Source: Xanthobacteraceae bacterium (GTDB lineage Bacteria > Pseudomonadota > Alphaproteobacteria > Rhizobiales > Xanthobacteraceae). Taken from it: a DNA stretch of 64,000 bases. Positions within the stretch are counted from its first letter, which is position 1. Each line of letters begins with the position of its first letter. The position numbers and the translations under genes are program-made. Below, one piece after another: positions 1 through 64,000 of this stretch. Under the pieces are notes generated by a model that did no database searches, was not told the DNA's origin, and saw nothing but the letters and a program-made list of their open reading frames with translations. The stretch is from the NCBI GenBank assembly GCA_024508855.1, contig JANINJ010000107.1:310001-374000 (forward strand). The letters run 5' to 3'.

Positions 1-269
1 CAGGTCGCCATGCGGGCAACCGGATTATCCAGGATGCTCTTGATCAGCTCGAAGTCGCCGCCGGCCGAGAATGCCTTGCCCGCGCCGGTAACGATGACGG
101 CATTGATGTCGGGATCGTCATTGATGTCGCGCCAGATGTGGGTGAGCTGGGTGTGGGTTTCGGCATCGACCGAGTTATAGGTCTCCGGCCGATCGAACGT
201 CAGCCGCAGAATGCGCTTCGACGGATAATCCAGTTTCAGCTTGGTATAGGCGGCGTAACGATTTGACAT
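1..269 (-). CDS. Enoyl-CoA hydratase/isomerase family protein (3' part beyond window)
   Basis: About 89 codons of the N-terminal part of a crotonase-fold protein are visible; the gene continues past base 1. The fragment reads MSNRYAAYTKLKL, then an LRLTFDRPE segment typical of the first strands, and later AVIVTGAGKAFSAGGDFEL. The last matches the crotonase oxyanion-hole region (normally AFCAGADL), here with Ser for Cys and GGDFEL for the usual GADL. I chose ATG at 269 over the in-frame ATG at 275 because a GAGGA lies about seven bases upstream of 269. It is divergent from the CoA ligase at 524 and shares the control region holding the 388-403 palindrome, so it is probably co-regulated. Crotonase members catalyse many reactions, so the exact one is unknown. 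Confidence 0.85.
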   Translation of the reverse strand, partial: MSNRYAAYTKLKLDYPSKRILRLTFDRPETYNSVDAETHTQLTHIWRDINDDPDINAVIVTGAGKAFSAGGDFELIKSILDNPVARMAT

Positions 270-387
270 GGACATTCCTCACCGATCGATTGGCCTGCCT
301 TGCGCACGCCAGGCTTGTCATATTGTCGAGCTAATCCGCAGCCATCAATCTGACGATTACCATCGCCATGACTTGCTATGAATTATT

Positions 388-403
388 TCGAACAGATGTT
401 AGA
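388..403. promoter_or_regulatory. Palindromic operator, TetR-type (site 1)
   Basis: TCGAACAGATGTTAGA is an imperfect palindrome (7+2+7) in the divergent region between the crotonase gene (start 269) and the CoA ligase (start 524). Two close copies lie at 3781-3814 before the acyl-CoA dehydrogenase. Such operators are typical of TetR-family acyl-CoA-responsive repressors; no such regulator is encoded in the window. The remainder of 270-523 shows nothing else I can support. Confidence 0.5.
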
Positions 404-523
404 ATTTAAGTTGGATCGGTCGACGCCGCAAGCGTAGACTTGTCGTCACCGATCAGGCGTCCCGAGTTGACGGGGCATCATGAACATAGAAGCGCAAAAT
501 AGCGTCGTTCTGGAGGAAACTTG

Positions 524-2113
524 ATGGCAGGCGAGCACGACAACTCGCTGACGACGATGGCGGGAGCTTTGCCGACAATCGGCAGCCTGTTTCGTGCACG
601 CGCGCAAATCCAGAAATCCGAGATTGCGATTGAATATGGCGACCGCCGCATCAGCTATGCCAAATTGCTGGAACGGGTCGAGCGGGTGACTGCCGTGCTG
701 GCAGGCCACGGGCTGGTGCGCGGCGATCGCGTGGCGCTGCTGTCGCGCAACCGGCCGGAATATCTCGAGGTCGAGTTGGCCGCAGCCAATCTCGGCATCA
801 TCACCGCGTGTTTGAACTGGCGCCTTTCGAGGCGCGAACTCACCTATTGCATCGATCTGGTCTCGCCTAAACTCCTGATCGCCGAGGAAGAACTCGCTGC
901 CAATCTGGAAACCTCTGCATGCGATGGCTGCCCGATCGTTATCATCGGCGAGGAATATGAGCGATTGCTGCAACAGCAGACCGGTCAGCAGTCGGCGAAC
1001 GACATAGACCCCGAGGACGGACTGGTCATTCTTTACACCAGCGGCACCACCGGCCTGCCCAAGGGCGCGGTGATTTCGCACCGTGCGATGGCCGCGCGCG
1101 CAATGGTTTTCACTTCCGAACTGGGCATTGCGCATGACGATGCCTTTGTCGCATGGGCTCCGCTGTTCCATATGGCATCGACGGATCATAGCCTCGCGAC
1201 GCTGCTTCGCGGCGGCACGGTGATCCTCGTCGATGGCTTTCAAGTCGAGCCGCTGCTGTCGGCCCTGCAGCGCCATCGGATCGGCTGGTTCGTTTTGATT
1301 CCGGGTATGATCGAAGCCTTCATCGCCGGCTTTCGCGCCAATCCGGTCGCAGTCAAAGGCGTCGGCACGTGCGGCGCCATGGCCGATCTGGTCCCACCAC
1401 ATGTTCTCGCCGAAGTGACGGAATTATTGCAGGCACCCTATCTCAACTCGTTCGGCTCGACCGAAACCGGCCTGCCACCTGCAACCAGAGACCGGATTCC
1501 GATCGGCACAACGCCTGCCCGATTGTCAAAGCTGCAGAATGCGTTCTGTGAAATCAAACTGGTCGATCCCGCCGACAAGGAAGTGGCGGATGGATTTCCC
1601 GGCGAGCTCGCGGTGCGCGGACCGACGTTATTCTCCGGATACTGGCAGGCCGAAGCGACCAACGCCCATGATTTTCGCGGCGGCTGGTTCCATATGGGCG
1701 ACGTTTTTCGCCGCAACGCGGACGGTTCACTCGATTTCGTCGACCGCGCCAAATACATGATCAAGACCGGCGGCGAAAACGTTTATCCCGCCGAGATCGA
1801 ACGGGTTCTCGTAAGTGACGCGCGCGTCACCGAAGCCACCGTGATCCGGGCGCCCGACGCCAAATGGGGCGAGGTTCCCGTGGCCTTCGTCGCGCGCCGG
1901 GACGAAACCATCACCGAAGCGGACTTGCTCAGCCTCTGCCGGCGCGATCTTGCTGGTTACAAATGCCCACGGCAGTTTCACTTCATCGACTTCGCAGATT
2001 TCCCACGATCGACCAGCGGCAAGGTTCAACGCCATGAACTCGAGGCCAGATTGATGCGCGACAGGCCGCCCGCGCAAGCCTCGACCTCCACTCCAATCCA
2101 TGGACACCAATGA
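524..2113 (+). CDS. AMP-dependent acyl-CoA synthetase (acyl-CoA ligase)
   Basis: An adenylate-forming ligase of 529 aa that activates a carboxylic acid to its CoA thioester through an acyl-AMP. The P-loop motif YTSGTTGLPKG lies near residue 171, NSFGSTETG near 310, the A8 region YMIKTGGENVYPAEIE near 410, and the C-terminal catalytic lysine in TSGKVQRHELE. The start is ATG 524, seven bases after GGAGG, rather than the upstream in-frame TTG at 521. It overlaps the next gene by four bases (ATGA), so it is translationally coupled to the thiolase-fold protein. It is probably the entry step for the acid degraded by this cluster. Its size fits medium-chain, branched or cyclic acids; the substrate is not readable from sequence. 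Confidence 0.93.
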   Translation: MAGEHDNSLTTMAGALPTIGSLFRARAQIQKSEIAIEYGDRRISYAKLLERVERVTAVLAGHGLVRGDRVALLSRNRPEYLEVELAAANLGIITACLNWRLSRRELTYCIDLVSPKLLIAEEELAANLETSACDGCPIVIIGEEYERLLQQQTGQQSANDIDPEDGLVILYTSGTTGLPKGAVISHRAMAARAMVFTSELGIAHDDAFVAWAPLFHMASTDHSLATLLRGGTVILVDGFQVEPLLSALQRHRIGWFVLIPGMIEAFIAGFRANPVAVKGVGTCGAMADLVPPHVLAEVTELLQAPYLNSFGSTETGLPPATRDRIPIGTTPARLSKLQNAFCEIKLVDPADKEVADGFPGELAVRGPTLFSGYWQAEATNAHDFRGGWFHMGDVFRRNADGSLDFVDRAKYMIKTGGENVYPAEIERVLVSDARVTEATVIRAPDAKWGEVPVAFVARRDETITEADLLSLCRRDLAGYKCPRQFHFIDFADFPRSTSGKVQRHELEARLMRDRPPAQASTSTPIHGHQ

Positions 2114-3315
2114 GCGCTGTCTCCAAATCATCGGCCCGCAACAATAGCCTGCGTGGCAAGATTGCCGTGATCGGCATCGGAATGTCTCCTGTCGGCAAGG
2201 TGCCGGGCAAAAGCCCGCTTTGGCTCGCCGCCGATGCTGCAAAGAAGGCGTTGGCCGATGCCGGCATTCAGAAGCGCGAAATCGATGGCGTGCTGTCCAG
2301 CCACGCGATGGCATCGCCGTTTCATCGCTTCAGCATCGCTTTTAGCGAATATTTTGGCATTCAGCCGACGTTCTCCAACACCTTGCAGGTCTCGGGCGCC
2401 ACCGCCGCAACGATGTTCAACATCGGCGCCGCGGCTATTCATGGAGGCCTCGCTGAAACGGTGCTGGTAGTTGCCGGCGACAGCTTGCTCTCTGGTCTGA
2501 CGCCGGAACTGGCACTGCGATCGCTCACCGAGAGCCGCGACCAGCAATACGAAATGCCGTTCGGCATTCCGGTTGCCAACACCTTCGCCATGACAGCGCA
2601 TCGCCACATGAAGGAATTCGGCACCACGCCCGAACAACTGGCTCAGGTCGCCGTGACGCAACGGCGTCATGCGTCACGCACGCCCGGCGCGCAGCAGACC
2701 AAGCCCATCACGGTCGATGACGTGCTGAACTCCGGCATGGTAACCACGCCATATCACAAGCTGGATTGCTCGCTGATTTCCGATGGCGGCGCCGCGTTCG
2801 TCCTGACCTCAGCCGAGCGCGCCAAGGCGCTTGGCATCGAACGCCCAGTCTACCTTCTCGGCGGCGCGGAATGTTATACCCACGAGCATTTGTTCCTGAT
2901 GCCGTCGCTGACGACGACCGGCGCGGTCGAGTCGAGCCGGAGGGCCTATGCCATGGCCGGGTACGGCGCGAAGGACATGGATGTCGCCGGTGTCTATGAC
3001 TGCTTCACCGGCACCGTCATCATGATGCTGGAAGACCTCGGCTTCTGCCCCAAGGGCGAAGGCGGCCGGTTCGTCGCTGACGGGCAGATGACGTATGGGG
3101 GGCAAATCCCGTCCAACACCCACGGCGGGCTATTGTCGTTTGCGCATTCCGGGATTCCGGGATCGCTGTTTCACTTTCATGAAGTGATCGCGCAATTGCG
3201 CGGCCAGTGCGGCGAACGCCAGGTGGCGGATGCCAATCTCGGGTTGGTACACAGCCTCGGCGCGGGCTTCGCCACCAACGCGACAACCATTTTCGGAACG
3301 GAGCGCACGTTGTGA
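2110..3315 (+). CDS. Thiolase-fold (SCP-x/lipid-transfer type) protein without nucleophilic Cys; possible retro-aldolase subunit
   Basis: A 401-aa thiolase-superfamily protein related to SCP-x thiolases and the Ltp2 class. Family marks are VYDCFTGTV near 297, LEDLGFCPKGEGG, and NTHGGLLSFAHSG near 335. The position that normally holds the acylated Cys (C-x-S-G) reads Gln93-Val94-Ser95-Gly96, so classical thiolysis is unlikely. Members of this class that pair with DUF35 proteins are known to act as aldol lyases in steroid side-chain breakdown. The next gene is a DUF35 protein overlapping by four bases, which supports a heteromeric complex. I infer retro-aldol cleavage of a 3-hydroxyacyl-CoA; degradation of an unrelated acyl-CoA remains possible. 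Confidence 0.85.
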   Translation: MSAVSKSSARNNSLRGKIAVIGIGMSPVGKVPGKSPLWLAADAAKKALADAGIQKREIDGVLSSHAMASPFHRFSIAFSEYFGIQPTFSNTLQVSGATAATMFNIGAAAIHGGLAETVLVVAGDSLLSGLTPELALRSLTESRDQQYEMPFGIPVANTFAMTAHRHMKEFGTTPEQLAQVAVTQRRHASRTPGAQQTKPITVDDVLNSGMVTTPYHKLDCSLISDGGAAFVLTSAERAKALGIERPVYLLGGAECYTHEHLFLMPSLTTTGAVESSRRAYAMAGYGAKDMDVAGVYDCFTGTVIMMLEDLGFCPKGEGGRFVADGQMTYGGQIPSNTHGGLLSFAHSGIPGSLFHFHEVIAQLRGQCGERQVADANLGLVHSLGAGFATNATTIFGTERTL

Positions 3316-3731
3316 TTTCACTCGAGGAAGCCATGAAAAAGCCGCTGCCCGCGCCGGATGCCGACACCGCGGAATTCTGGCGCGGCCTGCGCAACGGCCA
3401 GCTTCTGCTGCAGCACTGCGGCGATTGCGGCAACGTGCAGTATTACCAACAGGGCATTTGCCGCAACTGCGGCGGCGAAAACCTCACGCATCGCCCCGCT
3501 AGCGGGCGCGGCAAGGTGCATTCGTTCAGCGTTGTGCATCGTGCGCCGGGGCCGGCCTTCAAGGGCGACGTACCATATGCGGTGCTGCTAGTCGAACTGG
3601 AGGAAGGTCCACGCATGATCAGCACCTATATCGGCGGCAAGCCGGACGACGTCACCTTTGACATGGACGTCACGCTGGTCTGCGAACCGATCAACGACGA
3701 GATCACCCTGCCGCGCTTCCGACGCGCCTGA
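3312..3731 (+). CDS. DUF35 OB-fold/zinc-ribbon acyl-CoA-binding partner protein
   Basis: A small protein (139 aa from GTG 3312) with an N-terminal helix, a rubredoxin-like zinc ribbon formed by Cys36-x2-Cys39 and Cys50-x2-Cys53, and an OB-fold from about residue 58 (GRGKVHSFSVVHR). DUF35 proteins bind acyl-CoA and form complexes with thiolase-like enzymes. GTG 3312 overlaps the TGA of the preceding gene (GTGA). An internal ATG at 3333, preceded by GAGGAAG, is an alternative start that would remove seven residues. It is the last gene before the operator-bearing promoter at 3781, so ligase, thiolase-like and DUF35 genes form one operon. Confidence 0.88.
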   Translation: MISLEEAMKKPLPAPDADTAEFWRGLRNGQLLLQHCGDCGNVQYYQQGICRNCGGENLTHRPASGRGKVHSFSVVHRAPGPAFKGDVPYAVLLVELEEGPRMISTYIGGKPDDVTFDMDVTLVCEPINDEITLPRFRRA

Positions 3732-3780
3732 CAACCCGCATTTCCGGATCCAGATCGCAGAAATCGCGTTCGGAATAAAT

Positions 3781-3814
3781 TCTAACATTTGTTAGATTTC
3801 GAACGATTGTTAGA
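3781..3814. promoter_or_regulatory. Tandem palindromic operators, TetR-type (sites 2 and 3)
   Basis: TCTAACATTTGTTAGA (3781-3796) is a perfect 7+2+7 palindrome and TCGAACGATTGTTAGA (3799-3814) an imperfect copy starting 18 bases later. Both match the 388-403 site (consensus TCKAACRnnTGTTAGA). They precede the acyl-CoA dehydrogenase/carboxylase transcription unit that begins at 3870. Two sites 18 bp apart would allow side-by-side binding of repressor dimers. Confidence 0.6.
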
Positions 3815-3869
3815 TTGAAATCCCGCAGGCTTGTCCCTAAGCTCGCCCCGAAAACGCTGGAACCGACCA

Positions 3870-5033
3870 ATGGATTTTGATCTTACCGACGAGCAACGGC
3901 AGATCCTCGACTACGGCAATGCGGTCGCCCAGAAGTTCGACCGCAGATACTGGATGGATTGCGCCGACAAACGGGTATTTCCCGATGCGCTGTATCAACA
4001 GATCGCGGCCGACGGCTTTGTCGGGACCATGGTTCCTGAAGAGTACGGCGGCGCCGGGCTGGGCATGGTGGAAATGCACCTATTTCTGGAGGGCCTGTCC
4101 AACAACGGCATTCCGTTGCTCAACCTTGTCGTTGGCGCAACGATGAGCCTCGGCTTTATTGCCAAGTATGGTTCCGAGCAGCAGAAGCACCGCTATCTTC
4201 CCGATGCCTGTAGCGGCAAGACGCGATTCTGCTTCGCCATCACCGAGCCAGACGCCGGCACCAACACCATTCGCACCGCGACGATAGCGAAGAAGCGCGG
4301 CAACCGCTTCGCCCTCAGCGGCCAGAAGACATTCATCACCGATGCCGACGGTTCCGACTATGCCCTGGTGGTGACGCGTACGACGCCACACACCGACGTC
4401 GCCAGAAAAACCGACGGCTTCACGCTGTTCTTGGTCGACCTCAAGGCCAAAGGTGTCGCGAAGCAATACATTCCGGTCAGCATTCCGGCGCCGGAGACGC
4501 AATGGCAGATCTTTTTCGACGAGGTCGATCTCGGGCCGGAAGACGTGATCGGCGAAGTCGACAAGGGGTTCGGCATTCTGTTCAAGAGCCTCAATCCGGA
4601 ACGCATTCTGGTCGGCTCGATTTGTTGCGGCCTGGGCCGGTATGCGCTCAACCGAGCGGTGGAATACGCCAACGAGCGCAAGGTCTTCAACAATGTACCG
4701 ATCGGCTCCTATCAGGGCTTGCAGCATCCGCTGGCCAGTGCACGCACCGACGTCGAGATGGCGTCGCTGATGACGCTGAAAGCCGCGTGGGTGTTCGATC
4801 AGGGCCGTGAGGCCGGCGAGTTCTCCAACATGGCGAAACTCGCCGCCGCTGATGCTGGCACCAAGGCGGTGGACACCGCACTGCAGTGTTTCGGCGGCAA
4901 CGGCTTCACCAAGGAATACGGCATCTTCGACATCTACCCGATGGTGCGGCTGCTGAAGACCGCGCCGCTCAATCGCGAAATGCTTCTCAACTATATCGGC
5001 GAGCGCGTCATGGGCTTGCCGCGCAGCTACTAG
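3870..5033 (+). CDS. Acyl-CoA dehydrogenase
   Basis: A 387-aa FAD-dependent acyl-CoA dehydrogenase that introduces the alpha,beta double bond. The order is typical: N-terminal helical domain (MDFDLTDEQRQ), beta-domain with FCFAITEPDAGTNT near 125 and SGQKTFITDAD, then a C-terminal helical domain with CFGGNGFTKEYGIFDIYP near 345. The ATG at 3870 is preferred over the upstream in-frame TTG at 3831 because family homology begins there. It opens the transcription unit carrying the carboxylase genes and follows the double operator at 3781-3814. In atu/liu-like pathways this enzyme (citronellyl-CoA or isovaleryl-CoA dehydrogenase) acts just before carboxylation, which is the role suggested here. 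Confidence 0.93.
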   Translation: MDFDLTDEQRQILDYGNAVAQKFDRRYWMDCADKRVFPDALYQQIAADGFVGTMVPEEYGGAGLGMVEMHLFLEGLSNNGIPLLNLVVGATMSLGFIAKYGSEQQKHRYLPDACSGKTRFCFAITEPDAGTNTIRTATIAKKRGNRFALSGQKTFITDADGSDYALVVTRTTPHTDVARKTDGFTLFLVDLKAKGVAKQYIPVSIPAPETQWQIFFDEVDLGPEDVIGEVDKGFGILFKSLNPERILVGSICCGLGRYALNRAVEYANERKVFNNVPIGSYQGLQHPLASARTDVEMASLMTLKAAWVFDQGREAGEFSNMAKLAAADAGTKAVDTALQCFGGNGFTKEYGIFDIYPMVRLLKTAPLNREMLLNYIGERVMGLPRSY

Positions 5034-5045
5034 GGCCCATTCGTA

Positions 5046-6653
5046 ATGGCAATGATGAAGTCCGATATATCGGTGGCGAGCGATGAGTTTCGTCGCAACC
5101 GCGATGTCTACCATGAGCGTATTGCGGATCTGCACCGTCGCCGAGCAGCGGCCATGCTGGGTGGCCCCGAGCGCGCACGGCGGCTGCACAAGGAACGCAA
5201 GCAACTACTGCCGCGCGAACGAATCGCAGCGCTGACCGATCCCGGCTCGCCGTTTCTCGAATTTTGCCAGCTCGCCGGCGAAGGCCTGTATGAGGGCGTG
5301 CCGCCGGGCGGCAGCATCATCACCGGCGTCGGTATCGTGTCCGGCCGCGCCTGCATGATCATCGCCAACGATGCTACGGTGAAGGGCGGCACTTATTACG
5401 GCATCACCTGCAAGAAGCACGTGCGTGCGCAGCGCTTCGCCTGGCAGCATCGCCTGCCCTGCATCACGCTGGTGCAGTCCGGTGGCGCCAACCTGCCCGA
5501 CCAGCCCAACATCTTTCCCGACGAAGGACAGTTCGGCTCGATCTTCTACAATCAGATCCGGATGTCTGGCGAGGGAATACCGCAGATCGCCGTGGTGCAT
5601 GGCCCATCCACTGCAGGCGGGGCCTACATGCCGGCGCTGTGCGATGAAACCGTCATCGTGCGCAATCAGGGCGCCATGTTTCTCGGTGGGCCGCAACTGG
5701 TCTATGCCGCAACCAAGGAGGAAGTCGGCGTCGAGGAGCTTGGCGGCGGCGAAATGCACAGCCGCATCAGCGGCGTCACCGATCATCTCGCGGAAAGCGA
5801 CAGCCACGCCATCGCCATCACGCGCGATATCGTTGCTAATCTCGGCGACATTCCGCAACAGCGCTGGCAAGTGGCGACACCCGCCGCGCCGCGTTTCGAT
5901 CCGAGCGAGATTTATGGTCTGGTCAGCGCAGATCCGCGAGTGCCGACGAACAATCGCGACATCATCGCCCGCCTGGTGGACAACAGCGTCTTCCATGAAT
6001 TTAAACCGTTATACGGCGATACGCTGATCACCGGCTTCGCCCGGATCATGGGTTTTGAAATCGGCATCCTGTGCAACAACGGTGTGCTGTTCTCGGAATG
6101 CGCACTGAAAGCCACGCATTTCATTGATCTGTGCTGCAAACGGAATATCCCGCTGCTCTTCATGGCCGACGTGACCGGCTTCATGGTCGGACGCGAGGCG
6201 GAAGAAGGCGGCATTTCGAAGGATGGCGCCAAGATGATCACCGCGATGGCCAGCGCCAACGTGCCGAAATACACGCTGATCATCGGCAACTCCTATGGCG
6301 CCGGCTATCTCTCGATGTGCGGCCGCGCCTTCAAGCCGAATGCCATGATGATGTGGCCGAACGGACGCTCGGCGATCATGGGCCCGGATCAGGCAGCCAA
6401 TACGCTGGCGATGGTGAAGGACGAGGCCCACAAGCGCGAGGGCACCAGCTGGACCGACGCGGAGCGCGATGCCTACCGCGAGCCGGTGCGCAAGCACTTC
6501 GAGGATTTCGCCAGCGCCTACAATTTCGCCCGCAACACCTGGTGCGACATGGTGATCGATCCGCTCGAAACCCGCAACGTGATGGCCCTGCTGCTGGATC
6601 TCGCCGGGCGCTTACCAGCGCAAGATACCCATTTCGGCGTGCTCCGGATGTGA
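5046..6653 (+). CDS. Acyl-CoA carboxylase beta (carboxyltransferase) subunit, methylcrotonyl/geranyl-CoA type
   Basis: A 535-aa biotin-dependent carboxyltransferase with two crotonase-like halves. Visible motifs are the N-domain GGTYYGITCKKHVRAQRFA near 115, SGGANLPDQPNIFPDEGQFG near 140, GPSTAGGAYMPALCDE near 190, and the C-domain GFMVGREAEEGGISKDGAK near 380 and GNSYGAGYLSMCGRAF near 410. The GGANLPDQ/FGxIF pattern is that of methylcrotonyl- and geranyl-CoA carboxylase beta chains rather than acetyl- or propionyl-CoA enzymes. It lies 12 bases after the dehydrogenase and 15 bases before the alpha subunit. It transfers CO2 from biotin to the gamma-carbon of a beta-methyl-enoyl-CoA in known relatives; the substrate chain here is unknown. 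Confidence 0.93.
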   Translation: MAMMKSDISVASDEFRRNRDVYHERIADLHRRRAAAMLGGPERARRLHKERKQLLPRERIAALTDPGSPFLEFCQLAGEGLYEGVPPGGSIITGVGIVSGRACMIIANDATVKGGTYYGITCKKHVRAQRFAWQHRLPCITLVQSGGANLPDQPNIFPDEGQFGSIFYNQIRMSGEGIPQIAVVHGPSTAGGAYMPALCDETVIVRNQGAMFLGGPQLVYAATKEEVGVEELGGGEMHSRISGVTDHLAESDSHAIAITRDIVANLGDIPQQRWQVATPAAPRFDPSEIYGLVSADPRVPTNNRDIIARLVDNSVFHEFKPLYGDTLITGFARIMGFEIGILCNNGVLFSECALKATHFIDLCCKRNIPLLFMADVTGFMVGREAEEGGISKDGAKMITAMASANVPKYTLIIGNSYGAGYLSMCGRAFKPNAMMMWPNGRSAIMGPDQAANTLAMVKDEAHKREGTSWTDAERDAYREPVRKHFEDFASAYNFARNTWCDMVIDPLETRNVMALLLDLAGRLPAQDTHFGVLRM

Positions 6654-6668
6654 TGAGGAAAGCCCGCC

Positions 6669-8666
6669 GTGTTTGACAAAATCCTGATCGCCAATCGCGG
6701 CGAGATCGCTTGCCGGATCGCCCGGACCTGCCGACAGCTTGGTATCGCAGTCGCCGGCGTTCACTCGGCTGCCGATGCCAACGCATTGCACGTGAAAGTC
6801 ATCGGGGAGTCGATCGAAATCGGCGGTGCAGCAGCATCCGACAGTTATCTGCGCATCGATGCAGTGATCGATGCCGCCAAGACCACCGGTGCGCAAGCGA
6901 TCCATCCCGGTTTCGGCTTCCTGGCAGAGAATGCCACGTTCGCCCGCGCGGTCGAGGCTGCCGGGCTCGCCTTCATCGGCCCGACGCCGGAAGTGATCGA
7001 ACGGCTTGGCGACAAGGCATCGGCCAAGCAGGAAGCCGAGGCGGCCGGCGTACCGACCGTGCCCGGCAGCAAGACGCCGAGTGAGGATGCGCGGGAGATC
7101 GAACGCATCGTTCGTGAACTGGGATTGCCGGTGATGCTCAAGGCCGCCGCGGGCGGCGGCGGCAAGGGCATGCGCGCGGTGACGACATTCGACGGACTGG
7201 CCGGCGAAATCGAATCGGCCATGCGCGAGGCCAAGAATTCGTTCGGCTATGCCGGGCTCATTGTCGAAAAGCTGATCGAGCGCGGCCGACATCTCGAAGT
7301 GCAGATCGCCGGCGACGGCCACGGCAACGTTATTCACCTGTTCGAACGCGAGTGCTCGCTGCAGCGCCGCCACCAGAAGCTGATCGAGGAAGCGCCCGCT
7401 GCCAACCTGCCTGCGTCCCTTCGCGGCCGGATGGCCGCGGATGCGGTCCGGCTCGGCAAGCGCTTGAACTACCGCGGCGTCGGCACTGTCGAATTCATTC
7501 TGAATGACGACACGTATTATTTTCTCGAGGTCAATCCCCGGTTGCAGGTTGAGCACCCGGTGACCGAGATGGTCACCGGCGTCGATATCGTCGCGTTGAT
7601 GCTGCGTATCGCGGCAGGCGATGGTCTGCCGTTCGCGCAGGAGGAAATAACCTGCCGTGGCCACGCGGTGGAGGCACGAATTTGCGCCGAGGATCCCGCG
7701 AACAATTTCCTGCCCAGTACTGGAGAACTGGCCTACGTCCGGTTCCCCGCCGACGGCATTCGGGTCGAGAGTGGCGTCGAAAGCGGCTCCGTTGTCACCC
7801 CCTATTACGACTCCATGCTGGCAAAGCTCATTGCCTATGCCGCCACGCGCGACGAAGCCCTCGACAAACTCGGACAAGCGTTGGAAGAAAGCTCGATATT
7901 CGGTATCACGACCAATCAGCAGTTTCTCAAGCAACTTGTCGATCTGACGGAAACCCGCAACGCCACTTTCCATACCCGGTTGATCGACGAAACGCTCGAC
8001 AAGTTAATCGCCAAGGAAAAGACGCTTGATCGCGAAGCGCTCGCGCTTGGCGCGTGTTTCTGGCTCAGCCAGCAACGCCAGACTACCACCAGCAATCCCT
8101 GGCAATCACGTGACTTGACCGGCTGGCACATGGCTTCCGACAGCGAGGCGTTGTCGCCGATCCCGGTGCTGCATCTGGAAGCCTCGGGCGTCAGCGCTGC
8201 TATTCGTTTTGGGCTGTTGCAAGCCGATGGCTCGATCAATGTGAGCATCAACGACGACGTACTGAAGGCGCGACTGATTCCGCTCGACCACGACCGCTTT
8301 ACCGCGATCATCGGATCGCGTCACGAGATCGTGCGGATTCGTCAAGAGCAGCAATCCGTTTTCGTCCATGACCGGAACGGCGTCCATGCGATGCTGGCGG
8401 TGCCTTATCTCAGCTACATCAGCGCGGTTGCGGAAACCAGCGGTGAACTTCGCGCCCCGATGACCGGAATGATCCTCAAGGTTCACGTCGCGGTCGGCGA
8501 CAGGATCAAGGCCGGTGACGTCGCCGCCATTCTGGAATCCATGAAAATGGAATTGCGCATCAGCAGCGAAACGGACGGCATCGTCACCGCGGTCAACTGC
8601 CGCGCCGGCGAGACCGTCGAGCGCAATGCGGTGGTGGTTATCGTCGAGCCGGAGCAGGCGACGTGA
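6669..8666 (+). CDS. Acyl-CoA carboxylase alpha subunit (biotin carboxylase with biotin carrier domain)
   Basis: A 665-aa alpha chain starting with GTG (FDKILIANRGEIACR). The biotin carboxylase domain covers residues 1-450, with the ATP-grasp loop AAAGGGGKGMR near 160, ECSLQRRHQK near 230 and EVNPRLQVEHPVTE near 285. A linker (BT-like) region follows, then a C-terminal biotinyl domain with ILESMKMELRI, where Lys626 is the biotinylation site. Length and order match methylcrotonyl/geranyl-CoA carboxylase alpha subunits. It partners the beta subunit encoded 15 bases upstream. Confidence 0.95.
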   Translation: MFDKILIANRGEIACRIARTCRQLGIAVAGVHSAADANALHVKVIGESIEIGGAAASDSYLRIDAVIDAAKTTGAQAIHPGFGFLAENATFARAVEAAGLAFIGPTPEVIERLGDKASAKQEAEAAGVPTVPGSKTPSEDAREIERIVRELGLPVMLKAAAGGGGKGMRAVTTFDGLAGEIESAMREAKNSFGYAGLIVEKLIERGRHLEVQIAGDGHGNVIHLFERECSLQRRHQKLIEEAPAANLPASLRGRMAADAVRLGKRLNYRGVGTVEFILNDDTYYFLEVNPRLQVEHPVTEMVTGVDIVALMLRIAAGDGLPFAQEEITCRGHAVEARICAEDPANNFLPSTGELAYVRFPADGIRVESGVESGSVVTPYYDSMLAKLIAYAATRDEALDKLGQALEESSIFGITTNQQFLKQLVDLTETRNATFHTRLIDETLDKLIAKEKTLDREALALGACFWLSQQRQTTTSNPWQSRDLTGWHMASDSEALSPIPVLHLEASGVSAAIRFGLLQADGSINVSINDDVLKARLIPLDHDRFTAIIGSRHEIVRIRQEQQSVFVHDRNGVHAMLAVPYLSYISAVAETSGELRAPMTGMILKVHVAVGDRIKAGDVAAILESMKMELRISSETDGIVTAVNCRAGETVERNAVVVIVEPEQAT

Positions 8667-8712
8667 CGGCACTTCTTTCACTCGATCGGATAGTTAGGCA
8701 AGGAAAGCGCGA

Positions 8713-9477
8713 ATGAGATTGGGCAGCGTCAATTACGAAATAAAGGGCAAGATCGCAATTCTCACCCTCGACGAGCCGACCAAGCTCAATGCGCTGACTA
8801 CCGGCATTCGCGAGGGCATTCTCGAAGGCCTCAAGCGCGCCGATGCCGATAAAAAGGTTCGGGTGGCGATCATCACGGGTAATGGCGATAAGGCATTCTG
8901 TGCTGGCGCCGATATCGGCAGCTTTGAATTCGATGCCGAGAAAGGACGTAACTTCCTCGCGGCCGCGCTCGATGTACTGGCCGCGCCGGAACGTTGCCGC
9001 AAGCCGGTGATCTCGGCAGTCAATGGCCTCGCCTATGGCGGCGGGTTCGAGCTTGCCATGGCCTCCGATTTCATCATCGCCTCCGACCGCGCCAAGTTCG
9101 CCGTGCCGGAAATCCAGCTCGGCCTTCTTCCCGGCTTCGCTATCGTACGCCTACACGACATTGTGGGCCGCGCGAAGGCCAAGGAGCTGAGCATTCTGGG
9201 CGATCCGATCACCGCAAACGAAGCCGAGCGGATTGGGCTGGTGCTGCGCGTGGTGCCTCACGACAAGCTGATGGCCAATGCGACCGAATTCGCCGAGCGG
9301 ATCGCGGCAAAGCCACGGCTGGCGGTGGCAATGGCTAAGTCGTTTTACAATCGCGGTCTCGGCGGGGATGAAATGCGCCATGCGATCGATGGTTTTCCAT
9401 TGTTGTTCATGCATGAGGACGCCCGTGAAGGAATCACGGCGTTCCGGGAAAAGCGCACACCGACATTCAAGGACTAG
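8713..9477 (+). CDS. Enoyl-CoA hydratase/isomerase family protein
   Basis: A 254-aa crotonase with the oxyanion-hole segment AFCAGADIGSFEFD near 63 and a second conserved segment NGLAYGGGFELAMASDFIIAS near 103. A glutamate in the usual acid/base region (VPEIQLGLLPGFA near 133) is retained. ATG 8713 follows AAGGAAAG. Sitting after the carboxylase genes, it is the natural candidate for hydration of a glutaconyl-CoA-type product, the role played by LiuC or AtuE in the pathways this cluster resembles. That assignment is inference from order; the family alone would also fit ordinary beta-oxidation. Confidence 0.92.
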   Translation: MRLGSVNYEIKGKIAILTLDEPTKLNALTTGIREGILEGLKRADADKKVRVAIITGNGDKAFCAGADIGSFEFDAEKGRNFLAAALDVLAAPERCRKPVISAVNGLAYGGGFELAMASDFIIASDRAKFAVPEIQLGLLPGFAIVRLHDIVGRAKAKELSILGDPITANEAERIGLVLRVVPHDKLMANATEFAERIAAKPRLAVAMAKSFYNRGLGGDEMRHAIDGFPLLFMHEDAREGITAFREKRTPTFKD

Positions 9478-9569
9478 AGCATTCCCATGCCGCTGCGTTT
9501 CAGTGCCAAGAAACCAGCTTCGGCCGCAGGTTGCGAGCGGCTCAGCCTCGCAATGGGGCGAAACCCGTG

Positions 9570-10418
9570 ATGCAGCAAACGCGGTTCTTCACCGGCTCGC
9601 ACGGACAGACTCTCGTTGCCGATGTGGTCGGTGACGGTCCGCCGGTACTGCTGGCGCACGGCGGCGGCCAAACGCGTGGCGCCTGGGCAAGAACCGTAAG
9701 TGCATTGGTCGAGGCCAACCATCAGGCCATCGCCGTCGATATGCGTGGGCATGGCGAAAGCGAATGGTCGCCGTCGGGGGCCTATGAATTCGGTGATTTT
9801 GCTGCCGACCTTGTAGGCATCGCGGAACAATTGTCCGAACGCCCGGCGCTGGTTGGGGCCTCGCTCGGCGGGTTGGCTGGCTTACTGGCAGAAGGTGAGC
9901 TACGGCCGGGCATCTTCTCCTCGTTGACGCTCGTCGATATCGCACCGCATATGGAGCCGGATGGCGTGGCGCACATCCTCGGGTTCATGCGCGCGCATCT
10001 CGTCGACGGCTTTGCCTCACCGGACGACGCAGCGGCTGCGATCCGCGCTTATCTGCCGCATCGGCAGCGCCGGGATAAGCCGGTCAACCTCGATCGCTAC
10101 CTCCGCAAAGGCGACGATGGCCGGTTTCGCTGGCACTGGGATCCGCGCTTCGTCAGTTCGGTTACGAACGACCAATCCGATCTAGCAACCGAGCGCTTTG
10201 CCGCAGCCTCCCGCAATCTGCGGTTACCCGTTCACCTCATTCGGGGGGCTTCCAGCAATCTGGTGAGTGAAAACGCCGCACACCAGTTCCTGCAATTGGC
10301 CCCGCATGCGGTTTACACCGATGTCGCGGGCGCAGGACATATGGTGGTGGGCGACCGTAACGACGCGTTTTCTGAAGCAGCCGTTGCATTCCTGTGCAAT
10401 CTCGGGATGCGCCGATAA
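9570..10418 (+). CDS. Alpha/beta hydrolase
   Basis: A 282-aa alpha/beta-hydrolase-fold protein. The oxyanion-hole HGGG motif (LLAHGGGQTRGAW) lies near residue 30, DMRGHGESEW near 65, the nucleophile elbow GASLGG near 106, and the closing histidine in GAGHMVVGD near the C-terminus. No signal peptide is seen, so it should act in the cytoplasm. ATG 9570 is chosen where homology starts; there is no strong ribosome-binding site. It ends the carboxylase operon or forms a short unit of its own. In this context it could hydrolyse a CoA thioester, an ester or a lactone from the pathway; the substrate cannot be told. Confidence 0.88.
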   Translation: MQQTRFFTGSHGQTLVADVVGDGPPVLLAHGGGQTRGAWARTVSALVEANHQAIAVDMRGHGESEWSPSGAYEFGDFAADLVGIAEQLSERPALVGASLGGLAGLLAEGELRPGIFSSLTLVDIAPHMEPDGVAHILGFMRAHLVDGFASPDDAAAAIRAYLPHRQRRDKPVNLDRYLRKGDDGRFRWHWDPRFVSSVTNDQSDLATERFAAASRNLRLPVHLIRGASSNLVSENAAHQFLQLAPHAVYTDVAGAGHMVVGDRNDAFSEAAVAFLCNLGMRR

Positions 10419-10605
10419 TGCCGCAATGCTCTCACCGAACTCTCGCAATCGAACAGCCAGCGGTCGAGCACCCAACATCCAGCTTGCGTGAAAATCTGAC
10501 GCTCGCTAGCTTATCGGAATACTTCATCAAGAAAGGCGCCAAGCCTTCTGATTTCAGGCCTGCCCGCGCAGCGCCGATCTTTATAGTGGGGAAGGAATCG
10601 GCAAG

Positions 10606-11403
10606 TTGACGGCTACCCGTGACGCCACTGGCCCGGTGCTACATTGTCAGTCAGTAGAACGACGCTTCGGCGGGATCGTTGCGCTGAACGGAATCGATCT
10701 GCAAATCAATCGGGGCGAGATTTTCGGGCTGGTCGGCCCGAACGGGTGCGGCAAAACGACCCTGACCAATGCCATCACAGGATTCTATCCGCCGCAACGC
10801 GGCAGCATTGTCCTGAACGGGCAGAACATCACCGGCCTTGCGCCGCATAAGGTGGCGCGACTCGGGGTCGCCCGCACCTTCCAGAATCTGGCGCTCTTCA
10901 ATGGCATGAGCGTGCTCGACAATATCCTGCTCGGCCGTCACGTGCACATGCATGCCGGAGTGCTTCGTACCGCACTTTACTGGTGGCTGGCGCGCAGCGA
11001 TGAGACCGCCAACCGCGCCGCTGTCGAAGATGTTATCGACTTCCTGCAACTTGAAAGCGTACGCGATGAGTTGGTCGACGGCATCCCGATCGGCCTGAAA
11101 AAACGCGTCGAGCTGGCGCGCGCACTGGCGGCAGAGCCGGAATTCTTGATTCTCGATGAGCCCATGGCTGGCATGAATCAGGAAGAAAAAGAGTACATGG
11201 CGCGGTTCATCCTCGACGCGAGGGATGAGCGTCATGTCACCGTGCTTTTGATCGAGCATCATATGGATGTCATCACCGGCATCTGCGATCGCATGCTGGC
11301 GCTCAACTATGGTGCCATGATCGGGTCTGGCGTGCCGGCGGATGTGGTTGCCGATCCGCGCGTGGTCGAAGCCTATATCGGAGGCGCCCATGCCGCGCGC
11401 TGA
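10606..11403 (+). CDS. Branched-chain-type ABC transporter ATP-binding protein (LivG family)
   Basis: A 265-aa ATPase with Walker A GPNGCGKTT near 43, the LivG-typical GVARTFQNLALF near 88, and Walker B EFLILDEPMAGMNQEE near 180. The ABC signature is degenerate (IPIGLKKRVELARAL instead of LSxGxQQ), which is not rare in LivG proteins. TTG 10606 is the start, preceded by GAAGGA. It begins an operon whose importer parts are LivG, LivH, LivM, LivF and LivK with a CoA ligase inserted. The 187 bases before it (10419-10605) show no gene; a TTTATAGTG box near 10580 could be part of a promoter, weakly. Confidence 0.93.
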   Translation: MTATRDATGPVLHCQSVERRFGGIVALNGIDLQINRGEIFGLVGPNGCGKTTLTNAITGFYPPQRGSIVLNGQNITGLAPHKVARLGVARTFQNLALFNGMSVLDNILLGRHVHMHAGVLRTALYWWLARSDETANRAAVEDVIDFLQLESVRDELVDGIPIGLKKRVELARALAAEPEFLILDEPMAGMNQEEKEYMARFILDARDERHVTVLLIEHHMDVITGICDRMLALNYGAMIGSGVPADVVADPRVVEAYIGGAHAAR

Positions 11404-13327
11404 GGCGGGCCCGACTTCGAATTCGACGTGGGACCTGGGCATCGACACCACACTGATCCGCCTGTTGGCGAAGAACGCCGAGGTGTTTCCCCGTCAGGTC
11501 GCGATGCGCGAGAAGAACAAGGGCATCTGGCAAGAGACCAATTGGCAGCAACTGCTCGATAGCGTGCTGTGTTGTGCCGCTGGACTGGAGAGCCTTGGTT
11601 TCGGCGCCGAAGAGGTGCTGCTGGCCGTCGGCGATAATCGCCCGCGGATCTATGCCGGCATGCTCGCGGCAGGTGCGCTCGATGGCTATGCGATGCCGGC
11701 CTTTCCCGATGCGACACTCGATGAAATCCGCCACTTCGTCCATGAGGCACGCGTCCGCTTCGTGCTGGCCGAGGATCAGGAACAGGTCGACAAGATCCTC
11801 GATCTGCGCGAGCAAGGCGCGACCATCGAACACATCATCTATGACGATCCGCGCGGGCTGGCGGCCTATCCCGCGCCGGGATTGATCTCCTGGGAATCCA
11901 TTCAAGCCAAAGGCGCAGAGCTACTAAGCCAGCAGCCCGGCTTGCGCGAGACCTTGATTGAACGCGCAAGGCCAGATGGCCCGGCGGTGTTCGTTCATTC
12001 CTCCGGCAGCACCGGCAAGCCGAAAGGAGTCGTACTGTCGCACCGGAATCTGCTGGCCGGTGTGCGCAATGCGCATCGCGGCGGCGCGTTCGGCTTTGGC
12101 GAAACTATTCTGGCCTATCTGCCGATCGCCTGGGTCGGCGATTTCGCGGTGACGATGGCGGCCGGTGTCGCGCTTCGCTTCACCATCAATATTCCAGAAC
12201 GTCAGGAGACCGTGCTCAACAACCTGCGCGAGATTGCACCGACGTTCTATCTCGCCGCACCGCGAAGCTGGGATAACCTGCTGACCACGATCCAGGTCCG
12301 CATGGAGGATTCCACGCCGCTGAAGCGCGCGATCTATCAGTTCTTCATGACGGCCGCGCTCGCCGCCGAACGGCGCAAGCTGCAAGGCCAGCAACCCACC
12401 TTCAAGCAGCGTGCGCTCGACCCGATCGGCGAGTGGCTGATCCGTGGCCCGATCAAGGATCAGTTCGGGCTGGCGCGCCTGCGCGGCGCTTTCACTGGCG
12501 GCGAAGCCATGGGCGAAGACACCTTCGTGTTCTATCGCGCGCTCGGCATCAAGCTGCGGCAACTCTACGGCCAGACCGAGAGCAGCGCGTATAATGCCAT
12601 TCAAGGGCCGGATGAAGTGCGCCTACATACCGTTGGACGTCCCCTGCCCGGCGTCGACGTCCAGATCAGCGGGTCCGGCGAAATCTTGATTCGTTCGGGC
12701 AGCGTGTTCGGTGGCTATTTCAAGCAGGACGCAGCCACCCGCGAGAGCCTGCAGGACGGCTGGCTGCATACCGGCGACGCCGGATATCTCGAACCCGATG
12801 GGCATCTCGTCGTGCTGGGTCGGCTTTCCGATGTCGTGCACACCGCAAAGGGCGAACGTTACATTCCTAACTACATCGAGAACCGATTGAAGTTCAGCCC
12901 CTATATTAAGGAAGCGGCAGTGCTGGGTGCCGGCCGCGACACGCTTGCGGCGCTGATCTGCATCGACAAGGAGGCGGTCGGCTTCTGGGCCGAGTTGCGC
13001 GGTATTTCCTACATGTCATACGCCGATCTGTCGCAGACGCCGCAAGTCATCGCGCTGATCCTCGCGGCCGTCAAACACGTCAACGCGACCTTGCCGGAGG
13101 CCTTGCAGGTCCAGCGCTTTGTCTGCCTACACAAGGAATTCGATGCCGACGATGGCGAGATCACGCGAACGCGCAAGATCCGCCGCAATGTCGTCGAGGA
13201 TCGCTACGCTCCGATCATCAACGCGATCTATGACAATCAGCATCAAGTTCAGATGAAGGCCCAGATCACCTACGAGTCCGGCGAGGTGGGCGTCATCGAA
13301 CGCACCCTGTCGGTGCAGGAGGTCTGA
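11390..13327 (+). CDS. Long-chain-type acyl-CoA synthetase (AMP-forming)
   Basis: A 645-aa long-chain acyl-CoA synthetase-like enzyme with the P-loop VHSSGSTGKPKGVVLSHRN near 205, the extended insert typical of long-chain ligases (residues 300-370), YGQTESSAYNAIQGP near 395, and HTGDAGYLEPDGHLVVLGR near 460. ATG 11390 overlaps livG by 14 bases; the reading frame could begin earlier but homology does not. Ligases embedded in Liv operons couple import of aliphatic or aromatic acids to their activation. That suggests this importer moves an acid or lipid-like substrate rather than an amino acid. The C-terminal Lys region (EITRTRKIRRNVV) fits the family. Confidence 0.92.
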   Translation: MPRAEAGPTSNSTWDLGIDTTLIRLLAKNAEVFPRQVAMREKNKGIWQETNWQQLLDSVLCCAAGLESLGFGAEEVLLAVGDNRPRIYAGMLAAGALDGYAMPAFPDATLDEIRHFVHEARVRFVLAEDQEQVDKILDLREQGATIEHIIYDDPRGLAAYPAPGLISWESIQAKGAELLSQQPGLRETLIERARPDGPAVFVHSSGSTGKPKGVVLSHRNLLAGVRNAHRGGAFGFGETILAYLPIAWVGDFAVTMAAGVALRFTINIPERQETVLNNLREIAPTFYLAAPRSWDNLLTTIQVRMEDSTPLKRAIYQFFMTAALAAERRKLQGQQPTFKQRALDPIGEWLIRGPIKDQFGLARLRGAFTGGEAMGEDTFVFYRALGIKLRQLYGQTESSAYNAIQGPDEVRLHTVGRPLPGVDVQISGSGEILIRSGSVFGGYFKQDAATRESLQDGWLHTGDAGYLEPDGHLVVLGRLSDVVHTAKGERYIPNYIENRLKFSPYIKEAAVLGAGRDTLAALICIDKEAVGFWAELRGISYMSYADLSQTPQVIALILAAVKHVNATLPEALQVQRFVCLHKEFDADDGEITRTRKIRRNVVEDRYAPIINAIYDNQHQVQMKAQITYESGEVGVIERTLSVQEV

Positions 13328-13330
13328 CGC

Positions 13331-14218
13331 ATGGACAGCATGCTGCTGCTGGAATCGGCGATCAACGGCGCCCTCGTCGGCCTGATGTATTCGCTCGTCG
13401 CGCTGGGCATCGTTCTGATCTACAAATCATCGTCTGTGCCCAATCTGGCGCAGGGCTCGATGACGATGCTGGCCGCCTATATCGTGCTGGCATTCGCCAA
13501 TAATGCCGGCGCGCCGCTTTGGTTGGCGATCGTGCTGACCATCGTGACGATGTTCGGGATCGGCGTCGGCATCGAACGCGTCGCACTGCGGCGGCTTGCC
13601 GGCCGGCCGATCATCATGATCCTGATGATGACGCTCGGCCTGGAAATCTTCCTGCGCGCCGGATCGATGACGATATGGGGCGGTACCTCGCGACCGATGC
13701 CGCTCGGCATCAGCGACGCGCCGCTGTTCCTTGGGCCGCTGCTGATCAATCGCGCCTATGCCGTCGGCGCAGCAGTAGCAATCGCACTGTTCGTGCTGCT
13801 GGTCCTCTTCTTCCGAACCCGGATCGGCGTCGTTTTGCGGGCCATCTCCGACGACTATACCGCGGCGTGGTCGGTCGGAATTTCGGTCGAGCGCGGCGTC
13901 GCGCTGTCGTGGGCGCTGTCGGCCGTGGTCGCCACCATTGCCGGCGTGTTGTGGGGATCGGTGCAGGGTGTCGATCAATCCCTGGCGCAACTGCTGCTCA
14001 AGGGCGTCACGGTGGCCGTGCTGGGTGGACTGGACAGCATCGGCGGAGCCTTGCTCGCCGGCGTACTCCTCGGCATCGTCGAAGGGCTGGCGTCGATCGT
14101 GCTCGATCCGCTGCTCGGCGGTGCCAGTCGCGATCTGGTCGACGCCGCGATGCTGATCCTGACCATCATGCTGCGGCCGCACGGCCTGTTCGGCCGTCAC
14201 GACATCGAGCGGGTGTGA
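13331..14218 (+). CDS. Branched-chain-type ABC transporter permease (LivH family)
   Basis: A 295-aa inner-membrane permease with about eight hydrophobic segments, beginning LLLESAINGALVGLMYSLVALG, and with the LivH-typical AISDDYTAAWSVGI cytoplasmic loop near 173 and VLGGLDSIGGALLAGVLLG near 232. It starts four bases after the ligase and ends five bases before LivM. It forms the translocation channel with LivM. Confidence 0.93.
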   Translation: MDSMLLLESAINGALVGLMYSLVALGIVLIYKSSSVPNLAQGSMTMLAAYIVLAFANNAGAPLWLAIVLTIVTMFGIGVGIERVALRRLAGRPIIMILMMTLGLEIFLRAGSMTIWGGTSRPMPLGISDAPLFLGPLLINRAYAVGAAVAIALFVLLVLFFRTRIGVVLRAISDDYTAAWSVGISVERGVALSWALSAVVATIAGVLWGSVQGVDQSLAQLLLKGVTVAVLGGLDSIGGALLAGVLLGIVEGLASIVLDPLLGGASRDLVDAAMLILTIMLRPHGLFGRHDIERV

Positions 14219-14222
14219 GATC

Positions 14223-15296
14223 ATGCTGTTTCGCCAGGCCGGAATTTTTCATACCGATTACGCCGCCGACCGCGCGCTGTTTCCCATTCCGGCCGACCGA
14301 TGGATGATCGTTATCCTGCTGGTGCTGGCACTCGCGGCGCCATTGTACATGAACACGCTTTACCTCAGCAGCTACATGCTGCCGTGGCTGGTGTGGACCG
14401 CGGCCGCACTTGGTCTCAACCTGATTCTGGGCTGGGCCGGACAATTTCATCTCGGCTACGCGGCGGTGATGGGCATCGGCGCCTATTCCGCCGTTCACGC
14501 CCAGCGCGCCGGCATTCCCTGGGAAATCGCCATCGTACTTGCCGGATTGATGGCGGCCGCGATCGGCAGCGTATTCGCGTTCGCAGCGCTGCGCGTCAAA
14601 GGACTTTACCTTGCACTCAGCACGCTGGCTCTGCAGTTCGTGATGGACTGGACCATCTCCCACGTTCCGGCGATCAGTGGCGGCACCCAGGCAACGCTGC
14701 AGGCTCCTGATATCCGGCTGCTGGGCTGGCCGGTCACTTCCGACGCCGGGTTGTTTTATGTCGCGCTGGTGTGGTGCATTCTCGTCACCACGTTCATGCT
14801 GAACCTGCGGCGCACCGCACTTGGGCGTGCGCTGGTCGCCGTACGCGAAAAGGATTACGCGGCCGCGGTCATTGGCGTGAACAGCTTCTATTTCAAGCTG
14901 GTAGCCTTCGCCACGTCGTCCTTCATTGCCGGCGTCAGCGGCGCGGTTCTGATCGGTACGTTCTATCATGCCGTGACGCCGGAGCAGTTTTCCGTCGATA
15001 TCTCGATCCAGGCGCTGGCCATGGTGATCGTCGGCGGGCTCGGCAGCATCATCGGCAGCTACTTCGGCGCTGCCTTCATCCTGCTGATGCCGGGCCTGAT
15101 GAATGCCTTCATCTCTTGGCTGGCAGCGCAATTCGGCTTCTCGCTCGGTATCGAAACCCTCGCCCACCTGCCCCATGCGCTCTACGGCGCGCTGATCATC
15201 GGGTTTCTGCTGATCGAGCCGCTGGGATTGGGAAAGATCTACGGCAACATTCGTGATTATCTTTTGGTTTGGCCGTTTGGCTACGTCAAAAAATAG
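14223..15296 (+). CDS. Branched-chain-type ABC transporter permease (LivM family)
   Basis: A 357-aa permease with a cytoplasmic N-terminal extension of about 25 residues and roughly ten membrane segments. The LivM signature region LILGWAGQFHLGYAAVMGIGAY lies near residue 67, and the coupling-helix-like REKDYAAAVIGVNSFYFK near 210. VIVGGLGSIIGSYFGA near 265 is typical. It is the partner of the LivH protein encoded just upstream. Confidence 0.93.
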   Translation: MLFRQAGIFHTDYAADRALFPIPADRWMIVILLVLALAAPLYMNTLYLSSYMLPWLVWTAAALGLNLILGWAGQFHLGYAAVMGIGAYSAVHAQRAGIPWEIAIVLAGLMAAAIGSVFAFAALRVKGLYLALSTLALQFVMDWTISHVPAISGGTQATLQAPDIRLLGWPVTSDAGLFYVALVWCILVTTFMLNLRRTALGRALVAVREKDYAAAVIGVNSFYFKLVAFATSSFIAGVSGAVLIGTFYHAVTPEQFSVDISIQALAMVIVGGLGSIIGSYFGAAFILLMPGLMNAFISWLAAQFGFSLGIETLAHLPHALYGALIIGFLLIEPLGLGKIYGNIRDYLLVWPFGYVKK

Positions 15297-15312
15297 CGGA
15301 AACATTCAAGTC

Positions 15313-16119
15313 ATGTCTGAGCCGATCGCTGCCAAGGTCCTGTCGCTCAACAATGTCGAGGTGGTCTACGATCATGTGTCGCTGGCCATCAAGGGCGTCT
15401 CGATCGACGTTCCTGTCGGCGGCATGGTGGCGTTACTGGGCGCCAACGGCTCCGGCAAGAGCACGACGCTCAAGTCGATCAGCGGGCTACTTGCGGCCGA
15501 GCGCGGTGAAGTCCGCCGAGGCGAGGTGCAATTCCTTGGCCGAAGCATCGGCGGCTTGATGCCGCAGGACCGGGTCAAGCTGGGGATCGCCCATGTGCTC
15601 GAGGGTCGGCGCGTGTTCGAACATCTGACCCCGGACGAGAACCTGATCGCGGCCTCGGCCGTGCGCAGCCGCAACGACATGGCGCGCAACAAGGACCGGG
15701 TTTACAGCTATTTTCCGCGGCTGCATGAACGCCGCACTGTCGCCTCCGGCTATCTCTCCGGCGGCGAGCAGCAGATGCTTGCGATCGGCCGCGCATTGAT
15801 GACGCAACCCAAGCTGTTGATGCTCGACGAACCGAGCCTCGGCCTTGCACCGTTTCTGGTCGCCGAGATCTTTCAGATCCTCAGTCGCATCAATCGCGAG
15901 GAAGGACTGTCGGTGCTGCTGGTCGAGCAAAACGCCATTGCAGCGCTCGAAATCGTTTCACACGGCTATCTGATCGAGAGCGGCCGCATCGTCATGCATG
16001 ACGCCGCCGATGCACTGAAGCGTAATCCGGACATTCAGGAGTTTTACCTGGGAGGCACGGACAACAAGAACTTTCGCGACATCAAACACTACCGGCGACG
16101 AAAACGCTGGCTGACGTAA
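15313..16119 (+). CDS. Branched-chain-type ABC transporter ATP-binding protein (LivF family)
   Basis: A 268-aa ATPase with Walker A GANGSGKST near 42, Q-loop region, the signature YLSGGEQQMLAIGRALM near 147 and Walker B LLMLDEPSLGLAPFLV near 170. It ends in the usual EFYLGG motif plus a short basic tail (YRRRKRWLT). ATG 15313 is preferred over the earlier in-frame ATG at 15253, which lies inside livM. Second ATPase of the importer. Confidence 0.93.
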   Translation: MSEPIAAKVLSLNNVEVVYDHVSLAIKGVSIDVPVGGMVALLGANGSGKSTTLKSISGLLAAERGEVRRGEVQFLGRSIGGLMPQDRVKLGIAHVLEGRRVFEHLTPDENLIAASAVRSRNDMARNKDRVYSYFPRLHERRTVASGYLSGGEQQMLAIGRALMTQPKLLMLDEPSLGLAPFLVAEIFQILSRINREEGLSVLLVEQNAIAALEIVSHGYLIESGRIVMHDAADALKRNPDIQEFYLGGTDNKNFRDIKHYRRRKRWLT

Positions 16120-16195
16120 GACCGACGAGACTGCTTCGTCCACTAAACACGCATCAAAAAGACCGTTCAATCGTCCTAAAAGGGAGGACCTGAAG

Positions 16196-17443
16196 ATGAG
16201 ATTACGATCGATACTAGGCGGCCTCGCTCTCACACTGGTCGGCAGCATGACCGCCATGGCGGCCGATCCGGTGCGCGTCGCACTCTGCTACGACCTCAGC
16301 AAGGCCTATACTTTCGTCACGCCGCAGATCGCGCAAGCCGCCCGCGACTATGCCGATATTCTCAACGCCAAGGGCGGCCTTGAAGGCCACCCCATCGAGG
16401 TCATCGTTCAGGATCACGGCAACGAACCGCAGCGCGGTATCGAATGCTACGAACGCCTGAAGCGCGAAGGCGTCATGATATTCGACATGCTGTCGACGCC
16501 GGTTTCGCGCGCGGTGCTGCCGCGTGTCATGAAGGACGGCAACATCCTGATGCAGTCGCTGGCCGGACGCGGCGACGCCATCGACGGCGACGTCTTCAAA
16601 TGGGTATTCCCGATCGGGCCGACCTATTGGGGCCAGGCCGCCAACGATGTCGGATACATCAAGCAGAAGTCCGGTGGCAACCTGAAGGGCGTCAAGATCG
16701 CCTTCGTCTATGTCGATTATCCGTTCGGGCAGGAACCGATCGGCATCATGAAAACCCTTGCGCAGAAGGAAGGGTTCGATCTGCAGCTATTCCCCTATCC
16801 GCTACCAGGAAATGATCAGGCGTCGACGTGGACGCAAATCCGCCGCTACAACCCGGATTGGATCATCAGCTGGAGTCTGGCGAACATGAACGTCATCGCG
16901 TCGCGCGAGATGAAGCGCAACGGGATTGCGATCGATAAATACATTGCCGTCAACTGGTTCAACGAAGTCGATATCAAGAATATGGGCGTCGATGCAGCCA
17001 AGGGGATCAAGCGCGGCACCAACGTCGCGGGCGGATCGAGCCAGCCGCTGGTGCAGCAGATTCTCAAGGAGCTGTACGACAAGGGCAAAGGCAACGGCGA
17101 CAGAAAGCATACCGAAGACGTCTACTACAACACCGGTCTGGCTATCTGGTCGATCGCCTTCGAGGGGGCCCGCCTGGCCATCAAGAAAGATGGCTGGCCG
17201 CTGACGCCGCAGAAGATCAAGGACGGCATGGAAAGCATCAAGGACTATGACGCCAATGGCCTGATGGCACCGGTGACGGTGACTGCGAAAGATCACGGCG
17301 GTGGCGGCAAAACCCGCATCGAAATGTGGGACGGTACCAAGTGGGTGCCGCAGACCGACTGGATCGCGGCATTTTCGGACGACGTCTGGGGCGTCGTGAA
17401 GGAACAGTCTGCTGAATATGCCAAGTCGGAGGCGCAGAAATAG
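16196..17443 (+). CDS. Branched-chain-type ABC transporter substrate-binding protein (LivK family)
   Basis: A 415-aa periplasmic binding protein. A signal peptide (MRLRSILGGLALTLVGSMTA, cleavage near MAADPVR) is followed by a type-1 periplasmic binding fold. ATG 16196 follows a strong AGGGAGG. It defines the specificity of the importer encoded by 10606-16119. The internal CoA ligase in that operon argues for an organic acid ligand, which is inference. The start lies 76 bases after livF, allowing a separate promoter or an mRNA-stability element, but none is obvious. Confidence 0.93.
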   Translation: MRLRSILGGLALTLVGSMTAMAADPVRVALCYDLSKAYTFVTPQIAQAARDYADILNAKGGLEGHPIEVIVQDHGNEPQRGIECYERLKREGVMIFDMLSTPVSRAVLPRVMKDGNILMQSLAGRGDAIDGDVFKWVFPIGPTYWGQAANDVGYIKQKSGGNLKGVKIAFVYVDYPFGQEPIGIMKTLAQKEGFDLQLFPYPLPGNDQASTWTQIRRYNPDWIISWSLANMNVIASREMKRNGIAIDKYIAVNWFNEVDIKNMGVDAAKGIKRGTNVAGGSSQPLVQQILKELYDKGKGNGDRKHTEDVYYNTGLAIWSIAFEGARLAIKKDGWPLTPQKIKDGMESIKDYDANGLMAPVTVTAKDHGGGGKTRIEMWDGTKWVPQTDWIAAFSDDVWGVVKEQSAEYAKSEAQK

Positions 17444-17546
17444 TCTCGCACCAGATGGGCGGCGGCCACACGTCATCTGCCGCCCATCCACTTACATGCC
17501 CGCCAGGTTGCAACACCGAGACAATGACGAACAAGGGAGAAGAAAC

Positions 17547-18305
17547 GTGAAGGGTCTATCTGGAAAGGTCGCGATCGTCACGGGCGGAGGTCAAGGTATC
17601 GGGCGAGCCATTACGTTGCGGCTCGCCGAGGAAGGCTGCAAGGTCGCCATCTTCGACATCAAACCGGATGCTGGCCAGGAAACCGCTAAGCTGGCGCCGA
17701 ATGCGGATATTACGACCTATACCGTTGATGTCGGCGACCGCGCTTCCGTCGATGCTGCGGTGGCAAAGGTCGAGGCCGAAACCGGACCGATCTGGATTCT
17801 GGTCAATAATGCCGGATGGGACCGGCCGATGCCGTTTCTCAAGACCGACAAAGATCTATGGGACAAGATCATTCGTATCAATTTATACGGCCCGCTCAAT
17901 ACCCACCACGCGATTGCACCGTTGATGGTGGAGCACGGAGGCGGACGGATCATCAATATCTCGTCGGATGCCGCCCGCGTCGGCACCAGCGATGAAGCGG
18001 TCTACTCCGCCTGCAAGGGCGGCATCGTCTCCTTCACCAAATCGATGGCACGCGAATTGGCACGCCATCGCGTTCTGCTCAACGCGATCTGTCCCGGGCC
18101 AACCAATACGCCGATGATGGCCGGTATCCTGAGCGAAAGCGAACACGCGGTGAAATGGAAGGACGCCATGGTCCGCGGCATCCCGCTCAAGCGGATGGGC
18201 GAACCGGAAGACTACGGCGGGATCGTCGCACTGCTCGCGTCCGACGACGGACGGTTCATCACAGGACAGACCATCTCGGTTTCCGGCGGCATGAATATGA
18301 TTTAG
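17547..18305 (+). CDS. Short-chain dehydrogenase/reductase
   Basis: A 252-aa classical SDR. The NAD(P)-binding motif VTGGGQGIGRAI lies near residue 12, NNAG near 88, catalytic Ser in INISSDAAR near 139 and the YSACK tetrad Tyr/Lys near 153-157; the C-terminus ends in GQTISVSGGMNMI, typical for the family. GTG 17547 is chosen because AGGGAGAAG lies just upstream and the Rossmann strand begins directly after. Asp41 at the end of beta-2 (IFDIKPD) favours NAD over NADP. It follows the Liv operon and resembles 3-hydroxyacyl-CoA or alcohol dehydrogenases; atu clusters also carry SDR genes (AtuB/AtuG). Confidence 0.9.
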   Translation: MKGLSGKVAIVTGGGQGIGRAITLRLAEEGCKVAIFDIKPDAGQETAKLAPNADITTYTVDVGDRASVDAAVAKVEAETGPIWILVNNAGWDRPMPFLKTDKDLWDKIIRINLYGPLNTHHAIAPLMVEHGGGRIINISSDAARVGTSDEAVYSACKGGIVSFTKSMARELARHRVLLNAICPGPTNTPMMAGILSESEHAVKWKDAMVRGIPLKRMGEPEDYGGIVALLASDDGRFITGQTISVSGGMNMI

Positions 18306-18339
18306 GGTGGCGACGATAACCGATCGCGAATTGTCCTGC

Positions 18340-19026
18340 TCAAAAACCACGAAGGTCCGTCAACTCATCGACGACTTCGAGAGCGCCCTCAAAATCATCG
18401 TCACCGAAATACATACTGCGCACAATCATCACCGATACACCGGCGGAGCGGGCCGAAAGGAGCCCGTTACGGGAATCCTCCAATGCAAGGCACGCCCGTG
18501 CGGGTAATTCAAGTTGTGCAAGGGCTTTCAAATAGACGTCGGGCGCCGGCTTCTTTCGTTCGACATCTTCGCCGGCGACGATCGCACGGAAGAGAGTTGG
18601 CCATTCCTTACCAAGGGCGGGCGTCAGCAGCGCCTCGACATTGGATCGTGAAGTGGTTGTCGCAATTGCCAAGGGTAGACCACGCCGTTTGGCGGCATCG
18701 AGAGTGTCTGCGATACCCGGACGGAGTTGGCAGGCCCCATCCGCGAGCAATTCCGCATAGTGACCGTTCTTCTTCCGGTGGATATCGGCGATCTGCGCCG
18801 CGGAAAACTTGTCTTTGCCGTCGCGATATTCGCTCAGATAATGCGATATTCGTTCTTTGCCGCCGGTTATGCGAAGCAACCGGCCGTAGAGAGCGACATC
18901 CCAGGCGCAGTCGAGGCCGAAATCTACAAACGACTGGTTGAACGCACGACGATGCAGTTCTTCCGTTTCTGCCATGGTCCCGTCGACGTCGAATATGAGT
19001 GCATTGAAATTCTTCATTGGTGGCAT
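18340..19026 (-). CDS. cbbY: HAD phosphatase CbbY (xylulose-1,5-bisphosphate phosphatase type)
   Basis: A 228-aa HAD hydrolase with motif I FDVDGTMAETEELHRRAFN near residue 11, a helical cap with the CbbY-type TGGKERISHYL near 54, motif II IATTTSR near 120, motif III Lys in ERKKPAPDVY near 155 and motif IV LEDSRNGLLSA near 180. CbbY proteins of red-type RuBisCO organisms degrade xylulose-1,5-bisphosphate, a misfire product that inhibits RuBisCO; this is known for the family. It ends the cbb operon and converges on the SDR with 34 bases between. An in-frame ATG at 19017 is an equally plausible start. It should not be called CbbZ, whose remnant lies just upstream. Confidence 0.88.
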   Translation of the reverse strand: MPPMKNFNALIFDVDGTMAETEELHRRAFNQSFVDFGLDCAWDVALYGRLLRITGGKERISHYLSEYRDGKDKFSAAQIADIHRKKNGHYAELLADGACQLRPGIADTLDAAKRRGLPLAIATTTSRSNVEALLTPALGKEWPTLFRAIVAGEDVERKKPAPDVYLKALAQLELPARACLALEDSRNGLLSARSAGVSVMIVRSMYFGDDDFEGALEVVDELTDLRGF

Positions 19027-19081
19027 CTTTGGCTATTGTCGTCCTCCGATAATTGCTCGGCCGCAACAGGCGCACGAAGCG

Positions 19082-19135
19082 GACCATCGTGCCGTCAAGA
19101 TCGAATACAACAGCGAAAGTCAGTTCGAAGTACGT
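19082..19135 (-). pseudogene. Remnant of a cbbZ-like (phosphoglycolate phosphatase) N-terminus
   Basis: Between rpe and cbbY, one minus-strand frame reads TFAVVFDLDGTMV (19120 down to 19082), an intact HAD motif I in the form typical of CbbZ/Gph N-termini. It is preceded by an in-frame TAA (19136-19138) with no ATG/GTG start between. After TMV the frame continues with an unrelated RFVRLLRPSNYRR, lacking the D-T-APD that normally follows. In many cbb operons cbbZ stands right after cbbE, so this looks like the 5' scar left after deletion of cbbZ. Confidence 0.6.
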
Positions 19136-19153
19136 TTACCTGGCTAAGCATTT

Positions 19154-19834
19154 TCAAGCTTCAACTGTGTTGGCTGCCGCTGTCCTGAGCGCGAAAATAT
19201 TTGTGCGGTAGGCGCTGCCGGTACCGCCACGGAATACGGCCGATCCAGCCACCAATACGTCTGCTCCCGCAGCGACCGCCAAGGCCGCCGTCTCCGGATT
19301 GACACCGCCGTCCACTTCCAGGTGGATTGGACGATCGCCGATCATCGCGCGTATTCGCCGGATCTTCTCGAGCTGTGAAAGGATGAAAGATTGTCCTCCG
19401 AAGCCCGGGTTGACGGTCATGACCAAGATAAGATCCAGCCGATCGAGGACATATTCGATGACATTTTCCGGAGTCGACGGACAGATCGTTACGCCTGCCC
19501 GCTTTCCAAGCGAACGGATCAATTGCAAAGACCTGTCCAGATGTTGACCGGCCTCCGCATGGATCGTGATGATATCGCTTCCAGCCTTGGCAAATGCTTC
19601 GAGATAGGCGTCAACCGGCGCGATCATCAAATGAACGTCGAAGACCTTCTTCGACCGCGGCCGAATCGCCTTTATTACGTCCGGACCGAAGCTGATATTC
19701 GGTACGAAATGGCCATCCATCACATCGCAATGAATCCAATCCGCGCCGGCCGCGTCGATCGCTTCGATTTCCTCTCCGAGGCGCGCGAAATCCGCCGAGA
19801 GAATCGATGGCGCGATAAGGACCGGATTCAGCAT
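19154..19834 (-). CDS. cbbE: Ribulose-phosphate 3-epimerase
   Basis: A 226-aa TIM-barrel epimerase that interconverts ribulose-5-phosphate and xylulose-5-phosphate. Motifs are [15 protein letters not shown] at the N-terminus, the metal/active-site region [17 protein letters not shown] near 36, HLMI near 70, [12 protein letters not shown] near 140 and DGGVN near 175. The start ATG lies three bases after the cbbX stop. It supplies ribulose-5-phosphate to phosphoribulokinase as part of the cbb operon. Confidence 0.95.
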
Positions 19835-19837
19835 GAC

Positions 19838-20794
19838 CTAAGCATCCCCTTTGCCGTTGAGGCCCGTTTCCCGCGCAGCCTTGGAGAAGACGCGGCTTGC
19901 TAGGACATCGTCAGCCTCGATCGACATGACGTCCTCGCCGGTCAGCACACGATCGAGATTCGCGACCAACCGATTGGCCTGTCGAAGCCGGATCCGGTCG
20001 AGCGCGTTGCGGATCGAGCGCGCGTTGGAAAACAGGGGCTGTGTCTTGCGCACGGCGATGTAATGTTCGAAAGCTTCACGCGCTTTCGGTGAAAACCGAT
20101 AATGCTGCTCCTCGAGCATCAATTGAGCGATCGCCAGCAGCTCCGCCTCGGAGTAGTCGGGGAAATCAATATGGTGTCCGATGCGCGAACGGAATCCCGG
20201 ATTGCTCTGGAAGAATTTCTCCATCCGGTCGCCATAGCCTGCGAGAATGACCACCAGGTCTTCGCGCTGCGCTTCCATCATCTGCAGCAGGATCTCGATC
20301 GCTTCCTGGCCATAGTCGCGCTCGTTCTCGGGGCGATAGAGATAATAAGCCTCGTCGATGAACAGCACGCCACCCATCGCCTTCTTCAAGATTTCCTTGG
20401 TCTTCGGCGCGGTGTGGCCAATGTACTGTCCAACCAGATCGTCGCGCGTAACGCTGATGACATGACCGCGGCGGACAAAGCCGAGGCGATGCAGGATACC
20501 CGCCATCCGCAATGCCACGGTGGTCTTGCCTGTACCCGGATTTCCGGTGAAGGACATGTGCAACGTCGGAAACGTTGTGGCCAACGCCATTTTCTGCCGG
20601 ATTCGCTCGATCAGAAGCAGCGAGGCGATCTCTCGTATCCGCGTCTTCACCGGCATGAGTCCGATCAGTTCACGGTCGAGTTGCGCCAGCACCGGCGCGA
20701 TCTCCACTGCCTCGAACTCCTGGCGGAGGTCGATTGACGAAACCGCAGGCTTTGTGTCGGGATCGGAAATTGTGACGGCTTGAGGGTTGGACAT
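19838..20794 (-). CDS. cbbX: Red-type RuBisCO activase CbbX (AAA+ ATPase)
   Basis: A 318-aa AAA+ protein with Walker [13 protein letters not shown] near 80, Walker [16 protein letters not shown] near 140, sensor region [12 protein letters not shown] near 177 and arginine-finger region [17 protein letters not shown] near 195. CbbX remodels inhibited red-type RuBisCO by pulling the C-terminus of CbbL through its ring; this is known for the family. The upstream in-frame ATG at 20887 overlaps a hairpin, and family homology starts at MSNPQ (20794). It is separated from cbbS by 176 bases carrying a terminator-like hairpin. Confidence 0.94.
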
Positions 20795-20874
20795 CGCAGG
20801 TTCACCAAATTGTCGAAATGCGGTCGTTGCCGGGCACCATCCGGTATCGTTCGATGCACGCTTAACTCTTTGGG

Positions 20875-20909
20875 AAAAAGGCTCCATCGCCTTTCAACGA
20901 CGATGGAGC
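20875..20909 (-). terminator. Hairpin plus T-run between cbbS and cbbX (terminator or attenuator)
   Basis: On the minus-strand transcript GCTCCATCG pairs perfectly with CGATGGAGC (arms 20901-20909 and 20881-20889, 11-base loop) and is followed by CTTTTTCCC. This is a standard rho-independent shape with a short T-run. It lies 62 bases after the cbbS stop and 81 before cbbX. It would limit read-through so that RuBisCO mRNA exceeds that of cbbX-cbbE-cbbY, or stabilise the cbbLS 3' end. Confidence 0.65.
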
Positions 20910-20970
20910 AGGACATCCGACGCGCCAGACGACCGGGAATGAAATCGGCTGGGCATGCCGTCGAATGCAA

Positions 20971-21393
20971 TCACGATGAATAGCGCTCGCCTTCCGGTTT
21001 TTGGGCCGCATAGGAGAATGTGGAATAGCGCGTGTTTCGGCCTTCCGCCTCTTGGCGCTGGAGACCAAATCCCGGCTCATTCGCAGGCCGATTGGCAATG
21101 AAAGATATCCGCACCGATTCCCAGCCGTGGCTGGCATCAAACCCGGATATCCGGATGTAGCGATCGCCGTAGACCCGGCGGCAATCGGCCAGTTCCTTCA
21201 TGATCCCCGCAGCGTCGCGCAAATCGAACATCGGAAGACCCCACATCTCCCAATAAGTGTTGCGGGGATGCGGATCGTCGGTGAACTCGATGTTCACCGC
21301 CCAGCCTTTCTCCAGGCAGTACTGAACCTGGCTCCTAATCTGCTCGTCGGTGAGATCGGGAAGAAACGAGAAACAGCCCTGGGTTACGCGCAT
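20971..21393 (-). CDS. cbbS: RuBisCO small subunit, red type (form IC)
   Basis: A 140-aa small subunit starting MRVTQGCFSFLPDLTDEQI, with the conserved YWEMWGLPMFDL near 47 and ITGF-like RISGFDASHGWESVRISFI near 101. The C-terminal extension (residues 110-140) that forms the beta-hairpin of red-type small subunits is present. It starts 14 bases after cbbL and assembles with it into L8S8. Confidence 0.96.
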   Translation of the reverse strand: MRVTQGCFSFLPDLTDEQIRSQVQYCLEKGWAVNIEFTDDPHPRNTYWEMWGLPMFDLRDAAGIMKELADCRRVYGDRYIRISGFDASHGWESVRISFIANRPANEPGFGLQRQEAEGRNTRYSTFSYAAQKPEGERYSS

Positions 21394-21407
21394 CTGTGTC
21401 TCTCCTG

Positions 21408-23983
<2,576 letters not shown>

Positions 23984-24017
23984 TCAACCCTCCACTTCGG
24001 AATTGATTCTCAAAGCT

Positions 24018-26108
24018 TCACACACGGCTACCCGCTTCACTCGGGCTATCCGAGGAACGCTCCACCGCAGAACGATCAATGAGCTCGAGCGCCGCATCCG
24101 CCACGGCTTCGGGAGTGATGCCGAAATGCTTGTAGAGATCGGCCGCTGGCGCGCTGGCGCCGAAGCCGGTCATGCCGATGAAAGCGCCGTTCTCGCCGAT
24201 CCAACGATCCCAACCGAGCCGAGCCGCGGCCTCCACGGCGACGCGCGGCGCCGATCCCAGCACTTCGGCGCGATAGGCCGGATCTTGCTCCTCGAAGAGT
24301 TCCCACGATGGCATCGATACGACAGCAGCTTCGACACCCTTTTCGTGTAACCGCTCGACGGCCTTTACAGCGATCTCAACCTCGGAGCCCGTGGCGAGCA
24401 GCGTCACATCGCGATGTCCCCTCGGTGCGCGCAGGAGGTAGGCGCCCCGCGTGGAACGGTTAATGTCGGCCGCCCCCACGCGCAGCATCGGCAAGTTCTG
24501 TCGCGACAGCACCAGCACGCTTGGTCGATGCTTCTGCTTCAGGGCAAGCTCCCAGCATTCTGCCGTCTCGACGACGTCTGCGGGGCGGAAGAGAAGGAGA
24601 TTGGGTGTCGCCCGCAGCATGGCGAGGTGCTCGATCGGCTGATGCGTCGGGCCATCCTCGCCGAGGCCAATGGAATCATGCGTCATCACATAGACGACGC
24701 GCTGTCCCATCAGCGCGGAGAGGCGGATCGCGCCACGCGCGTAATCGGCGAAACATAGGAAGGTGCCGCCATAGGGAACGAAGCCACCGTGCAAGGCGAT
24801 ACCATTCATGGCAGCCGACATGCCGTGCTCGCGGATACCATAGTGGACATAACGTCCCGCGAATTCTCCAGGCGCAACGGACCTCATACCCTTGGTCAGG
24901 GTCAGGTTCGAATGCGTGAGGTCGGCCGAGCCGCCGATTGTTAGATCGGTTGCCCCGTTGATCGCCGTGAGTGCAAGCTCTGACGCTTTGCGGGTCGCAG
25001 CCGTCGTCGCCTTGCCTGCATGCTCGATCTTGAAGGCAAGCAGCGCCTCGAAGACGGCATCGGGCAGATCGCCGGCTACAGCCGCCTTGAAGGTCGTGCA
25101 CTGAGGTGATGCCGCCAGCCTCTGCTCCCAGGCGACCCGCGCCGTGTTGCCGCGCTCCGCGACGCTCAACCAGGCGGCACGAACGTCAACAGGAATTTCG
25201 AAGGGCGCATGCGGCCAACCGATTGCCTCGCGCGTCGCTGCAATCTCGGCCTCACCCAAAGGCGCGCCGTGCGTCTTCTCGCTGCCTTGCAGATTAGGTG
25301 AGCCTTTTCCGATCACGGTACGGCAGGCAATCAGCGTCGGCCGATCGGAGCCCTGTGCTGCCGCGATTGCAACAGCGACCGCCTCGCGATCATGACCATC
25401 CACCTTGTGCACGTTCCAGCCGGCGGATTCGAAACGCCGGGACTGATCCATGGAGGTAGAGAGCCGCGTCGGTCCATCGATCGAGATCGAATTGTCGTCC
25501 CACAGGACAATCAACCGGGAGAGTTTTAGATGCCCCGCAAGATCGATTGCCTCATGACTGATGCCTTCCTGAAGACAGCCGTCGCCGGCGATCACATAGG
25601 TGCGATGATCGACCAGATCGGGACCAAACCGGGCCGCCATCATGCGCTCCGCAAGCGCCATACCGACGGCGGTAGCGATGCCCTGGCCAAGCGGGCCCGT
25701 CGTCGTTTCGATGCCGAGCGCGTGGCCGTATTCCGGATGACCGGCCGTACGGCTTCCGAGTTGACGGAAGCGCTTCAACTCGTCGATCGGCATGTCCTCG
25801 AAGCCGATCAGATGATGCAGCGCATATTGCAGCATCGAACCGTGGCCAGCCGACAGAACGAAGCGGTCGCGATCGGGCCAGTCAGGCCACACGGGATCGA
25901 TCTTAATGAAACGCGAAAACAGTACGGTCGCGGCATCCGCCATCCCCATCGGCATGCCGGGATGCCCAGAATTTGCTTTCTGTACCGCATCCATCGCGAG
26001 CGCTCGGATAGCATTGGCCAGCACGGCTTCGTCGACTCGACGAGCCGCAATCGGAGCGACCGATCGATCATCCTCTCGCACGTGTTCACGACTGACAAGA
26101 ACTGTCAT
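24018..26108 (-). CDS. cbbT: Transketolase
   Basis: A 696-aa thiamine-diphosphate enzyme of the regenerative Calvin cycle. The N-terminal TPP domain has [15 protein letters not shown] near 34 and the TPP/Mg motif [21 protein letters not shown] near 160; the central domain has [10 protein letters not shown] near 395 and [14 protein letters not shown] near 420. ATG 26108 (MTVLVSREH) overlaps the cbbP stop by four bases; the longer open frame upstream is antisense-like and unsupported. The C-terminal domain is complete ([20 protein letters not shown]). Confidence 0.96.
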
Positions 26109-26980
26109 TTCGTTCCCCTCTTGCGCTCGATCAATTGCATGATCAGCGGCGTCAGAATGAGCTGCATTGCAAGATCGAGCTTCGATCCGTTGGCCACGAT
26201 CGAGTTGGCTCGGGACATGAAACTGTTCGGAAGCATCGACAGGAGATATGGAAAGTCGATGCCGTGAGGATTCTTGAAGCGGATGACGATCATCGATTCG
26301 TCCGGTGTGGGTATCCAACGGGCGACGAACGGATTCGACGTATCGACGATAGGGACACGCTGGAAATTGATGTCCGTCTCAGTGAACTGAGGACAAATGT
26401 AGTTCACATAGTCCGGCATCCTGCGCAGGATCGTGTCGGTCACGGCTTCGGTGGAATAGCCGCGCGCGCTCCGATCGCGATGGAGTTTCTGGATCCATTC
26501 GAGATTGATGACTGGCACGACGCCGATCTTGAGATCGGCATGCTTGGCGATGTTGACATTTTCCGTAACGACCGCACCATGCAGTCCCTCGTAGAATAGG
26601 AGATCGGAGTTCTCCGGCAACGAGGACCATGCCGTGAACGTGCCCGGCGTAGCGCCGTAACAGGCAGCTTCTTGTTCATCATGGACGTAGTGGCGTGTTA
26701 CGGCGGTGCCGGTTTCGCCGTAATCTCGAAACGCCTTCTCGAGTTCTTCGAAAAGATTCGTCTCCGGACTGAAGTGACTGAAATGCTTGTTGCCACGCTC
26801 CGCCTCCGCTGCCATCTGAAGACGCATTTCGGCTCTATCAAATCGATGGAAAGCATCGCCCTCGATAAAGACAGCCTTCACGTGCTCCCGATGAAATATC
26901 TGTTCGAACGTGCGCTTGACTGACGTCGTCCCCGCGCCAGACGAACCGGTGATCGAGATGATGGGATGCTTCCTGGACAT
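26105..26980 (-). CDS. cbbP: Phosphoribulokinase
   Basis: A 291-aa class I phosphoribulokinase that makes ribulose-1,5-bisphosphate. The P-loop [18 protein letters not shown] starts at residue 12, followed by [13 protein letters not shown] near 40, HFSPETN near 70 and FYEGLHGAV near 130, with RTVRDRR-like [15 protein letters not shown] near 178. It starts 14 bases after the cbbF stop and overlaps cbbT by ATGA. Confidence 0.96.
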
Positions 26981-26994
26981 CGCTTTTCGCTTCT

Positions 26995-28032
26995 CTAGAC
27001 GCGAAAGAAGCCGCGATGCGCAAACAATGGCGCATTCGTCCGGGCTGCCAGTTCAGGAGCGGCATAAAGTTGCTCGACACACCTCACCTCATCGATGGAC
27101 CCCATGACCAGCGGAACACGCTGATGCAGGGTTTCCGATGCAAGATCGAGGATGCGCATGCGGCCGGTCGATGCCGCACCACCGGCCTGCTCAATGATGA
27201 AGGCGATTGGATGCGCTTCGTAGACCAGCCTCAGGCGACCGTCGGCATATCCAGGGCGGGCATCGCCCGGGTAAAGAAAGACTCCGCCTCTCATCAGAAT
27301 GCGATAGGTCTCCGCAACCAGAGACCCGATCCAGCGCATATTGAAATCCTTGCCGAGCGGCCCATCGGTGCCGGAAAGACATTGATCGACGAAAATTCCG
27401 ATCGCAGGATCCCAATGACGCCGGTTCGATCCATTGATTGCGAATTCCGCTGCAGCGGTGGGAATTCGAACTCCGCGACGGACCAGCTTGAACTCATCGT
27501 CGAAACGATCGAGCGCGAAGATATCGACGCCTTCGCCAAAAGTAAGAACGAGTGACGTTTGGGGTCCATAGACAACGAAGCCGGCCGCAATTTGCTCGGC
27601 TCCGTTTTGCCTGAATGCACCACGCGCATCGTCCGGTGTCGGGACAATCGAGAAGATCGTACCAACCGTCATGTTGACTTCGATATTCGACGAGCCATCC
27701 AGCGGGTCGACCGCGACGCTTATTTTCGCCGACGGGATTCCCACGATGGGCTCCGCAGCTTCTTCCGATGCAAGCACTGCAACATGGACGGTCTTCAGGG
27801 CGCATCGGATGATTTCGTCGGCACGAATGTCGAGATCCTTTTGAACATCGCCGCCTGCGTTCGTACCGCAAGCCGATCCGACGATGCCCGACAACGCACC
27901 ATCCGCCGTGAGCCGGCTGATCTGAATGCACGCACTCGCGATCGCATCGATGACCGCCGCGACAGCGAGCGCGGAGACGCCTGTCTCCGAATATCTTTCG
28001 AGATATTCCTTCAGGGTTTGACGCTCATCCAT
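26995..28032 (-). CDS. cbbF: Fructose-1,6-/sedoheptulose-1,7-bisphosphatase, class I
   Basis: A 345-aa class I FBPase. Metal and phosphate motifs are ASEEAAEPI near 90 and [24 protein letters not shown] near 107, NGSNRRHWD near 200, [27 protein letters not shown] near 250 and the C-terminal QRVPLVMGS. The ATG at 28032 follows GGGGAAGCGGAC. It is the first gene of the cbb operon and is divergent from cbbR with 136 bases between. Confidence 0.96.
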
Positions 28033-28121
28033 GTCCGCTTCCCCGACCTGATTGGTCTTCCTGCGGCGCCCGGTTCGATCCGGCTCAGCCGTTCCGGGTT
28101 TGATATTGACCGGGGGATAAA

Positions 28122-28168
28122 AATAAGAGAAATTTTTATTTCTTATTACAAACGAAGATTTTTCTTAT
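28122..28168. promoter_or_regulatory. Putative CbbR-binding region between cbbF and cbbR
   Basis: An AT-rich island in otherwise GC-rich DNA holds AATAAGA (28122-28128) and its inverted copy TCTTATT (28141-28147) around 12 bases, with a third TCTTAT at 28163-28168 abutting the cbbR start. CbbR proteins bind TNA-N7/8-TNA dyads in the cbbR-cbb intergenic region and repress their own gene; the position fits that role. The exact protected bases cannot be read from sequence. Confidence 0.5.
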
Positions 28169-29104
28169 ATGCCGATCAACCTGCGAAACGTAACAATCCG
28201 CCAGCTGCGCGCTCTCACGGCGGTTGCAGAGAACGGTGGCGTGACCGCCGCAGCCAACAAACTGGGACTTACCCAACCCGCAGTGACCCAGCAGCTCCGG
28301 CTTCTGCAGGACCAGGCGAAGCTGCCGCTCATTCAACGCACAGGCGATGGCATGATCCTCACCGCGGCTGGCCGAGAAGTTCTGGAGATGAACAAGCGGA
28401 TCGAGGCGGCGATCAAGGCTTGTGAGGAATCGCTCGACATCATGACGGGGGTCACGGGTGGCTCCGTATCGATCGGCGCCGTCAGCACAGCCAAATACTT
28501 CGTACCCTATGCAATCGCCGCGTTCTCAAAACGTCATCCGAAAGTCAGCATCAAGCTGACGATCGGAAACCGCGAGGAGATCCGGCGCGAAATGCACGGC
28601 TACAATCTCGATTTTGCGATCATGGGCAGGCCACCCGAAGATGTCGACGTGGAAGCCCACATGATCGGCGATCATCCTCATGTGATCGTGGCTGCAAGCA
28701 ACCATTGGCTGGCCAAGGATTCGGGCCTCGCCGCAGTCGATCTCTCACACGAGACGTTTCTGACGCGTGAGCCGGGCTCTGGAACGCGAATCTTGATGGA
28801 GGGACTGTTCGCGGCTACCGCGCTTGAACCTCACATCGGAATGGAGATGGATAGCAATGAAACGATCAAGCAGGCCGTCATTGCTGGCCTGGGAATCGCT
28901 TTTATCTCTGCCCATACCGTTGCGGCCGAACTCGAAGACGGCCGGATGGTGATACTTGATGTCGGCGGACTTCCCGTCATGCGACAATGGTTCTTGGTGC
29001 GGCGGCGCGACAAGGTTTTGCTGCCCCCAGCGCAGACGCTTCTGGATTTCTTGATTTCGGAAGGCGTGAAATTTCTTCCCGATTTGCCGGAAAATTCGAA
29101 ATAG
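28169..29104 (+). CDS. cbbR: LysR-type regulator of the Calvin cycle operon
   Basis: A 311-aa LTTR. The helix-turn-helix lies at residues 8-65 (TIRQLRALTAVAENGGVTAAANKLGLTQPAVTQQLRLLQ, written here as two joined family segments), and a type-2 periplasmic-binding-like effector domain follows from about 92 (GSVSIGAVSTAKYFVPYAI), the part that senses metabolites such as NADPH or RuBP in characterised CbbR. It is divergent from cbbF, the classic arrangement. There is no clear ribosome-binding site before ATG 28169, and the start lies directly next to the AT-rich dyads, consistent with autorepression. Confidence 0.93.
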   Translation: MPINLRNVTIRQLRALTAVAENGGVTAAANKLGLTQPAVTQQLRLLQDQAKLPLIQRTGDGMILTAAGREVLEMNKRIEAAIKACEESLDIMTGVTGGSVSIGAVSTAKYFVPYAIAAFSKRHPKVSIKLTIGNREEIRREMHGYNLDFAIMGRPPEDVDVEAHMIGDHPHVIVAASNHWLAKDSGLAAVDLSHETFLTREPGSGTRILMEGLFAATALEPHIGMEMDSNETIKQAVIAGLGIAFISAHTVAAELEDGRMVILDVGGLPVMRQWFLVRRRDKVLLPPAQTLLDFLISEGVKFLPDLPENSK

Positions 29105-29279
29105 ACCTGCAGCGACGCTTCCCAGCAGAAGATGCATTTCGAACGTGGACATACTCTGGCCAGAAACCAGCCTTCGCATGGATATTGCTGATTCGGGGAA
29201 TACGGCTTTCAGTGCGCGCCGCCTCGACAAGCAGGCGAACATCTCAACAGTCTATACCGAAACATTGGAGGTCAACCTG

Positions 29280-29456
29280 ATGGAACTCCTCATTCCGCCT
29301 CGTCACAGAAAGCAGTTCGCCGCGTTAAAAGACAACTATTCGACTGAGCGGACCAAAATCGGTCCGATAACCTGGCATGGATATCTTCGCGTCGAGACCA
29401 GCGACCAGGAACTGATCGATGCGCTGAAGCAGCAACTAGACGCTCAGCCGCAGTAA
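29280..29456 (+). CDS. Small protein of unknown function (58 aa)
   Basis: ATG 29280 is preceded by a strong GGAGG at good spacing. The product, beginning MELLIPPRHRKQFAALKD and ending DALKQQLDAQPQ, is hydrophilic, without a membrane segment, and probably a short beta/alpha unit with a C-terminal helix. I do not recognise a family. It follows cbbR by 175 bases on the same strand and could be a separate unit. No function is proposed. Confidence 0.55.
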   Translation: MELLIPPRHRKQFAALKDNYSTERTKIGPITWHGYLRVETSDQELIDALKQQLDAQPQ

Positions 29457-29557
29457 CAAGATCAAGGCAGTCTTACCCGACGCGCGCAACTGCACGCCTG
29501 ATTGGCCCAAACCAGAGCCTGGCTTTCGGAGGGAGAGCGCTTAGCCGCGGCGCAACT

Positions 29558-29899
29558 TCATTTCAGGCATTGGATGATCTCGGAAAGCACTGCGTGCATC
29601 GCATCTTCGTCGCGTGAATTCCATTCCACATCACCCGCTTGGCGTACGTGGCGATCAATCGCCGCGCCGGCCGACACGCTCGATCGGCCGATGAATCCGT
29701 CATTTACTCTAACCGCACAAGCCCGCGATAGGGATGAGATGTACCGCGCCAGATGCTGCGGTCGCCCTAAGCGAGGGGTGGCCTGCTGCACGACTTCTCG
29801 CCCCATACGGGTATCCACACGATCCAAAACCAATCGGTTGCAGAACTTCATCGTAAGTGCGGCCGTTGTCCTAACTCCACGTTGGAAATACGGCGTCAT
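29558..29899 (-). CDS. Hypothetical protein (weak)
   Basis: The 511-base stretch 29457-29967 between the small gene and minC has no confident gene. The best candidate is this 113-aa minus-strand frame from ATG 29899 (an in-frame GTG at 29920 is also possible). The sequence begins MTPYFQRGVRTTAALTMKF and ends SEIIQCLK; it is arginine-rich and lacks a recognisable domain or ribosome-binding site. It would be divergent from minC. It may be non-coding; the overlapping plus-strand frame looks less protein-like. Confidence 0.3.
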   Translation of the reverse strand: MTPYFQRGVRTTAALTMKFCNRLVLDRVDTRMGREVVQQATPRLGRPQHLARYISSLSRACAVRVNDGFIGRSSVSAGAAIDRHVRQAGDVEWNSRDEDAMHAVLSEIIQCLK

Positions 29900-29967
29900 T
29901 AACCAGTCATTAACCAGCACGGCTCAATCTAAAATTAACCAAAAAAGAGAACAGAGAGTCGTCAGCC

Positions 29968-30666
29968 ATGGATACACAGGTGGAGCCACAACGTCAGTTG
30001 GTGCGCCTCCGCGGCCGGTCTTACGTTGCGTTTGTATTCTCCCCTTCCATGCCAATCGCAGGCTGGCTTGAGGAAATCGACGCAACGCTCGCCCGTTCTC
30101 CCGGATTCTTTATCGGACGCCCAATTGTGCTCGACCTTTCCTCGGTCGATCTCAGCCCGCACGGCGTCGCACATCTCGTCTCGAGCCTCGAAACGCGGAG
30201 CATCCGCGTTCTCGGCATCGAAGGCATGGACGCAAACCTTCTGGACACGCGCCTCCCGCCTGTACTGACGGGCGGCCGTCATTGTGCCGTCGAACAGATC
30301 GAGCCGAAAACGGTGGAGGTCAAACCACCACCGCCGGCGGCGTCGCTCCTGCTCGAGAGCCCAGTACGATCCGGGCAACGCATCGTGTTCGTCGAAGGCG
30401 ATGTGACCGTCCTCGGTTCGGTCGGGTCCGGTGCAGAGATCGTCGCTGGCGGCTCCATCCATGTTTACGGAACGCTCCGCGGCCGAGCAATGGCCGGCAT
30501 CAATGGAAATTCGGCTGCACGAATCTATTGCCAGAAGATCGAAGCGGAACTTCTCGCCATCGACGGTTACTACCAGACTGCAGAAGACATCGGCGAAACC
30601 CTACGCAGAAGGCCCGCCCAAGCGTGGCTTGATGGCGATGTGATGAGAATCACGCCGCTTAGCTAA
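29968..30666 (+). CDS. minC: Septum site-determining protein MinC
   Basis: A 232-aa inhibitor of FtsZ polymerisation. The N-terminal FtsZ-interacting domain spans about 1-105; after a proline-rich linker (VKPPPPAAS, near 117) comes the C-terminal beta-helix domain with VRSGQRIVFVEGDVTVLGSVGSGAEI in the conserved region (read in two parts around residue 133) and GGSIHVYGTLRGRAMAGINGN near 160, the MinD-binding face. It is the first gene of minCDE, with minD 18 bases downstream. Confidence 0.95.
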   Translation: MDTQVEPQRQLVRLRGRSYVAFVFSPSMPIAGWLEEIDATLARSPGFFIGRPIVLDLSSVDLSPHGVAHLVSSLETRSIRVLGIEGMDANLLDTRLPPVLTGGRHCAVEQIEPKTVEVKPPPPAASLLLESPVRSGQRIVFVEGDVTVLGSVGSGAEIVAGGSIHVYGTLRGRAMAGINGNSAARIYCQKIEAELLAIDGYYQTAEDIGETLRRRPAQAWLDGDVMRITPLS

Positions 30667-30684
30667 CAGACAAAGGAGATAAGG

Positions 30685-31500
30685 ATGGCCAAAGTCTTGG
30701 TCGTGACATCGGGAAAAGGCGGCGTTGGAAAAACCACATCAACGGCCGCGCTTGGTGCTGCGCTCGCGCAGCAGGGTGAAAAAGTCGTCGTTGTCGATTT
30801 CGACGTCGGCCTGCGCAATCTCGATCTCATCATGGGGGCGGAACGACGTGTTGTGTTCGACCTCATCAACGTGGTGCAGGGCGTCGCGAAACTCTCGCAA
30901 GCGCTGATCCGTGACAAACGTCTCGAAAATCTGTGGCTGCTCCCTGCATCCCAGACGAGAGACAAGGATGCGTTGACCGACGAAGGCGTTCGGCTTGTGA
31001 TCGAGGATCTGCGAACCAAGTTCGACTGGGTGCTGTGTGACAGTCCCGCGGGCATCGAGCGAGGCGCGACCCTCGCGATGCGTTACGCGGATGAGGCGGT
31101 TATCGTCGCCAACCCCGAAGTCTCGTCCGTTCGGGACGCCGACCGCATTATCGGCATGCTCGATTCCAAAACTGCGAAGGCAGAAAAGGGCGAACAAGTG
31201 AAGAAGCACGTGTTGATCACCCGGTACGACACCGGGCGTGCAACGCGGGGCGAGATGCTCAACATCGACGATATCCTCGAAATTCTTGCGACACCGCTTC
31301 TCGGGATCATTCCCGAAAGCCAGGATGTCCTGCGGGCGTCTAACGTCGGCTCCCCCGTCACGTTGAACAATGCTGCAAGTACTCCCGCTCGGGCCTATGC
31401 CGACGCAGCGCGGCGCTTGAACGGCGAGTCAGTCGCCATGATCGTGCCGGCCGAACGCAAGAGCTTTATGGGACGCCTGCTTGGACGGAGGGCGGCATGA
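30685..31500 (+). CDS. minD: Septum site-determining ATPase MinD
   Basis: A 271-aa ParA/MinD ATPase. The deviant Walker A GKGGVGKTTS starts at residue 10, FDVGLRNLDLIMG lies near 39, and the switch/Walker B region DWVLCDSPAGIERGA near 113. The C-terminal membrane-targeting amphipathic helix is present (KSFMGRLLGRR). ATG 30685 follows AAAGGAGA. It recruits MinC and is stimulated by MinE, whose gene overlaps by ATGA. Confidence 0.97.
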   Translation: MAKVLVVTSGKGGVGKTTSTAALGAALAQQGEKVVVVDFDVGLRNLDLIMGAERRVVFDLINVVQGVAKLSQALIRDKRLENLWLLPASQTRDKDALTDEGVRLVIEDLRTKFDWVLCDSPAGIERGATLAMRYADEAVIVANPEVSSVRDADRIIGMLDSKTAKAEKGEQVKKHVLITRYDTGRATRGEMLNIDDILEILATPLLGIIPESQDVLRASNVGSPVTLNNAASTPARAYADAARRLNGESVAMIVPAERKSFMGRLLGRRAA

Positions 31501-31778
31501 GCATGAATCTCCTGCGATTTATTCGTCGCCGTTCCGGCTCAGCGCCGGTCGCTCGAGAAAGGCTGCAGATTCTGCTGGCGCATGAACGTGGATTGCGGAG
31601 CCAACCGGATCTGCTGGGGATTTTGCGCGAAGAGATTCTCGCCGTGGTCTCGCGGCACGTCGTGCTCGATCCGGAAAAAGTCGTCGTCCGGATGGACAGG
31701 GGTAAAAGCGTATCGACCCTCGAAGTCGACATCGAGTTGCCGAACGGCTTCGAAAAGCAGTTGGCGGTTGCAAGCTGA
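31497..31778 (+). CDS. minE: Cell division topological specificity factor MinE
   Basis: A 93-aa MinE. The N-terminal membrane-targeting part reads MNLLRFIRRR, the anti-MinCD region includes ARERLQILLAHERG (19-32), and the C-terminal topological domain continues through LGILREEILAVVSRHVVLDPEKV. Start ATG 31497 overlaps minD by four bases; a second ATG at 31503 is also possible. Completes the oscillating Min system. Confidence 0.95.
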   Translation: MSMNLLRFIRRRSGSAPVARERLQILLAHERGLRSQPDLLGILREEILAVVSRHVVLDPEKVVVRMDRGKSVSTLEVDIELPNGFEKQLAVAS

Positions 31779-31790
31779 CTTTACTCCGCC

Positions 31791-31816
31791 TGAGGTGCGA
31801 AGGGGATCGCACCTCA
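31791..31816. terminator. Perfect 10-bp hairpin downstream of minE
   Basis: TGAGGTGCGA (31791-31800) and TCGCACCTCA (31807-31816) are perfect inverted repeats around AGGGGA. The hairpin starts 13 bases after minE and lies between the converging minE and TPR genes. No T-run follows in either direction, so it is a structure-only terminator or 3' stabiliser. Nothing else is seen in the 148-base gap. Confidence 0.5.
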
Positions 31817-31926
31817 AAACGGCCCCATGGGCTGGACTAGGTCGGGTCGCTGGTTGACCGCCCGCCGCGAGCAATGATCCTCGAACTCGCGAACGATACG
31901 TGAGTCGATCCAACTTCCTACATTCC

Positions 31927-33612
31927 CTACTCGCAACAGCCATTTCGCTGATGGGTCGATGTCCGGCACATGCATGACGATGTGATCGGTACATCGGCAA
32001 GGGCTATCGCGGACGCAAGCTTGCTCTGTACCCCTTGAAGTTCGGCAACCTCTCCGCGTTGCCGTAGACATTCCGCCAGTCCGTGGAGCGCCCAGACATT
32101 ATCCGGGTGCTGGGCACAGCGCTGAATTCGTCCGGTCAGACCGAGATCGTCGCGACAGACTTCTTCCGCCTCGCTGTAATGGCCCTGCTCGGCCAGCAGC
32201 GCGGCAAGCGCATGTCTCGGTGGGTGCATCCAGGCCCACGGCTCAATATATTCAAGATTGTCGTCCCGATGGACGGCCTCCCGCAGATGAGCATAGCCCA
32301 CTTCGTGATTGCCTTTATGGTACTCCAGTTCGCCATCCAGCATCTTCTCGCCTACGGTCAGAATACTACGAGCGGCATTATTGAAAACTTTGCGCTGCGA
32401 TGGAATGCGATTCAGGCTGTCGTGAAACAGCGTGCGCTCTCGATCGGCGTCGGCGAACTGCTTGAGCGAAGCGTGCGCCACACCTTTTGCATAGTGGTGC
32501 ATCGCGGTTGAAACCAGATAGAGTTCAGGGTCGTCCGGCAATGGAGTGGCGATGATCTCCCGCCATCGGCCGAAGCGCACCATCACATGCACACTCATCG
32601 AGTAATAGCCTTCAAGACTGGTGGAGAATTTCGGCCGCCCCTTTACGCTGAGAACTTCCTTCGTCAGCATAGCGCGCAGCTTGTTCGCCGCTCCATTCGA
32701 ATCCTTGTATCGACCCATCAGCATGCAGGCATGCATCATCAAGAGCAGATCGTGCGCGCAGGCAGTCGTGTACGGCGTGAGCGGTCCTGCATAAGCAAGG
32801 TACGCATCATTTGCCGCGATCGCCCGTTCGCTGGCAACCTTCGCTTTCTGATACTCGCCACACAGGACATGAACATGCCCCGGCATGTGATTCATGTGCC
32901 CTGCATCCGGGCACATCGTTGCAAGAGCAGCAGCGGAAGCCTGCGCCCGCTCCGGTTCATTCGACATTTCAAGAATATGAATATGCAGATGGAATAACGC
33001 CGGATGCGCCTTCGACCTGTTTTGATCCACCGAAGCAATCGCGCGCTCGCAAACCTCAAGAGCTTCGACAACGTCTGAGTTCTTCGCGGGTAATCCGGTC
33101 TTGACGTCCCACAAGCGTCGGGGCGTCCGCATGATCAAAGCCTCGACGAACAGCGCCACCACATCGAGATCATCCTGATATTGATGATAGATTCTGCGCA
33201 GAGCTGCGGCGTAATCATCGTCCCAGCGATCGTAATCGTCCGGCTGAACCGCGTGCGGCTTCTGAACGCGGAAAGCAAGCGCCTCCACCAGCCTGTTCTC
33301 GATTCCTGTTGCGCAATGCGCCTGCGCGCGCGCCTTTTCGATGTGTTCGTACGCAATGCTGGTTGCCGTGTTGGCCTCTTCCTCGCTGTGATCCCGCCAG
33401 GTCATGTTGTAAAATGGCCCGCTGCCATAAGCGATGCCCCAATGCGCCATGACACAGTTCGGATCGAATTCAAGCGCTCTTCGAAAGCACTTGACGCCTT
33501 CGCCCTTGTTGAAGGCAAAGCACCAGTTCAGACCGATATTGAACCAGCGTTGCGCATCCGGCGAATGCGTCGAGACAATCCTGAAATGGCTGCCTAGGTC
33601 GAAACGATCCAT
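31927..33612 (-). CDS. Large TPR protein with His-rich and C-terminal Cys motifs
   Basis: A 561-aa tetratricopeptide-repeat protein without a signal peptide. N-terminal repeats include SPDAQRWFNIGLNWCFAFN, then GEGVKCFRRALEFDPNCVMAHWGIA near 37 in the family pattern. Mid-protein there are striking clusters HLHIHILEM near 210 and GHMNHMPGHVHVLCGEY near 240, and the chain ends in CMCRTSTHQRNGCCE. These His and Cys motifs suggest metal binding, but no member known to me has an assigned function. ATG 33612 is preferred because homology starts at MDRFDLG. It converges on minE and is otherwise alone. Confidence 0.8.
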   Translation of the reverse strand: MDRFDLGSHFRIVSTHSPDAQRWFNIGLNWCFAFNKGEGVKCFRRALEFDPNCVMAHWGIAYGSGPFYNMTWRDHSEEEANTATSIAYEHIEKARAQAHCATGIENRLVEALAFRVQKPHAVQPDDYDRWDDDYAAALRRIYHQYQDDLDVVALFVEALIMRTPRRLWDVKTGLPAKNSDVVEALEVCERAIASVDQNRSKAHPALFHLHIHILEMSNEPERAQASAAALATMCPDAGHMNHMPGHVHVLCGEYQKAKVASERAIAANDAYLAYAGPLTPYTTACAHDLLLMMHACMLMGRYKDSNGAANKLRAMLTKEVLSVKGRPKFSTSLEGYYSMSVHVMVRFGRWREIIATPLPDDPELYLVSTAMHHYAKGVAHASLKQFADADRERTLFHDSLNRIPSQRKVFNNAARSILTVGEKMLDGELEYHKGNHEVGYAHLREAVHRDDNLEYIEPWAWMHPPRHALAALLAEQGHYSEAEEVCRDDLGLTGRIQRCAQHPDNVWALHGLAECLRQRGEVAELQGVQSKLASAIALADVPITSSCMCRTSTHQRNGCCE

Positions 33613-33673
33613 TTCTAGCCTCTGTATTGCTGTTCCACTACCTTGCGTCACCACTCGAGGCATCGTCGATCCA

Positions 33674-33856
33674 TCAGCTCTTGAGAAACCGGGGCTCGGG
33701 GGCGAAGGTCAGCTCCACTGTCCTGGAGATCACGAGATGAGTTTCAACGCCGGAATTACGCAGCAGTTGTAGCGCACGCAGGCGCTTAACACCGCCGGAG
33801 GCGTCGGTAATGCCGACGATCATCCAGCGTCGGACTGGAACTGATGCTGCTCTCAC
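33674..33856 (-). pseudogene. Truncated UbiX-like flavin prenyltransferase fragment
   Basis: About 45 residues match the N-terminus of UbiX-type flavin prenyltransferases: RRWMIVGITDASGGV (UbiX: IVGISGASGA), then LRALQLLRNSGVETHLVISR. The conserved Gly of the flavin loop is Asp here, the YGVR segment is lost, and after ELTFAPEP the frame stops, where UbiX should continue for about 140 residues. No other frame nearby restores it. The rest of 33613-34020 holds the operator pair at 33969-33997 and no other gene. Confidence 0.6.
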
Positions 33857-33968
33857 ATTGATGCTCCGCAACAGTCCGCTCTAACCAAGAAGGAATTGTC
33901 CTATGCCTCGCAAATGGGCGCTCCCTTGCCTATCATTTCCTCTTAAGGCGATGCGCATCGTTTCATTA

Positions 33969-33997
33969 TGTCTAGACAAATGATTTATGTCTAGACA
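33969..33997. promoter_or_regulatory. Two HutC-type operators before an ABC importer
   Basis: TGTCTAGACA occurs as an exact 10-bp palindrome at 33969-33978 and again at 33988-33997, 19 bases centre to centre, just upstream of the ATPase gene at 34021. Related decamers stand at 38901 and 44380. Such TGT-N4-ACA palindromes are the class bound by GntR/HutC-family repressors, and hutC lies at 36758-37492. Confidence 0.65.
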
Positions 33998-34020
33998 TAC
34001 TCCCTGCGGGTGGACGCAAC

Positions 34021-34815
34021 ATGAATGACGCAGTGCTCTCGTTCAGCGATATCCGACAGGACTTTCCCGCGCCCGGAAGCGACGCCGGAATCCGGGTAAT
34101 CGACGGCATCAATCTGGATGTTGGGATCGGGCGTTTCGTTGCGGTGATCGGACCCAGCGGCTGCGGCAAGAGCACATTGCTGCAGATGGCCGCCGGGCTT
34201 CTGATGCCGACACGCGGCACGGTGCATCATCGCGGCCGCGCGGTTAACGCCGTCAATCGCGAAGTCGGTTTCGTGCCGCAACAAGCACAGCTGTTTCCCT
34301 GGAAAACGCTTGCACAAAACGTTGAACTCCCGCTGCTGCTTCGCGGGGTGGCTACGGCCGAGCGCCGTGAGCGCGTCGCGGCAGCGCTCGATGCCGTCGG
34401 CCTGTCGGGTTTCGAGCGGTATTTTCCCAGTCAGTTGTCCGGTGGCATGCAGAAACGCGGGTCAATTGCCAGAACCCTGGTCTACCGCCCTGACGTAATC
34501 TTGATGGACGAACCGTTCGGCGCGCTCGATGCGCAGACCCGCATGGTGATGCAGAACGACTTGCAGATGCTGTCGCACAACGCAGGCGCGACGGTGTTGT
34601 TTGTTACGCATGACATCACGGAAGCCGTGTTGCTTGCCGACAATGTCGCGATCATGAGTCAGCGTCCGTCGAAGCTGTTAGCCAACATCGAAATCGATCT
34701 GCCTCGCCCGCGCAACGTCTTCGAACCGTTCAAGAATCCCGGCTTCGAGGACGCCTACGATGCGGTCTGGACCGTGTTCCGGTCGCAGATCGGCATCAGG
34801 AATCAACCCCATTGA
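34021..34815 (+). CDS. ABC transporter ATP-binding protein (SsuB/TauB family)
   Basis: A 264-aa ATPase with Walker A GPSGCGKST near 41, Q-loop FVPQQAQLFPWKT near 82, signature LSGGMQKRGSIARTL near 139 and Walker B VILMDEPFGALDAQ near 160, plus a conserved H-loop VTHDITEA near 197. It is first in an operon with a permease and an NMT1/SsuA-like binding protein, and has the double HutC-type operator in its promoter. Importers of this class carry sulfonates, thiamine precursors, ureides and related small molecules; here a urocanate-like ligand is suggested by regulation only. Confidence 0.92.
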   Translation: MNDAVLSFSDIRQDFPAPGSDAGIRVIDGINLDVGIGRFVAVIGPSGCGKSTLLQMAAGLLMPTRGTVHHRGRAVNAVNREVGFVPQQAQLFPWKTLAQNVELPLLLRGVATAERRERVAAALDAVGLSGFERYFPSQLSGGMQKRGSIARTLVYRPDVILMDEPFGALDAQTRMVMQNDLQMLSHNAGATVLFVTHDITEAVLLADNVAIMSQRPSKLLANIEIDLPRPRNVFEPFKNPGFEDAYDAVWTVFRSQIGIRNQPH

Positions 34816-34831
34816 AAGCAATCGTCGGCCC

Positions 34832-35677
34832 ATGAATGACCTCGCCACCACAGCCGATCGGCCTCTTGCCAGCAGAAAGTCATCGGCATGGCGCTCGCTT
34901 GCGAGCAAGGCGGCGAGCGGCCTGCTGACGTTGTTGCCGGGGGTGGCACTTCTCGCATTCTGGCAATGGGCGTCGGGGCGCTGGATCAAGGAAATCTACG
35001 TCAGCAAGCCGACAGCAGTAGCGGCGCGGCTCTATGAACTCTTTGCGTCTGGCGAGATCTTCCCGCATCTGTGGACGACCGGCCAGGAATTGGTGCTGGG
35101 CTACGTCATCGGCGTCGCCGGCGGCATCATCGGTGGCTATGCGCTCGGCCGTTCGCCGCGCCTTGCCAAGATATTCGAGCCCTATGTCATGGCCTTCTAC
35201 GGAATCCCAAAGATTGCGTTGGCACCATTGTTCATCATCTGGTTCGGAATTGGCATCGGGTCGAAGATCGCGCTCGCCGCAATCATGGTGTTTTTCCTGG
35301 TGTTCTATAACGTCTACACCGGGGTTCGCAGCGTCGACCGCGAATTGGCAAACCTGACCCTCGTGATGGGCGCCAACCAGCGCCAGCTCACCTATCACGT
35401 CTATTTTCCCGCGGCGGCCCCTTACGTTTTGCTCGGCATGCGCATGGCGGTGCCCTACAGCGTGATCGGCGTCATCGTCGGCGAGTTCACCTCGTCGATC
35501 CAGGGGCTCGGTCTGTTTATTCACGAAGCGTCTTCAACTTACGACCCGGCGGGCGTTTTCGCCGGAATTGTCATTCTGCTTGCCTTTGTGGCCGTCGCCA
35601 ATTTCCTGGCCGGGCGGCTGGAACGGCGGTTGCTCCGCTGGAAAACCCTGACTGCAACAGCGCCGAACGACATCTAG
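34832..35677 (+). CDS. ABC transporter permease (SsuC/TauC family)
   Basis: A 281-aa BPD-type permease with about six membrane segments and the coupling motif in LTLVMGANQRQLTYHVYFPAA near 180 (EAA-loop region). ATG 34832 is chosen because homology starts there; there is no strong ribosome-binding site, and translation may be coupled to the ATPase gene ending 16 bases upstream. It is the channel of the importer encoded by 34021-36741. Confidence 0.92.
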   Translation: MNDLATTADRPLASRKSSAWRSLASKAASGLLTLLPGVALLAFWQWASGRWIKEIYVSKPTAVAARLYELFASGEIFPHLWTTGQELVLGYVIGVAGGIIGGYALGRSPRLAKIFEPYVMAFYGIPKIALAPLFIIWFGIGIGSKIALAAIMVFFLVFYNVYTGVRSVDRELANLTLVMGANQRQLTYHVYFPAAAPYVLLGMRMAVPYSVIGVIVGEFTSSIQGLGLFIHEASSTYDPAGVFAGIVILLAFVAVANFLAGRLERRLLRWKTLTATAPNDI

Positions 35678-35703
35678 ATCGACGAGCCGAACAGGAGCAC
35701 AGC

Positions 35704-36741
35704 ATGCGTTCAACTTCCGGCCTGACTCGCGCGGCGTTTCTCGCCGCAACACTGCTTCTGATTCCGACGCTGGCAGCGGCTCAGCAACCGGTACACATTG
35801 CTCAGGGTTTTGCGTCGTTAAGCTTTCTTCCGGTATGGGGCGCTCGCGCACTGAATACCTTCTCGCCGGAGGGTCTGGCGGCCACAGTCGTCTTGCCCGG
35901 AGGCGATCCTGCGGCACTCGCGGCGCTCGATTCCGGCGATGTCGACCTCGCCGCCGTCGGTACCGAATCCGCGCTGCGCGCCATCGCCAAAGGCCAACCG
36001 TTCGAAATCGTCTATAACCTCATGTCGAAAGTAACGCTTGAGGTCGTGGTATCTACGTCGTTTCTGGAGAAGTCAGGGGTCAAACCCGGCGATCCCCTGC
36101 AGAAACGTATCGCTGCGCTAAAGGGCGCCACGATCGGGGTTGCGGCCATCGGCGGCACGCAGGAAACGGCGGCACGATGGCTCGCCACAAAGGGTGGCCT
36201 CGATCCGAAGACAGATTTCAAGATCGCCCAGATTGGCAGCCCGCCCGCATTGCGAGCTGCGCTGGAGAACAAGCGTATCGATGCGTTCGTGCTATCTCCG
36301 CCCGAGGGTTATCTCGCAACCAAATCCGGTGCGGGCAAAATTCTCATTTCGCTCGGCGATGAGTTTCCGCTGCTCGCCAAGCAACCCTATCTTGTCCTTG
36401 TCGCCAAGAAGCCAATCAACAGCAAGACATCGGACCTGATCGTCAAGGTCGTACGCGCCATGAGGGCGGCCAGCGCAGCAATCGTGAAAGATCCCGAATC
36501 GAACGCTACGGCAATCCAGAAGCAATTTTTCGCGAAAGCTACGCCGGATTCGATAGCTGCAGCCGTCAAGGCCCTTAGCAATGGCGTCGCCAATGGCGGC
36601 GCGCTCGACGTGGAGAGCATCCGGAATCAGCTGACGTTTTCCAAGGAGGTCGGCACGGACTTCGGCAAGACATTCGACGCCGCAGCGTCACAAAACGATC
36701 TGTGGACCAACAGCTTCGTCGAACAGGCCAGCAAGAAATAA
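35704..36741 (+). CDS. ABC transporter substrate-binding protein (SsuA/NMT1 family)
   Basis: A 345-aa periplasmic binding protein. A signal peptide runs from MRSTSGLTRAAFLAATLL to about AAAQQP (cleavage near residue 26). The mature part starts VHIAQGFASLSFLPVWGARAL, the usual first strand and ligand loop of the type-2 fold, with GDVDLAAVGTESALRAIAKG near 79. It converges on hutC with 16 bases between. The ligand is unknown; the HutC-type operators before the operon suggest urocanate, histidine or a related imidazole. Confidence 0.92.
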   Translation: MRSTSGLTRAAFLAATLLLIPTLAAAQQPVHIAQGFASLSFLPVWGARALNTFSPEGLAATVVLPGGDPAALAALDSGDVDLAAVGTESALRAIAKGQPFEIVYNLMSKVTLEVVVSTSFLEKSGVKPGDPLQKRIAALKGATIGVAAIGGTQETAARWLATKGGLDPKTDFKIAQIGSPPALRAALENKRIDAFVLSPPEGYLATKSGAGKILISLGDEFPLLAKQPYLVLVAKKPINSKTSDLIVKVVRAMRAASAAIVKDPESNATAIQKQFFAKATPDSIAAAVKALSNGVANGGALDVESIRNQLTFSKEVGTDFGKTFDAAASQNDLWTNSFVEQASKK

Positions 36742-36757
36742 TTCGATCGAAAGGGAA

Positions 36758-37492
36758 TCAAGCGGTCGGCGTGAACCGGGCGATCAGATCGTAGAGCTGG
36801 CCGGGATGGATGAGACGCACCGCGGTAATCGGCTCGCTATTGCGCCAAGTCCGTCGTTCAATCACGAGGCACGCAGCACCCGGTTCGATCCCGAGCTCTG
36901 CGGCAACGTCGTTGTCCGCATTGCAGGCGGTAATGCGGTGCTCGGCTTCAGTCCAAGGAACGTGACCGACAAGCCAGGTGTTCGGCGGCATGATCGAAAA
37001 GTCCTGCTTGAGCACATCCGGCACCGCTTGCACATTGATCAGCCGATCCTCGATCGCGAAAGGCTGCTCTTCCGCTTCATGCCGACAGCGTAGCGCCAGC
37101 ACGGTTGCACGGCCACCGATGCCGAGGCGGACGCGATCCTGTGCCGAGGCCGTGCGTTTGCGCAGATCGAGCAACCGGTAGCCATAGCGTTCGCCACGCT
37201 TTTCAATCTCCGCCTTCAGGTCGGGAATCTGCAGAACGGCCGACTGCACGCGCGGCCGCGAGACGAAACTGCCTGCCCTGCGCCGGCGCACCACCAGCCC
37301 GGCGTCGGCAAGCGCCGACAACACCTTATTCACCGTCATCCGGGAACAGGAATATGTCTCCATCAATTCGTGCTCGAACGGCACACGGTGCCCGGGCGGC
37401 CATGCACCGGACACGATCTTGACCTCGAGGTCATTGCGAATCCGCTGATAGAGCGCTGCGCCCGGCGCTCCCCGTTTGGCTTCTAATCTCAT
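36758..37492 (-). CDS. hutC: GntR-family repressor HutC
   Basis: A 244-aa GntR/HutC-subfamily regulator. A winged helix lies at residues 14-80 (LYQRIRNDLEVKIVSGAWPP, then CSRMTVNKVLSALADAGLV and GSFVSRPRVQS), followed by a UTRA effector domain from about 95. The segment PPNTWLVGHVPWTEAEHRITA near 168 is typical of HutC, which binds urocanate in characterised species. It overlaps hutF by four bases and is transcribed with it, so it probably controls its own operon via the 38901 operator. Related decamers at 33969, 33988 and 44380 suggest a wider local regulon. Confidence 0.93.
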   Translation of the reverse strand: MRLEAKRGAPGAALYQRIRNDLEVKIVSGAWPPGHRVPFEHELMETYSCSRMTVNKVLSALADAGLVVRRRRAGSFVSRPRVQSAVLQIPDLKAEIEKRGERYGYRLLDLRKRTASAQDRVRLGIGGRATVLALRCRHEAEEQPFAIEDRLINVQAVPDVLKQDFSIMPPNTWLVGHVPWTEAEHRITACNADNDVAAELGIEPGAACLVIERRTWRNSEPITAVRLIHPGQLYDLIARFTPTA

Positions 37493-38847
37493 GCGCTCAG
37501 CAGCCCCCGTAGTACCTGGCGAAAGCGTCGTGCGATCGCGTCGCCCGCATGGTGACGACCGCCGCGTACGACGTTACGGCCGCGCGCCCAGACGCAATCT
37601 ACCGGTGAACGGCTTGTACCAAAAATCCAGCTATCGAGTATCGCGTCACCGGACCGGCCGGCAAGTGCAACATGCTCGGCTTCGAGACTGACGATATCCG
37701 CGAAGCCACCTTCAACCAATCCCGGCGATGCGACGCCCAGCGCCTGCGATCCGCCGGCTACCGCACCATCGAACAGCCTACGGCCGGTGGAAGCCGACGC
37801 GCCGGCCAGGACGTTGCGTGCCCGATGCGCCAGCCGTTGTGAATATTCGAGCTGGCGGAGTTCGTCGCTGACGCCAATCAGGACATTGGAATCCGAACCA
37901 ACACCGAACACGCCACCGCGATCGCAAAATTCCGCGGCGCTGAACGTCCCGTCTCCCAGATTGGCCTCGGTGATCGGGCACAATCCAGCAACGGACCCGC
38001 TCCGCGCAAGACGGGTGATCTCATCGGGGGTCGCATGGGTGGCGTGGATGAGACACCATCGACGATCGACCGCTGCATGCTCGAACAGCCATTGTAACGG
38101 GCGCTGGCCGCTCCATTGGACGCAGGCATCCACCTCCTGGATTTGCTCAGCGATATGCATATGAACGGGACATGCGCCATCCAATTGCAAAATCGTTGCG
38201 AGTTCGTCAGGCGTCACCGCGCGCAACGAGTGCGGAGCAAACCCGAGGACCGCGCCCTGCTGGCCGGCAATGGCCCGTCTGCAGGCTGACATCAGCTCCG
38301 AAAATCCATCTATGGTGTTGATGAAACGCCGCTGGTTTTGCTCGGGTGCACGACCGCCGAAACCCGCATGAGCATAGAACACCGGCAGCAGCGTGAGTCC
38401 GATACCGGTGGCCTGCGCCGCCGATACAATGCGCTCCGCCAGTTCGCCGATGTTGGAATAATGTGCGCCCGACGCGTCGTGATGAATATAATGAAACTCG
38501 CCGACGCGGGTGAATCCGGCCTCCAGCATTTCAACGTAGGCCTGTGCCGCGACCGCCTGAATATCGTCGGCGGTCATGCGGCCAACAAAGCGGTACATCA
38601 CTTCGCGCCAGGTCCAGAAACTGTCCGCTGCGCTGCCTCTGATTTCCGCAAGCCCTGCCATGCCACGCTGGAACGCATGACTATGCAGATTGGGCATGCC
38701 GGGAAGCCCGATCCGGTGATGCTCATCACCGGTATTCGGCGAGGCTTTCGCTTCGATGCTGGCGAATCGGCCATCCTCCACCGTCAACCTGACGTCACGT
38801 GCCCAGCCTTGCGGCAGCAGCGCTTCATCAAAGAACAGTCCGGCCAC
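37489..38847 (-). CDS. hutF: Formimidoylglutamate deiminase
   Basis: A 452-aa amidohydrolase that converts N-formimidoyl-L-glutamate to N-formyl-L-glutamate and ammonia. The metal motif NLHSHAFQRGMAGLAEIRG lies near residue 53, VHMHIAEQIQEVD near 228, IHATHATPDE near 265 and GVGSDSNV near 313, all typical for HutF. In five-step histidine pathways HutG then removes the formyl group, but no hutG is in the window. It forms an operon with hutC and is divergent from hutI over the operator at 38901. Confidence 0.94.
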   Translation of the reverse strand: MAGLFFDEALLPQGWARDVRLTVEDGRFASIEAKASPNTGDEHHRIGLPGMPNLHSHAFQRGMAGLAEIRGSAADSFWTWREVMYRFVGRMTADDIQAVAAQAYVEMLEAGFTRVGEFHYIHHDASGAHYSNIGELAERIVSAAQATGIGLTLLPVFYAHAGFGGRAPEQNQRRFINTIDGFSELMSACRRAIAGQQGAVLGFAPHSLRAVTPDELATILQLDGACPVHMHIAEQIQEVDACVQWSGQRPLQWLFEHAAVDRRWCLIHATHATPDEITRLARSGSVAGLCPITEANLGDGTFSAAEFCDRGGVFGVGSDSNVLIGVSDELRQLEYSQRLAHRARNVLAGASASTGRRLFDGAVAGGSQALGVASPGLVEGGFADIVSLEAEHVALAGRSGDAILDSWIFGTSRSPVDCVWARGRNVVRGGRHHAGDAIARRFRQVLRGLLSA

Positions 38848-38900
38848 GCTATTCTCCCAACCCGGCGCGAAGCTCTGGACAGCTTCGGACGGCTATAATA

Positions 38901-38910
38901 TGTATAGACA
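38901..38910. promoter_or_regulatory. HutC-type operator in the hutF/hutI divergent promoter
   Basis: TGTATAGACA, one base off the TGTCTAGACA palindrome found before the ABC importer, lies at the middle of the 111-base hutF-hutI region inside an AT-rich ATAATATG-N-ATAGACAAATAA context. The placement would let one repressor shut both divergent operons. Confidence 0.65.
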
Positions 38911-38958
38911 AATAAACGAACTTGCCAAGCGTTCCTGCAATAAATCGGCGCACGCCTC

Positions 38959-40194
38959 ATGACTCTCGTCGACCATATCTGGCACAGGTGTCGTCTTGCT
39001 ACGCTTTCGCCCTCGCGCCAAGGCCTTGGCCTGATCGATGACGGCCTGATTGCCGCGCAGGCTGGCCGTATCGTTTATGCAGGCCCTGCTGCCGATGCGC
39101 CTTCCGCGCTGGACGCTCGGCAGCGAACTGATTGCGATGGCCGCTGGATTACGCCGGGCTTGATCGATTGTCACACGCATCTGGTTTATGGCGGCAATCG
39201 CGCGCAGGAATTCGAGCAACGTTTGGCCGGCGCAAGTTACGAGGAAATCGCACGCGCGGGCGGCGGCATCGTTTCAACTGTAAGGGCGACGCGTCAGGCT
39301 GACATCAATGAGTTGGTGTCGACAGCACTGCCGAGGCTCGACGCGTTGATCGCCGAAGGCGTAACTACCGTCGAGATCAAATCCGGCTACGGCCTTGAAC
39401 TCGAAACCGAGCGTCGTCAACTGCAGGCTGCGCGTCGCCTCGGCAGCGAGCGCGACATTTCCGTTCGCACAACCTTTCTCGGTGCCCATGCTCTCCCTCC
39501 GGAGATGGCGGGCGATAAATCCGGCTACATCGATGCGGTCTGCGACACGATGCTGCCCGCGATCGCAGCCGAAGAGCTTGCCGATGCCGTCGATGCGTTC
39601 TGTGAAGGAATCGCCTTTTCGGTGGAGCAGACCGCGCAGGTTTTCATGAAGGCCAAATCGCTCGGTCTTCCGGTGCGCCTGCATGCCGATCAATTGTCAA
39701 ACCTGCACGGCGCAGCGTTGGCGGCCCGTTTCGGCGCGCTGTCGGCCGATCATCTCGAATATACCGATGAAGACAGCGTGGCGGCCATGGCCCGCGCCGG
39801 TACCGTCGCGGTCGTTCTGCCCGGCGCCTTCTATTTCATCCGCGAACACCAGATGCCGCCGATCGATGCGATGCGGCGCCATAACGTGCCGATTGCGCTT
39901 GCGACCGACAGCAATCCGGGCACATCGCCGCTGACCTCGCTGCTGCTCACGATGAACATGGGCGCGACTCTGTTTCGCCTCACCGTCGATGAATGCATCG
40001 CGGCGGTGACACGCGAAGCGGCGCGCGCGCTCGGCCTGTTTGACCAGACCGGAAGCCTGGACGTCGGCAAATCCTGCGACCTCGCCATCTGGAATATCGA
40101 GCGGCCTGCCGAACTCGTCTACCGAATTGGCTTCAATCCGCTTCATGCGCGGGTGTGGCGGGGCATATCCCGCTCTTCCGCGTCCCATAGTTGA
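38959..40194 (+). CDS. hutI: Imidazolonepropionase
   Basis: A 411-aa amidohydrolase that opens 4-imidazolone-5-propionate to N-formimidoyl-L-glutamate. Zn-binding [19 protein letters not shown] lies near 75, [13 protein letters not shown] near 142, [12 protein letters not shown] near 175, [12 protein letters not shown] near 240 and [12 protein letters not shown] near 313. All hallmark segments of HutI are intact. It begins the hutI-hutU-hutD unit and lies 24 bases before hutU. Confidence 0.95.
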
Positions 40195-40218
40195 TAATTG
40201 CCGCCAAGGAACTATGAC

Positions 40219-41883
<1,665 letters not shown>

Positions 41884-41891
41884 GATTCGCC

Positions 41892-42476
41892 GTGCGGGTC
41901 ATTCGCGCCAGGGATTGCAAGACGACGCGGTGGAAGAACGGCGGCGGTTCGACCACGGAAATCGCTATCGAACCAGCTAACGCCTCGCTGGAGGATTTCG
42001 ACTGGCGCATCAGCATGGCTGTAGTCGCCTCCGATGGACCATTCTCCAATTTTCCCGGGATTGATCGCACCTTAGCCATCATCAAGGGGAGCGGTTTGAT
42101 ACTGACGGTCGGTGATGCCATGCCAGTGACGCTGGCAACCGGGACGGTCCCCATTAGTTTTCAAGGCGATACGCCGACGGCGGCACGGCTGACCGCCGAC
42201 GAGATCACCGACCTCAATGTCATGACGCGGTCCAACCGCTTCCGCCACACGTTGCTCCGCGTCTCGACATCGATGTCATGCGAGTTCGGCCATAACGATA
42301 CTGCCGTGGTTCTGTCGCTTGACGGCGCGACGAGGGTCGTCGCTGGACAGGACAGCGCAACGCTCGATCATGGCGATGCAGCTCTTATCGACCGCACAAC
42401 GACAGCCGATTTTCATATCGAGCCGGCGGCAAACAACTGTTACCTGATCTGGCTCAAAGCTCAGCAATCACCCTGA
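41892..42476 (+). CDS. hutD: HutD-family protein
   Basis: A 194-aa cupin-fold HutD protein starting at GTG 41892, eight bases after hutU. The N-terminal RARDCKTTRWKNGGGSTTEIA and DFDWRISMAVVASDGPFSNFPGIDRTL segments are diagnostic. HutD is required at high histidine or urocanate flux in Pseudomonas and is thought to limit hut expression or bind an intermediate; the mechanism is not settled. It converges on the PhnD-like gene with 37 bases between. Confidence 0.92.
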   Translation: MRVIRARDCKTTRWKNGGGSTTEIAIEPANASLEDFDWRISMAVVASDGPFSNFPGIDRTLAIIKGSGLILTVGDAMPVTLATGTVPISFQGDTPTAARLTADEITDLNVMTRSNRFRHTLLRVSTSMSCEFGHNDTAVVLSLDGATRVVAGQDSATLDHGDAALIDRTTTADFHIEPAANNCYLIWLKAQQSP

Positions 42477-42513
42477 GCAGCATCGCTGCGGCGACTCCGT
42501 CACAGATTCGCGA

Positions 42514-43317
42514 TCAACCCGGACATGCATACGCGGCAGCGCGCGCCTCCGCGTCCCAGCGCAGCATCAAATCGTAATCCGCGACCGCAACCGGCGCAAA
42601 GCCCTTCAAGCACAGCCGTTCCCTGAGATCGTCGCAGACCGCAACCTCACCGAATTTCAATAGCGTTGCCCGCAACGACAGCACCACATCATCCGGACAG
42701 TCCCTGCTCGCAATGAGGAACGGGATCGGTGCGGCATCCGTCCTCGCAACAATCCGGATATGCGATGCGAGAGCGGGATCGTGACGCCGCATTAAATCCA
42801 GCGCATAGCTGTCGAGCGGGCCGATATCGATATCGCCAGCGAGGAGTGCTTCGATCACGCGTCGCGGCGTGGTGAGCGGACCGACGCTTTCGCGGTAAAG
42901 ATTCTCGCCCTGTCGCTGCCAATACGGCAACAAATGGTGCCGCAACGCATTGTAGCCCGAATGCGAATCCTCGACGGTATAACCGAGTCGACCTCCGAAC
43001 GTATCTTCCAGCGACTGAAATCGAGAATCTGCCTTTACAACCAATCGCGTCGTATAGACCGCTTTTCCGGAGCTTAACGGTAGCGGCGCAGCCACAGGTT
43101 TCGGCGGGTGGCTGGACAGCTTGTAGGGAAAGCCGCACATGAAAGCGCAGCCAAGATGGGGGCGCGACCACAGGTCCGCCAGGGGCGCCGGAAAAGCATG
43201 GTCGGTCACCCGCAGATCGACACCACTCGCATCTGCGAGCCACGCAAACAATTCCTTCCAGGCCGCCGCCGCGCCGGGATTGACCGAATACATCCGCGCA
43301 TTTGCGAAGTAGGCCAT
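42514..43317 (-). CDS. PhnD/SsuA/transferrin-like binding-fold protein without signal peptide
   Basis: A 267-aa protein with the type-2 periplasmic-binding fold: SVNPGAAAAWKELFAWLADA at the start, CGFPYKLS near 61, GRLGYTVEDSHSGYNALRHHLL near 108, ALLAGDIDIGPLDSYALDLM near 153, all as in phosphonate-binding PhnD. Unlike the true binding proteins of the window it has no signal peptide; the first strand starts at residue 2. It should therefore be cytoplasmic and may be a sensor, carrier or enzyme. It lies nine bases after the ornithine-cyclodeaminase-like gene and shares its HutC-type operator. Confidence 0.85.
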   Translation of the reverse strand: MAYFANARMYSVNPGAAAAWKELFAWLADASGVDLRVTDHAFPAPLADLWSRPHLGCAFMCGFPYKLSSHPPKPVAAPLPLSSGKAVYTTRLVVKADSRFQSLEDTFGGRLGYTVEDSHSGYNALRHHLLPYWQRQGENLYRESVGPLTTPRRVIEALLAGDIDIGPLDSYALDLMRRHDPALASHIRIVARTDAAPIPFLIASRDCPDDVVLSLRATLLKFGEVAVCDDLRERLCLKGFAPVAVADYDLMLRWDAEARAAAYACPG

Positions 43318-43326
43318 GACTTCAAT

Positions 43327-44328
43327 TCACGCGAAGCGGAGTCGCTGCCCGATGTCGAGCCGCTTCGACTTTTCCAACATGGCATGACCGAGCGCGATAT
43401 CTGACAGAGATAGGCCGCGATGCCAGAACAGATTGGTCTCAGCATCGCTTTCTCTGCCCGGCTTCAGGCCTGCCACGATCTGCCCGAGTTCGGCGTGCAA
43501 GGTCTTCTCGGACAGTTTGCCCGTCTCGACATGCGCGCGCAGGCTTCCAAACTTCCCGCCCTTGCACTGACCCCAATCGTCGACGACCAGTTTCGTCATG
43601 ATGTCGGTGAGCGACAGTTCGATCGCGCTCATGGTGCCATAGGGAACAACAAAGGCCCCCTTCTTGATCCAGGAGGTCTTCAGCATCGGCGTCGGCTTGT
43701 CGAGCCGCGATGCCTCGACCACGATATCGGCGCCCTCGATGCAACTCTGCCAATCGCTCGTTGCTACGACTTTCTTGCCGAGATCGCGGCTGAGCCGTTC
43801 TGCAAAATTATTGCGGCTTTCTTCACGCCGGGAATGAACGCGGATTTCGTCGAAGTCGAACAGATGATTGAGTAGCCGCACGTTCCAGTAGGCGGTCCCT
43901 CGCGCCCCGATATGGCCGAGGATTTTGGAGTTCTTGCGGGCCAGATGCTTGGCGCCGATGGCGGTCACTGCACCGGTACGCATGTCGGTGATGCCGCTCG
44001 CATCGAGGATCGCCTTAGGCGCTCCGGTTCGCGGATCGAACAGGGCGAGGATTGCCAGTTCGGACGGAAAGCCGAGCTTGTAGTTATCGACGAAGTCACC
44101 GACGATCTTCACGCCCGCGCTGTCAATCGGCTCCTTGATGGCGCCGCGCAGCACGTTGAAATGACCGTTGGCGACGCCCGGTTCGAGATGCATGCGCGGT
44201 TCAATCACCGTCTCGCCCCGGCCCTGGCTGGCAAGGCTCGCCTCAATCGCCGACAGGATTTCATCGTCGGTGATCTTAAGTTCTTCGATATCGAGACGAT
44301 TCAGATAGGTGATGTAGATCGGCGGCAA
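43327..44328 (-). CDS. Ornithine cyclodeaminase/mu-crystallin family protein
   Basis: A 333-aa NAD(P)-dependent protein of the OCD/mu-crystallin family. Visible are the N-terminal dimer domain, KIVGDFVDNYKLGFPSELA near 75, ASGITDMRTGAVTAIGAKHLA near 110, the Rossmann loop GHIGARGTAYWN near 140 and DIVVEASRLDKPTPML near 195. I choose TTG 44328 because it follows a perfect AGGAGG; the longer GTG start at 44367 has no ribosome-binding site and an odd Arg/Gly-rich leader. Family members deaminate ornithine, reduce ketimines or oxidise amino acids. The operator at 44380 just upstream suggests HutC control, independent of the preceding hutU-like gene. Confidence 0.87.
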   Translation of the reverse strand: MPPIYITYLNRLDIEELKITDDEILSAIEASLASQGRGETVIEPRMHLEPGVANGHFNVLRGAIKEPIDSAGVKIVGDFVDNYKLGFPSELAILALFDPRTGAPKAILDASGITDMRTGAVTAIGAKHLARKNSKILGHIGARGTAYWNVRLLNHLFDFDEIRVHSRREESRNNFAERLSRDLGKKVVATSDWQSCIEGADIVVEASRLDKPTPMLKTSWIKKGAFVVPYGTMSAIELSLTDIMTKLVVDDWGQCKGGKFGSLRAHVETGKLSEKTLHAELGQIVAGLKPGRESDAETNLFWHRGLSLSDIALGHAMLEKSKRLDIGQRLRFA

Positions 44329-44379
44329 GGGACCTCCTCGCCGGCGGCCGCGCTCGGTCGTCGGCACTGCAATTTAATA

Positions 44380-44389
44380 TGTCTATACA
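44380..44389. promoter_or_regulatory. HutC-type operator upstream of the OCD-like gene
   Basis: TGTCTATACA is the exact reverse complement of the 38901 site. It lies in the 104-base gap between the hutU-like gene and the OCD-like gene, 52 bases upstream of TTG 44328, marking an internal promoter inside the minus-strand array. Confidence 0.6.
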
Positions 44390-44432
44390 TTATTGCAGGC
44401 CATGAGGAAGTCAACAAGGCGTCGATGCTGGC

Positions 44433-46091
44433 TCAGCCGGGCAATCCCAGCGGGAGCGTCGCGGACAAGCCGGTGCGTTTGGCCTGATCGATCGCGATAT
44501 CGTAACCGGCGTCTGCATGCCGCAACACGCCAATCCCCGGATCGCCATCCAGAACCCGCTTGAGCCGCTCGGCAGTCGCCGGATTGCCATCCGCGACGAT
44601 GGTGACACCTGCACTGACGCCACGCCCGCCGAGACCATGAACCGCGACGAGATCCGCTCCCGACGAACAGTTGAGCAGCGCATTAAGGATCGGCCAATCG
44701 GCAATGGCGTCCGAACCGTCCTTCATATTCTCCGTTTCCCGATGAGGAAGTGCCGCGGAGCCCGAATCCAGATGATCGCGGGTAAATGCGATGGGTGCGG
44801 AAATCCTGCCGCTCGCCACCGCGTCGTTGACCATCAGAGCCAGACGGCTGCGCTCGCCATAGCCGAGCCATCCGATCCGTGCCGGCAGGCCCGTGAACTT
44901 GACGTGCTCGCGGGCCTTTTCGATCCATGAGGCAATCGGATGGTTGGATGAAAAGGTTTCGAGGATCATGTCATCGATGGTGTAGATATCTTTCGGGTCG
45001 CCGGACACAGCGATCCAGCGGAACGGACCTATGCCCTCGCAGAACAGCGGACGGATATAGAGATCGACGAAGGAGCGCATACGGAAAGCATCTTCGACAC
45101 CAGCAGCCTTCGCTTCAGCACGCAGGCTGTTGCCGTATTCGAATACGATCGCGCCGCGATCCATGAAGCCGAGCATGGCGCGGACATGCGTCGCAACCGA
45201 TCGCCGCGCCAATTCCATCAACTTCTTGGGATCGCTCGACCGCATCGCACATGCTTGTTCCAGCGATAATTCGGCCGGCACATATCCTTTCAATGGATCG
45301 GGAAAGGTCTGATCTGTGACGATATCAGGCAGAATTCCCCGTCTCGCCAGTTCGGGCAGCACCACAGCGGCATTCGCGCACAACGCGAGCGCCAACGGGC
45401 GTCGCTCGTCGCGCGCGGCTGTCCACTGCGCAATGGCCTCGTCGAGGTTGTCGGTGACAGCATCGCAATAGCCGGACGCGATGCGCCGATCGATGCGAGC
45501 CCGATCGACTTCGATCACCAACGTCGATGCGCCCGCAAGCTTTCCAGCGAGCGGCTGCGCACCGCTCATGCCGCCACAGCCGGACGTCAGCAGCAACCGT
45601 CCTGCGAGCGTTCCGCCAAAATGCTGGCGCGCGATCGCCATGAAGGTTTCGAATGTACCTTGCAGAATTCCCTGGCTGCCGATGTATTGCCAGGCCGCCG
45701 CCGTCATGCCGGGATAGACCGTGAGCCCCATATCGTCGAGCTTCCGGCGGCTGTCCTCGCCGCTCCATTCGCCCACGAGATTGCCGTTGGCCATGATGAC
45801 AAGCGGCGTCGTGGACTGACCGGGAAAGACGCCGACCGGCTTGCCCGACTGCATGACGAAGGTCTGATCCTCGCGCATTGTCGCGAGCGTCGCGACGATA
45901 CGATCGAAGCTCTTCCAGTCGCGCGCCGCCCGCGCGATCGACATGTAAATGACGAGATTTTCGGGATCCTCGCCATTCTCGAGATTGTTCTCCAGCAAGC
46001 GCAGAATCGCCTCCTGCCGCCACCCCTTGCAGCGCAGAACGTTGCCGCGCTCAGCCTTCACCTCTTTGCCGCGACGTACGGGAATTATCAT
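44433..46091 (-). CDS. Urocanate hydratase paralogue, divergent (candidate thiourocanate-type hydratase)
   Basis: A 552-aa member of the urocanase family, full length and with the NAD-binding GCGGMSGAQPLAGKLAGAS near 170 and DHLDSGSAALPHRETENMKDG near 437. Several positions that are invariant in the canonical neighbour differ. Cys409 becomes Gly407 (LPARIGWLGYGERSRL), [11 protein letters not shown] becomes [23 protein letters not shown] becomes NLVGEWSGEDSR, and [15 protein letters not shown] becomes HGLGGRGVSAG. The fold and NAD are kept but the pocket has changed, so a modified urocanate is the likely substrate. ATG 46091 follows GAGGAGG, two bases after the GST stop. It is the last gene of the ubiD-liv-DUF917-GST operon. 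Thiourocanate or S-methyl-thiourocanate is my best guess; methylurocanates are alternatives. Confidence 0.88.
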   Translation of the reverse strand: MIIPVRRGKEVKAERGNVLRCKGWRQEAILRLLENNLENGEDPENLVIYMSIARAARDWKSFDRIVATLATMREDQTFVMQSGKPVGVFPGQSTTPLVIMANGNLVGEWSGEDSRRKLDDMGLTVYPGMTAAAWQYIGSQGILQGTFETFMAIARQHFGGTLAGRLLLTSGCGGMSGAQPLAGKLAGASTLVIEVDRARIDRRIASGYCDAVTDNLDEAIAQWTAARDERRPLALALCANAAVVLPELARRGILPDIVTDQTFPDPLKGYVPAELSLEQACAMRSSDPKKLMELARRSVATHVRAMLGFMDRGAIVFEYGNSLRAEAKAAGVEDAFRMRSFVDLYIRPLFCEGIGPFRWIAVSGDPKDIYTIDDMILETFSSNHPIASWIEKAREHVKFTGLPARIGWLGYGERSRLALMVNDAVASGRISAPIAFTRDHLDSGSAALPHRETENMKDGSDAIADWPILNALLNCSSGADLVAVHGLGGRGVSAGVTIVADGNPATAERLKRVLDGDPGIGVLRHADAGYDIAIDQAKRTGLSATLPLGLPG

Positions 46092-46093
46092 TG

Positions 46094-46699
46094 TCAGGCC
46101 TCCTCAACCAGGGGAACCCAGCCGGGCCGGGCCTTGACCCGCGCAAGCCAGGCGCGGATCGCCGGGAATTTGTCCATGTCGTAGCCACCTTCCGGCGCCA
46201 TCGCGACGTAGCCGAACACGCCGATGTCGGCGATCGTGTAACGATTGTCGACAAGCCAGTCGTGGGTAGCGAGCCATTGATCGAGCTTAGCAAGCGCCAC
46301 GTAAGCACCTTCCTGGAAATCGGCGATCCGGCTTTTCATCTGGTCGGCAATTCCGCGCATGGTGTAAAACCGCGGCAACGCCAGCGCGCGCAACAGATCG
46401 GCCTGTTCGAAGGTCAGCCAACTCGTAACCTCGGCGCGCAAGTAACGATCGTCAGGCAACAACGGCGAGCCTTCTGCGAGGTAAAGCATGATCGCCGCAG
46501 ACTCCACGATGGTTCGCCCATCCTCGAGTTCGAGCACCGGCACGCGCGCGAAACGGCTCTTGGCGCGGAACGCAGGATCATTCGTCGCGCCCTTTGCCAG
46601 ATCGAGGGTGACGCGTTCGAAGGGAATGCCGAGTTGCGTCAGCAGAATGCGTACTTTCCAGGCGTTGCCAGACAACCGGCTGTCATAGAGACGCAACAT
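46094..46699 (-). CDS. Glutathione S-transferase family protein
   Basis: A 201-aa GST: thioredoxin-like N-domain (MLRLYDSRLSGNAWKVRILL, residues 1-78) with Ser10 at the usual catalytic position and the glutathione-binding RVPVLELEDGRTIVESAAI near 52, then a helical C-domain ending near 201. It is tightly coupled with the DUF917 gene (14 bases) and the hutU-like gene (2 bases). A GST here could handle the sulfur or thioether of the substrate, which would fit a thio-imidazole pathway; this is inference. Confidence 0.92.
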   Translation of the reverse strand: MLRLYDSRLSGNAWKVRILLTQLGIPFERVTLDLAKGATNDPAFRAKSRFARVPVLELEDGRTIVESAAIMLYLAEGSPLLPDDRYLRAEVTSWLTFEQADLLRALALPRFYTMRGIADQMKSRIADFQEGAYVALAKLDQWLATHDWLVDNRYTIADIGVFGYVAMAPEGGYDMDKFPAIRAWLARVKARPGWVPLVEEA

Positions 46700-46713
46700 G
46701 GCGGTTTACTTCC

Positions 46714-47781
46714 TCAGAGATAGGATCGCATATCGACGCCCATGGCCTTTTCGACCTCCGGGAATACAGCCGGATCGAGCGCGCCCTTGCCCACCGGAAA
46801 TTTCGACCGATGCGCGATGATGACAGCCACACGGCTGCCTGGTTTCGATTCCGAAATCGACACGACTTCACCAGTCTGCGGATCGAGCGTTCCAATCATG
46901 TCGGGAAATGTCGCCACCCGCTTGCCCGCGAAGTCAGCGGTCATGAATTCGTTATAGACACCGAGAACTGCCTCACCGTCTTTGCCCCGCACGATCATCT
47001 GGCCGAGATCAAAGCCGCCGCCGTAGGTCACGTTGTTTGCCGTCACCTCGCCTTCGACCAGTAACTCGCCACCTAAAAACTCTACTGTCGCGCGGACGCG
47101 GTCCGGTCCGTTGGCGGTGAGCATCGCTCGCCCAAGATCGAGCTGAAAGGTGATGGCGCCCGCCGCGCCATTCTCCTTGATGAAGCCGGCGGTCAACGGA
47201 CCACGCGCGGCATAGATCAATCCGCCATTGACCACGGCAGCCTGACGCATCACGTTGGAGGTACGAACGATGTCACCTTCGACCATGACAGCGAATTCAT
47301 TCTGTTCGGCGCTGCTGCCGCTGCAACCGATCTGCGTGATGGAGATATCCAGCCGGGACGCCAGCCCCATGCCGCCCATTTTGACCGTCGGATGTCCGCG
47401 CCCATTGGACGCTGCGTCGATGTAGTCGAGTCCGAGCGCGGACGCGACCAGCCAGGCATTGAAACCTGGCACATGCCCGCAGATCACGCCGACCGGCGAC
47501 TTCGGTAGCTTTTCGATGAGGCGTCGCGCTGCGTTGATGGAATCGCGCGGGCGGATCGCCCAGTTAGCAAACCCGGGGGCGCCGACGGCCGTCGCAGTAA
47601 TAACCACGTCGTCGGAATTCAATTCATCGAGCGCAACCAGCCGCACACCACCGTATTCGAGCGCCATCTGACCGAGGCCGAGGTTCTTGGCGACCGCATT
47701 CCTGCCGCTGCCGCCAGCCGAGAGAAACAATCCTCCGACCAACCCTGCTTCCACATCGTCCGCCGTCAGCATTCGCGCCAT
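46714..47781 (-). CDS. DUF917 (S-methyl-thiohydantoin desulfurase-like) protein
   Basis: A 355-aa protein of the former DUF917 family. N-terminal domain features are TADDVEAGLVGGLFLSAGGS near 5 (family: G-x-x-x-LGxGGGG), VALDELNSDDVVITATAVG near 48, GHVPGFNAWLVASALGLDYI near 101 and DAASNGRGHPTVKMGGMGL near 121; the C-terminal beta-rich domain follows from about 240. As I recall, members of this family have been described as S-methyl-thiohydantoin desulfurases in ergothioneine-type catabolism; other members sit beside hydantoinases. The sequence is divergent from typical DUF917, so the assignment is by family and neighbours only. It lies between the Liv ATPase and GST genes of one operon. Confidence 0.8.
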   Translation of the reverse strand: MARMLTADDVEAGLVGGLFLSAGGSGRNAVAKNLGLGQMALEYGGVRLVALDELNSDDVVITATAVGAPGFANWAIRPRDSINAARRLIEKLPKSPVGVICGHVPGFNAWLVASALGLDYIDAASNGRGHPTVKMGGMGLASRLDISITQIGCSGSSAEQNEFAVMVEGDIVRTSNVMRQAAVVNGGLIYAARGPLTAGFIKENGAAGAITFQLDLGRAMLTANGPDRVRATVEFLGGELLVEGEVTANNVTYGGGFDLGQMIVRGKDGEAVLGVYNEFMTADFAGKRVATFPDMIGTLDPQTGEVVSISESKPGSRVAVIIAHRSKFPVGKGALDPAVFPEVEKAMGVDMRSYL

Positions 47782-47822
47782 CGCTCATCCCCTTCATCCG
47801 CAACACGGATTTTCGAATATGC

Positions 47823-48536
47823 CTAAACTGCTGCGTCGATGCCGAGGAATGTCGCGAACATCGAGCCGGCCGCTTTGGCCTCGGCGGCTGTCCCCCGATA
47901 AACCTGCACGCCCGACGACAACACACAGACCTGATCCGCCACATCGAGGGCGCGCGCGGTGTTTTGCTCGACCAGAACAATGGTCATGCCTTCGCGCTTC
48001 AGTTTCAGCAAAGCGTCAAGGCAGAGATCAACCATCTTGGGCATCAGCCCCAGTGACAGTTCATCAACCAGCAACAAGCGGGGTTCGGCCATCAGCGCGC
48101 GGCCGATCGCCAGCATCTGTTGTTCGCCGCCCGATAGCGACGCCGCCATCTGGCTTCGTCGTTCATACAGCCGCGGGAAAAGACCGAACACGCGGTCGCG
48201 CTTGGTGGCATCGCGACTGATCGGACGGGCGTAGCCGCCAGCCGTCAGATTCTCATCCACCGTTAGATCGGAAAATAGCTGCCGTCCCTCCGGAACCAGC
48301 GAAATCCCGAGGCCGACCCGATCAATAGCCCTGCGGCGCGTGATGTCCTCTCCCTCGATAACAATACGACCGCCATGGATATCGACATGCCCCATGATCG
48401 CCATAATGGTCGACGTCTTGCCCGCGCCATTCGGACCTAACAACGCGAAAACGGACGCGGCCGGAACCTCAAACGACACATCGTGCACCGCCTCGACCGA
48501 ACCGTAGCCGCAATTGAGATTCTCAAGCTTCAGCAT
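47823..48536 (-). CDS. Branched-chain-type ABC transporter ATP-binding protein (LivF family)
   Basis: A 237-aa ATPase with Walker A GPNGAGKTS near 35, signature SLSGGEQQMLAIGRALM near 133 and Walker B RLLLVDELSLGLMPKMV near 154; note Asp-Glu-Leu in place of the usual Asp-Glu-Pro. ATG 48536 overlaps livG by 14 bases, and homology starts there. It is the second ATPase of the importer in the catabolic operon. Confidence 0.93.
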   Translation of the reverse strand: MLKLENLNCGYGSVEAVHDVSFEVPAASVFALLGPNGAGKTSTIMAIMGHVDIHGGRIVIEGEDITRRRAIDRVGLGISLVPEGRQLFSDLTVDENLTAGGYARPISRDATKRDRVFGLFPRLYERRSQMAASLSGGEQQMLAIGRALMAEPRLLLVDELSLGLMPKMVDLCLDALLKLKREGMTIVLVEQNTARALDVADQVCVLSSGVQVYRGTAAEAKAAGSMFATFLGIDAAV

Positions 48537-49290
48537 GGCTCGCCATCCCTCCACCGACATAAGCCTCGTGCACATCGGGATCGGCCATCACCTCGCGGGG
48601 CTCGCCGTCTCCGATCACCAGTCCGTTGTTCAGCACGATCAAGCGCCGGCAAATTCGCATGACCTCTTCGAGATTATGCTCGACCAGAACCACGGTAATG
48701 CCTTTTGCGTGAACCGCAGCGATGGCCTCAACCTGTTTCGATGCCTCGGCATGGTTCAGTCCCGCCAGCGGTTCGTCCAACAGGATCACGCACGGCTCGA
48801 CCGCAAGTGCACGCGCCACTTCAAGGCGTTTCATCTGGCCAAGTGGCAGCGAACCAGCGAGCTTCTTTTCCGTTCCAGCCAGGCCGACCTGCGCAATGAT
48901 CTCGGCGGCGCGTTCGTACTCCAAGCGTCTATCGAGGTGCATCAGGGCTCGGAAGGGAGACGACGTGCGGCGATAACCCGCCCCGAGCGCTACGTTGTCG
49001 AGCACGGTCATCTCTCGGAACGGCCGGACGATCTGATGAGTGAGTGCGAGCCCCCGCCGCACGCGCGCAGCAGTTCCGTCCGCCGTTACATCGACGCCGG
49101 AGAGTTGCACACTACCTTTGTCGGGCCGTAACAACCCTGCAATGATCTTGATTAGCGTCGTTTTGCCCGCGCCATTCGGTCCGATCAGCCCGACGAAATC
49201 TCCTTCTTTGATGGAGAAAGAAACACCGCCGACCGCCTGAACGCCGCCGAACCGGATAGCTACGTCGTCGAGTTTAAGTGCTGCGCTCAT
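48523..49290 (-). CDS. Branched-chain-type ABC transporter ATP-binding protein (LivG family)
   Basis: A 255-aa ATPase with Walker A GPNGAGKTT near 40, ALTHQIVRPFREMTVLDNVA near 86 (LivG normally has ARTFQ, here LTHQ), signature LPLGQMKRLEVARAL near 147 and Walker B VILLDEPLAGLNHAE near 168. The start overlaps livM by ATGA. Confidence 0.93.
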   Translation of the reverse strand: MSAALKLDDVAIRFGGVQAVGGVSFSIKEGDFVGLIGPNGAGKTTLIKIIAGLLRPDKGSVQLSGVDVTADGTAARVRRGLALTHQIVRPFREMTVLDNVALGAGYRRTSSPFRALMHLDRRLEYERAAEIIAQVGLAGTEKKLAGSLPLGQMKRLEVARALAVEPCVILLDEPLAGLNHAEASKQVEAIAAVHAKGITVVLVEHNLEEVMRICRRLIVLNNGLVIGDGEPREVMADPDVHEAYVGGGMASHAEA

Positions 49291-50135
49291 GACCGCCTCA
49301 CCGCCAGGAAGGCTCTTTGAACCATGCCCGTCAGGCCGCCCGGAGCGAGGCGGATCACCAGTACCAGCAGCCCGCCAAACACCAGCAGGCGGTAATCGTT
49401 CACGAAGCGGATCGCCTCCGGCAACAGAGTCAGGCCGACTGCCGCCACGACAACGCCCCAGGTCGATCCGATGCCGCCGATCACGACCATCGCCATCAGC
49501 ATCACCGAGAAGATGAAGTCGAAGGCGTCGACGGTGATGAACTGCGTGAAAAACGTGTAGAGACATCCGGCCAGCCCGGCGAGCGCCGTACCGATACCGA
49601 AAGCGGCCAGCTTGTAAGCACCGGAGTTGATACCGAGCGTCGCAGCCGCCCCTTCGTCTTCACCGACGGCACGAAAGGCAAAGCCCATCCATGACCGGCT
49701 GATGTAAAGACTGAGAGCGATAGTCGCCGCCGCGAACAGTAGGATCATCGTCATATTGCCGACAGGACCGAAACCGGTTGCCGGAATGCCGCTGATTCCC
49801 ATCTCACCACCGAGCCACGCCTGCTTACGAACGAAGCCGACGAACAGGAAGTTTACACCGATCGTGGTGACCGCTAGAAAATCAGTGCGCACACGCAGCG
49901 AAGCAAACCCGACCGCAAGCCCGAGCAGGCTTCCAGTGAGAAGCGCCGCCATGATCGCCAACGGAACGCTTCCGCTTCCGACCATTGTCAGCGCCGCAGC
50001 GTAGGCGCCCGCGCCAAAGAAAGCGCCGTGACCGAGGCTTATCTGCCCGCAGAATCCACTAATCATATTGAGGCTCACCGCCAGGATGACGTTGATGCCA
50101 ATAATTGAAATGATGCTGATTTCGTAAGCGCTCAT
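49287..50135 (-). CDS. Branched-chain-type ABC transporter permease (LivM family)
   Basis: A 282-aa permease with LivM-type NMISGFCGQISLGHGAFFGAG near 22 and VGEDEGAAATLGINSGAYKL near 160, and about nine membrane segments. It overlaps the LivH and LivG genes by four bases each. Confidence 0.93.
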   Translation of the reverse strand: MSAYEISIISIIGINVILAVSLNMISGFCGQISLGHGAFFGAGAYAAALTMVGSGSVPLAIMAALLTGSLLGLAVGFASLRVRTDFLAVTTIGVNFLFVGFVRKQAWLGGEMGISGIPATGFGPVGNMTMILLFAAATIALSLYISRSWMGFAFRAVGEDEGAAATLGINSGAYKLAAFGIGTALAGLAGCLYTFFTQFITVDAFDFIFSVMLMAMVVIGGIGSTWGVVVAAVGLTLLPEAIRFVNDYRLLVFGGLLVLVIRLAPGGLTGMVQRAFLAVRRS

Positions 50136-51001
50136 GCCGCGCGGGCCCCGGTGAAGCCCTGCGGGCGAATCATAAGGAGGACGATAAGCGCGAGGAAAGC
50201 GATGGCGTCACGATCGAGCCAGGAACCGATAAAGATCGTGCCATAGGCCTCGACCAGACCCAGCACAAGGCTTGCGATCAGGGTGCCGCGCACGCTACCG
50301 AGACCGCCTAGAACGATGATGGCCAAAGCCTTGTAACTGACGACGAAGCCGATGCCGGGATCGACCAGATTGTTCATTTCTGCGACCAGGCCGCCCGCTA
50401 TGGCGGCAAGCACCGATCCGACAGCAAAATTCAGATAGCGAACCTTGATCGGATCGATGCCGAAGCTTGCAGCGATCTGCGGCTTGGAGACCGTCGCACG
50501 CCAGCCGATTCCAATCCTCGTCCGTGTCGTGAACAGATGAAGCCCGGTAAATACGACCAGCGCTGTGACCACCATCGCTATCTGCAATGCACTGACGGTG
50601 ACACCGGCAAAATTGAAAGTCTTAAACGCAAAGGCATTTCTCTGAAAAGTAATGCCCTGCTCGCCGAAAACGATCCGGAATGCATCCTGCATCAGGACCA
50701 GCAATCCGACAGAGGCGATCATTGGAACGTCCGGCCGATACTTCAGCAGTGGCTCGTAGAGCAACCGATAGATCGCCATCCCGAACAGTGGAGTGACGAT
50801 AACGGCTGCGAGAAAGCCGAGTGCAATGCTGCCTGTGGCATTCGCCACGAGAACCGTGACGTAGGCGCCGAGCGCGAACACAGCGGCGTGCGCTACATGC
50901 AAGATACGCAGCAGGCCATAGACAAGAGTCAGGCCGACCGACATCATCGCGTACATGCAGCCGAAGCTGATGCCGGTCACGGCCAGATCGAAGTAGTACA
51001 C
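50132..51001 (-). CDS. Branched-chain-type ABC transporter permease (LivH family)
   Basis: A 289-aa permease starting at GTG 51001 (YYFDLAVTGISFGCMYAMMS) with RILHVAHAAVFALGAYVTVL near 32 and VLGGLGSVRGTLIASLVLGL near 230. An A-rich GGA lies about ten bases upstream of the GTG. It is the channel partner of LivM. Confidence 0.92.
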   Translation of the reverse strand: MYYFDLAVTGISFGCMYAMMSVGLTLVYGLLRILHVAHAAVFALGAYVTVLVANATGSIALGFLAAVIVTPLFGMAIYRLLYEPLLKYRPDVPMIASVGLLVLMQDAFRIVFGEQGITFQRNAFAFKTFNFAGVTVSALQIAMVVTALVVFTGLHLFTTRTRIGIGWRATVSKPQIAASFGIDPIKVRYLNFAVGSVLAAIAGGLVAEMNNLVDPGIGFVVSYKALAIIVLGGLGSVRGTLIASLVLGLVEAYGTIFIGSWLDRDAIAFLALIVLLMIRPQGFTGARAA

Positions 51002-51064
51002 CGCATCATCCTTTGCCGTGGACGGCGTACACTATTGCCGCCGCCCATTCCGTCCCTCTCAGGC

Positions 51065-52249
51065 TTATTTCTCGGGTGGTGCGAACGCGGAGAGATCTGT
51101 GAGTACCCCGGCAGGCTTGAACTTGCCGTCCTTGATAACGTTGACGCTGATCGGCATGATCATCTCGTGCAGGCTGTTGAAGCCGTTGAGCGTCCCTTCG
51201 AGTATCGGGAAATCCTTGGTTGCCGCCAGCGCATCGCGCACCTTAGCCGGATCGGTACTGTTGGCACGTTTGATTCCGTCCGCCATCAGCCGGACCGCGG
51301 AATATGTGATCGCCGCGACGCCTTCCGGAGCATAGCCGGCGCGTTTCTTGAATTCCGTGAAGAAATGCTGAAGGGTTTCATCCTTCCGGTCGCGGTCAAA
51401 GCTGTCCATGATATAGGTGCCTTCGGCGGCGGGTCCGGCGATCTCTATGAACTTCTCGGAATCGAAAGCCTGCGAACCAATAATCGGCACCGTGATCCCA
51501 GCGGCGCGCAACTGCGAAACCAGGGGACCGCCGGTGAAGAAATAACCGGTCGCGTACACCGCGTCAGGATTATCGCGCTTCACGCTCGCGACGATCGAGC
51601 CGAACTGACGATCCTTGAGCGAATAGCTGTACTTGTTGACAACGGTGATGCCGTATTTTCCGGAAGCCTCGATGAAGCCGTTCATCGTCGCCTGGCCGTA
51701 GTCGTTATCCATCGTGATGGTGGATATCTTCTTCAATCCGAGATTCTTCCCGATGTAGAGCGCGGTCGCCGCACCTTGCTGCGGGCCGAGATGGACCAGG
51801 CGGAACATGTAATCGCCGGCGCGCGTGATGTCCGGATGCACGCCGTAGGCCGAAATCATGACGACACCAGCCTTCTGAAACACCGGCGCGGCTGCGCGGC
51901 CAGATGCCGAGTAGCTGCCGTTGACGACCAGTTTGACGCCGTCTTCGCCGATCAGCTTGTTCGCAGTAAAAATTGCCTGATCGGATTTGGCCTGGTCATC
52001 ATAAGTGACCAGCTCGATTTTCTGACCGAGCACACCACCCGCGGCGTTGACGTCTTCAGCTGCCATAATCCCGGCGATTTGAGCTGACTTGCCGTCGGTC
52101 GCTGCGGGGCCCGTCAGTGGCACCTGGAAGCCGATCTTAATGTCGGCCTGTGCCGGCATCAGCGTGGCTGCCCCGAGCATCAGAACGCTCGTCAGTCCAA
52201 GGGATAGTTTTCTACCGACCCTTGGCAGTTTGGCAATTTGTTTCAGCAT
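51065..52249 (-). CDS. Branched-chain-type ABC transporter substrate-binding protein (LivK family)
   Basis: A 394-aa periplasmic binding protein. The signal peptide covers about residues 1-35 (basic KLPRVGRK, hydrophobic LSLGLTSVLMLGAATLM, cleavage near AQAD). The mature chain begins IKIGFQVPLTGPAATDGK, the type-1 ligand fold. ATG 52249 is chosen over an in-frame ATG at 52261 because GGAGAG lies at the right distance. It follows the UbiD-like gene by 39 bases and probably gives the operon its import specificity, perhaps for a (thio)urocanate-like or betaine compound. Confidence 0.93.
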   Translation of the reverse strand: MLKQIAKLPRVGRKLSLGLTSVLMLGAATLMPAQADIKIGFQVPLTGPAATDGKSAQIAGIMAAEDVNAAGGVLGQKIELVTYDDQAKSDQAIFTANKLIGEDGVKLVVNGSYSASGRAAAPVFQKAGVVMISAYGVHPDITRAGDYMFRLVHLGPQQGAATALYIGKNLGLKKISTITMDNDYGQATMNGFIEASGKYGITVVNKYSYSLKDRQFGSIVASVKRDNPDAVYATGYFFTGGPLVSQLRAAGITVPIIGSQAFDSEKFIEIAGPAAEGTYIMDSFDRDRKDETLQHFFTEFKKRAGYAPEGVAAITYSAVRLMADGIKRANSTDPAKVRDALAATKDFPILEGTLNGFNSLHEMIMPISVNVIKDGKFKPAGVLTDLSAFAPPEK

Positions 52250-52288
52250 AGCGCTCTCCATTGAAAGATCGATTGTCTCGTCACGGAC

Positions 52289-53695
52289 CTATGCGAGTTG
52301 GTTCTCGCTTAATATTTCACGCGCACGCGCACGCGCTGCTTGTGGCGGTTGCGCCAATTCCCAATCCAAACGGTCTTCCGGCTTGCGCGTCGCATCGATA
52401 CCGAGTTTTCCGATGGTGCCATTCCGATCGAGCGGTTCGGAGCGGTCCGCCCGCACGCCGGGAATGATGATGAAATCGCGCTCCGGTTTACACCGCGTCG
52501 CTCTCGCCCACTCCACTTGAACCGGATCCCAAGGGTTGATGTCGTCTTCGACGACTATCACCTGCTTGATCAGATTCACGGCCGCCCAAACGGCGAACAT
52601 AGCCTTTTGCGCTTCTCCCGGGCGCAGGGCTCGCAATGCAATGACCGCATGAAGACGCCCGGCGCCCCCGACACCGACTGCCACGCTGGTAACCGATGGC
52701 ACTGCGCCGCGTATTACGCGCACAAGTCCGGCAGCAATCGCGACGCCGCCGAGCAGACAATGCTCGGGATGATATCCCGGCAGGATGACCTGGAAGAGCG
52801 CATCGCGGCGCCGGGTCAACCGGGAAAACGTCGCGACGATGCCCGCACCGTAGTTTTCATACATACCGTGAAACTCGCTGACAGGTCCTTCCATAAAGGG
52901 TTCGCCTGCATCCAGCGTGCCTTCCAAAACGCATTCGCAATGCGCCGGCACCAGCAAACCGGAGTCCGCACAGCGGACCACCTCCAGCGGCTCACCCATC
53001 AGCGCACCGGCTACCGGTAATTCGTCCTCGCCGAGCCCAAGATAAAGGCAGGCTGCCACCAGAACCGCCGGATGATTTCCAATGCAAACCGCTATATCCA
53101 GCTTTTCGCCACGTGCATGAGCCGCACGCGCTAGGATCGCGAGATGATGATTGGGTGCGATACCGACAAAGGCGCGGTTTCCGCCGAGTGGCATCAACCG
53201 CGCGATCGAAAGGTTGGTGTGGCCGCTGACTTTGTCTCTCGCGATAATGCAGCCGGCGGTAATGTAGGGGCCGCCTTCTTTTTCAAAGAAGCGCGGAATC
53301 GGAAGTTCATCCGTCAAAGACGGATCGCTGACGATCTCTTCCTGACATGGTCCGGACGGCAAGACGCGATGCGGCAAGGGCTTTTCAATTGCGGCCAGCA
53401 GCGAGCCTTGTATCTGTTCGACTGTCGTGCCCAAACCCGCGGCAAATCGTGACAACGAATTGAGCAGATTGCCTACGATCGGCATCGGCGGCGTTTTCGG
53501 CGATCCCTCGATATTAGTGAAATGCAGCGCAGGGCCGCTGTCGATCTCTGCGAGGCAACTGGCAACTTCATAGTCCAACCGGATCGGCTGTGCGATCGAT
53601 ACCAGTTCGCCGGCTTCCCGTAGCGCAGACAGGAACGCACGCATCGACTGCCGGGACTGCGTGGCTTTGCTGGTGATGACGTCTTTAATGTCCAC
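52289..53695 (-). CDS. UbiD-family prenylated-FMN-dependent (de)carboxylase
   Basis: A 468-aa UbiD-family enzyme. The catalytic R-E-E set appears complete: Arg in NLSIARLMPLGGNRAFVG near 160, and both Glu in FMEGPVSEFHGMYENY near 270 (E-x4-E as in ferulate decarboxylase). ARADRS-type C-terminal motif PGVRADRSEPLDRNG lies near 415. UbiD enzymes decarboxylate aromatic, heteroaromatic or acrylic acids using prenyl-FMN from UbiX; no intact ubiX is in the window. It is the first gene of the minus-strand operon and is divergent from the fused LysR gene. Urocanate-type acids are acrylic heteroaromatics, so they are conceivable substrates. Confidence 0.9.
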   Translation of the reverse strand: MDIKDVITSKATQSRQSMRAFLSALREAGELVSIAQPIRLDYEVASCLAEIDSGPALHFTNIEGSPKTPPMPIVGNLLNSLSRFAAGLGTTVEQIQGSLLAAIEKPLPHRVLPSGPCQEEIVSDPSLTDELPIPRFFEKEGGPYITAGCIIARDKVSGHTNLSIARLMPLGGNRAFVGIAPNHHLAILARAAHARGEKLDIAVCIGNHPAVLVAACLYLGLGEDELPVAGALMGEPLEVVRCADSGLLVPAHCECVLEGTLDAGEPFMEGPVSEFHGMYENYGAGIVATFSRLTRRRDALFQVILPGYHPEHCLLGGVAIAAGLVRVIRGAVPSVTSVAVGVGGAGRLHAVIALRALRPGEAQKAMFAVWAAVNLIKQVIVVEDDINPWDPVQVEWARATRCKPERDFIIIPGVRADRSEPLDRNGTIGKLGIDATRKPEDRLDWELAQPPQAARARAREILSENQLA

Positions 53696-53785
53696 GTCTG
53701 CTCGATCCCGGAATTCGTTGTCAGCAACCGGATTCAGCTATCCGGGAACATAGATCATATCGGCCATTGTGCTGCGGTCCATGTC

Positions 53786-53838
53786 TGGTTACTACGAACC
53801 AGCCCATAGGAAAAAACGAAAGTAGATGACGCCGGGCT
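53786..53838. promoter_or_regulatory. Divergent control region of the ubiD-like operon and the fused LysR gene
   Basis: Within the 183-base region 53696-53878 there is a small dyad TGGTT-ACTACG-AACCA (53786-53801) followed by ATAGGAAAAA (53806-53815) and GACGCCGG. The ATAGGAAAAA element followed by GACACCGG recurs at 58534 upstream of the cyclic amidase, in the same orientation to the target operon (111 and 137 bases from the start codons). LysR proteins usually bind such divergent regions. Confidence 0.45.
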
Positions 53839-53878
53839 GCGCAAGCATTATGGTCCACGCGTAAACCTTGCGAGATCC

Positions 53879-55729
53879 ATGATCGAGTTGCGCACCCTCG
53901 CTTACTTCGTGACCGCTTGCCGGTCCGGCAGCTTTGCGCAAGCTGCTGAGTATCTCGGCATTGCCGTCTCGACGCTCAGCACCACGATGAAGGCGCTAGA
54001 GCGCGACGTCGGTGTTTCCTTGTTTCGACGGATCAAGAACAACCTTTATCCGACTGAGGCCGCGCGCGCACTAATGCGCGGCGCGGATCCACTATTGATG
54101 GCTGAGCTATTCGCCCGACGGTGGGCCGTAGCGCCAGCGAGAGCTTCGCTGAAACTGCTAACCGTTGAGGTCGGCCTGAGTTTCACTATCGGCGGACTCA
54201 GCAAGGCGGTCAGGCAGGCCATCCACCAGATGGGCACCGAGCGCCCCGACGTTTTTGTCGACATAATATGGGCCGACGAAAAGGATGCTCCCCATGGCGG
54301 CAGCATTGTTGAAGACTGGCGCGATACCGAATCCAGCCGCGTGGAGATAACGCTCGACTATGGGAGTCGGCAGACATCGAAACGCGTCACAACGCTGTTG
54401 GCGGACCGATGGGTATTCGCGTGCCGTATGCCGTCCGGAACGCGCAGTTTTCCCAAGGCCGCCGATTTGGCGACGGGCCGCCTTGTCGTACCGCGGCTGT
54501 CGTCAACCCTGATCGAACAGGCGGAACGCTATTTCCGTCAGCATAAAATCAGCGGCGTGCGATTCCTCAATGATCATCCCGGTGACCTCCCGCGCATCAT
54601 GGATGACTATTCGGAAGCAGCGCTGTTTGTACCGGGAAGCCTGGTCTCTCCGCGCCTCGGGCTAACTAACATCGCGGCAATTTTGCCGGACGAGCCGCTG
54701 ACCACCCGGATCGTAGCCCGCACGACAAAGCCGGACACGCTGACATCCCTGTTCGTGCGAAAATTGCGGCATGCACTGGCCGACACGCAACCGGCTTTCG
54801 CGGACCGTCCGGTCATCAGCCTCCGGCAAATTCGCTATTTCAACCTGTTGCAACGACTTCGACGTGTCTCCGCTGCGGCCCGCGGAGCTAATATCAGCCA
54901 GCCAGCGTTAAGCGAACAGATCCACAAACTGGAAACCTCCCTCGGCGGCTCGCTGTTCGAACGGCGGGGCGACGGCATGATTCCGACGGTCAAAGGAGAG
55001 CGGTTCGACCGCATGTCCCGCCTGATCGAAACCAGTTTCCGACGGCTTTCCAGCGGCGACGATGGCGCAGTTCCGCCCCAGAGCCGGGGAATCGCTATCG
55101 GTATTTTACCCTCGGTCAACCAGCACGGTTTCCTCGTCAACCGGATCACCGAGGCAATACTGGACGTCCAAGAACGTCACCCGGCGCTCAAACTCTTGAT
55201 CCGGGAAGCGCCGAACGGAATGCTGCAGGATTGGGTGATCCGCGGACTGGTGGGCGTCGCGATCGTCGAAACCATTCTTCCGCAAATGCCGCGGCTGCCG
55301 CTCGGCTCATCCGAACGGCTGGCGGCCATCACCCATACGCGTCACAAAATGCTTCCACCGGGTCCGGTGACGCTTGCCGACCTCGCACGCCTGCCGCTCG
55401 CACTGCCGACAAACCGCTTCGGATTGCGTCAGTTGCTGGACGCGTCGGCCGAACAGCACGATATCGCGTTGCGGCCTTACATGGAGATCGACGCGCTGCC
55501 GATGGCGGTTGCCATACTCGGCCGGCTGCCAGTCTGCGCCGTGCTACCTCCGTCAGCCGTAGAACGAGAAATTGCCGCCGGCGACCTTGTCGTACACCCG
55601 ATCATCGAGCCGGCAATCTCGCGGCGATTGTTCGTGATTTATTCGGGCGAGCGCACGTTGAGCGAATCCGAGCGCGACCTCGTCAACTCGCTGCGCAGGA
55701 AGTTGTCCGAGCCGCGTCACGCGAACTAA
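53879..55729 (+). CDS. Tandem-fused LysR-type transcriptional regulator (two LTTR units in one chain)
   Basis: A 616-aa protein, twice the usual LTTR length. Unit 1 has a helix-turn-helix at residues 3-60 (LRTLAYFVTACRSGSFAQAA, later VSTLSTTMKALERDVGVSLF) and an effector-like domain to about 305. Unit 2 begins with a second helix-turn-helix at about 312-372 (LRQIRYFNLLQRLRRVSAAA, later SQPALSEQIHKLETSLGGSL) and a second effector domain to the end. There is no stop or frameshift at the joint (TQPAFADRPVIS). LTTRs act as dimers or tetramers, so this could be a covalent heterodimer with two effector pockets. It is divergent from the ubiD-liv operon and followed by the converging carbamoylase gene. 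Confidence 0.9.
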   Translation: MIELRTLAYFVTACRSGSFAQAAEYLGIAVSTLSTTMKALERDVGVSLFRRIKNNLYPTEAARALMRGADPLLMAELFARRWAVAPARASLKLLTVEVGLSFTIGGLSKAVRQAIHQMGTERPDVFVDIIWADEKDAPHGGSIVEDWRDTESSRVEITLDYGSRQTSKRVTTLLADRWVFACRMPSGTRSFPKAADLATGRLVVPRLSSTLIEQAERYFRQHKISGVRFLNDHPGDLPRIMDDYSEAALFVPGSLVSPRLGLTNIAAILPDEPLTTRIVARTTKPDTLTSLFVRKLRHALADTQPAFADRPVISLRQIRYFNLLQRLRRVSAAARGANISQPALSEQIHKLETSLGGSLFERRGDGMIPTVKGERFDRMSRLIETSFRRLSSGDDGAVPPQSRGIAIGILPSVNQHGFLVNRITEAILDVQERHPALKLLIREAPNGMLQDWVIRGLVGVAIVETILPQMPRLPLGSSERLAAITHTRHKMLPPGPVTLADLARLPLALPTNRFGLRQLLDASAEQHDIALRPYMEIDALPMAVAILGRLPVCAVLPPSAVEREIAAGDLVVHPIIEPAISRRLFVIYSGERTLSESERDLVNSLRRKLSEPRHAN

Positions 55730-55763
55730 CGCCCTGAAGACTGCTTCGACGTTAAAACGTCGT

Positions 55764-57032
55764 CTAGCTCGCGTCCTGCGACAGCGATTGATCGAGCGCT
55801 CTGACCGCTTGAAAAATGACTGCGGCACCGGCGGCAATCGCGTCCCGGTCCGCCCACTCCTCGGGCGCGTGACTCTTGCCTTTGCGGCACGGCACGAACA
55901 CCATCGCAGACCGGGAGATGCGGCTCATGAATGCTGCATCATGACCGGCACCACTGGGCAAATCTATCTCGCTCAGGCCGAGATCCTGTGCACCCTGACG
56001 CAAGGCCGCGCGCAAATCCGCATCGCAGGCGACGGGAGGACCATCCGACAGCGTTTCGAATGCGGTGCGGCTCACTTGCGCCGCGGCTGCAAATGCAGCG
56101 CTTTCTAGGTCCAAGGACTCTACAAAACGTTTCGTCAGTACCGGGTTCGTCGTCCGGGCGTCGACAAGCAGCCGACAACGGCCCGGCACAATGTTGGACG
56201 CCGAAGGTTCAACGGTCAGGATGCCGACGGTGGCGACGAAGTAATCCTCAGTCTCTCCAGCCAGTTGTTCGGCAAGCCGGCGGACGACGGCAACGGTGTT
56301 GGCCGCCGCCACAAGAGCGTCATGACGAAGATTGATCGGCGTCGTGCCGGCATGATCGGCCTCGCCCTGAAAGACGACTTCGATCCGGCGGATACCGACG
56401 ATAGACGTGACAATGCCGACATCGAGCGATCGCGATTCCAGCACAATGCCCTGTTCGATATGCAACTCCAGAAACGCACGGATATCCTCACGCTTCGCCT
56501 CAGCGAGCCGATCGGGATCGCCACCAACGCGCCGCAAACCTTCCCGTAGCGTTTCGCCCGATGGCTCCGTCAGATCGAGCATCTTGCTGTCGAGCGAACC
56601 GGTCATGCCCCGGCTCCCGACGCACGAGAGGCCATACTCGCTGGGTTCCTCCGCAAGGAAATCGATGATCTCGATGGTATGATTGAGGCGCGTTCCCGAC
56701 TGACGTAGCGCGCGAACGATCTCGAGCCCGGTCGCGACCCCCGCGATGCCGTCGAAGCGGCCTCCCGAGGGAACCGTATCGCTATGCGATCCCACTGCAA
56801 TAACGCCGAGTGCGGGATTTGTACCTTCAAGCCGGCCGATCAAATTCCCCGCCGTATCGATCCGGGTCGTCAGCCCAGCTTCGGCGAAACGGCGGGCGAG
56901 CCATGCACGTCCTTCGAGAAACAAAGGCGTGAACGAACGCCGGGTGTAGGGACGTGCCGGGTCCGTGATATCGGCCAGCGCCATCACATCCGCCCAGAGG
57001 CGATTCGCATCAAGCGGAAGGTTTGTTTTCAT
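55764..57032 (-). CDS. Zn-dependent N-carbamoyl-L-amino acid hydrolase/allantoate amidohydrolase family (M20)
   Basis: A 422-aa M20-type amidase. Metal ligands fit His83 in GSHSDTVPSGGRFDG, the Asp of FDGIAG, Glu in FLAEEPSEYGLSCVGSRGMTG near 130, His in ELHIEQG near 195, and the C-terminal His in SGAGHDAAFM near 383; a dimerisation domain contains DHAGTTPINLRHD near 225. The family cleaves N-carbamoyl groups (to ammonia and CO2) or allantoate. It starts 12 bases after the cyclic amidase, a pairing typical of hydantoin utilisation. Here N-carbamoyl-L-glutamate is the proposed substrate. Confidence 0.88.
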   Translation of the reverse strand: MKTNLPLDANRLWADVMALADITDPARPYTRRSFTPLFLEGRAWLARRFAEAGLTTRIDTAGNLIGRLEGTNPALGVIAVGSHSDTVPSGGRFDGIAGVATGLEIVRALRQSGTRLNHTIEIIDFLAEEPSEYGLSCVGSRGMTGSLDSKMLDLTEPSGETLREGLRRVGGDPDRLAEAKREDIRAFLELHIEQGIVLESRSLDVGIVTSIVGIRRIEVVFQGEADHAGTTPINLRHDALVAAANTVAVVRRLAEQLAGETEDYFVATVGILTVEPSASNIVPGRCRLLVDARTTNPVLTKRFVESLDLESAAFAAAAQVSRTAFETLSDGPPVACDADLRAALRQGAQDLGLSEIDLPSGAGHDAAFMSRISRSAMVFVPCRKGKSHAPEEWADRDAIAAGAAVIFQAVRALDQSLSQDAS

Positions 57033-57044
57033 CCGATCCCTGAC

Positions 57045-58397
57045 CTAGCGAGCGCGAAGAGGACTGACGAAACGACCTTGCCCGGGTTCGGCAAGCACAC
57101 GCCCGTCGGCGGCGACGCAATCGCCTCGAAGATAGGTCTCTACCACACGGAACGGCAGTTCGATTCCGTCATAGGGGCTCCAGGATACAAAATTATTTCC
57201 GCTGGTTGCCGCCTTGTAGCGATAGGGATCACGGCGAATCAGCGCGATATCCGCATCGCGGCCGACCTCCAGCGCACCCTTGGCATGTGTGATCCGAAAC
57301 AGTGCAGCCGGGTTATGCGCAAGCAGACGCGCGGCATGGCTGAGAGAAAGCCCACGCTGATCCAAGCCCTTCAGAAGCAGTACATACAAAGCTTCGAGGC
57401 CCGGAATTCCCGATGAATTTTTCAGCATATTTGGATCGGTCTTGCGATCTTCCGACCAGCTTACATGATCGGTCGAAACGATCGTGACATTGCCAGCCGC
57501 CAGATGATGCCAAAGGGCTTCAACCTCGCGGCGGGGCCGTAACGGCGGATTGATCTTGGCCTTCCCGCCAAGACGCCGGACATCGTTATCTTCGTCGAGC
57601 GTCAGATAATGAACGCAGGCCTCGATCGTCGCACCATGGCCCTGGGCGCGATAAGCGGCTGCCAGTTCATACCCGCGACCGATCGAACTGTGGACAATGT
57701 GCACAGGGCACCCGGCGCCTGCGCCTAGTTCGAACACTTCGGCTGTCGCCAGCGCCTCGGAAATCGGCGGGCGCGACAGACCATGCGCGGTGTAGTCCGT
57801 GATGCCCTTTGCTTCGACATCGGCCATGAAGGCACGGACCATCTCGTCATTCTCGTTGTGAATACCCGCGATCAGTCCCCTCTTCCCGACAGCGCAAAAG
57901 CTCGCATACAGCACATGCGGCGGAATCCTGGGGAAACGTTTGGGATGGGTTCCGAAGGTCGAGAACTTAAAGGCTGCGGCGCCGGCGTCGACCAGTTCAT
58001 CGATCCGCGCAGGACCTTCATCCGGATCGATAGTCGCATAAAGCGCAAAATCGACACGCGCCTGCGCTCCCGCTTCCCTCTCCTTTGTCCGGAATCGCTC
58101 CGCCGTGGCGATCAGACAATTGTCGTCATAGGGCATGTCGACGATCGTGGTGACACCGCCCGCCGCAGCGCTCCGTGTCGACCAGATGAAATCTTCCTGT
58201 CCAAGCTGGCTGCGGCTGTGAACCTGGGCATCGATCGCACCCGGAAACACAAGGAAACCGGGTCCACCGTGCTTTTCGCCCTCAGGCGCGCTGCCGGACC
58301 CGACCGACTGTATCAATCCGTTGCTTACCAGGACGTAGCCGTTCTCGATGATACGATCGGGCAGAATGACCGTGCCCTGGAAGACTTTGTCAGTCAT
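57045..58397 (-). CDS. Cyclic amidase of the dihydropyrimidinase/allantoinase/hydantoinase family
   Basis: A 450-aa amidohydrolase. The metal motif is FPGAIDAQVHSR, with Gln58 in place of the first His of the usual HxH (a variant also seen in some relatives) and His60 kept; the bridging carbamylated Lys fits AAFKFSTFGTHP near 140, then HNEN near 180, HIVHSS near 235 and STDHVSWSEDRK near 307. ATG 58397 is six bases after AAAGAG; an ATG at 58403 is possible. Enzymes of this family open five- or six-membered cyclic ureides. Paired with the carbamoylase, it should convert a hydantoin, such as hydantoin-5-propionate, to an N-carbamoyl amino acid. Confidence 0.87.
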   Translation of the reverse strand: MTDKVFQGTVILPDRIIENGYVLVSNGLIQSVGSGSAPEGEKHGGPGFLVFPGAIDAQVHSRSQLGQEDFIWSTRSAAAGGVTTIVDMPYDDNCLIATAERFRTKEREAGAQARVDFALYATIDPDEGPARIDELVDAGAAAFKFSTFGTHPKRFPRIPPHVLYASFCAVGKRGLIAGIHNENDEMVRAFMADVEAKGITDYTAHGLSRPPISEALATAEVFELGAGAGCPVHIVHSSIGRGYELAAAYRAQGHGATIEACVHYLTLDEDNDVRRLGGKAKINPPLRPRREVEALWHHLAAGNVTIVSTDHVSWSEDRKTDPNMLKNSSGIPGLEALYVLLLKGLDQRGLSLSHAARLLAHNPAALFRITHAKGALEVGRDADIALIRRDPYRYKAATSGNNFVSWSPYDGIELPFRVVETYLRGDCVAADGRVLAEPGQGRFVSPLRAR

Positions 58398-58533
58398 TGT
58401 CATCTCTTTGGTTGCTAGCAGGTAGATCCACAGTAGCGACCCGGAGGCCATCGCGACTGCTGATCGAGCCGCGGCACCCAAACGTTAGTTGAAGCACGAA
58501 AAAGCTGCTAACCCCGTTTGGTCGAAGTCGCCG

Positions 58534-58558
58534 ATAGGAAAAACAAAACGACACCGGC
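58534..58558. promoter_or_regulatory. ATAGGAAAAA element upstream of the cyclic amidase (within a 363-base gap)
   Basis: The gap 58398-58760 between the amidase start and the end of phnF has no gene I can support. It contains ATAGGAAAAAC (58534-58544) and GACACCGG (58550-58557), matching ATAGGAAAAAAC and GACGCCGG before the ubiD-like operon. I read it as a promoter element for the amidase-carbamoylase operon; nothing else is evident in the gap. Confidence 0.4.
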
Positions 58559-58760
58559 TCGCTACCTTGGAACGAGAGTTGCCGGGAGTGCGACGGATTT
58601 AAACCGAGGGCAGATTTAAGCCTGCGACAGATATCGTTCTCACAGGCGCTCTCACCGGGTCGATCCGGCCGCTCTTGCCCGCCTTGAAAGCTGTCCCACG
58701 CGCATCATTGCTGGTTGCGCGATAAGTCCGCCAAGCACTCTTGATACCACAAAGTAAGCA

Positions 58761-59597
58761 TTAATTTTTCGATGTACGTTTTGTCTTGGATGACGCTGCG
58801 GTGGACGATATGGCGTCGAGCGGGTTGATTGAGGCGCCGCTTTGAAACTTCTGGATGCCATGGGTCTCAACCAACAAAGTAATCCGATCTGCTGCAAAGC
58901 GGGTCTGCGAATATTGTACTGGAGAATCGTCAGGAGCGACGTTTACCGCGCGGGTAACGAGAACGATGGCTCCGGGCGATAGACGCAAATCGGCTGTGTC
59001 GATCTCGTCGGCGTGGACGGCTTCGATCGCGGTGGAAGCCCGGCTGTAATCGTGCAAGCCCATGCCTCTCAGCGCCTTCGTGATCGATCCAGTCCGAATG
59101 AAATGGTCGGCGATGTCGGAAAAGCGCGCAGCGTCGAACCACGAAGTCGAGCGCGACACCGGCGCGCCGTCGGCGCTGCCGAGCAATTCGAGACGGACCA
59201 CTTGTGCGCCCTCCGAGAGGCCGAGCGCTCCGGCGATCTCGGCAGAAGCTGCCTCGCAGCGGTGATCCAAAAGTTCGCTCTTGCGCTCGCGACTCTGGTT
59301 TTCGAGACCCGCCGAAAAACGCGTCTTCTCACTGATCGGATAAACGAGCCGCTTCTGCTTGCGGACATAGGTGCCGCGCCCCTGAGCGGCATGCAGCACT
59401 CCTTCGTGTGCTAGCGCCGAGATGGCCGCGCGTACGGTATGACGATTCACGCCGAACCGCTCGGCCAATTCTATCTCGGACGGAAGTCGCCCATTTTCGT
59501 CCGCGAGATCCCGCGAAATGTCGACACGTATACGGTCAGCGATCTGCCGCCATAGCGATACGCCCGCACCGCGTTGCAGCCGGCCAGATCTGGGCAT
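58761..59597 (-). CDS. phnF: GntR-family phosphonate regulator PhnF
   Basis: A 278-aa GntR/HutC-subfamily repressor. A winged helix covers about residues 12-80 (LWRQIADRIRVDISRDLADE, later RFGVNRHTVRAAISALAHEG), then a UTRA effector domain to about 245 and a low-complexity tail (ISSTAASSKTKRTSKN). ATG 59597 is preferred because AAGGGTG lies at the right distance; the GTG at 59603 lies too close to it. It is divergent from phnG, with a perfect dyad between, as expected for PhnF. Confidence 0.9.
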   Translation of the reverse strand: MPRSGRLQRGAGVSLWRQIADRIRVDISRDLADENGRLPSEIELAERFGVNRHTVRAAISALAHEGVLHAAQGRGTYVRKQKRLVYPISEKTRFSAGLENQSRERKSELLDHRCEAASAEIAGALGLSEGAQVVRLELLGSADGAPVSRSTSWFDAARFSDIADHFIRTGSITKALRGMGLHDYSRASTAIEAVHADEIDTADLRLSPGAIVLVTRAVNVAPDDSPVQYSQTRFAADRITLLVETHGIQKFQSGASINPLDAISSTAASSKTKRTSKN

Positions 59598-59662
59598 CGT
59601 CACCCTTTCTTAAGAACGTCACGCACGCGTCATCGAGCAGCGGTAAAACCGATTATCTTATC

Positions 59663-59688
59663 TATTTGTCTAGATCAATAGACAAATA
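59663..59688. promoter_or_regulatory. Perfect 10-bp inverted repeat, probable PhnF operator
   Basis: TATTTGTCTA-N6-TAGACAAATA lies in the 101-base phnF-phnG region, ending ten bases before ATG 59699. Its half-sites (TGTCTA/TAGACA) equal those of the HutC-type decamers in this window, but here they are separated by six bases instead of overlapping. The position, over the start of phnG, suits repression. Confidence 0.7.
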
Positions 59689-59698
59689 CGAGGTGGTT

Positions 59699-60154
59699 AT
59701 GATTGACGTCGAAATCGTTGCCGCGCGGAAAGCGCGCATGGCGGTGCTGGCGCGCAGCAGCGCCGCGCGGCTGAAGGAATTGTGGCCGGCGGTCGGGCTC
59801 GATCCGGCCTACGCGATGCTGCGGGGACCGGAGTTCGGGCTGGTAATGCTGCGCGGTCGCGTCGGCGGTACCGGACAAGCCTTCAACCTTGGAGAGGCCA
59901 GCGTGACGCGCGCAACGGTGAAGCTGGCGGATGGCGCTGTCGGTCACGCCATGATGCTGGGGCGCGATGCCGCAAAGGCAAAGCTGTCCGCCGTGATCGA
60001 TGCATTGTGCTGCAATGGCGAGGTGGCGGCGCGCATCGATGTGACCTTGATTGAGCCGCTCAGGGCGGAACTGGATAACGCCGATGCGATCTCGCGTCGC
60101 GAAACCGCGGCGACCCGCGTCGACTTCTTCACCGTGGCGCGTGGAGAAGATTGA
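59699..60154 (+). CDS. phnG: Carbon-phosphorus lyase subunit PhnG
   Basis: A 151-aa PhnG with AARKARMAVLARSSAARLKEL at the N-terminus, then MLRGRVGGTGQAFNLGEASVTRATVKL near 50 in family pattern and GHAMMLGRDAAKAKLSAVIDAL near 82. ATG 59699 follows GAGGTGG. It forms the core complex G2H2I2J2 with PhnH, PhnI and PhnJ, which transfers phosphonate onto ATP-derived ribose and cleaves the C-P bond. Confidence 0.94.
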   Translation: MIDVEIVAARKARMAVLARSSAARLKELWPAVGLDPAYAMLRGPEFGLVMLRGRVGGTGQAFNLGEASVTRATVKLADGAVGHAMMLGRDAAKAKLSAVIDALCCNGEVAARIDVTLIEPLRAELDNADAISRRETAATRVDFFTVARGED

Positions 60155-60762
60155 TGGTCGCAGACGCCGGCATACTTGAAGGTGGGTTCTCCGATCCAGT
60201 GCTCGATTCACAAGGCGTATTTCGCGCCTTGATGGATGCGATGGCGCGCCCTGCCCGGGTGACGCGCATTCGGGCAGATATCGCGCCACCGCTCGCGCTG
60301 GGTGCCGCGGCAGGCGCAATCGCATGCACGCTCATCGATGCAGATACGTTGTATTGGCTTGATCCATCGCTCGACCATGAGACCTTGCATCGCTGGATCG
60401 CCTTTCACACCGGAGCGCGCCGCGCCGACGCACTGGCCGATGCCGCCTTTGCATTTGTCGGCATGCCAGCATCCGTGCCCGCATTCGAGTGTTTCGCGCA
60501 AGGGTCGCAGGAATACCCCGATCGCTCGGCGACGCTGATCCTGCAACTCGAAAGCCTCGAGGGCGGCAAACCTTTAACCTTTGAAGGCCCCGGCATCAAC
60601 GGCCGCGCAACGGTTGCACCACGTGGGCTTCCCGTTGATTTCGCCGAGCAGTGGCGCGCCAATGGCAAACGCTTCCCACGTGGCATCGATCTCGTTCTCA
60701 CCGCGGGCGACGCCTTGGCCTGCCTGCCGCGTTCGGCACATCTGATTTCGGCGAAGGACTAA
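60154..60762 (+). CDS. phnH: Carbon-phosphorus lyase subunit PhnH
   Basis: A 202-aa PhnH with GFSDPVLDSQGVFRALMDAMARPG-type N-terminus (here MARPARV), TLIDADTLYWLDP near 69, and QEYPDRSATLILQLESL near 122. ATG 60154 overlaps the phnG stop (TGATG) and follows GGAGAAG. Core-complex subunit. Confidence 0.94.
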   Translation: MVADAGILEGGFSDPVLDSQGVFRALMDAMARPARVTRIRADIAPPLALGAAAGAIACTLIDADTLYWLDPSLDHETLHRWIAFHTGARRADALADAAFAFVGMPASVPAFECFAQGSQEYPDRSATLILQLESLEGGKPLTFEGPGINGRATVAPRGLPVDFAEQWRANGKRFPRGIDLVLTAGDALACLPRSAHLISAKD

Positions 60763-60765
60763 GTC

Positions 60766-61875
60766 ATGTATGTCGCGGTCAAAGGCGGCGAGATCGCCAT
60801 CAACAACGCGCATCAGCTCCTGGCTGATCGCCGCCGTGGCGATCGCGAGGTACCGGCGCTAACGCTTGACCAGATCACCGAACAACTCGCGCTTGGCGTG
60901 GACCGTGTGATGAGCGAAGGCTCGCTCTACGACCGCCGACTGGCGGCGCTTGCCATCAAGCAGGCGCGCGGCGATCTGATCGAAGCCATTTTCCTTGTGC
61001 GCGCCTATCGCACCACGCTGCCACGCTTCGGTCATAGCGAGCCGCTGGAGACCGGGAAGATGCTGGTCCAGCGCCGCATTTCGGCCTGCTACAAGGACCT
61101 GCCCGGTGGTCAGTTGCTGGGTCCAACCTTCGACTACACGCATCGCCTGCTGGACGACGAACTCGACGGCGATCTGCAGGTCGAACGCGGGGCGCAACGG
61201 GCCGAAGTGCGGGAGCATGTCGGGCGCGTGACCGATATTCTAGATCAGGAAGGGCTGATCGAGGGCGATGCCGAGGCGGACAGAGCCGCCGAGCCCGGCG
61301 ACATCAATCAGACGCCGATGTCTTTCCCGCTCGACCGCACGATGCGGCTACAGGCCTTGGCGCGCGGCGACGAAGGATTTCTTCTCGCGCTCGGCTATTC
61401 GACCCAGCGTGGCTATGCGCGCTCGCATCCTTTTGCAGGCGAAATCCGCATCGGTGAAGTCGACATCGAGGTATTCATGCCCGAGCTCGGCTTCGCCGTA
61501 CCGATCGGTCGCGTTCAGATCACCGAATGTCAGATGGTCAACCAGTTCAAGGGATCGGCCAAGGCGCCGCCGCAGTTCACGCGCGGCTATGGACTTGTCT
61601 TCGGCCAGTCCGAGCGCAAGGCCATGGCGATGTCGCTGTGCGACCGCGCACTGCGCGCCGAGGAATTGGGCGAGGACATCGTCGCGCCGGCGCAGGATCA
61701 GGAGTTCGTCATCTCCCATAGCGACAACGTCCAGGCGACGGGTTTCGTCGAGCATTTGAAGTTACCGCACTACGTGGATTTCCAGGCCGAGCTGGAGCTG
61801 GTGCGCAGGATGCGAGCCGATTATGACGACCGCGCCGAGGCGGTCTCGGACGAGATGAGGGAGGCTGCAGAATGA
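60766..61875 (+). CDS. phnI: Carbon-phosphorus lyase subunit PhnI
   Basis: A 369-aa PhnI: MYVAVKGGEIAINNAHQLL at the start, QLALGVDRVMSEGSLYDRRLAALAIKQARGD near 45 (two family segments), RISACYKDLPGGQLLGPTFDYTHRLLD near 103, and GYSTQRGYARSHPFAGEIR near 207. It is the nucleosidase subunit that exchanges adenine for phosphonate. It is three bases after phnH and overlaps phnJ by four. Confidence 0.96.
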   Translation: MYVAVKGGEIAINNAHQLLADRRRGDREVPALTLDQITEQLALGVDRVMSEGSLYDRRLAALAIKQARGDLIEAIFLVRAYRTTLPRFGHSEPLETGKMLVQRRISACYKDLPGGQLLGPTFDYTHRLLDDELDGDLQVERGAQRAEVREHVGRVTDILDQEGLIEGDAEADRAAEPGDINQTPMSFPLDRTMRLQALARGDEGFLLALGYSTQRGYARSHPFAGEIRIGEVDIEVFMPELGFAVPIGRVQITECQMVNQFKGSAKAPPQFTRGYGLVFGQSERKAMAMSLCDRALRAEELGEDIVAPAQDQEFVISHSDNVQATGFVEHLKLPHYVDFQAELELVRRMRADYDDRAEAVSDEMREAAE

Positions 61876-62750
61876 ACATGCAGAATCGGACATCAGGCTA
61901 CAACTTCGCCTATCTCGACGAACAGACCAAGCGCATGATCCGCCGCGCCATCCTGAAGGCGATTGCCGTGCCAGGCTATCAGGTGCCGTTCGCAAGCCGC
62001 GAGATGCCGATGCCTTACGGTTGGGGCACCGGCGGCGTTCAGGTGACGGCTGCGATCCTCGGGCCGGATGACGTGCTCAAAGTCATCGATCAGGGGGCGG
62101 ATGACACGACGAACGCAGTCTCGATCCGTAAATTCTTCGAGCGCGTCGCGGGTGTCCGGACCACTACCAAAACGTCCGAGGCGACCATTATTCAGACGCG
62201 CCATCGCATCCCCGAAACGCCGCTCATGGAAGGACAAGTGTTGGTCTATCAGGTTCCGATTCCGGAGCCGTTGCGCTTTCTCGAACCGCGCGAAACCGAG
62301 ACGCGCAAGATGCACGCGCTCGAAGAATACGGCCTGATGCACGTCAAGCTTTATGAGGATATCGCCCGGAATGGCCATATCGCCACGACTTACGCTTATC
62401 CAGTGAAAGTCGAAGGCCGTTACGTGATGGACCCGTCGCCGACGCCGAAGTTCGACAATCCGAAGATGCATATGTCGGGAGCGCTTCAATTGTTCGGCGC
62501 GGGGCGCGAAAAGCGAATCTACGCCCTGCCTCCTTATACCCGTGTGGTCAGCCTGGACTTTGAGGACCATCCTTTCGAAGTGCAGCAGTTCGGCAAGCCT
62601 TGCGCGCTTTGCGGTGCCGCCGGCGTCTATCTCGACGAGGTCGTACTGGATGACCAAGGCAAGCGCATGTTCGTCTGCTCCGACAGCGACCATTGTGAAA
62701 CACGCCGCGCCGACGGACATCGGGGTGAGCTCTCGGCGGAGCCTGTGTGA
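61872..62750 (+). CDS. phnJ: Carbon-phosphorus lyase radical-SAM subunit PhnJ
   Basis: A 292-aa PhnJ with the non-canonical Fe-S motif C-x2-C-x21-C intact (CALC, then CSDSDHC), the last Cys six residues on being the proposed thiyl-radical residue. GYNFAYLDEQTKRMIRRAILK lies at the N-terminus and MPMPYGWGTGGVQVTAAILGP near 45. It performs the C-P bond cleavage using SAM. Confidence 0.96.
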   Translation: MNMQNRTSGYNFAYLDEQTKRMIRRAILKAIAVPGYQVPFASREMPMPYGWGTGGVQVTAAILGPDDVLKVIDQGADDTTNAVSIRKFFERVAGVRTTTKTSEATIIQTRHRIPETPLMEGQVLVYQVPIPEPLRFLEPRETETRKMHALEEYGLMHVKLYEDIARNGHIATTYAYPVKVEGRYVMDPSPTPKFDNPKMHMSGALQLFGAGREKRIYALPPYTRVVSLDFEDHPFEVQQFGKPCALCGAAGVYLDEVVLDDQGKRMFVCSDSDHCETRRADGHRGELSAEPV

Positions 62751-63562
62751 TGAACGTCGCAACTTCCGTCGTATGTTTCGACGACGCGGACGAGCTTCCG
62801 CTGCTCTCGGTCAGGTCGATCACCAAGCGTTATGGCGCGCGCATCGGCTGCGATGACGTCAGCTTCGATGTCTGGCCCGGTGAGGTTCTTGCGATCGTGG
62901 GCGAATCCGGCTCCGGGAAGACCACACTGCTCAACTGCATCTCGACGCGGCTTGCGCCGAGCGCGGGTGCCGCCTCCTATCGCATGCGCGATGGGGAGAT
63001 GCGCGAGCTTTATGGCCTAAGTGAAGCTGAGCGCCGCCTGCTGTTGCGCACCGACTGGGGATTCGTACATCAGAATCCGGCCGAAGGCTTGCGCATGACG
63101 GTTTCGGCCGGCGCCAATGTCGGTGAACGTCTGATGGCGATCGGCGAACGGCACTACGGTCATATTCGCGAGACGGCTACCGATTGGCTCGGCCGGGTCG
63201 AGATCGAAGCGGATCGGATCGACGATCAACCGCGCGCCTTCTCCGGCGGCATGCGACAGCGCTTGCAGATCGCGCGCAATCTCGTAACCGCACCGCGCCT
63301 CGTCTTCATGGACGAGCCGACCGGCGGGCTCGATGTGTCGGTGCAGGCGCGCCTGCTCGATCTCCTTCGCGGCCTCGTCAACGATCTTGGCCTCGCGGTG
63401 GTGATCGTGACGCACGATCTCGCGGTGGCGCGGCTGCTGTCGCATCGCATGCTGGTGATGAAGGATGGTCGCGTCATCGAACACGGCCTGACCGATCGCC
63501 TGCTCGACGATCCGCAGATGCCCTACACGCAGCTTCTCGTTTCTTCGATCCTGCAAGCTTGA
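62750..63562 (+). CDS. phnK: Carbon-phosphorus lyase ATP-binding subunit PhnK
   Basis: A 270-aa ABC-type ATPase with Walker A GESGSGKTT near 51, the PhnK-typical LRTDWGFVHQNPAEGLRM near 100, signature FSGGMRQRLQIARNL near 164 and Walker B RLVFMDEPTGGLDVS near 183. ATG 62750 overlaps the phnJ stop (TGATG); the GTG at 62747 is an alternative. PhnK binds the PhnJ face of the core complex rather than a membrane channel. Confidence 0.95.
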   Translation: MNVATSVVCFDDADELPLLSVRSITKRYGARIGCDDVSFDVWPGEVLAIVGESGSGKTTLLNCISTRLAPSAGAASYRMRDGEMRELYGLSEAERRLLLRTDWGFVHQNPAEGLRMTVSAGANVGERLMAIGERHYGHIRETATDWLGRVEIEADRIDDQPRAFSGGMRQRLQIARNLVTAPRLVFMDEPTGGLDVSVQARLLDLLRGLVNDLGLAVVIVTHDLAVARLLSHRMLVMKDGRVIEHGLTDRLLDDPQMPYTQLLVSSILQA

Positions 63563-63573
63563 GGTTGATCGAT

Positions 63574-64000
63574 ATGTCCGTCCTCACAGCTTCAAATCTC
63601 GGTAAGACCTTCACCATGCATCTGCGTGGCGGCATAGCGCTGCCGGTCATCAAGAACGCGTCCTTCACGCTTGCGGCGGGCGAATGTGCGGTGCTGCATG
63701 GGCCTTCGGGAGTCGGCAAGAGCTCCATTCTCAAGATGCTATACGGCAACTACGCCGCGACGTCGGGACAGATCCTGGTGCGGCACGGCGGCCAGACGGT
63801 CGACCTTGCCTCGGCTTCGCCGCGGACCATTCTCGATATCCGGCGCGACACCATTGGTTATGTCAGTCAATTCCTGCGCGTCGTGCCGCGCGTCAGCGCA
63901 CGCGATATCGTTGCCGAACCGCTGGTGGAGCGAGGGATGGACCGGCGACAGGCGTTTGCCCGGGCCGGGGAGTTGCTGAGCAAACTTAATCTGCCCGAGC
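63574..64000 (+). CDS. phnL: Carbon-phosphorus lyase ATP-binding subunit PhnL (3' part beyond window)
   Basis: About 142 codons are visible. MSVLTASNLGKTFTMHLRGG at the N-terminus, Walker A GPSGVGKSS near 46 and the Q-loop region IGYVSQFLRVVPRVSARD near 96 match PhnL. The gene runs off the right edge. ATG 63574 follows a weak GAGG and lies 11 bases after phnK. Confidence 0.93.
   Translation, partial: MSVLTASNLGKTFTMHLRGGIALPVIKNASFTLAAGECAVLHGPSGVGKSSILKMLYGNYAATSGQILVRHGGQTVDLASASPRTILDIRRDTIGYVSQFLRVVPRVSARDIVAEPLVERGMDRRQAFARAGELLSKLNLPE

Follow-up and report, generated by a model that had tools for sequence, protein, structure and literature searches.

A predicted S-methyl-thiourocanate catabolic island in a Bradyrhizobium relative without a recognisable HutH or ergothionase

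Introduction

Urocanate derives from the breakdown of histidine, and S-methyl-thiourocanate from that of the antioxidant ergothioneine. Ergothioneine is an abundant thiol in fungi and actinobacteria, and its environmental fate is little known. Bacterial ergothioneine catabolism, reportedly described by Beliaeva et al. in 2021, is said to proceed in five steps. Two enzymes acting on S-methylated intermediates, S-methyl-thiourocanate hydratase and S-methyl-thiohydantoin desulfurase, are represented by curated models (NF058531 and NF058532) and solved structures (8q9v and 8q9u). According to PMC13405746, which cites another paper on this point, thiourocanic acid derived from ergothioneine supports gut bacteria by cross-feeding.

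Here we describe a gene island in a Bradyrhizobium relative (Xanthobacteraceae bacterium, GCA_024508855.1, here G000), located in a window of 64,000 nucleotides of contig JANINJ010000107.1. The island resembles the five-step catabolism of ergothioneine in having a hydratase, a DUF917 desulfurase, ErtD and ErtE, in the same chemical order. It differs in that its enzymes fit S-methyl instead of thio models, in that no ergothionase was found, and in the presence of a Liv importer, a glutathione S-transferase family protein (GST), a UbiD-family enzyme and a LysR fusion. The NF058531 and NF058532 models, both of whose cut-offs are exceeded by the island enzymes, describe single enzymes and do not extend to the GST, UbiD or the regulator.

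Results

The main operon covers positions 42514-53695 of the minus strand and, based on the ORF coordinates, its genes are tightly spaced. Its first gene encodes the UbiD-family decarboxylase (52289-53695), followed by LivK (51065-52261), LivH (50132-51001), LivM (49287-50135), LivG (start taken at 49281) and LivF (47823-48575), which were assigned by domain and profile searches. Importers of the Liv type carry many different substrates, which counts against a specific import of urocanate. Further downstream are the S-methyl-thiohydantoin desulfurase (DUF917/S-Me-THD, 46714-47781), the GST (46094-46699), the S-methyl-thiourocanate hydratase, a urocanase paralogue (44433-46091), an OCD/mu-crystallin-family protein (43327-44367) and a PhnD-like binding protein (42514-43317) in which no signal peptide was evident by eye; the GST and the last two proteins were recognised by domain search. 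A LysR fusion, with two HTH_1 domains according to domain search, is encoded divergently from UbiD on the plus strand (53879-55729). ErtE, the N-carbamoyl-L-glutamate amidohydrolase (55764-57032), and ErtD, the hydantoin-5-propionate amidohydrolase (57045-58481), form a separate minus-strand pair. The NF058538 match in ErtD begins at residue 31, so the true start is probably near 58397, in agreement with the earlier note, whose gene positions and domains (42514-58397) were confirmed.

The adjoining hut cluster (36758-42476) was counted as part of the same island. It consists of the HutC repressor and the HutF formimidoylglutamate deiminase on the minus strand (36758..38847; TIGR02018, 308 against a cut-off of 220 bits, and TIGR02022, 653 against 413) and of HutI, HutU and HutD on the plus strand (38959..42476; TIGR01224, 467 against 298, and TIGR01228, 960 against 375, with HutD above its Pfam cut-off). 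Beside it, a sulfonate/NMT1-type ABC importer (ATPase, permease and binding protein; 34021..36741, plus strand) matched SaoA, SaoP and SsuA-family models best, all below cut-off, and urocanate is a possible substrate. Every gene of the island has an open reading frame.

Four island enzymes scored above curated NCBIfam cut-offs, namely the hydratase (NF058531, 961 against 880), the desulfurase (NF058532, 545.7 against 450), ErtD (NF058538, 730 against 600) and ErtE (NF058540, 594 against 520). This bears out the earlier proposal that four of the five ergothioneine-type steps are encoded here, and the assignment of DUF917 as an S-methyl-thiohydantoin desulfurase agrees with current Pfam and NCBIfam naming. 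The earlier description of a thiourocanate/ergothioneine-type island holds for the S-methyl branch; the thiourocanate branch is ruled out for the window's own enzymes, as the hydratase fell below the plain thiourocanate hydratase model (NF058530, 734 against 930 bits) and the desulfurase below the thiohydantoin desulfurase model (NF058529, 278.5 against 440). The best solved relatives of the hydratase were 8q9v/8q9u, and it was placed in the S-methyl clade of the tree with a support of 1.0. Judged by these protein comparisons, the island is assigned to the S-methyl branch of ergothioneine catabolism, an already described pathway.

The thiourocanate hydratases formed two clades. An ergothionase-type lyase was present at 24 of 31 type A loci and at none of 11 type B loci; L188, whose hydratase is split across two matches, is outside the tree and these counts, and L205 (type B), whose stretch contains a different type of PF00221 lyase, was scored as being without ergothionase. 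The GST tracked the S-methyl branch, being found in 13 of 14 S-methyl loci versus none of 43 thio stretches, counts that omit L006, where a hydratase but no desulfurase was matched, and L008, a short contig outside the tree that gave no GST match (hydratase 56%, desulfurase 40%). L003, L167 and L168 come from the same genome as L158, which was counted once, and G488 (L160), which has two S-methyl desulfurases, only one of them with a GST adjacent, was scored as one locus with GST. One of the 43 GST-free thio stretches, L199, is the second contig of the G608 island, the L162 part of which has a GST, and the stretches ending at contig ends include L157, L176, L189, L199 and L211. Fisher values on locus counts are descriptive only, since related loci were treated as independent. 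The GST motif SGNxxK was invariant in 11 aligned homologues.

A profile search gave no PF00221 match in the G000 assembly, so neither the HutH of the canonical hut pathway nor the trimethylamine-lyase of the HAL/ergothionase superfamily belonging to the S-methyl branch is recognisable there, and the genome search suggested earlier, for an ergothionase-like lyase controlled by the same regulators, yielded no candidate. As a control, the search recovered at 281 bits the lyase in the genome of L076, typed as ergothionase because of its location in thio operons and because it is 56% identical to the lyase of L085, and the search was positive in 5 of 14 control genomes. An assembly gap is an unlikely cause, as G000 is 99.89% complete and G001, G425 and G460 are listed as 100% complete. 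PF00221 was absent from all eight genus genomes searched, G000 among them, and from 5 of the 10 S-methyl-type genomes of the family; G425 and G460, S-methyl-type assemblies of 2 and 4 contigs, had no match. The completeness of G549 and G608 is only 89% and 92%. The hutU model, which also picks up thio and S-methyl hydratases, was positive in 164 of 391 family genomes. A PF00221 search of 80 of these (10 of the 94 in genus g2 and 70 from outside it) gave no match in 15, G508 being scored as positive on a 31-bit fragment.

Barring an unrelated lyase, the absence of PF00221 makes ergothioneine and S-methylergothioneine unlikely entry substrates. A lyase-led route does exist for close homologues, as Agrobacterium and Lichenihabitans have a gene annotated hutH (HAL family) within their S-methyl loci. 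In L156 (G689) and L158 (Bradyrhizobium jicamae), which have the same UbiD-Liv operon, a HutH-like lyase is located about 2.4 kb past the hydratase, and the state of the window could thus reflect a recent loss or the use of a non-homologous lyase. The latter would mean ordinary S-methylergothioneine catabolism, in which an unrelated enzyme, e.g. the island's OCD/mu-crystallin protein or the product of an unlinked gene, replaces the lyase. The downstream enzymes are complete, members of the OCD family deaminate amino acids, and OCD is present in the islands of G000, G549 and G608, all without a PF00221 match. However, the PhnD-like and OCD pair adjoins the HutH-less hut cluster, away from the hydratase, even in the PF00221-positive G689 and G743 (L222, L223), which weakens the case for OCD, and in G425 and G460, which are complete and lyase-less, neither protein was matched within the 20-kb stretches. 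Elimination of trimethylamine from a betaine would also be outside OCD chemistry, and we regard a replaced lyase as unlikely.

The hut cluster is like the canonical histidine utilisation pathway in that HutC, HutF, HutI and HutU exceed their NCBIfam cut-offs and HutD its Pfam cut-off, but without a PF00221 match in the assembly it begins at urocanate. HutI and HutU are separated by 3 bp with no HutH between them, so no HutH remnant is left at this position. The HutU proteins of clusters without HutH formed one clade (7 members, support 0.907). A gene missing from the cluster does not mean that the enzyme is missing, since three of the seven genomes with such a cluster (G488, G689 and G743) have a HutH-like lyase elsewhere. 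In G001, of the same genus and with no PF00221 match, the HutH-less hut cluster (L166) adjoins a related Liv importer (47-57% identity).

G549 (L159) has the same gene order from HutF to ErtD, with 75-98% amino acid identity across 18 genes and ErtD cut by the end of the stretch, and most of it is kept in G608 (L162 and L199, on two contigs). Most of it is also seen in B. jicamae (L003/L158/L167) and G689 (L156), but there OCD and the PhnD-like protein are not beside the hydratase. The block is therefore not a chance assembly. G608 encodes HutU, an S-methyl-thiourocanate hydratase and a thiourocanate hydratase (1017 against 930 bits) on two contigs, together with a single ErtE/ErtD set and no PF00221 match. 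Both contigs break off within UbiD and cover residues 292-466 and 15-227 of the UbiD in the window. That the island is a decaying remnant, persisting unused after the loss of its lyase, would agree with the absence of PF00221 from G000 and with the HutH-like lyase adjoining the island in L156 and L158. Such decay is nevertheless very improbable: all genes are open, pN/pS was 0.03-0.36 (nine genes against G549 and six of those nine against G689), the complete, lyase-less G425 and G460 retain the hydratase, desulfurase, GST, ErtD and ErtE at 48-67% identity, and the HutH-less HutU is a clade of its own.

The UbiD-family assignment is based on TIGR00148 (308.6 against 244.85), and two UbiX proteins (TIGR00421), which would provide the prFMN, scored above cut-off in the assembly; the nearest solved chain is 6h6v. 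UbiD was present in 5 of 14 S-methyl loci, a count in which one of the nine loci without it is truncated at a contig end and which omits L207 (UbiD only 31% identical), and it is thus not required for the S-methyl route. UbiD, the two-HTH LysR fusion and ErtD/ErtE recur jointly. A 19-kb stretch of Ensifer canadensis contains ErtD-ErtE-UbiD-UbiX and a divergent LysR fusion (ErtD 772 against 600, ErtE 571 against 520), with neither a hydratase nor a desulfurase within it. By similarity, a Rhizobium jaguaris stretch has the same arrangement, likewise with no hydratase or desulfurase, and in addition a PF00221 lyase in divergent orientation. Such a lyase is also found in Rhizobium tropici, along with UbiD, the LysR fusion and an ErtE match of only 67 residues, but ErtD gave no match; UbiX in these two Rhizobium stretches is an ORF read by eye. 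As a general rule, substitution of the lyase by UbiD is rejected, as G689 and G743 carry UbiD and a HutH-like lyase, and it is also contradicted by R. jaguaris and R. tropici.

The E. canadensis and R. jaguaris stretches could mean that there is a separate route, e.g. for an oxidised (sulfonated) ergothioneine derivative, with UbiD, the LysR fusion and ErtD/ErtE as its core, to which the S-methyl genes were added. A published bacterial ergothioneine sulfonate pathway, from Agrobacterium radiobacter, is in the reference list of PMC13405746. Against this, no sulfonate-specific gene was identified in the island, and in a 17-kb stretch of Allorhizobium ampelinum S4, UbiD-UbiX and the LysR fusion occur but neither ErtD nor ErtE was matched; we consider a separate route rather unlikely. 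The combination of UbiD, GST and fused LysR had initially been thought new. Each of them recurs in related loci, and literature searches found no paper treating them in ergothioneine catabolism, which is weak evidence, as most subscription papers, including the primary papers of the pathway, are outside the coverage.

Discussion

Based on the enzyme families, the operon order, the lack of a PF00221 match in the assembly and the recurrence in relatives, all of which were observed, we find it fairly probable that the island serves the catabolism of urocanate-type acids entering below the ammonia- or trimethylamine-lyase step. This suggests that the strain uses products whose breakdown other microbes started. 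S-methyl-thiourocanate, formed elsewhere from S-methylated ergothioneine, would be taken up via LivKHMGF and hydrated by the urocanase paralogue. The DUF917 enzyme would then desulfurise the product with loss of methanethiol, giving hydantoin-5-propionate, which ErtD is predicted to open to N-carbamoyl-L-glutamate and ErtE to hydrolyse to L-glutamate, CO2 and ammonia. Imported urocanate would take a parallel path through HutU, HutI and HutF, and the LysR fusion may control both operons. For the GST, a glutathione-dependent reaction particular to the S-methyl group or the unsaturated S-methyl acid is likely, and the probable role of UbiD is to decarboxylate, or to defunctionalise in another way, an unsaturated or heteroaromatic imidazole or hydantoin acid feeding ErtD.

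The enzyme set and the S-methyl pathway are known. Less ordinary are the absence of the lyase, the HutH-less HutU clade, the GST as an S-methyl marker and the recurrence of UbiD, the LysR fusion and ErtD/ErtE. As a tentative extension, which we hold as possible rather than probable, an alphaproteobacterial lineage may live partly by scavenging urocanates, with one island leading parallel hydratase routes for urocanate and S-methyl-thiourocanate, and in G608 also thiourocanate, to glutamate in a genome without ammonia- or trimethylamine-lyase; the two-HTH LysR fusion and the prFMN enzyme UbiD next to ErtD would extend this to a further, undescribed ergothioneine-derived acid.

Such scavenging would be like the gut cross-feeding described in PMC13405746, in that a urocanate analogue from one microbe is used by another. 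The gut system concerns anaerobes and anaerobic energy metabolism, whereas the island would encode an alphaproteobacterial hydratase route to glutamate, deduced from genomes only. The locus offers testable candidates in a GST associated with S-methyl chemistry, a UbiD at the hydantoin stage and a two-HTH LysR fusion. If strains start at the level of (S-methyl-)thiourocanate, the breakdown is shared across species and extracellular (S-methyl-)thiourocanate should be measurable. If the scavenging of urocanates is true, the breakdown of ergothioneine would be divided among organisms outside the gut, too.

Results

A single island spans 34.0-58.5 kb of the window, on contig C107 of a 5.16 Mb assembly. 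Its first listed element is an SsuABC-type importer, and it contains HutC-HutF on the minus strand and HutI-HutU-HutD on the plus strand. One minus-strand block holds the genes for a PhnD-like protein, OCD, a urocanase paralogue, a GST, a DUF917 protein, LivFGMHK and UbiD; a LysR fusion is divergent after this block and is followed by a minus-strand ErtE-ErtD pair. Directly after ErtD, PhnF and PhnG (58761-60154) start a C-P lyase (phosphonate) cluster. Nine of the island genes compared with G549, six of them also with G689, gave pN/pS values of 0.03-0.36.

In curated profile searches the hydratase (the urocanase paralogue) and the desulfurase (DUF917) passed the S-methyl models, with 961 for NF058531 (cut-off 880) and 545.7 for NF058532 (cut-off 450), and neither reached the thio-branch models (734 vs 930 and 278.5 vs 440, respectively). 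ErtD (730, cut-off 600) and ErtE (594, cut-off 520) also passed their curated models. The solved structures closest to the hydratase, 8q9v and 8q9u, are listed simply as urocanate hydratase; we take them to be the S-methyl-thiourocanate hydratase of Variovorax.

No signal peptide was evident by eye in the PhnD-like binding protein (42514-43317), which pairs with OCD beside HutH-less hut clusters, and a cytoplasmic ligand-binding role is possible. Elsewhere in the window, at 26995-29104, a class 1 fructose-bisphosphatase and a divergent CbbR-like LysR regulator (350.6 bits, under the CbbR cut-off of 450) represent Calvin-cycle genes.

The PF00221 profile includes HutH, and the divergent ergothionase-type lyase from the genome of locus L076 scored 281 bits with it; 'ergothionase' is here a label given by location in thiourocanate operons, for a putative activity. 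PF00221 had no match in the window's genome (G000) or in any of the eight genus genomes, G000 included, and only G000 and G001 of these eight had a hutU-model match. Among 391 genomes sampled from the family, 164 matched the hutU model, and 15 of the 80 positives searched gave no PF00221 match. The desulfurase matched at 1e-70 in 23 of the 391, ten of them over the S-methyl cut-off. Five of these ten lacked PF00221 (G000, G425, G460, G549 and G608), G425 and G460 being assemblies of two and four contigs, both with a listed completeness of 100 %; the other five (G407, G488, G689, G743 and G751) had one or two matches each. Two of the remaining 13 desulfurase-positive genomes (G420, G568) were also without PF00221. 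No match near 281 bits occurred among the 23; where present, scores were 525-628 bits, plus a 92-bit fragment in G621. Outside the family, PF00221 was also absent from the betaproteobacterial MAG of L006, which has an S-methyl-type hydratase and a Liv importer. It was present in the genomes of L003, L004, L005 and L076. L003, like G743, appears to be Bradyrhizobium jicamae, of the same family as the window's genome. A xanthine-dehydrogenase-type molybdenum hydroxylase (FAD, 2Fe-2S and MoCo subunits) was seen beside the S-methyl operon at L164 2328-6123, with an equivalent region in L165; both genomes are complete and without PF00221 (subunits were scanned in L164).

A tree of 70 urocanase-family proteins resolved into 12 HutU, 16 S-methyl-thiourocanate hydratases (support 1.0) and 42 thiourocanate hydratases (0.986), all three scored proteins of the last clade passing its cut-off of 930 (1017-1036). 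The HutU proteins from clusters without HutH between HutI and HutU formed one clade (n=7, support 0.907). PF00221 was wholly absent from four of their genomes (G000, G001, G549, G608), and a HutH-like lyase was located elsewhere in three (G488, G689, G743). In the thiourocanate clade, 24 of the 31 type A loci had an ergothionase-type lyase in the retrieved sequence, against none of the 11 type B loci; the seven type A exceptions were five from the window's family, Thalassospira marina and L176, near a contig end. A different type of PF00221 lyase is present in L205, one of the type B loci. The full-length LysR fusion occurred in 6/11 type B vs 0/31 type A loci, and UbiD in 5/11 vs 1/31 (T. marina). 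Because only two families, the window's own and one further family, contribute type B loci, phylogeny accounts for part of these contrasts.

In G608, which has three hydratases and no PF00221 match, one contig carries the hut cluster and S-methyl operon, and another the LysR fusion, a type B thiourocanate hydratase/desulfurase pair and ErtE/ErtD. Both break within UbiD, and the UbiD pieces suggest that the two contigs adjoin.

The window's UbiD scored 308.6 with TIGR00148 (cut-off 244.85); its nearest solved relative is 6h6v, presumably the furan dicarboxylate decarboxylase HmfF, and the assembly has two UbiX genes over cut-off. UbiD also precedes the Liv genes in G549, G689, G743 and, cut, in G608, lies within the thio loci L205, L206, L210 and L211, and follows the hydratase in T. 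marina. In Ensifer canadensis and Rhizobium jaguaris it accompanies ErtD, ErtE, UbiX (by eye in R. jaguaris) and the LysR fusion, and neither a hydratase nor a desulfurase was matched within 19 kb; the Ensifer ErtD (772) and ErtE (571) exceed their cut-offs of 600 and 520. In the neighbourhood of UbiD, L205 and T. marina gave no match for the LysR fusion and Allorhizobium ampelinum S4 none for ErtD/ErtE, and R. tropici has only an ErtE fragment there. From this recurrence, this UbiD is usually accompanied by ErtD/ErtE and the LysR fusion, more so than by the S-methyl genes. Each of the ten LysR fusions scanned combined a pair of HTH_1 domains with a single recognisable substrate domain. R. jaguaris and R. 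tropici have divergent PF00221 lyases of about 200 bits (L213 4659-6107, L214 7046-8494) close to UbiD and the LysR fusion, which may point to a distinct route for a derivative of ergothioneine.

The GST adjoins the desulfurase in 13 of 14 desulfurase-bearing S-methyl loci (46-96 % identity, the window's own excluded), G407 (L157) being the exception, and its SGNxxK stretch was invariant across 11 aligned sequences. It was found in none of 43 thio stretches, one of which, L199, is part of the G608 island, whose GST lies on the other contig. This distribution argues for a function specific to S-methyl breakdown. A BisC/TorA-like molybdenum S/N-oxide reductase-like protein adjoins ErtD in four S-methyl loci (L083 19665-21995, L160 5561-7912, L163 3848-6196 and L004 11632-13941) and was not seen in the window's island. 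The Agrobacterium protein is annotated as an S/N-oxide reductase and falls just under the TIGR00509 cut-off (968 vs 1017.55); the others are 58-71 % identical mutually or to it. These proteins may reduce substrate S-oxides; their presence hints that S-oxides are handled at the four loci.

Discussion

The enzymes of the pathway are already known, and NCBIfam models exist for them. A literature search of limited coverage found no publication that treats a hydratase route lacking the lyase, or that places UbiD, GST or the LysR fusion in one. In PMC13405746, thiourocanic acid from ergothioneine breakdown is described as nourishing other gut bacteria.

The enzyme families, operon order, conservation and lack of a PF00221 match are established from the sequence, and we read the island as entered below the lyase step. 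A Liv set related to the window's (47-57 % identity) adjoins the HutH-less hut cluster of G001, and related sets lie beside hydratases in L006, L040 and L046; this gene context suggests a urocanate-type importer. S-methyl-thiourocanate would be taken up via Liv, and urocanate via an importer of the island. Based on established knowledge of the families, the hydratase would form the S-methyl-thiohydantoin acid, the desulfurase hydantoin-5-propionate, ErtD N-carbamoylglutamate and ErtE glutamate. The GST and UbiD may each catalyse a reaction in this pathway, and the LysR fusion would control both operons.
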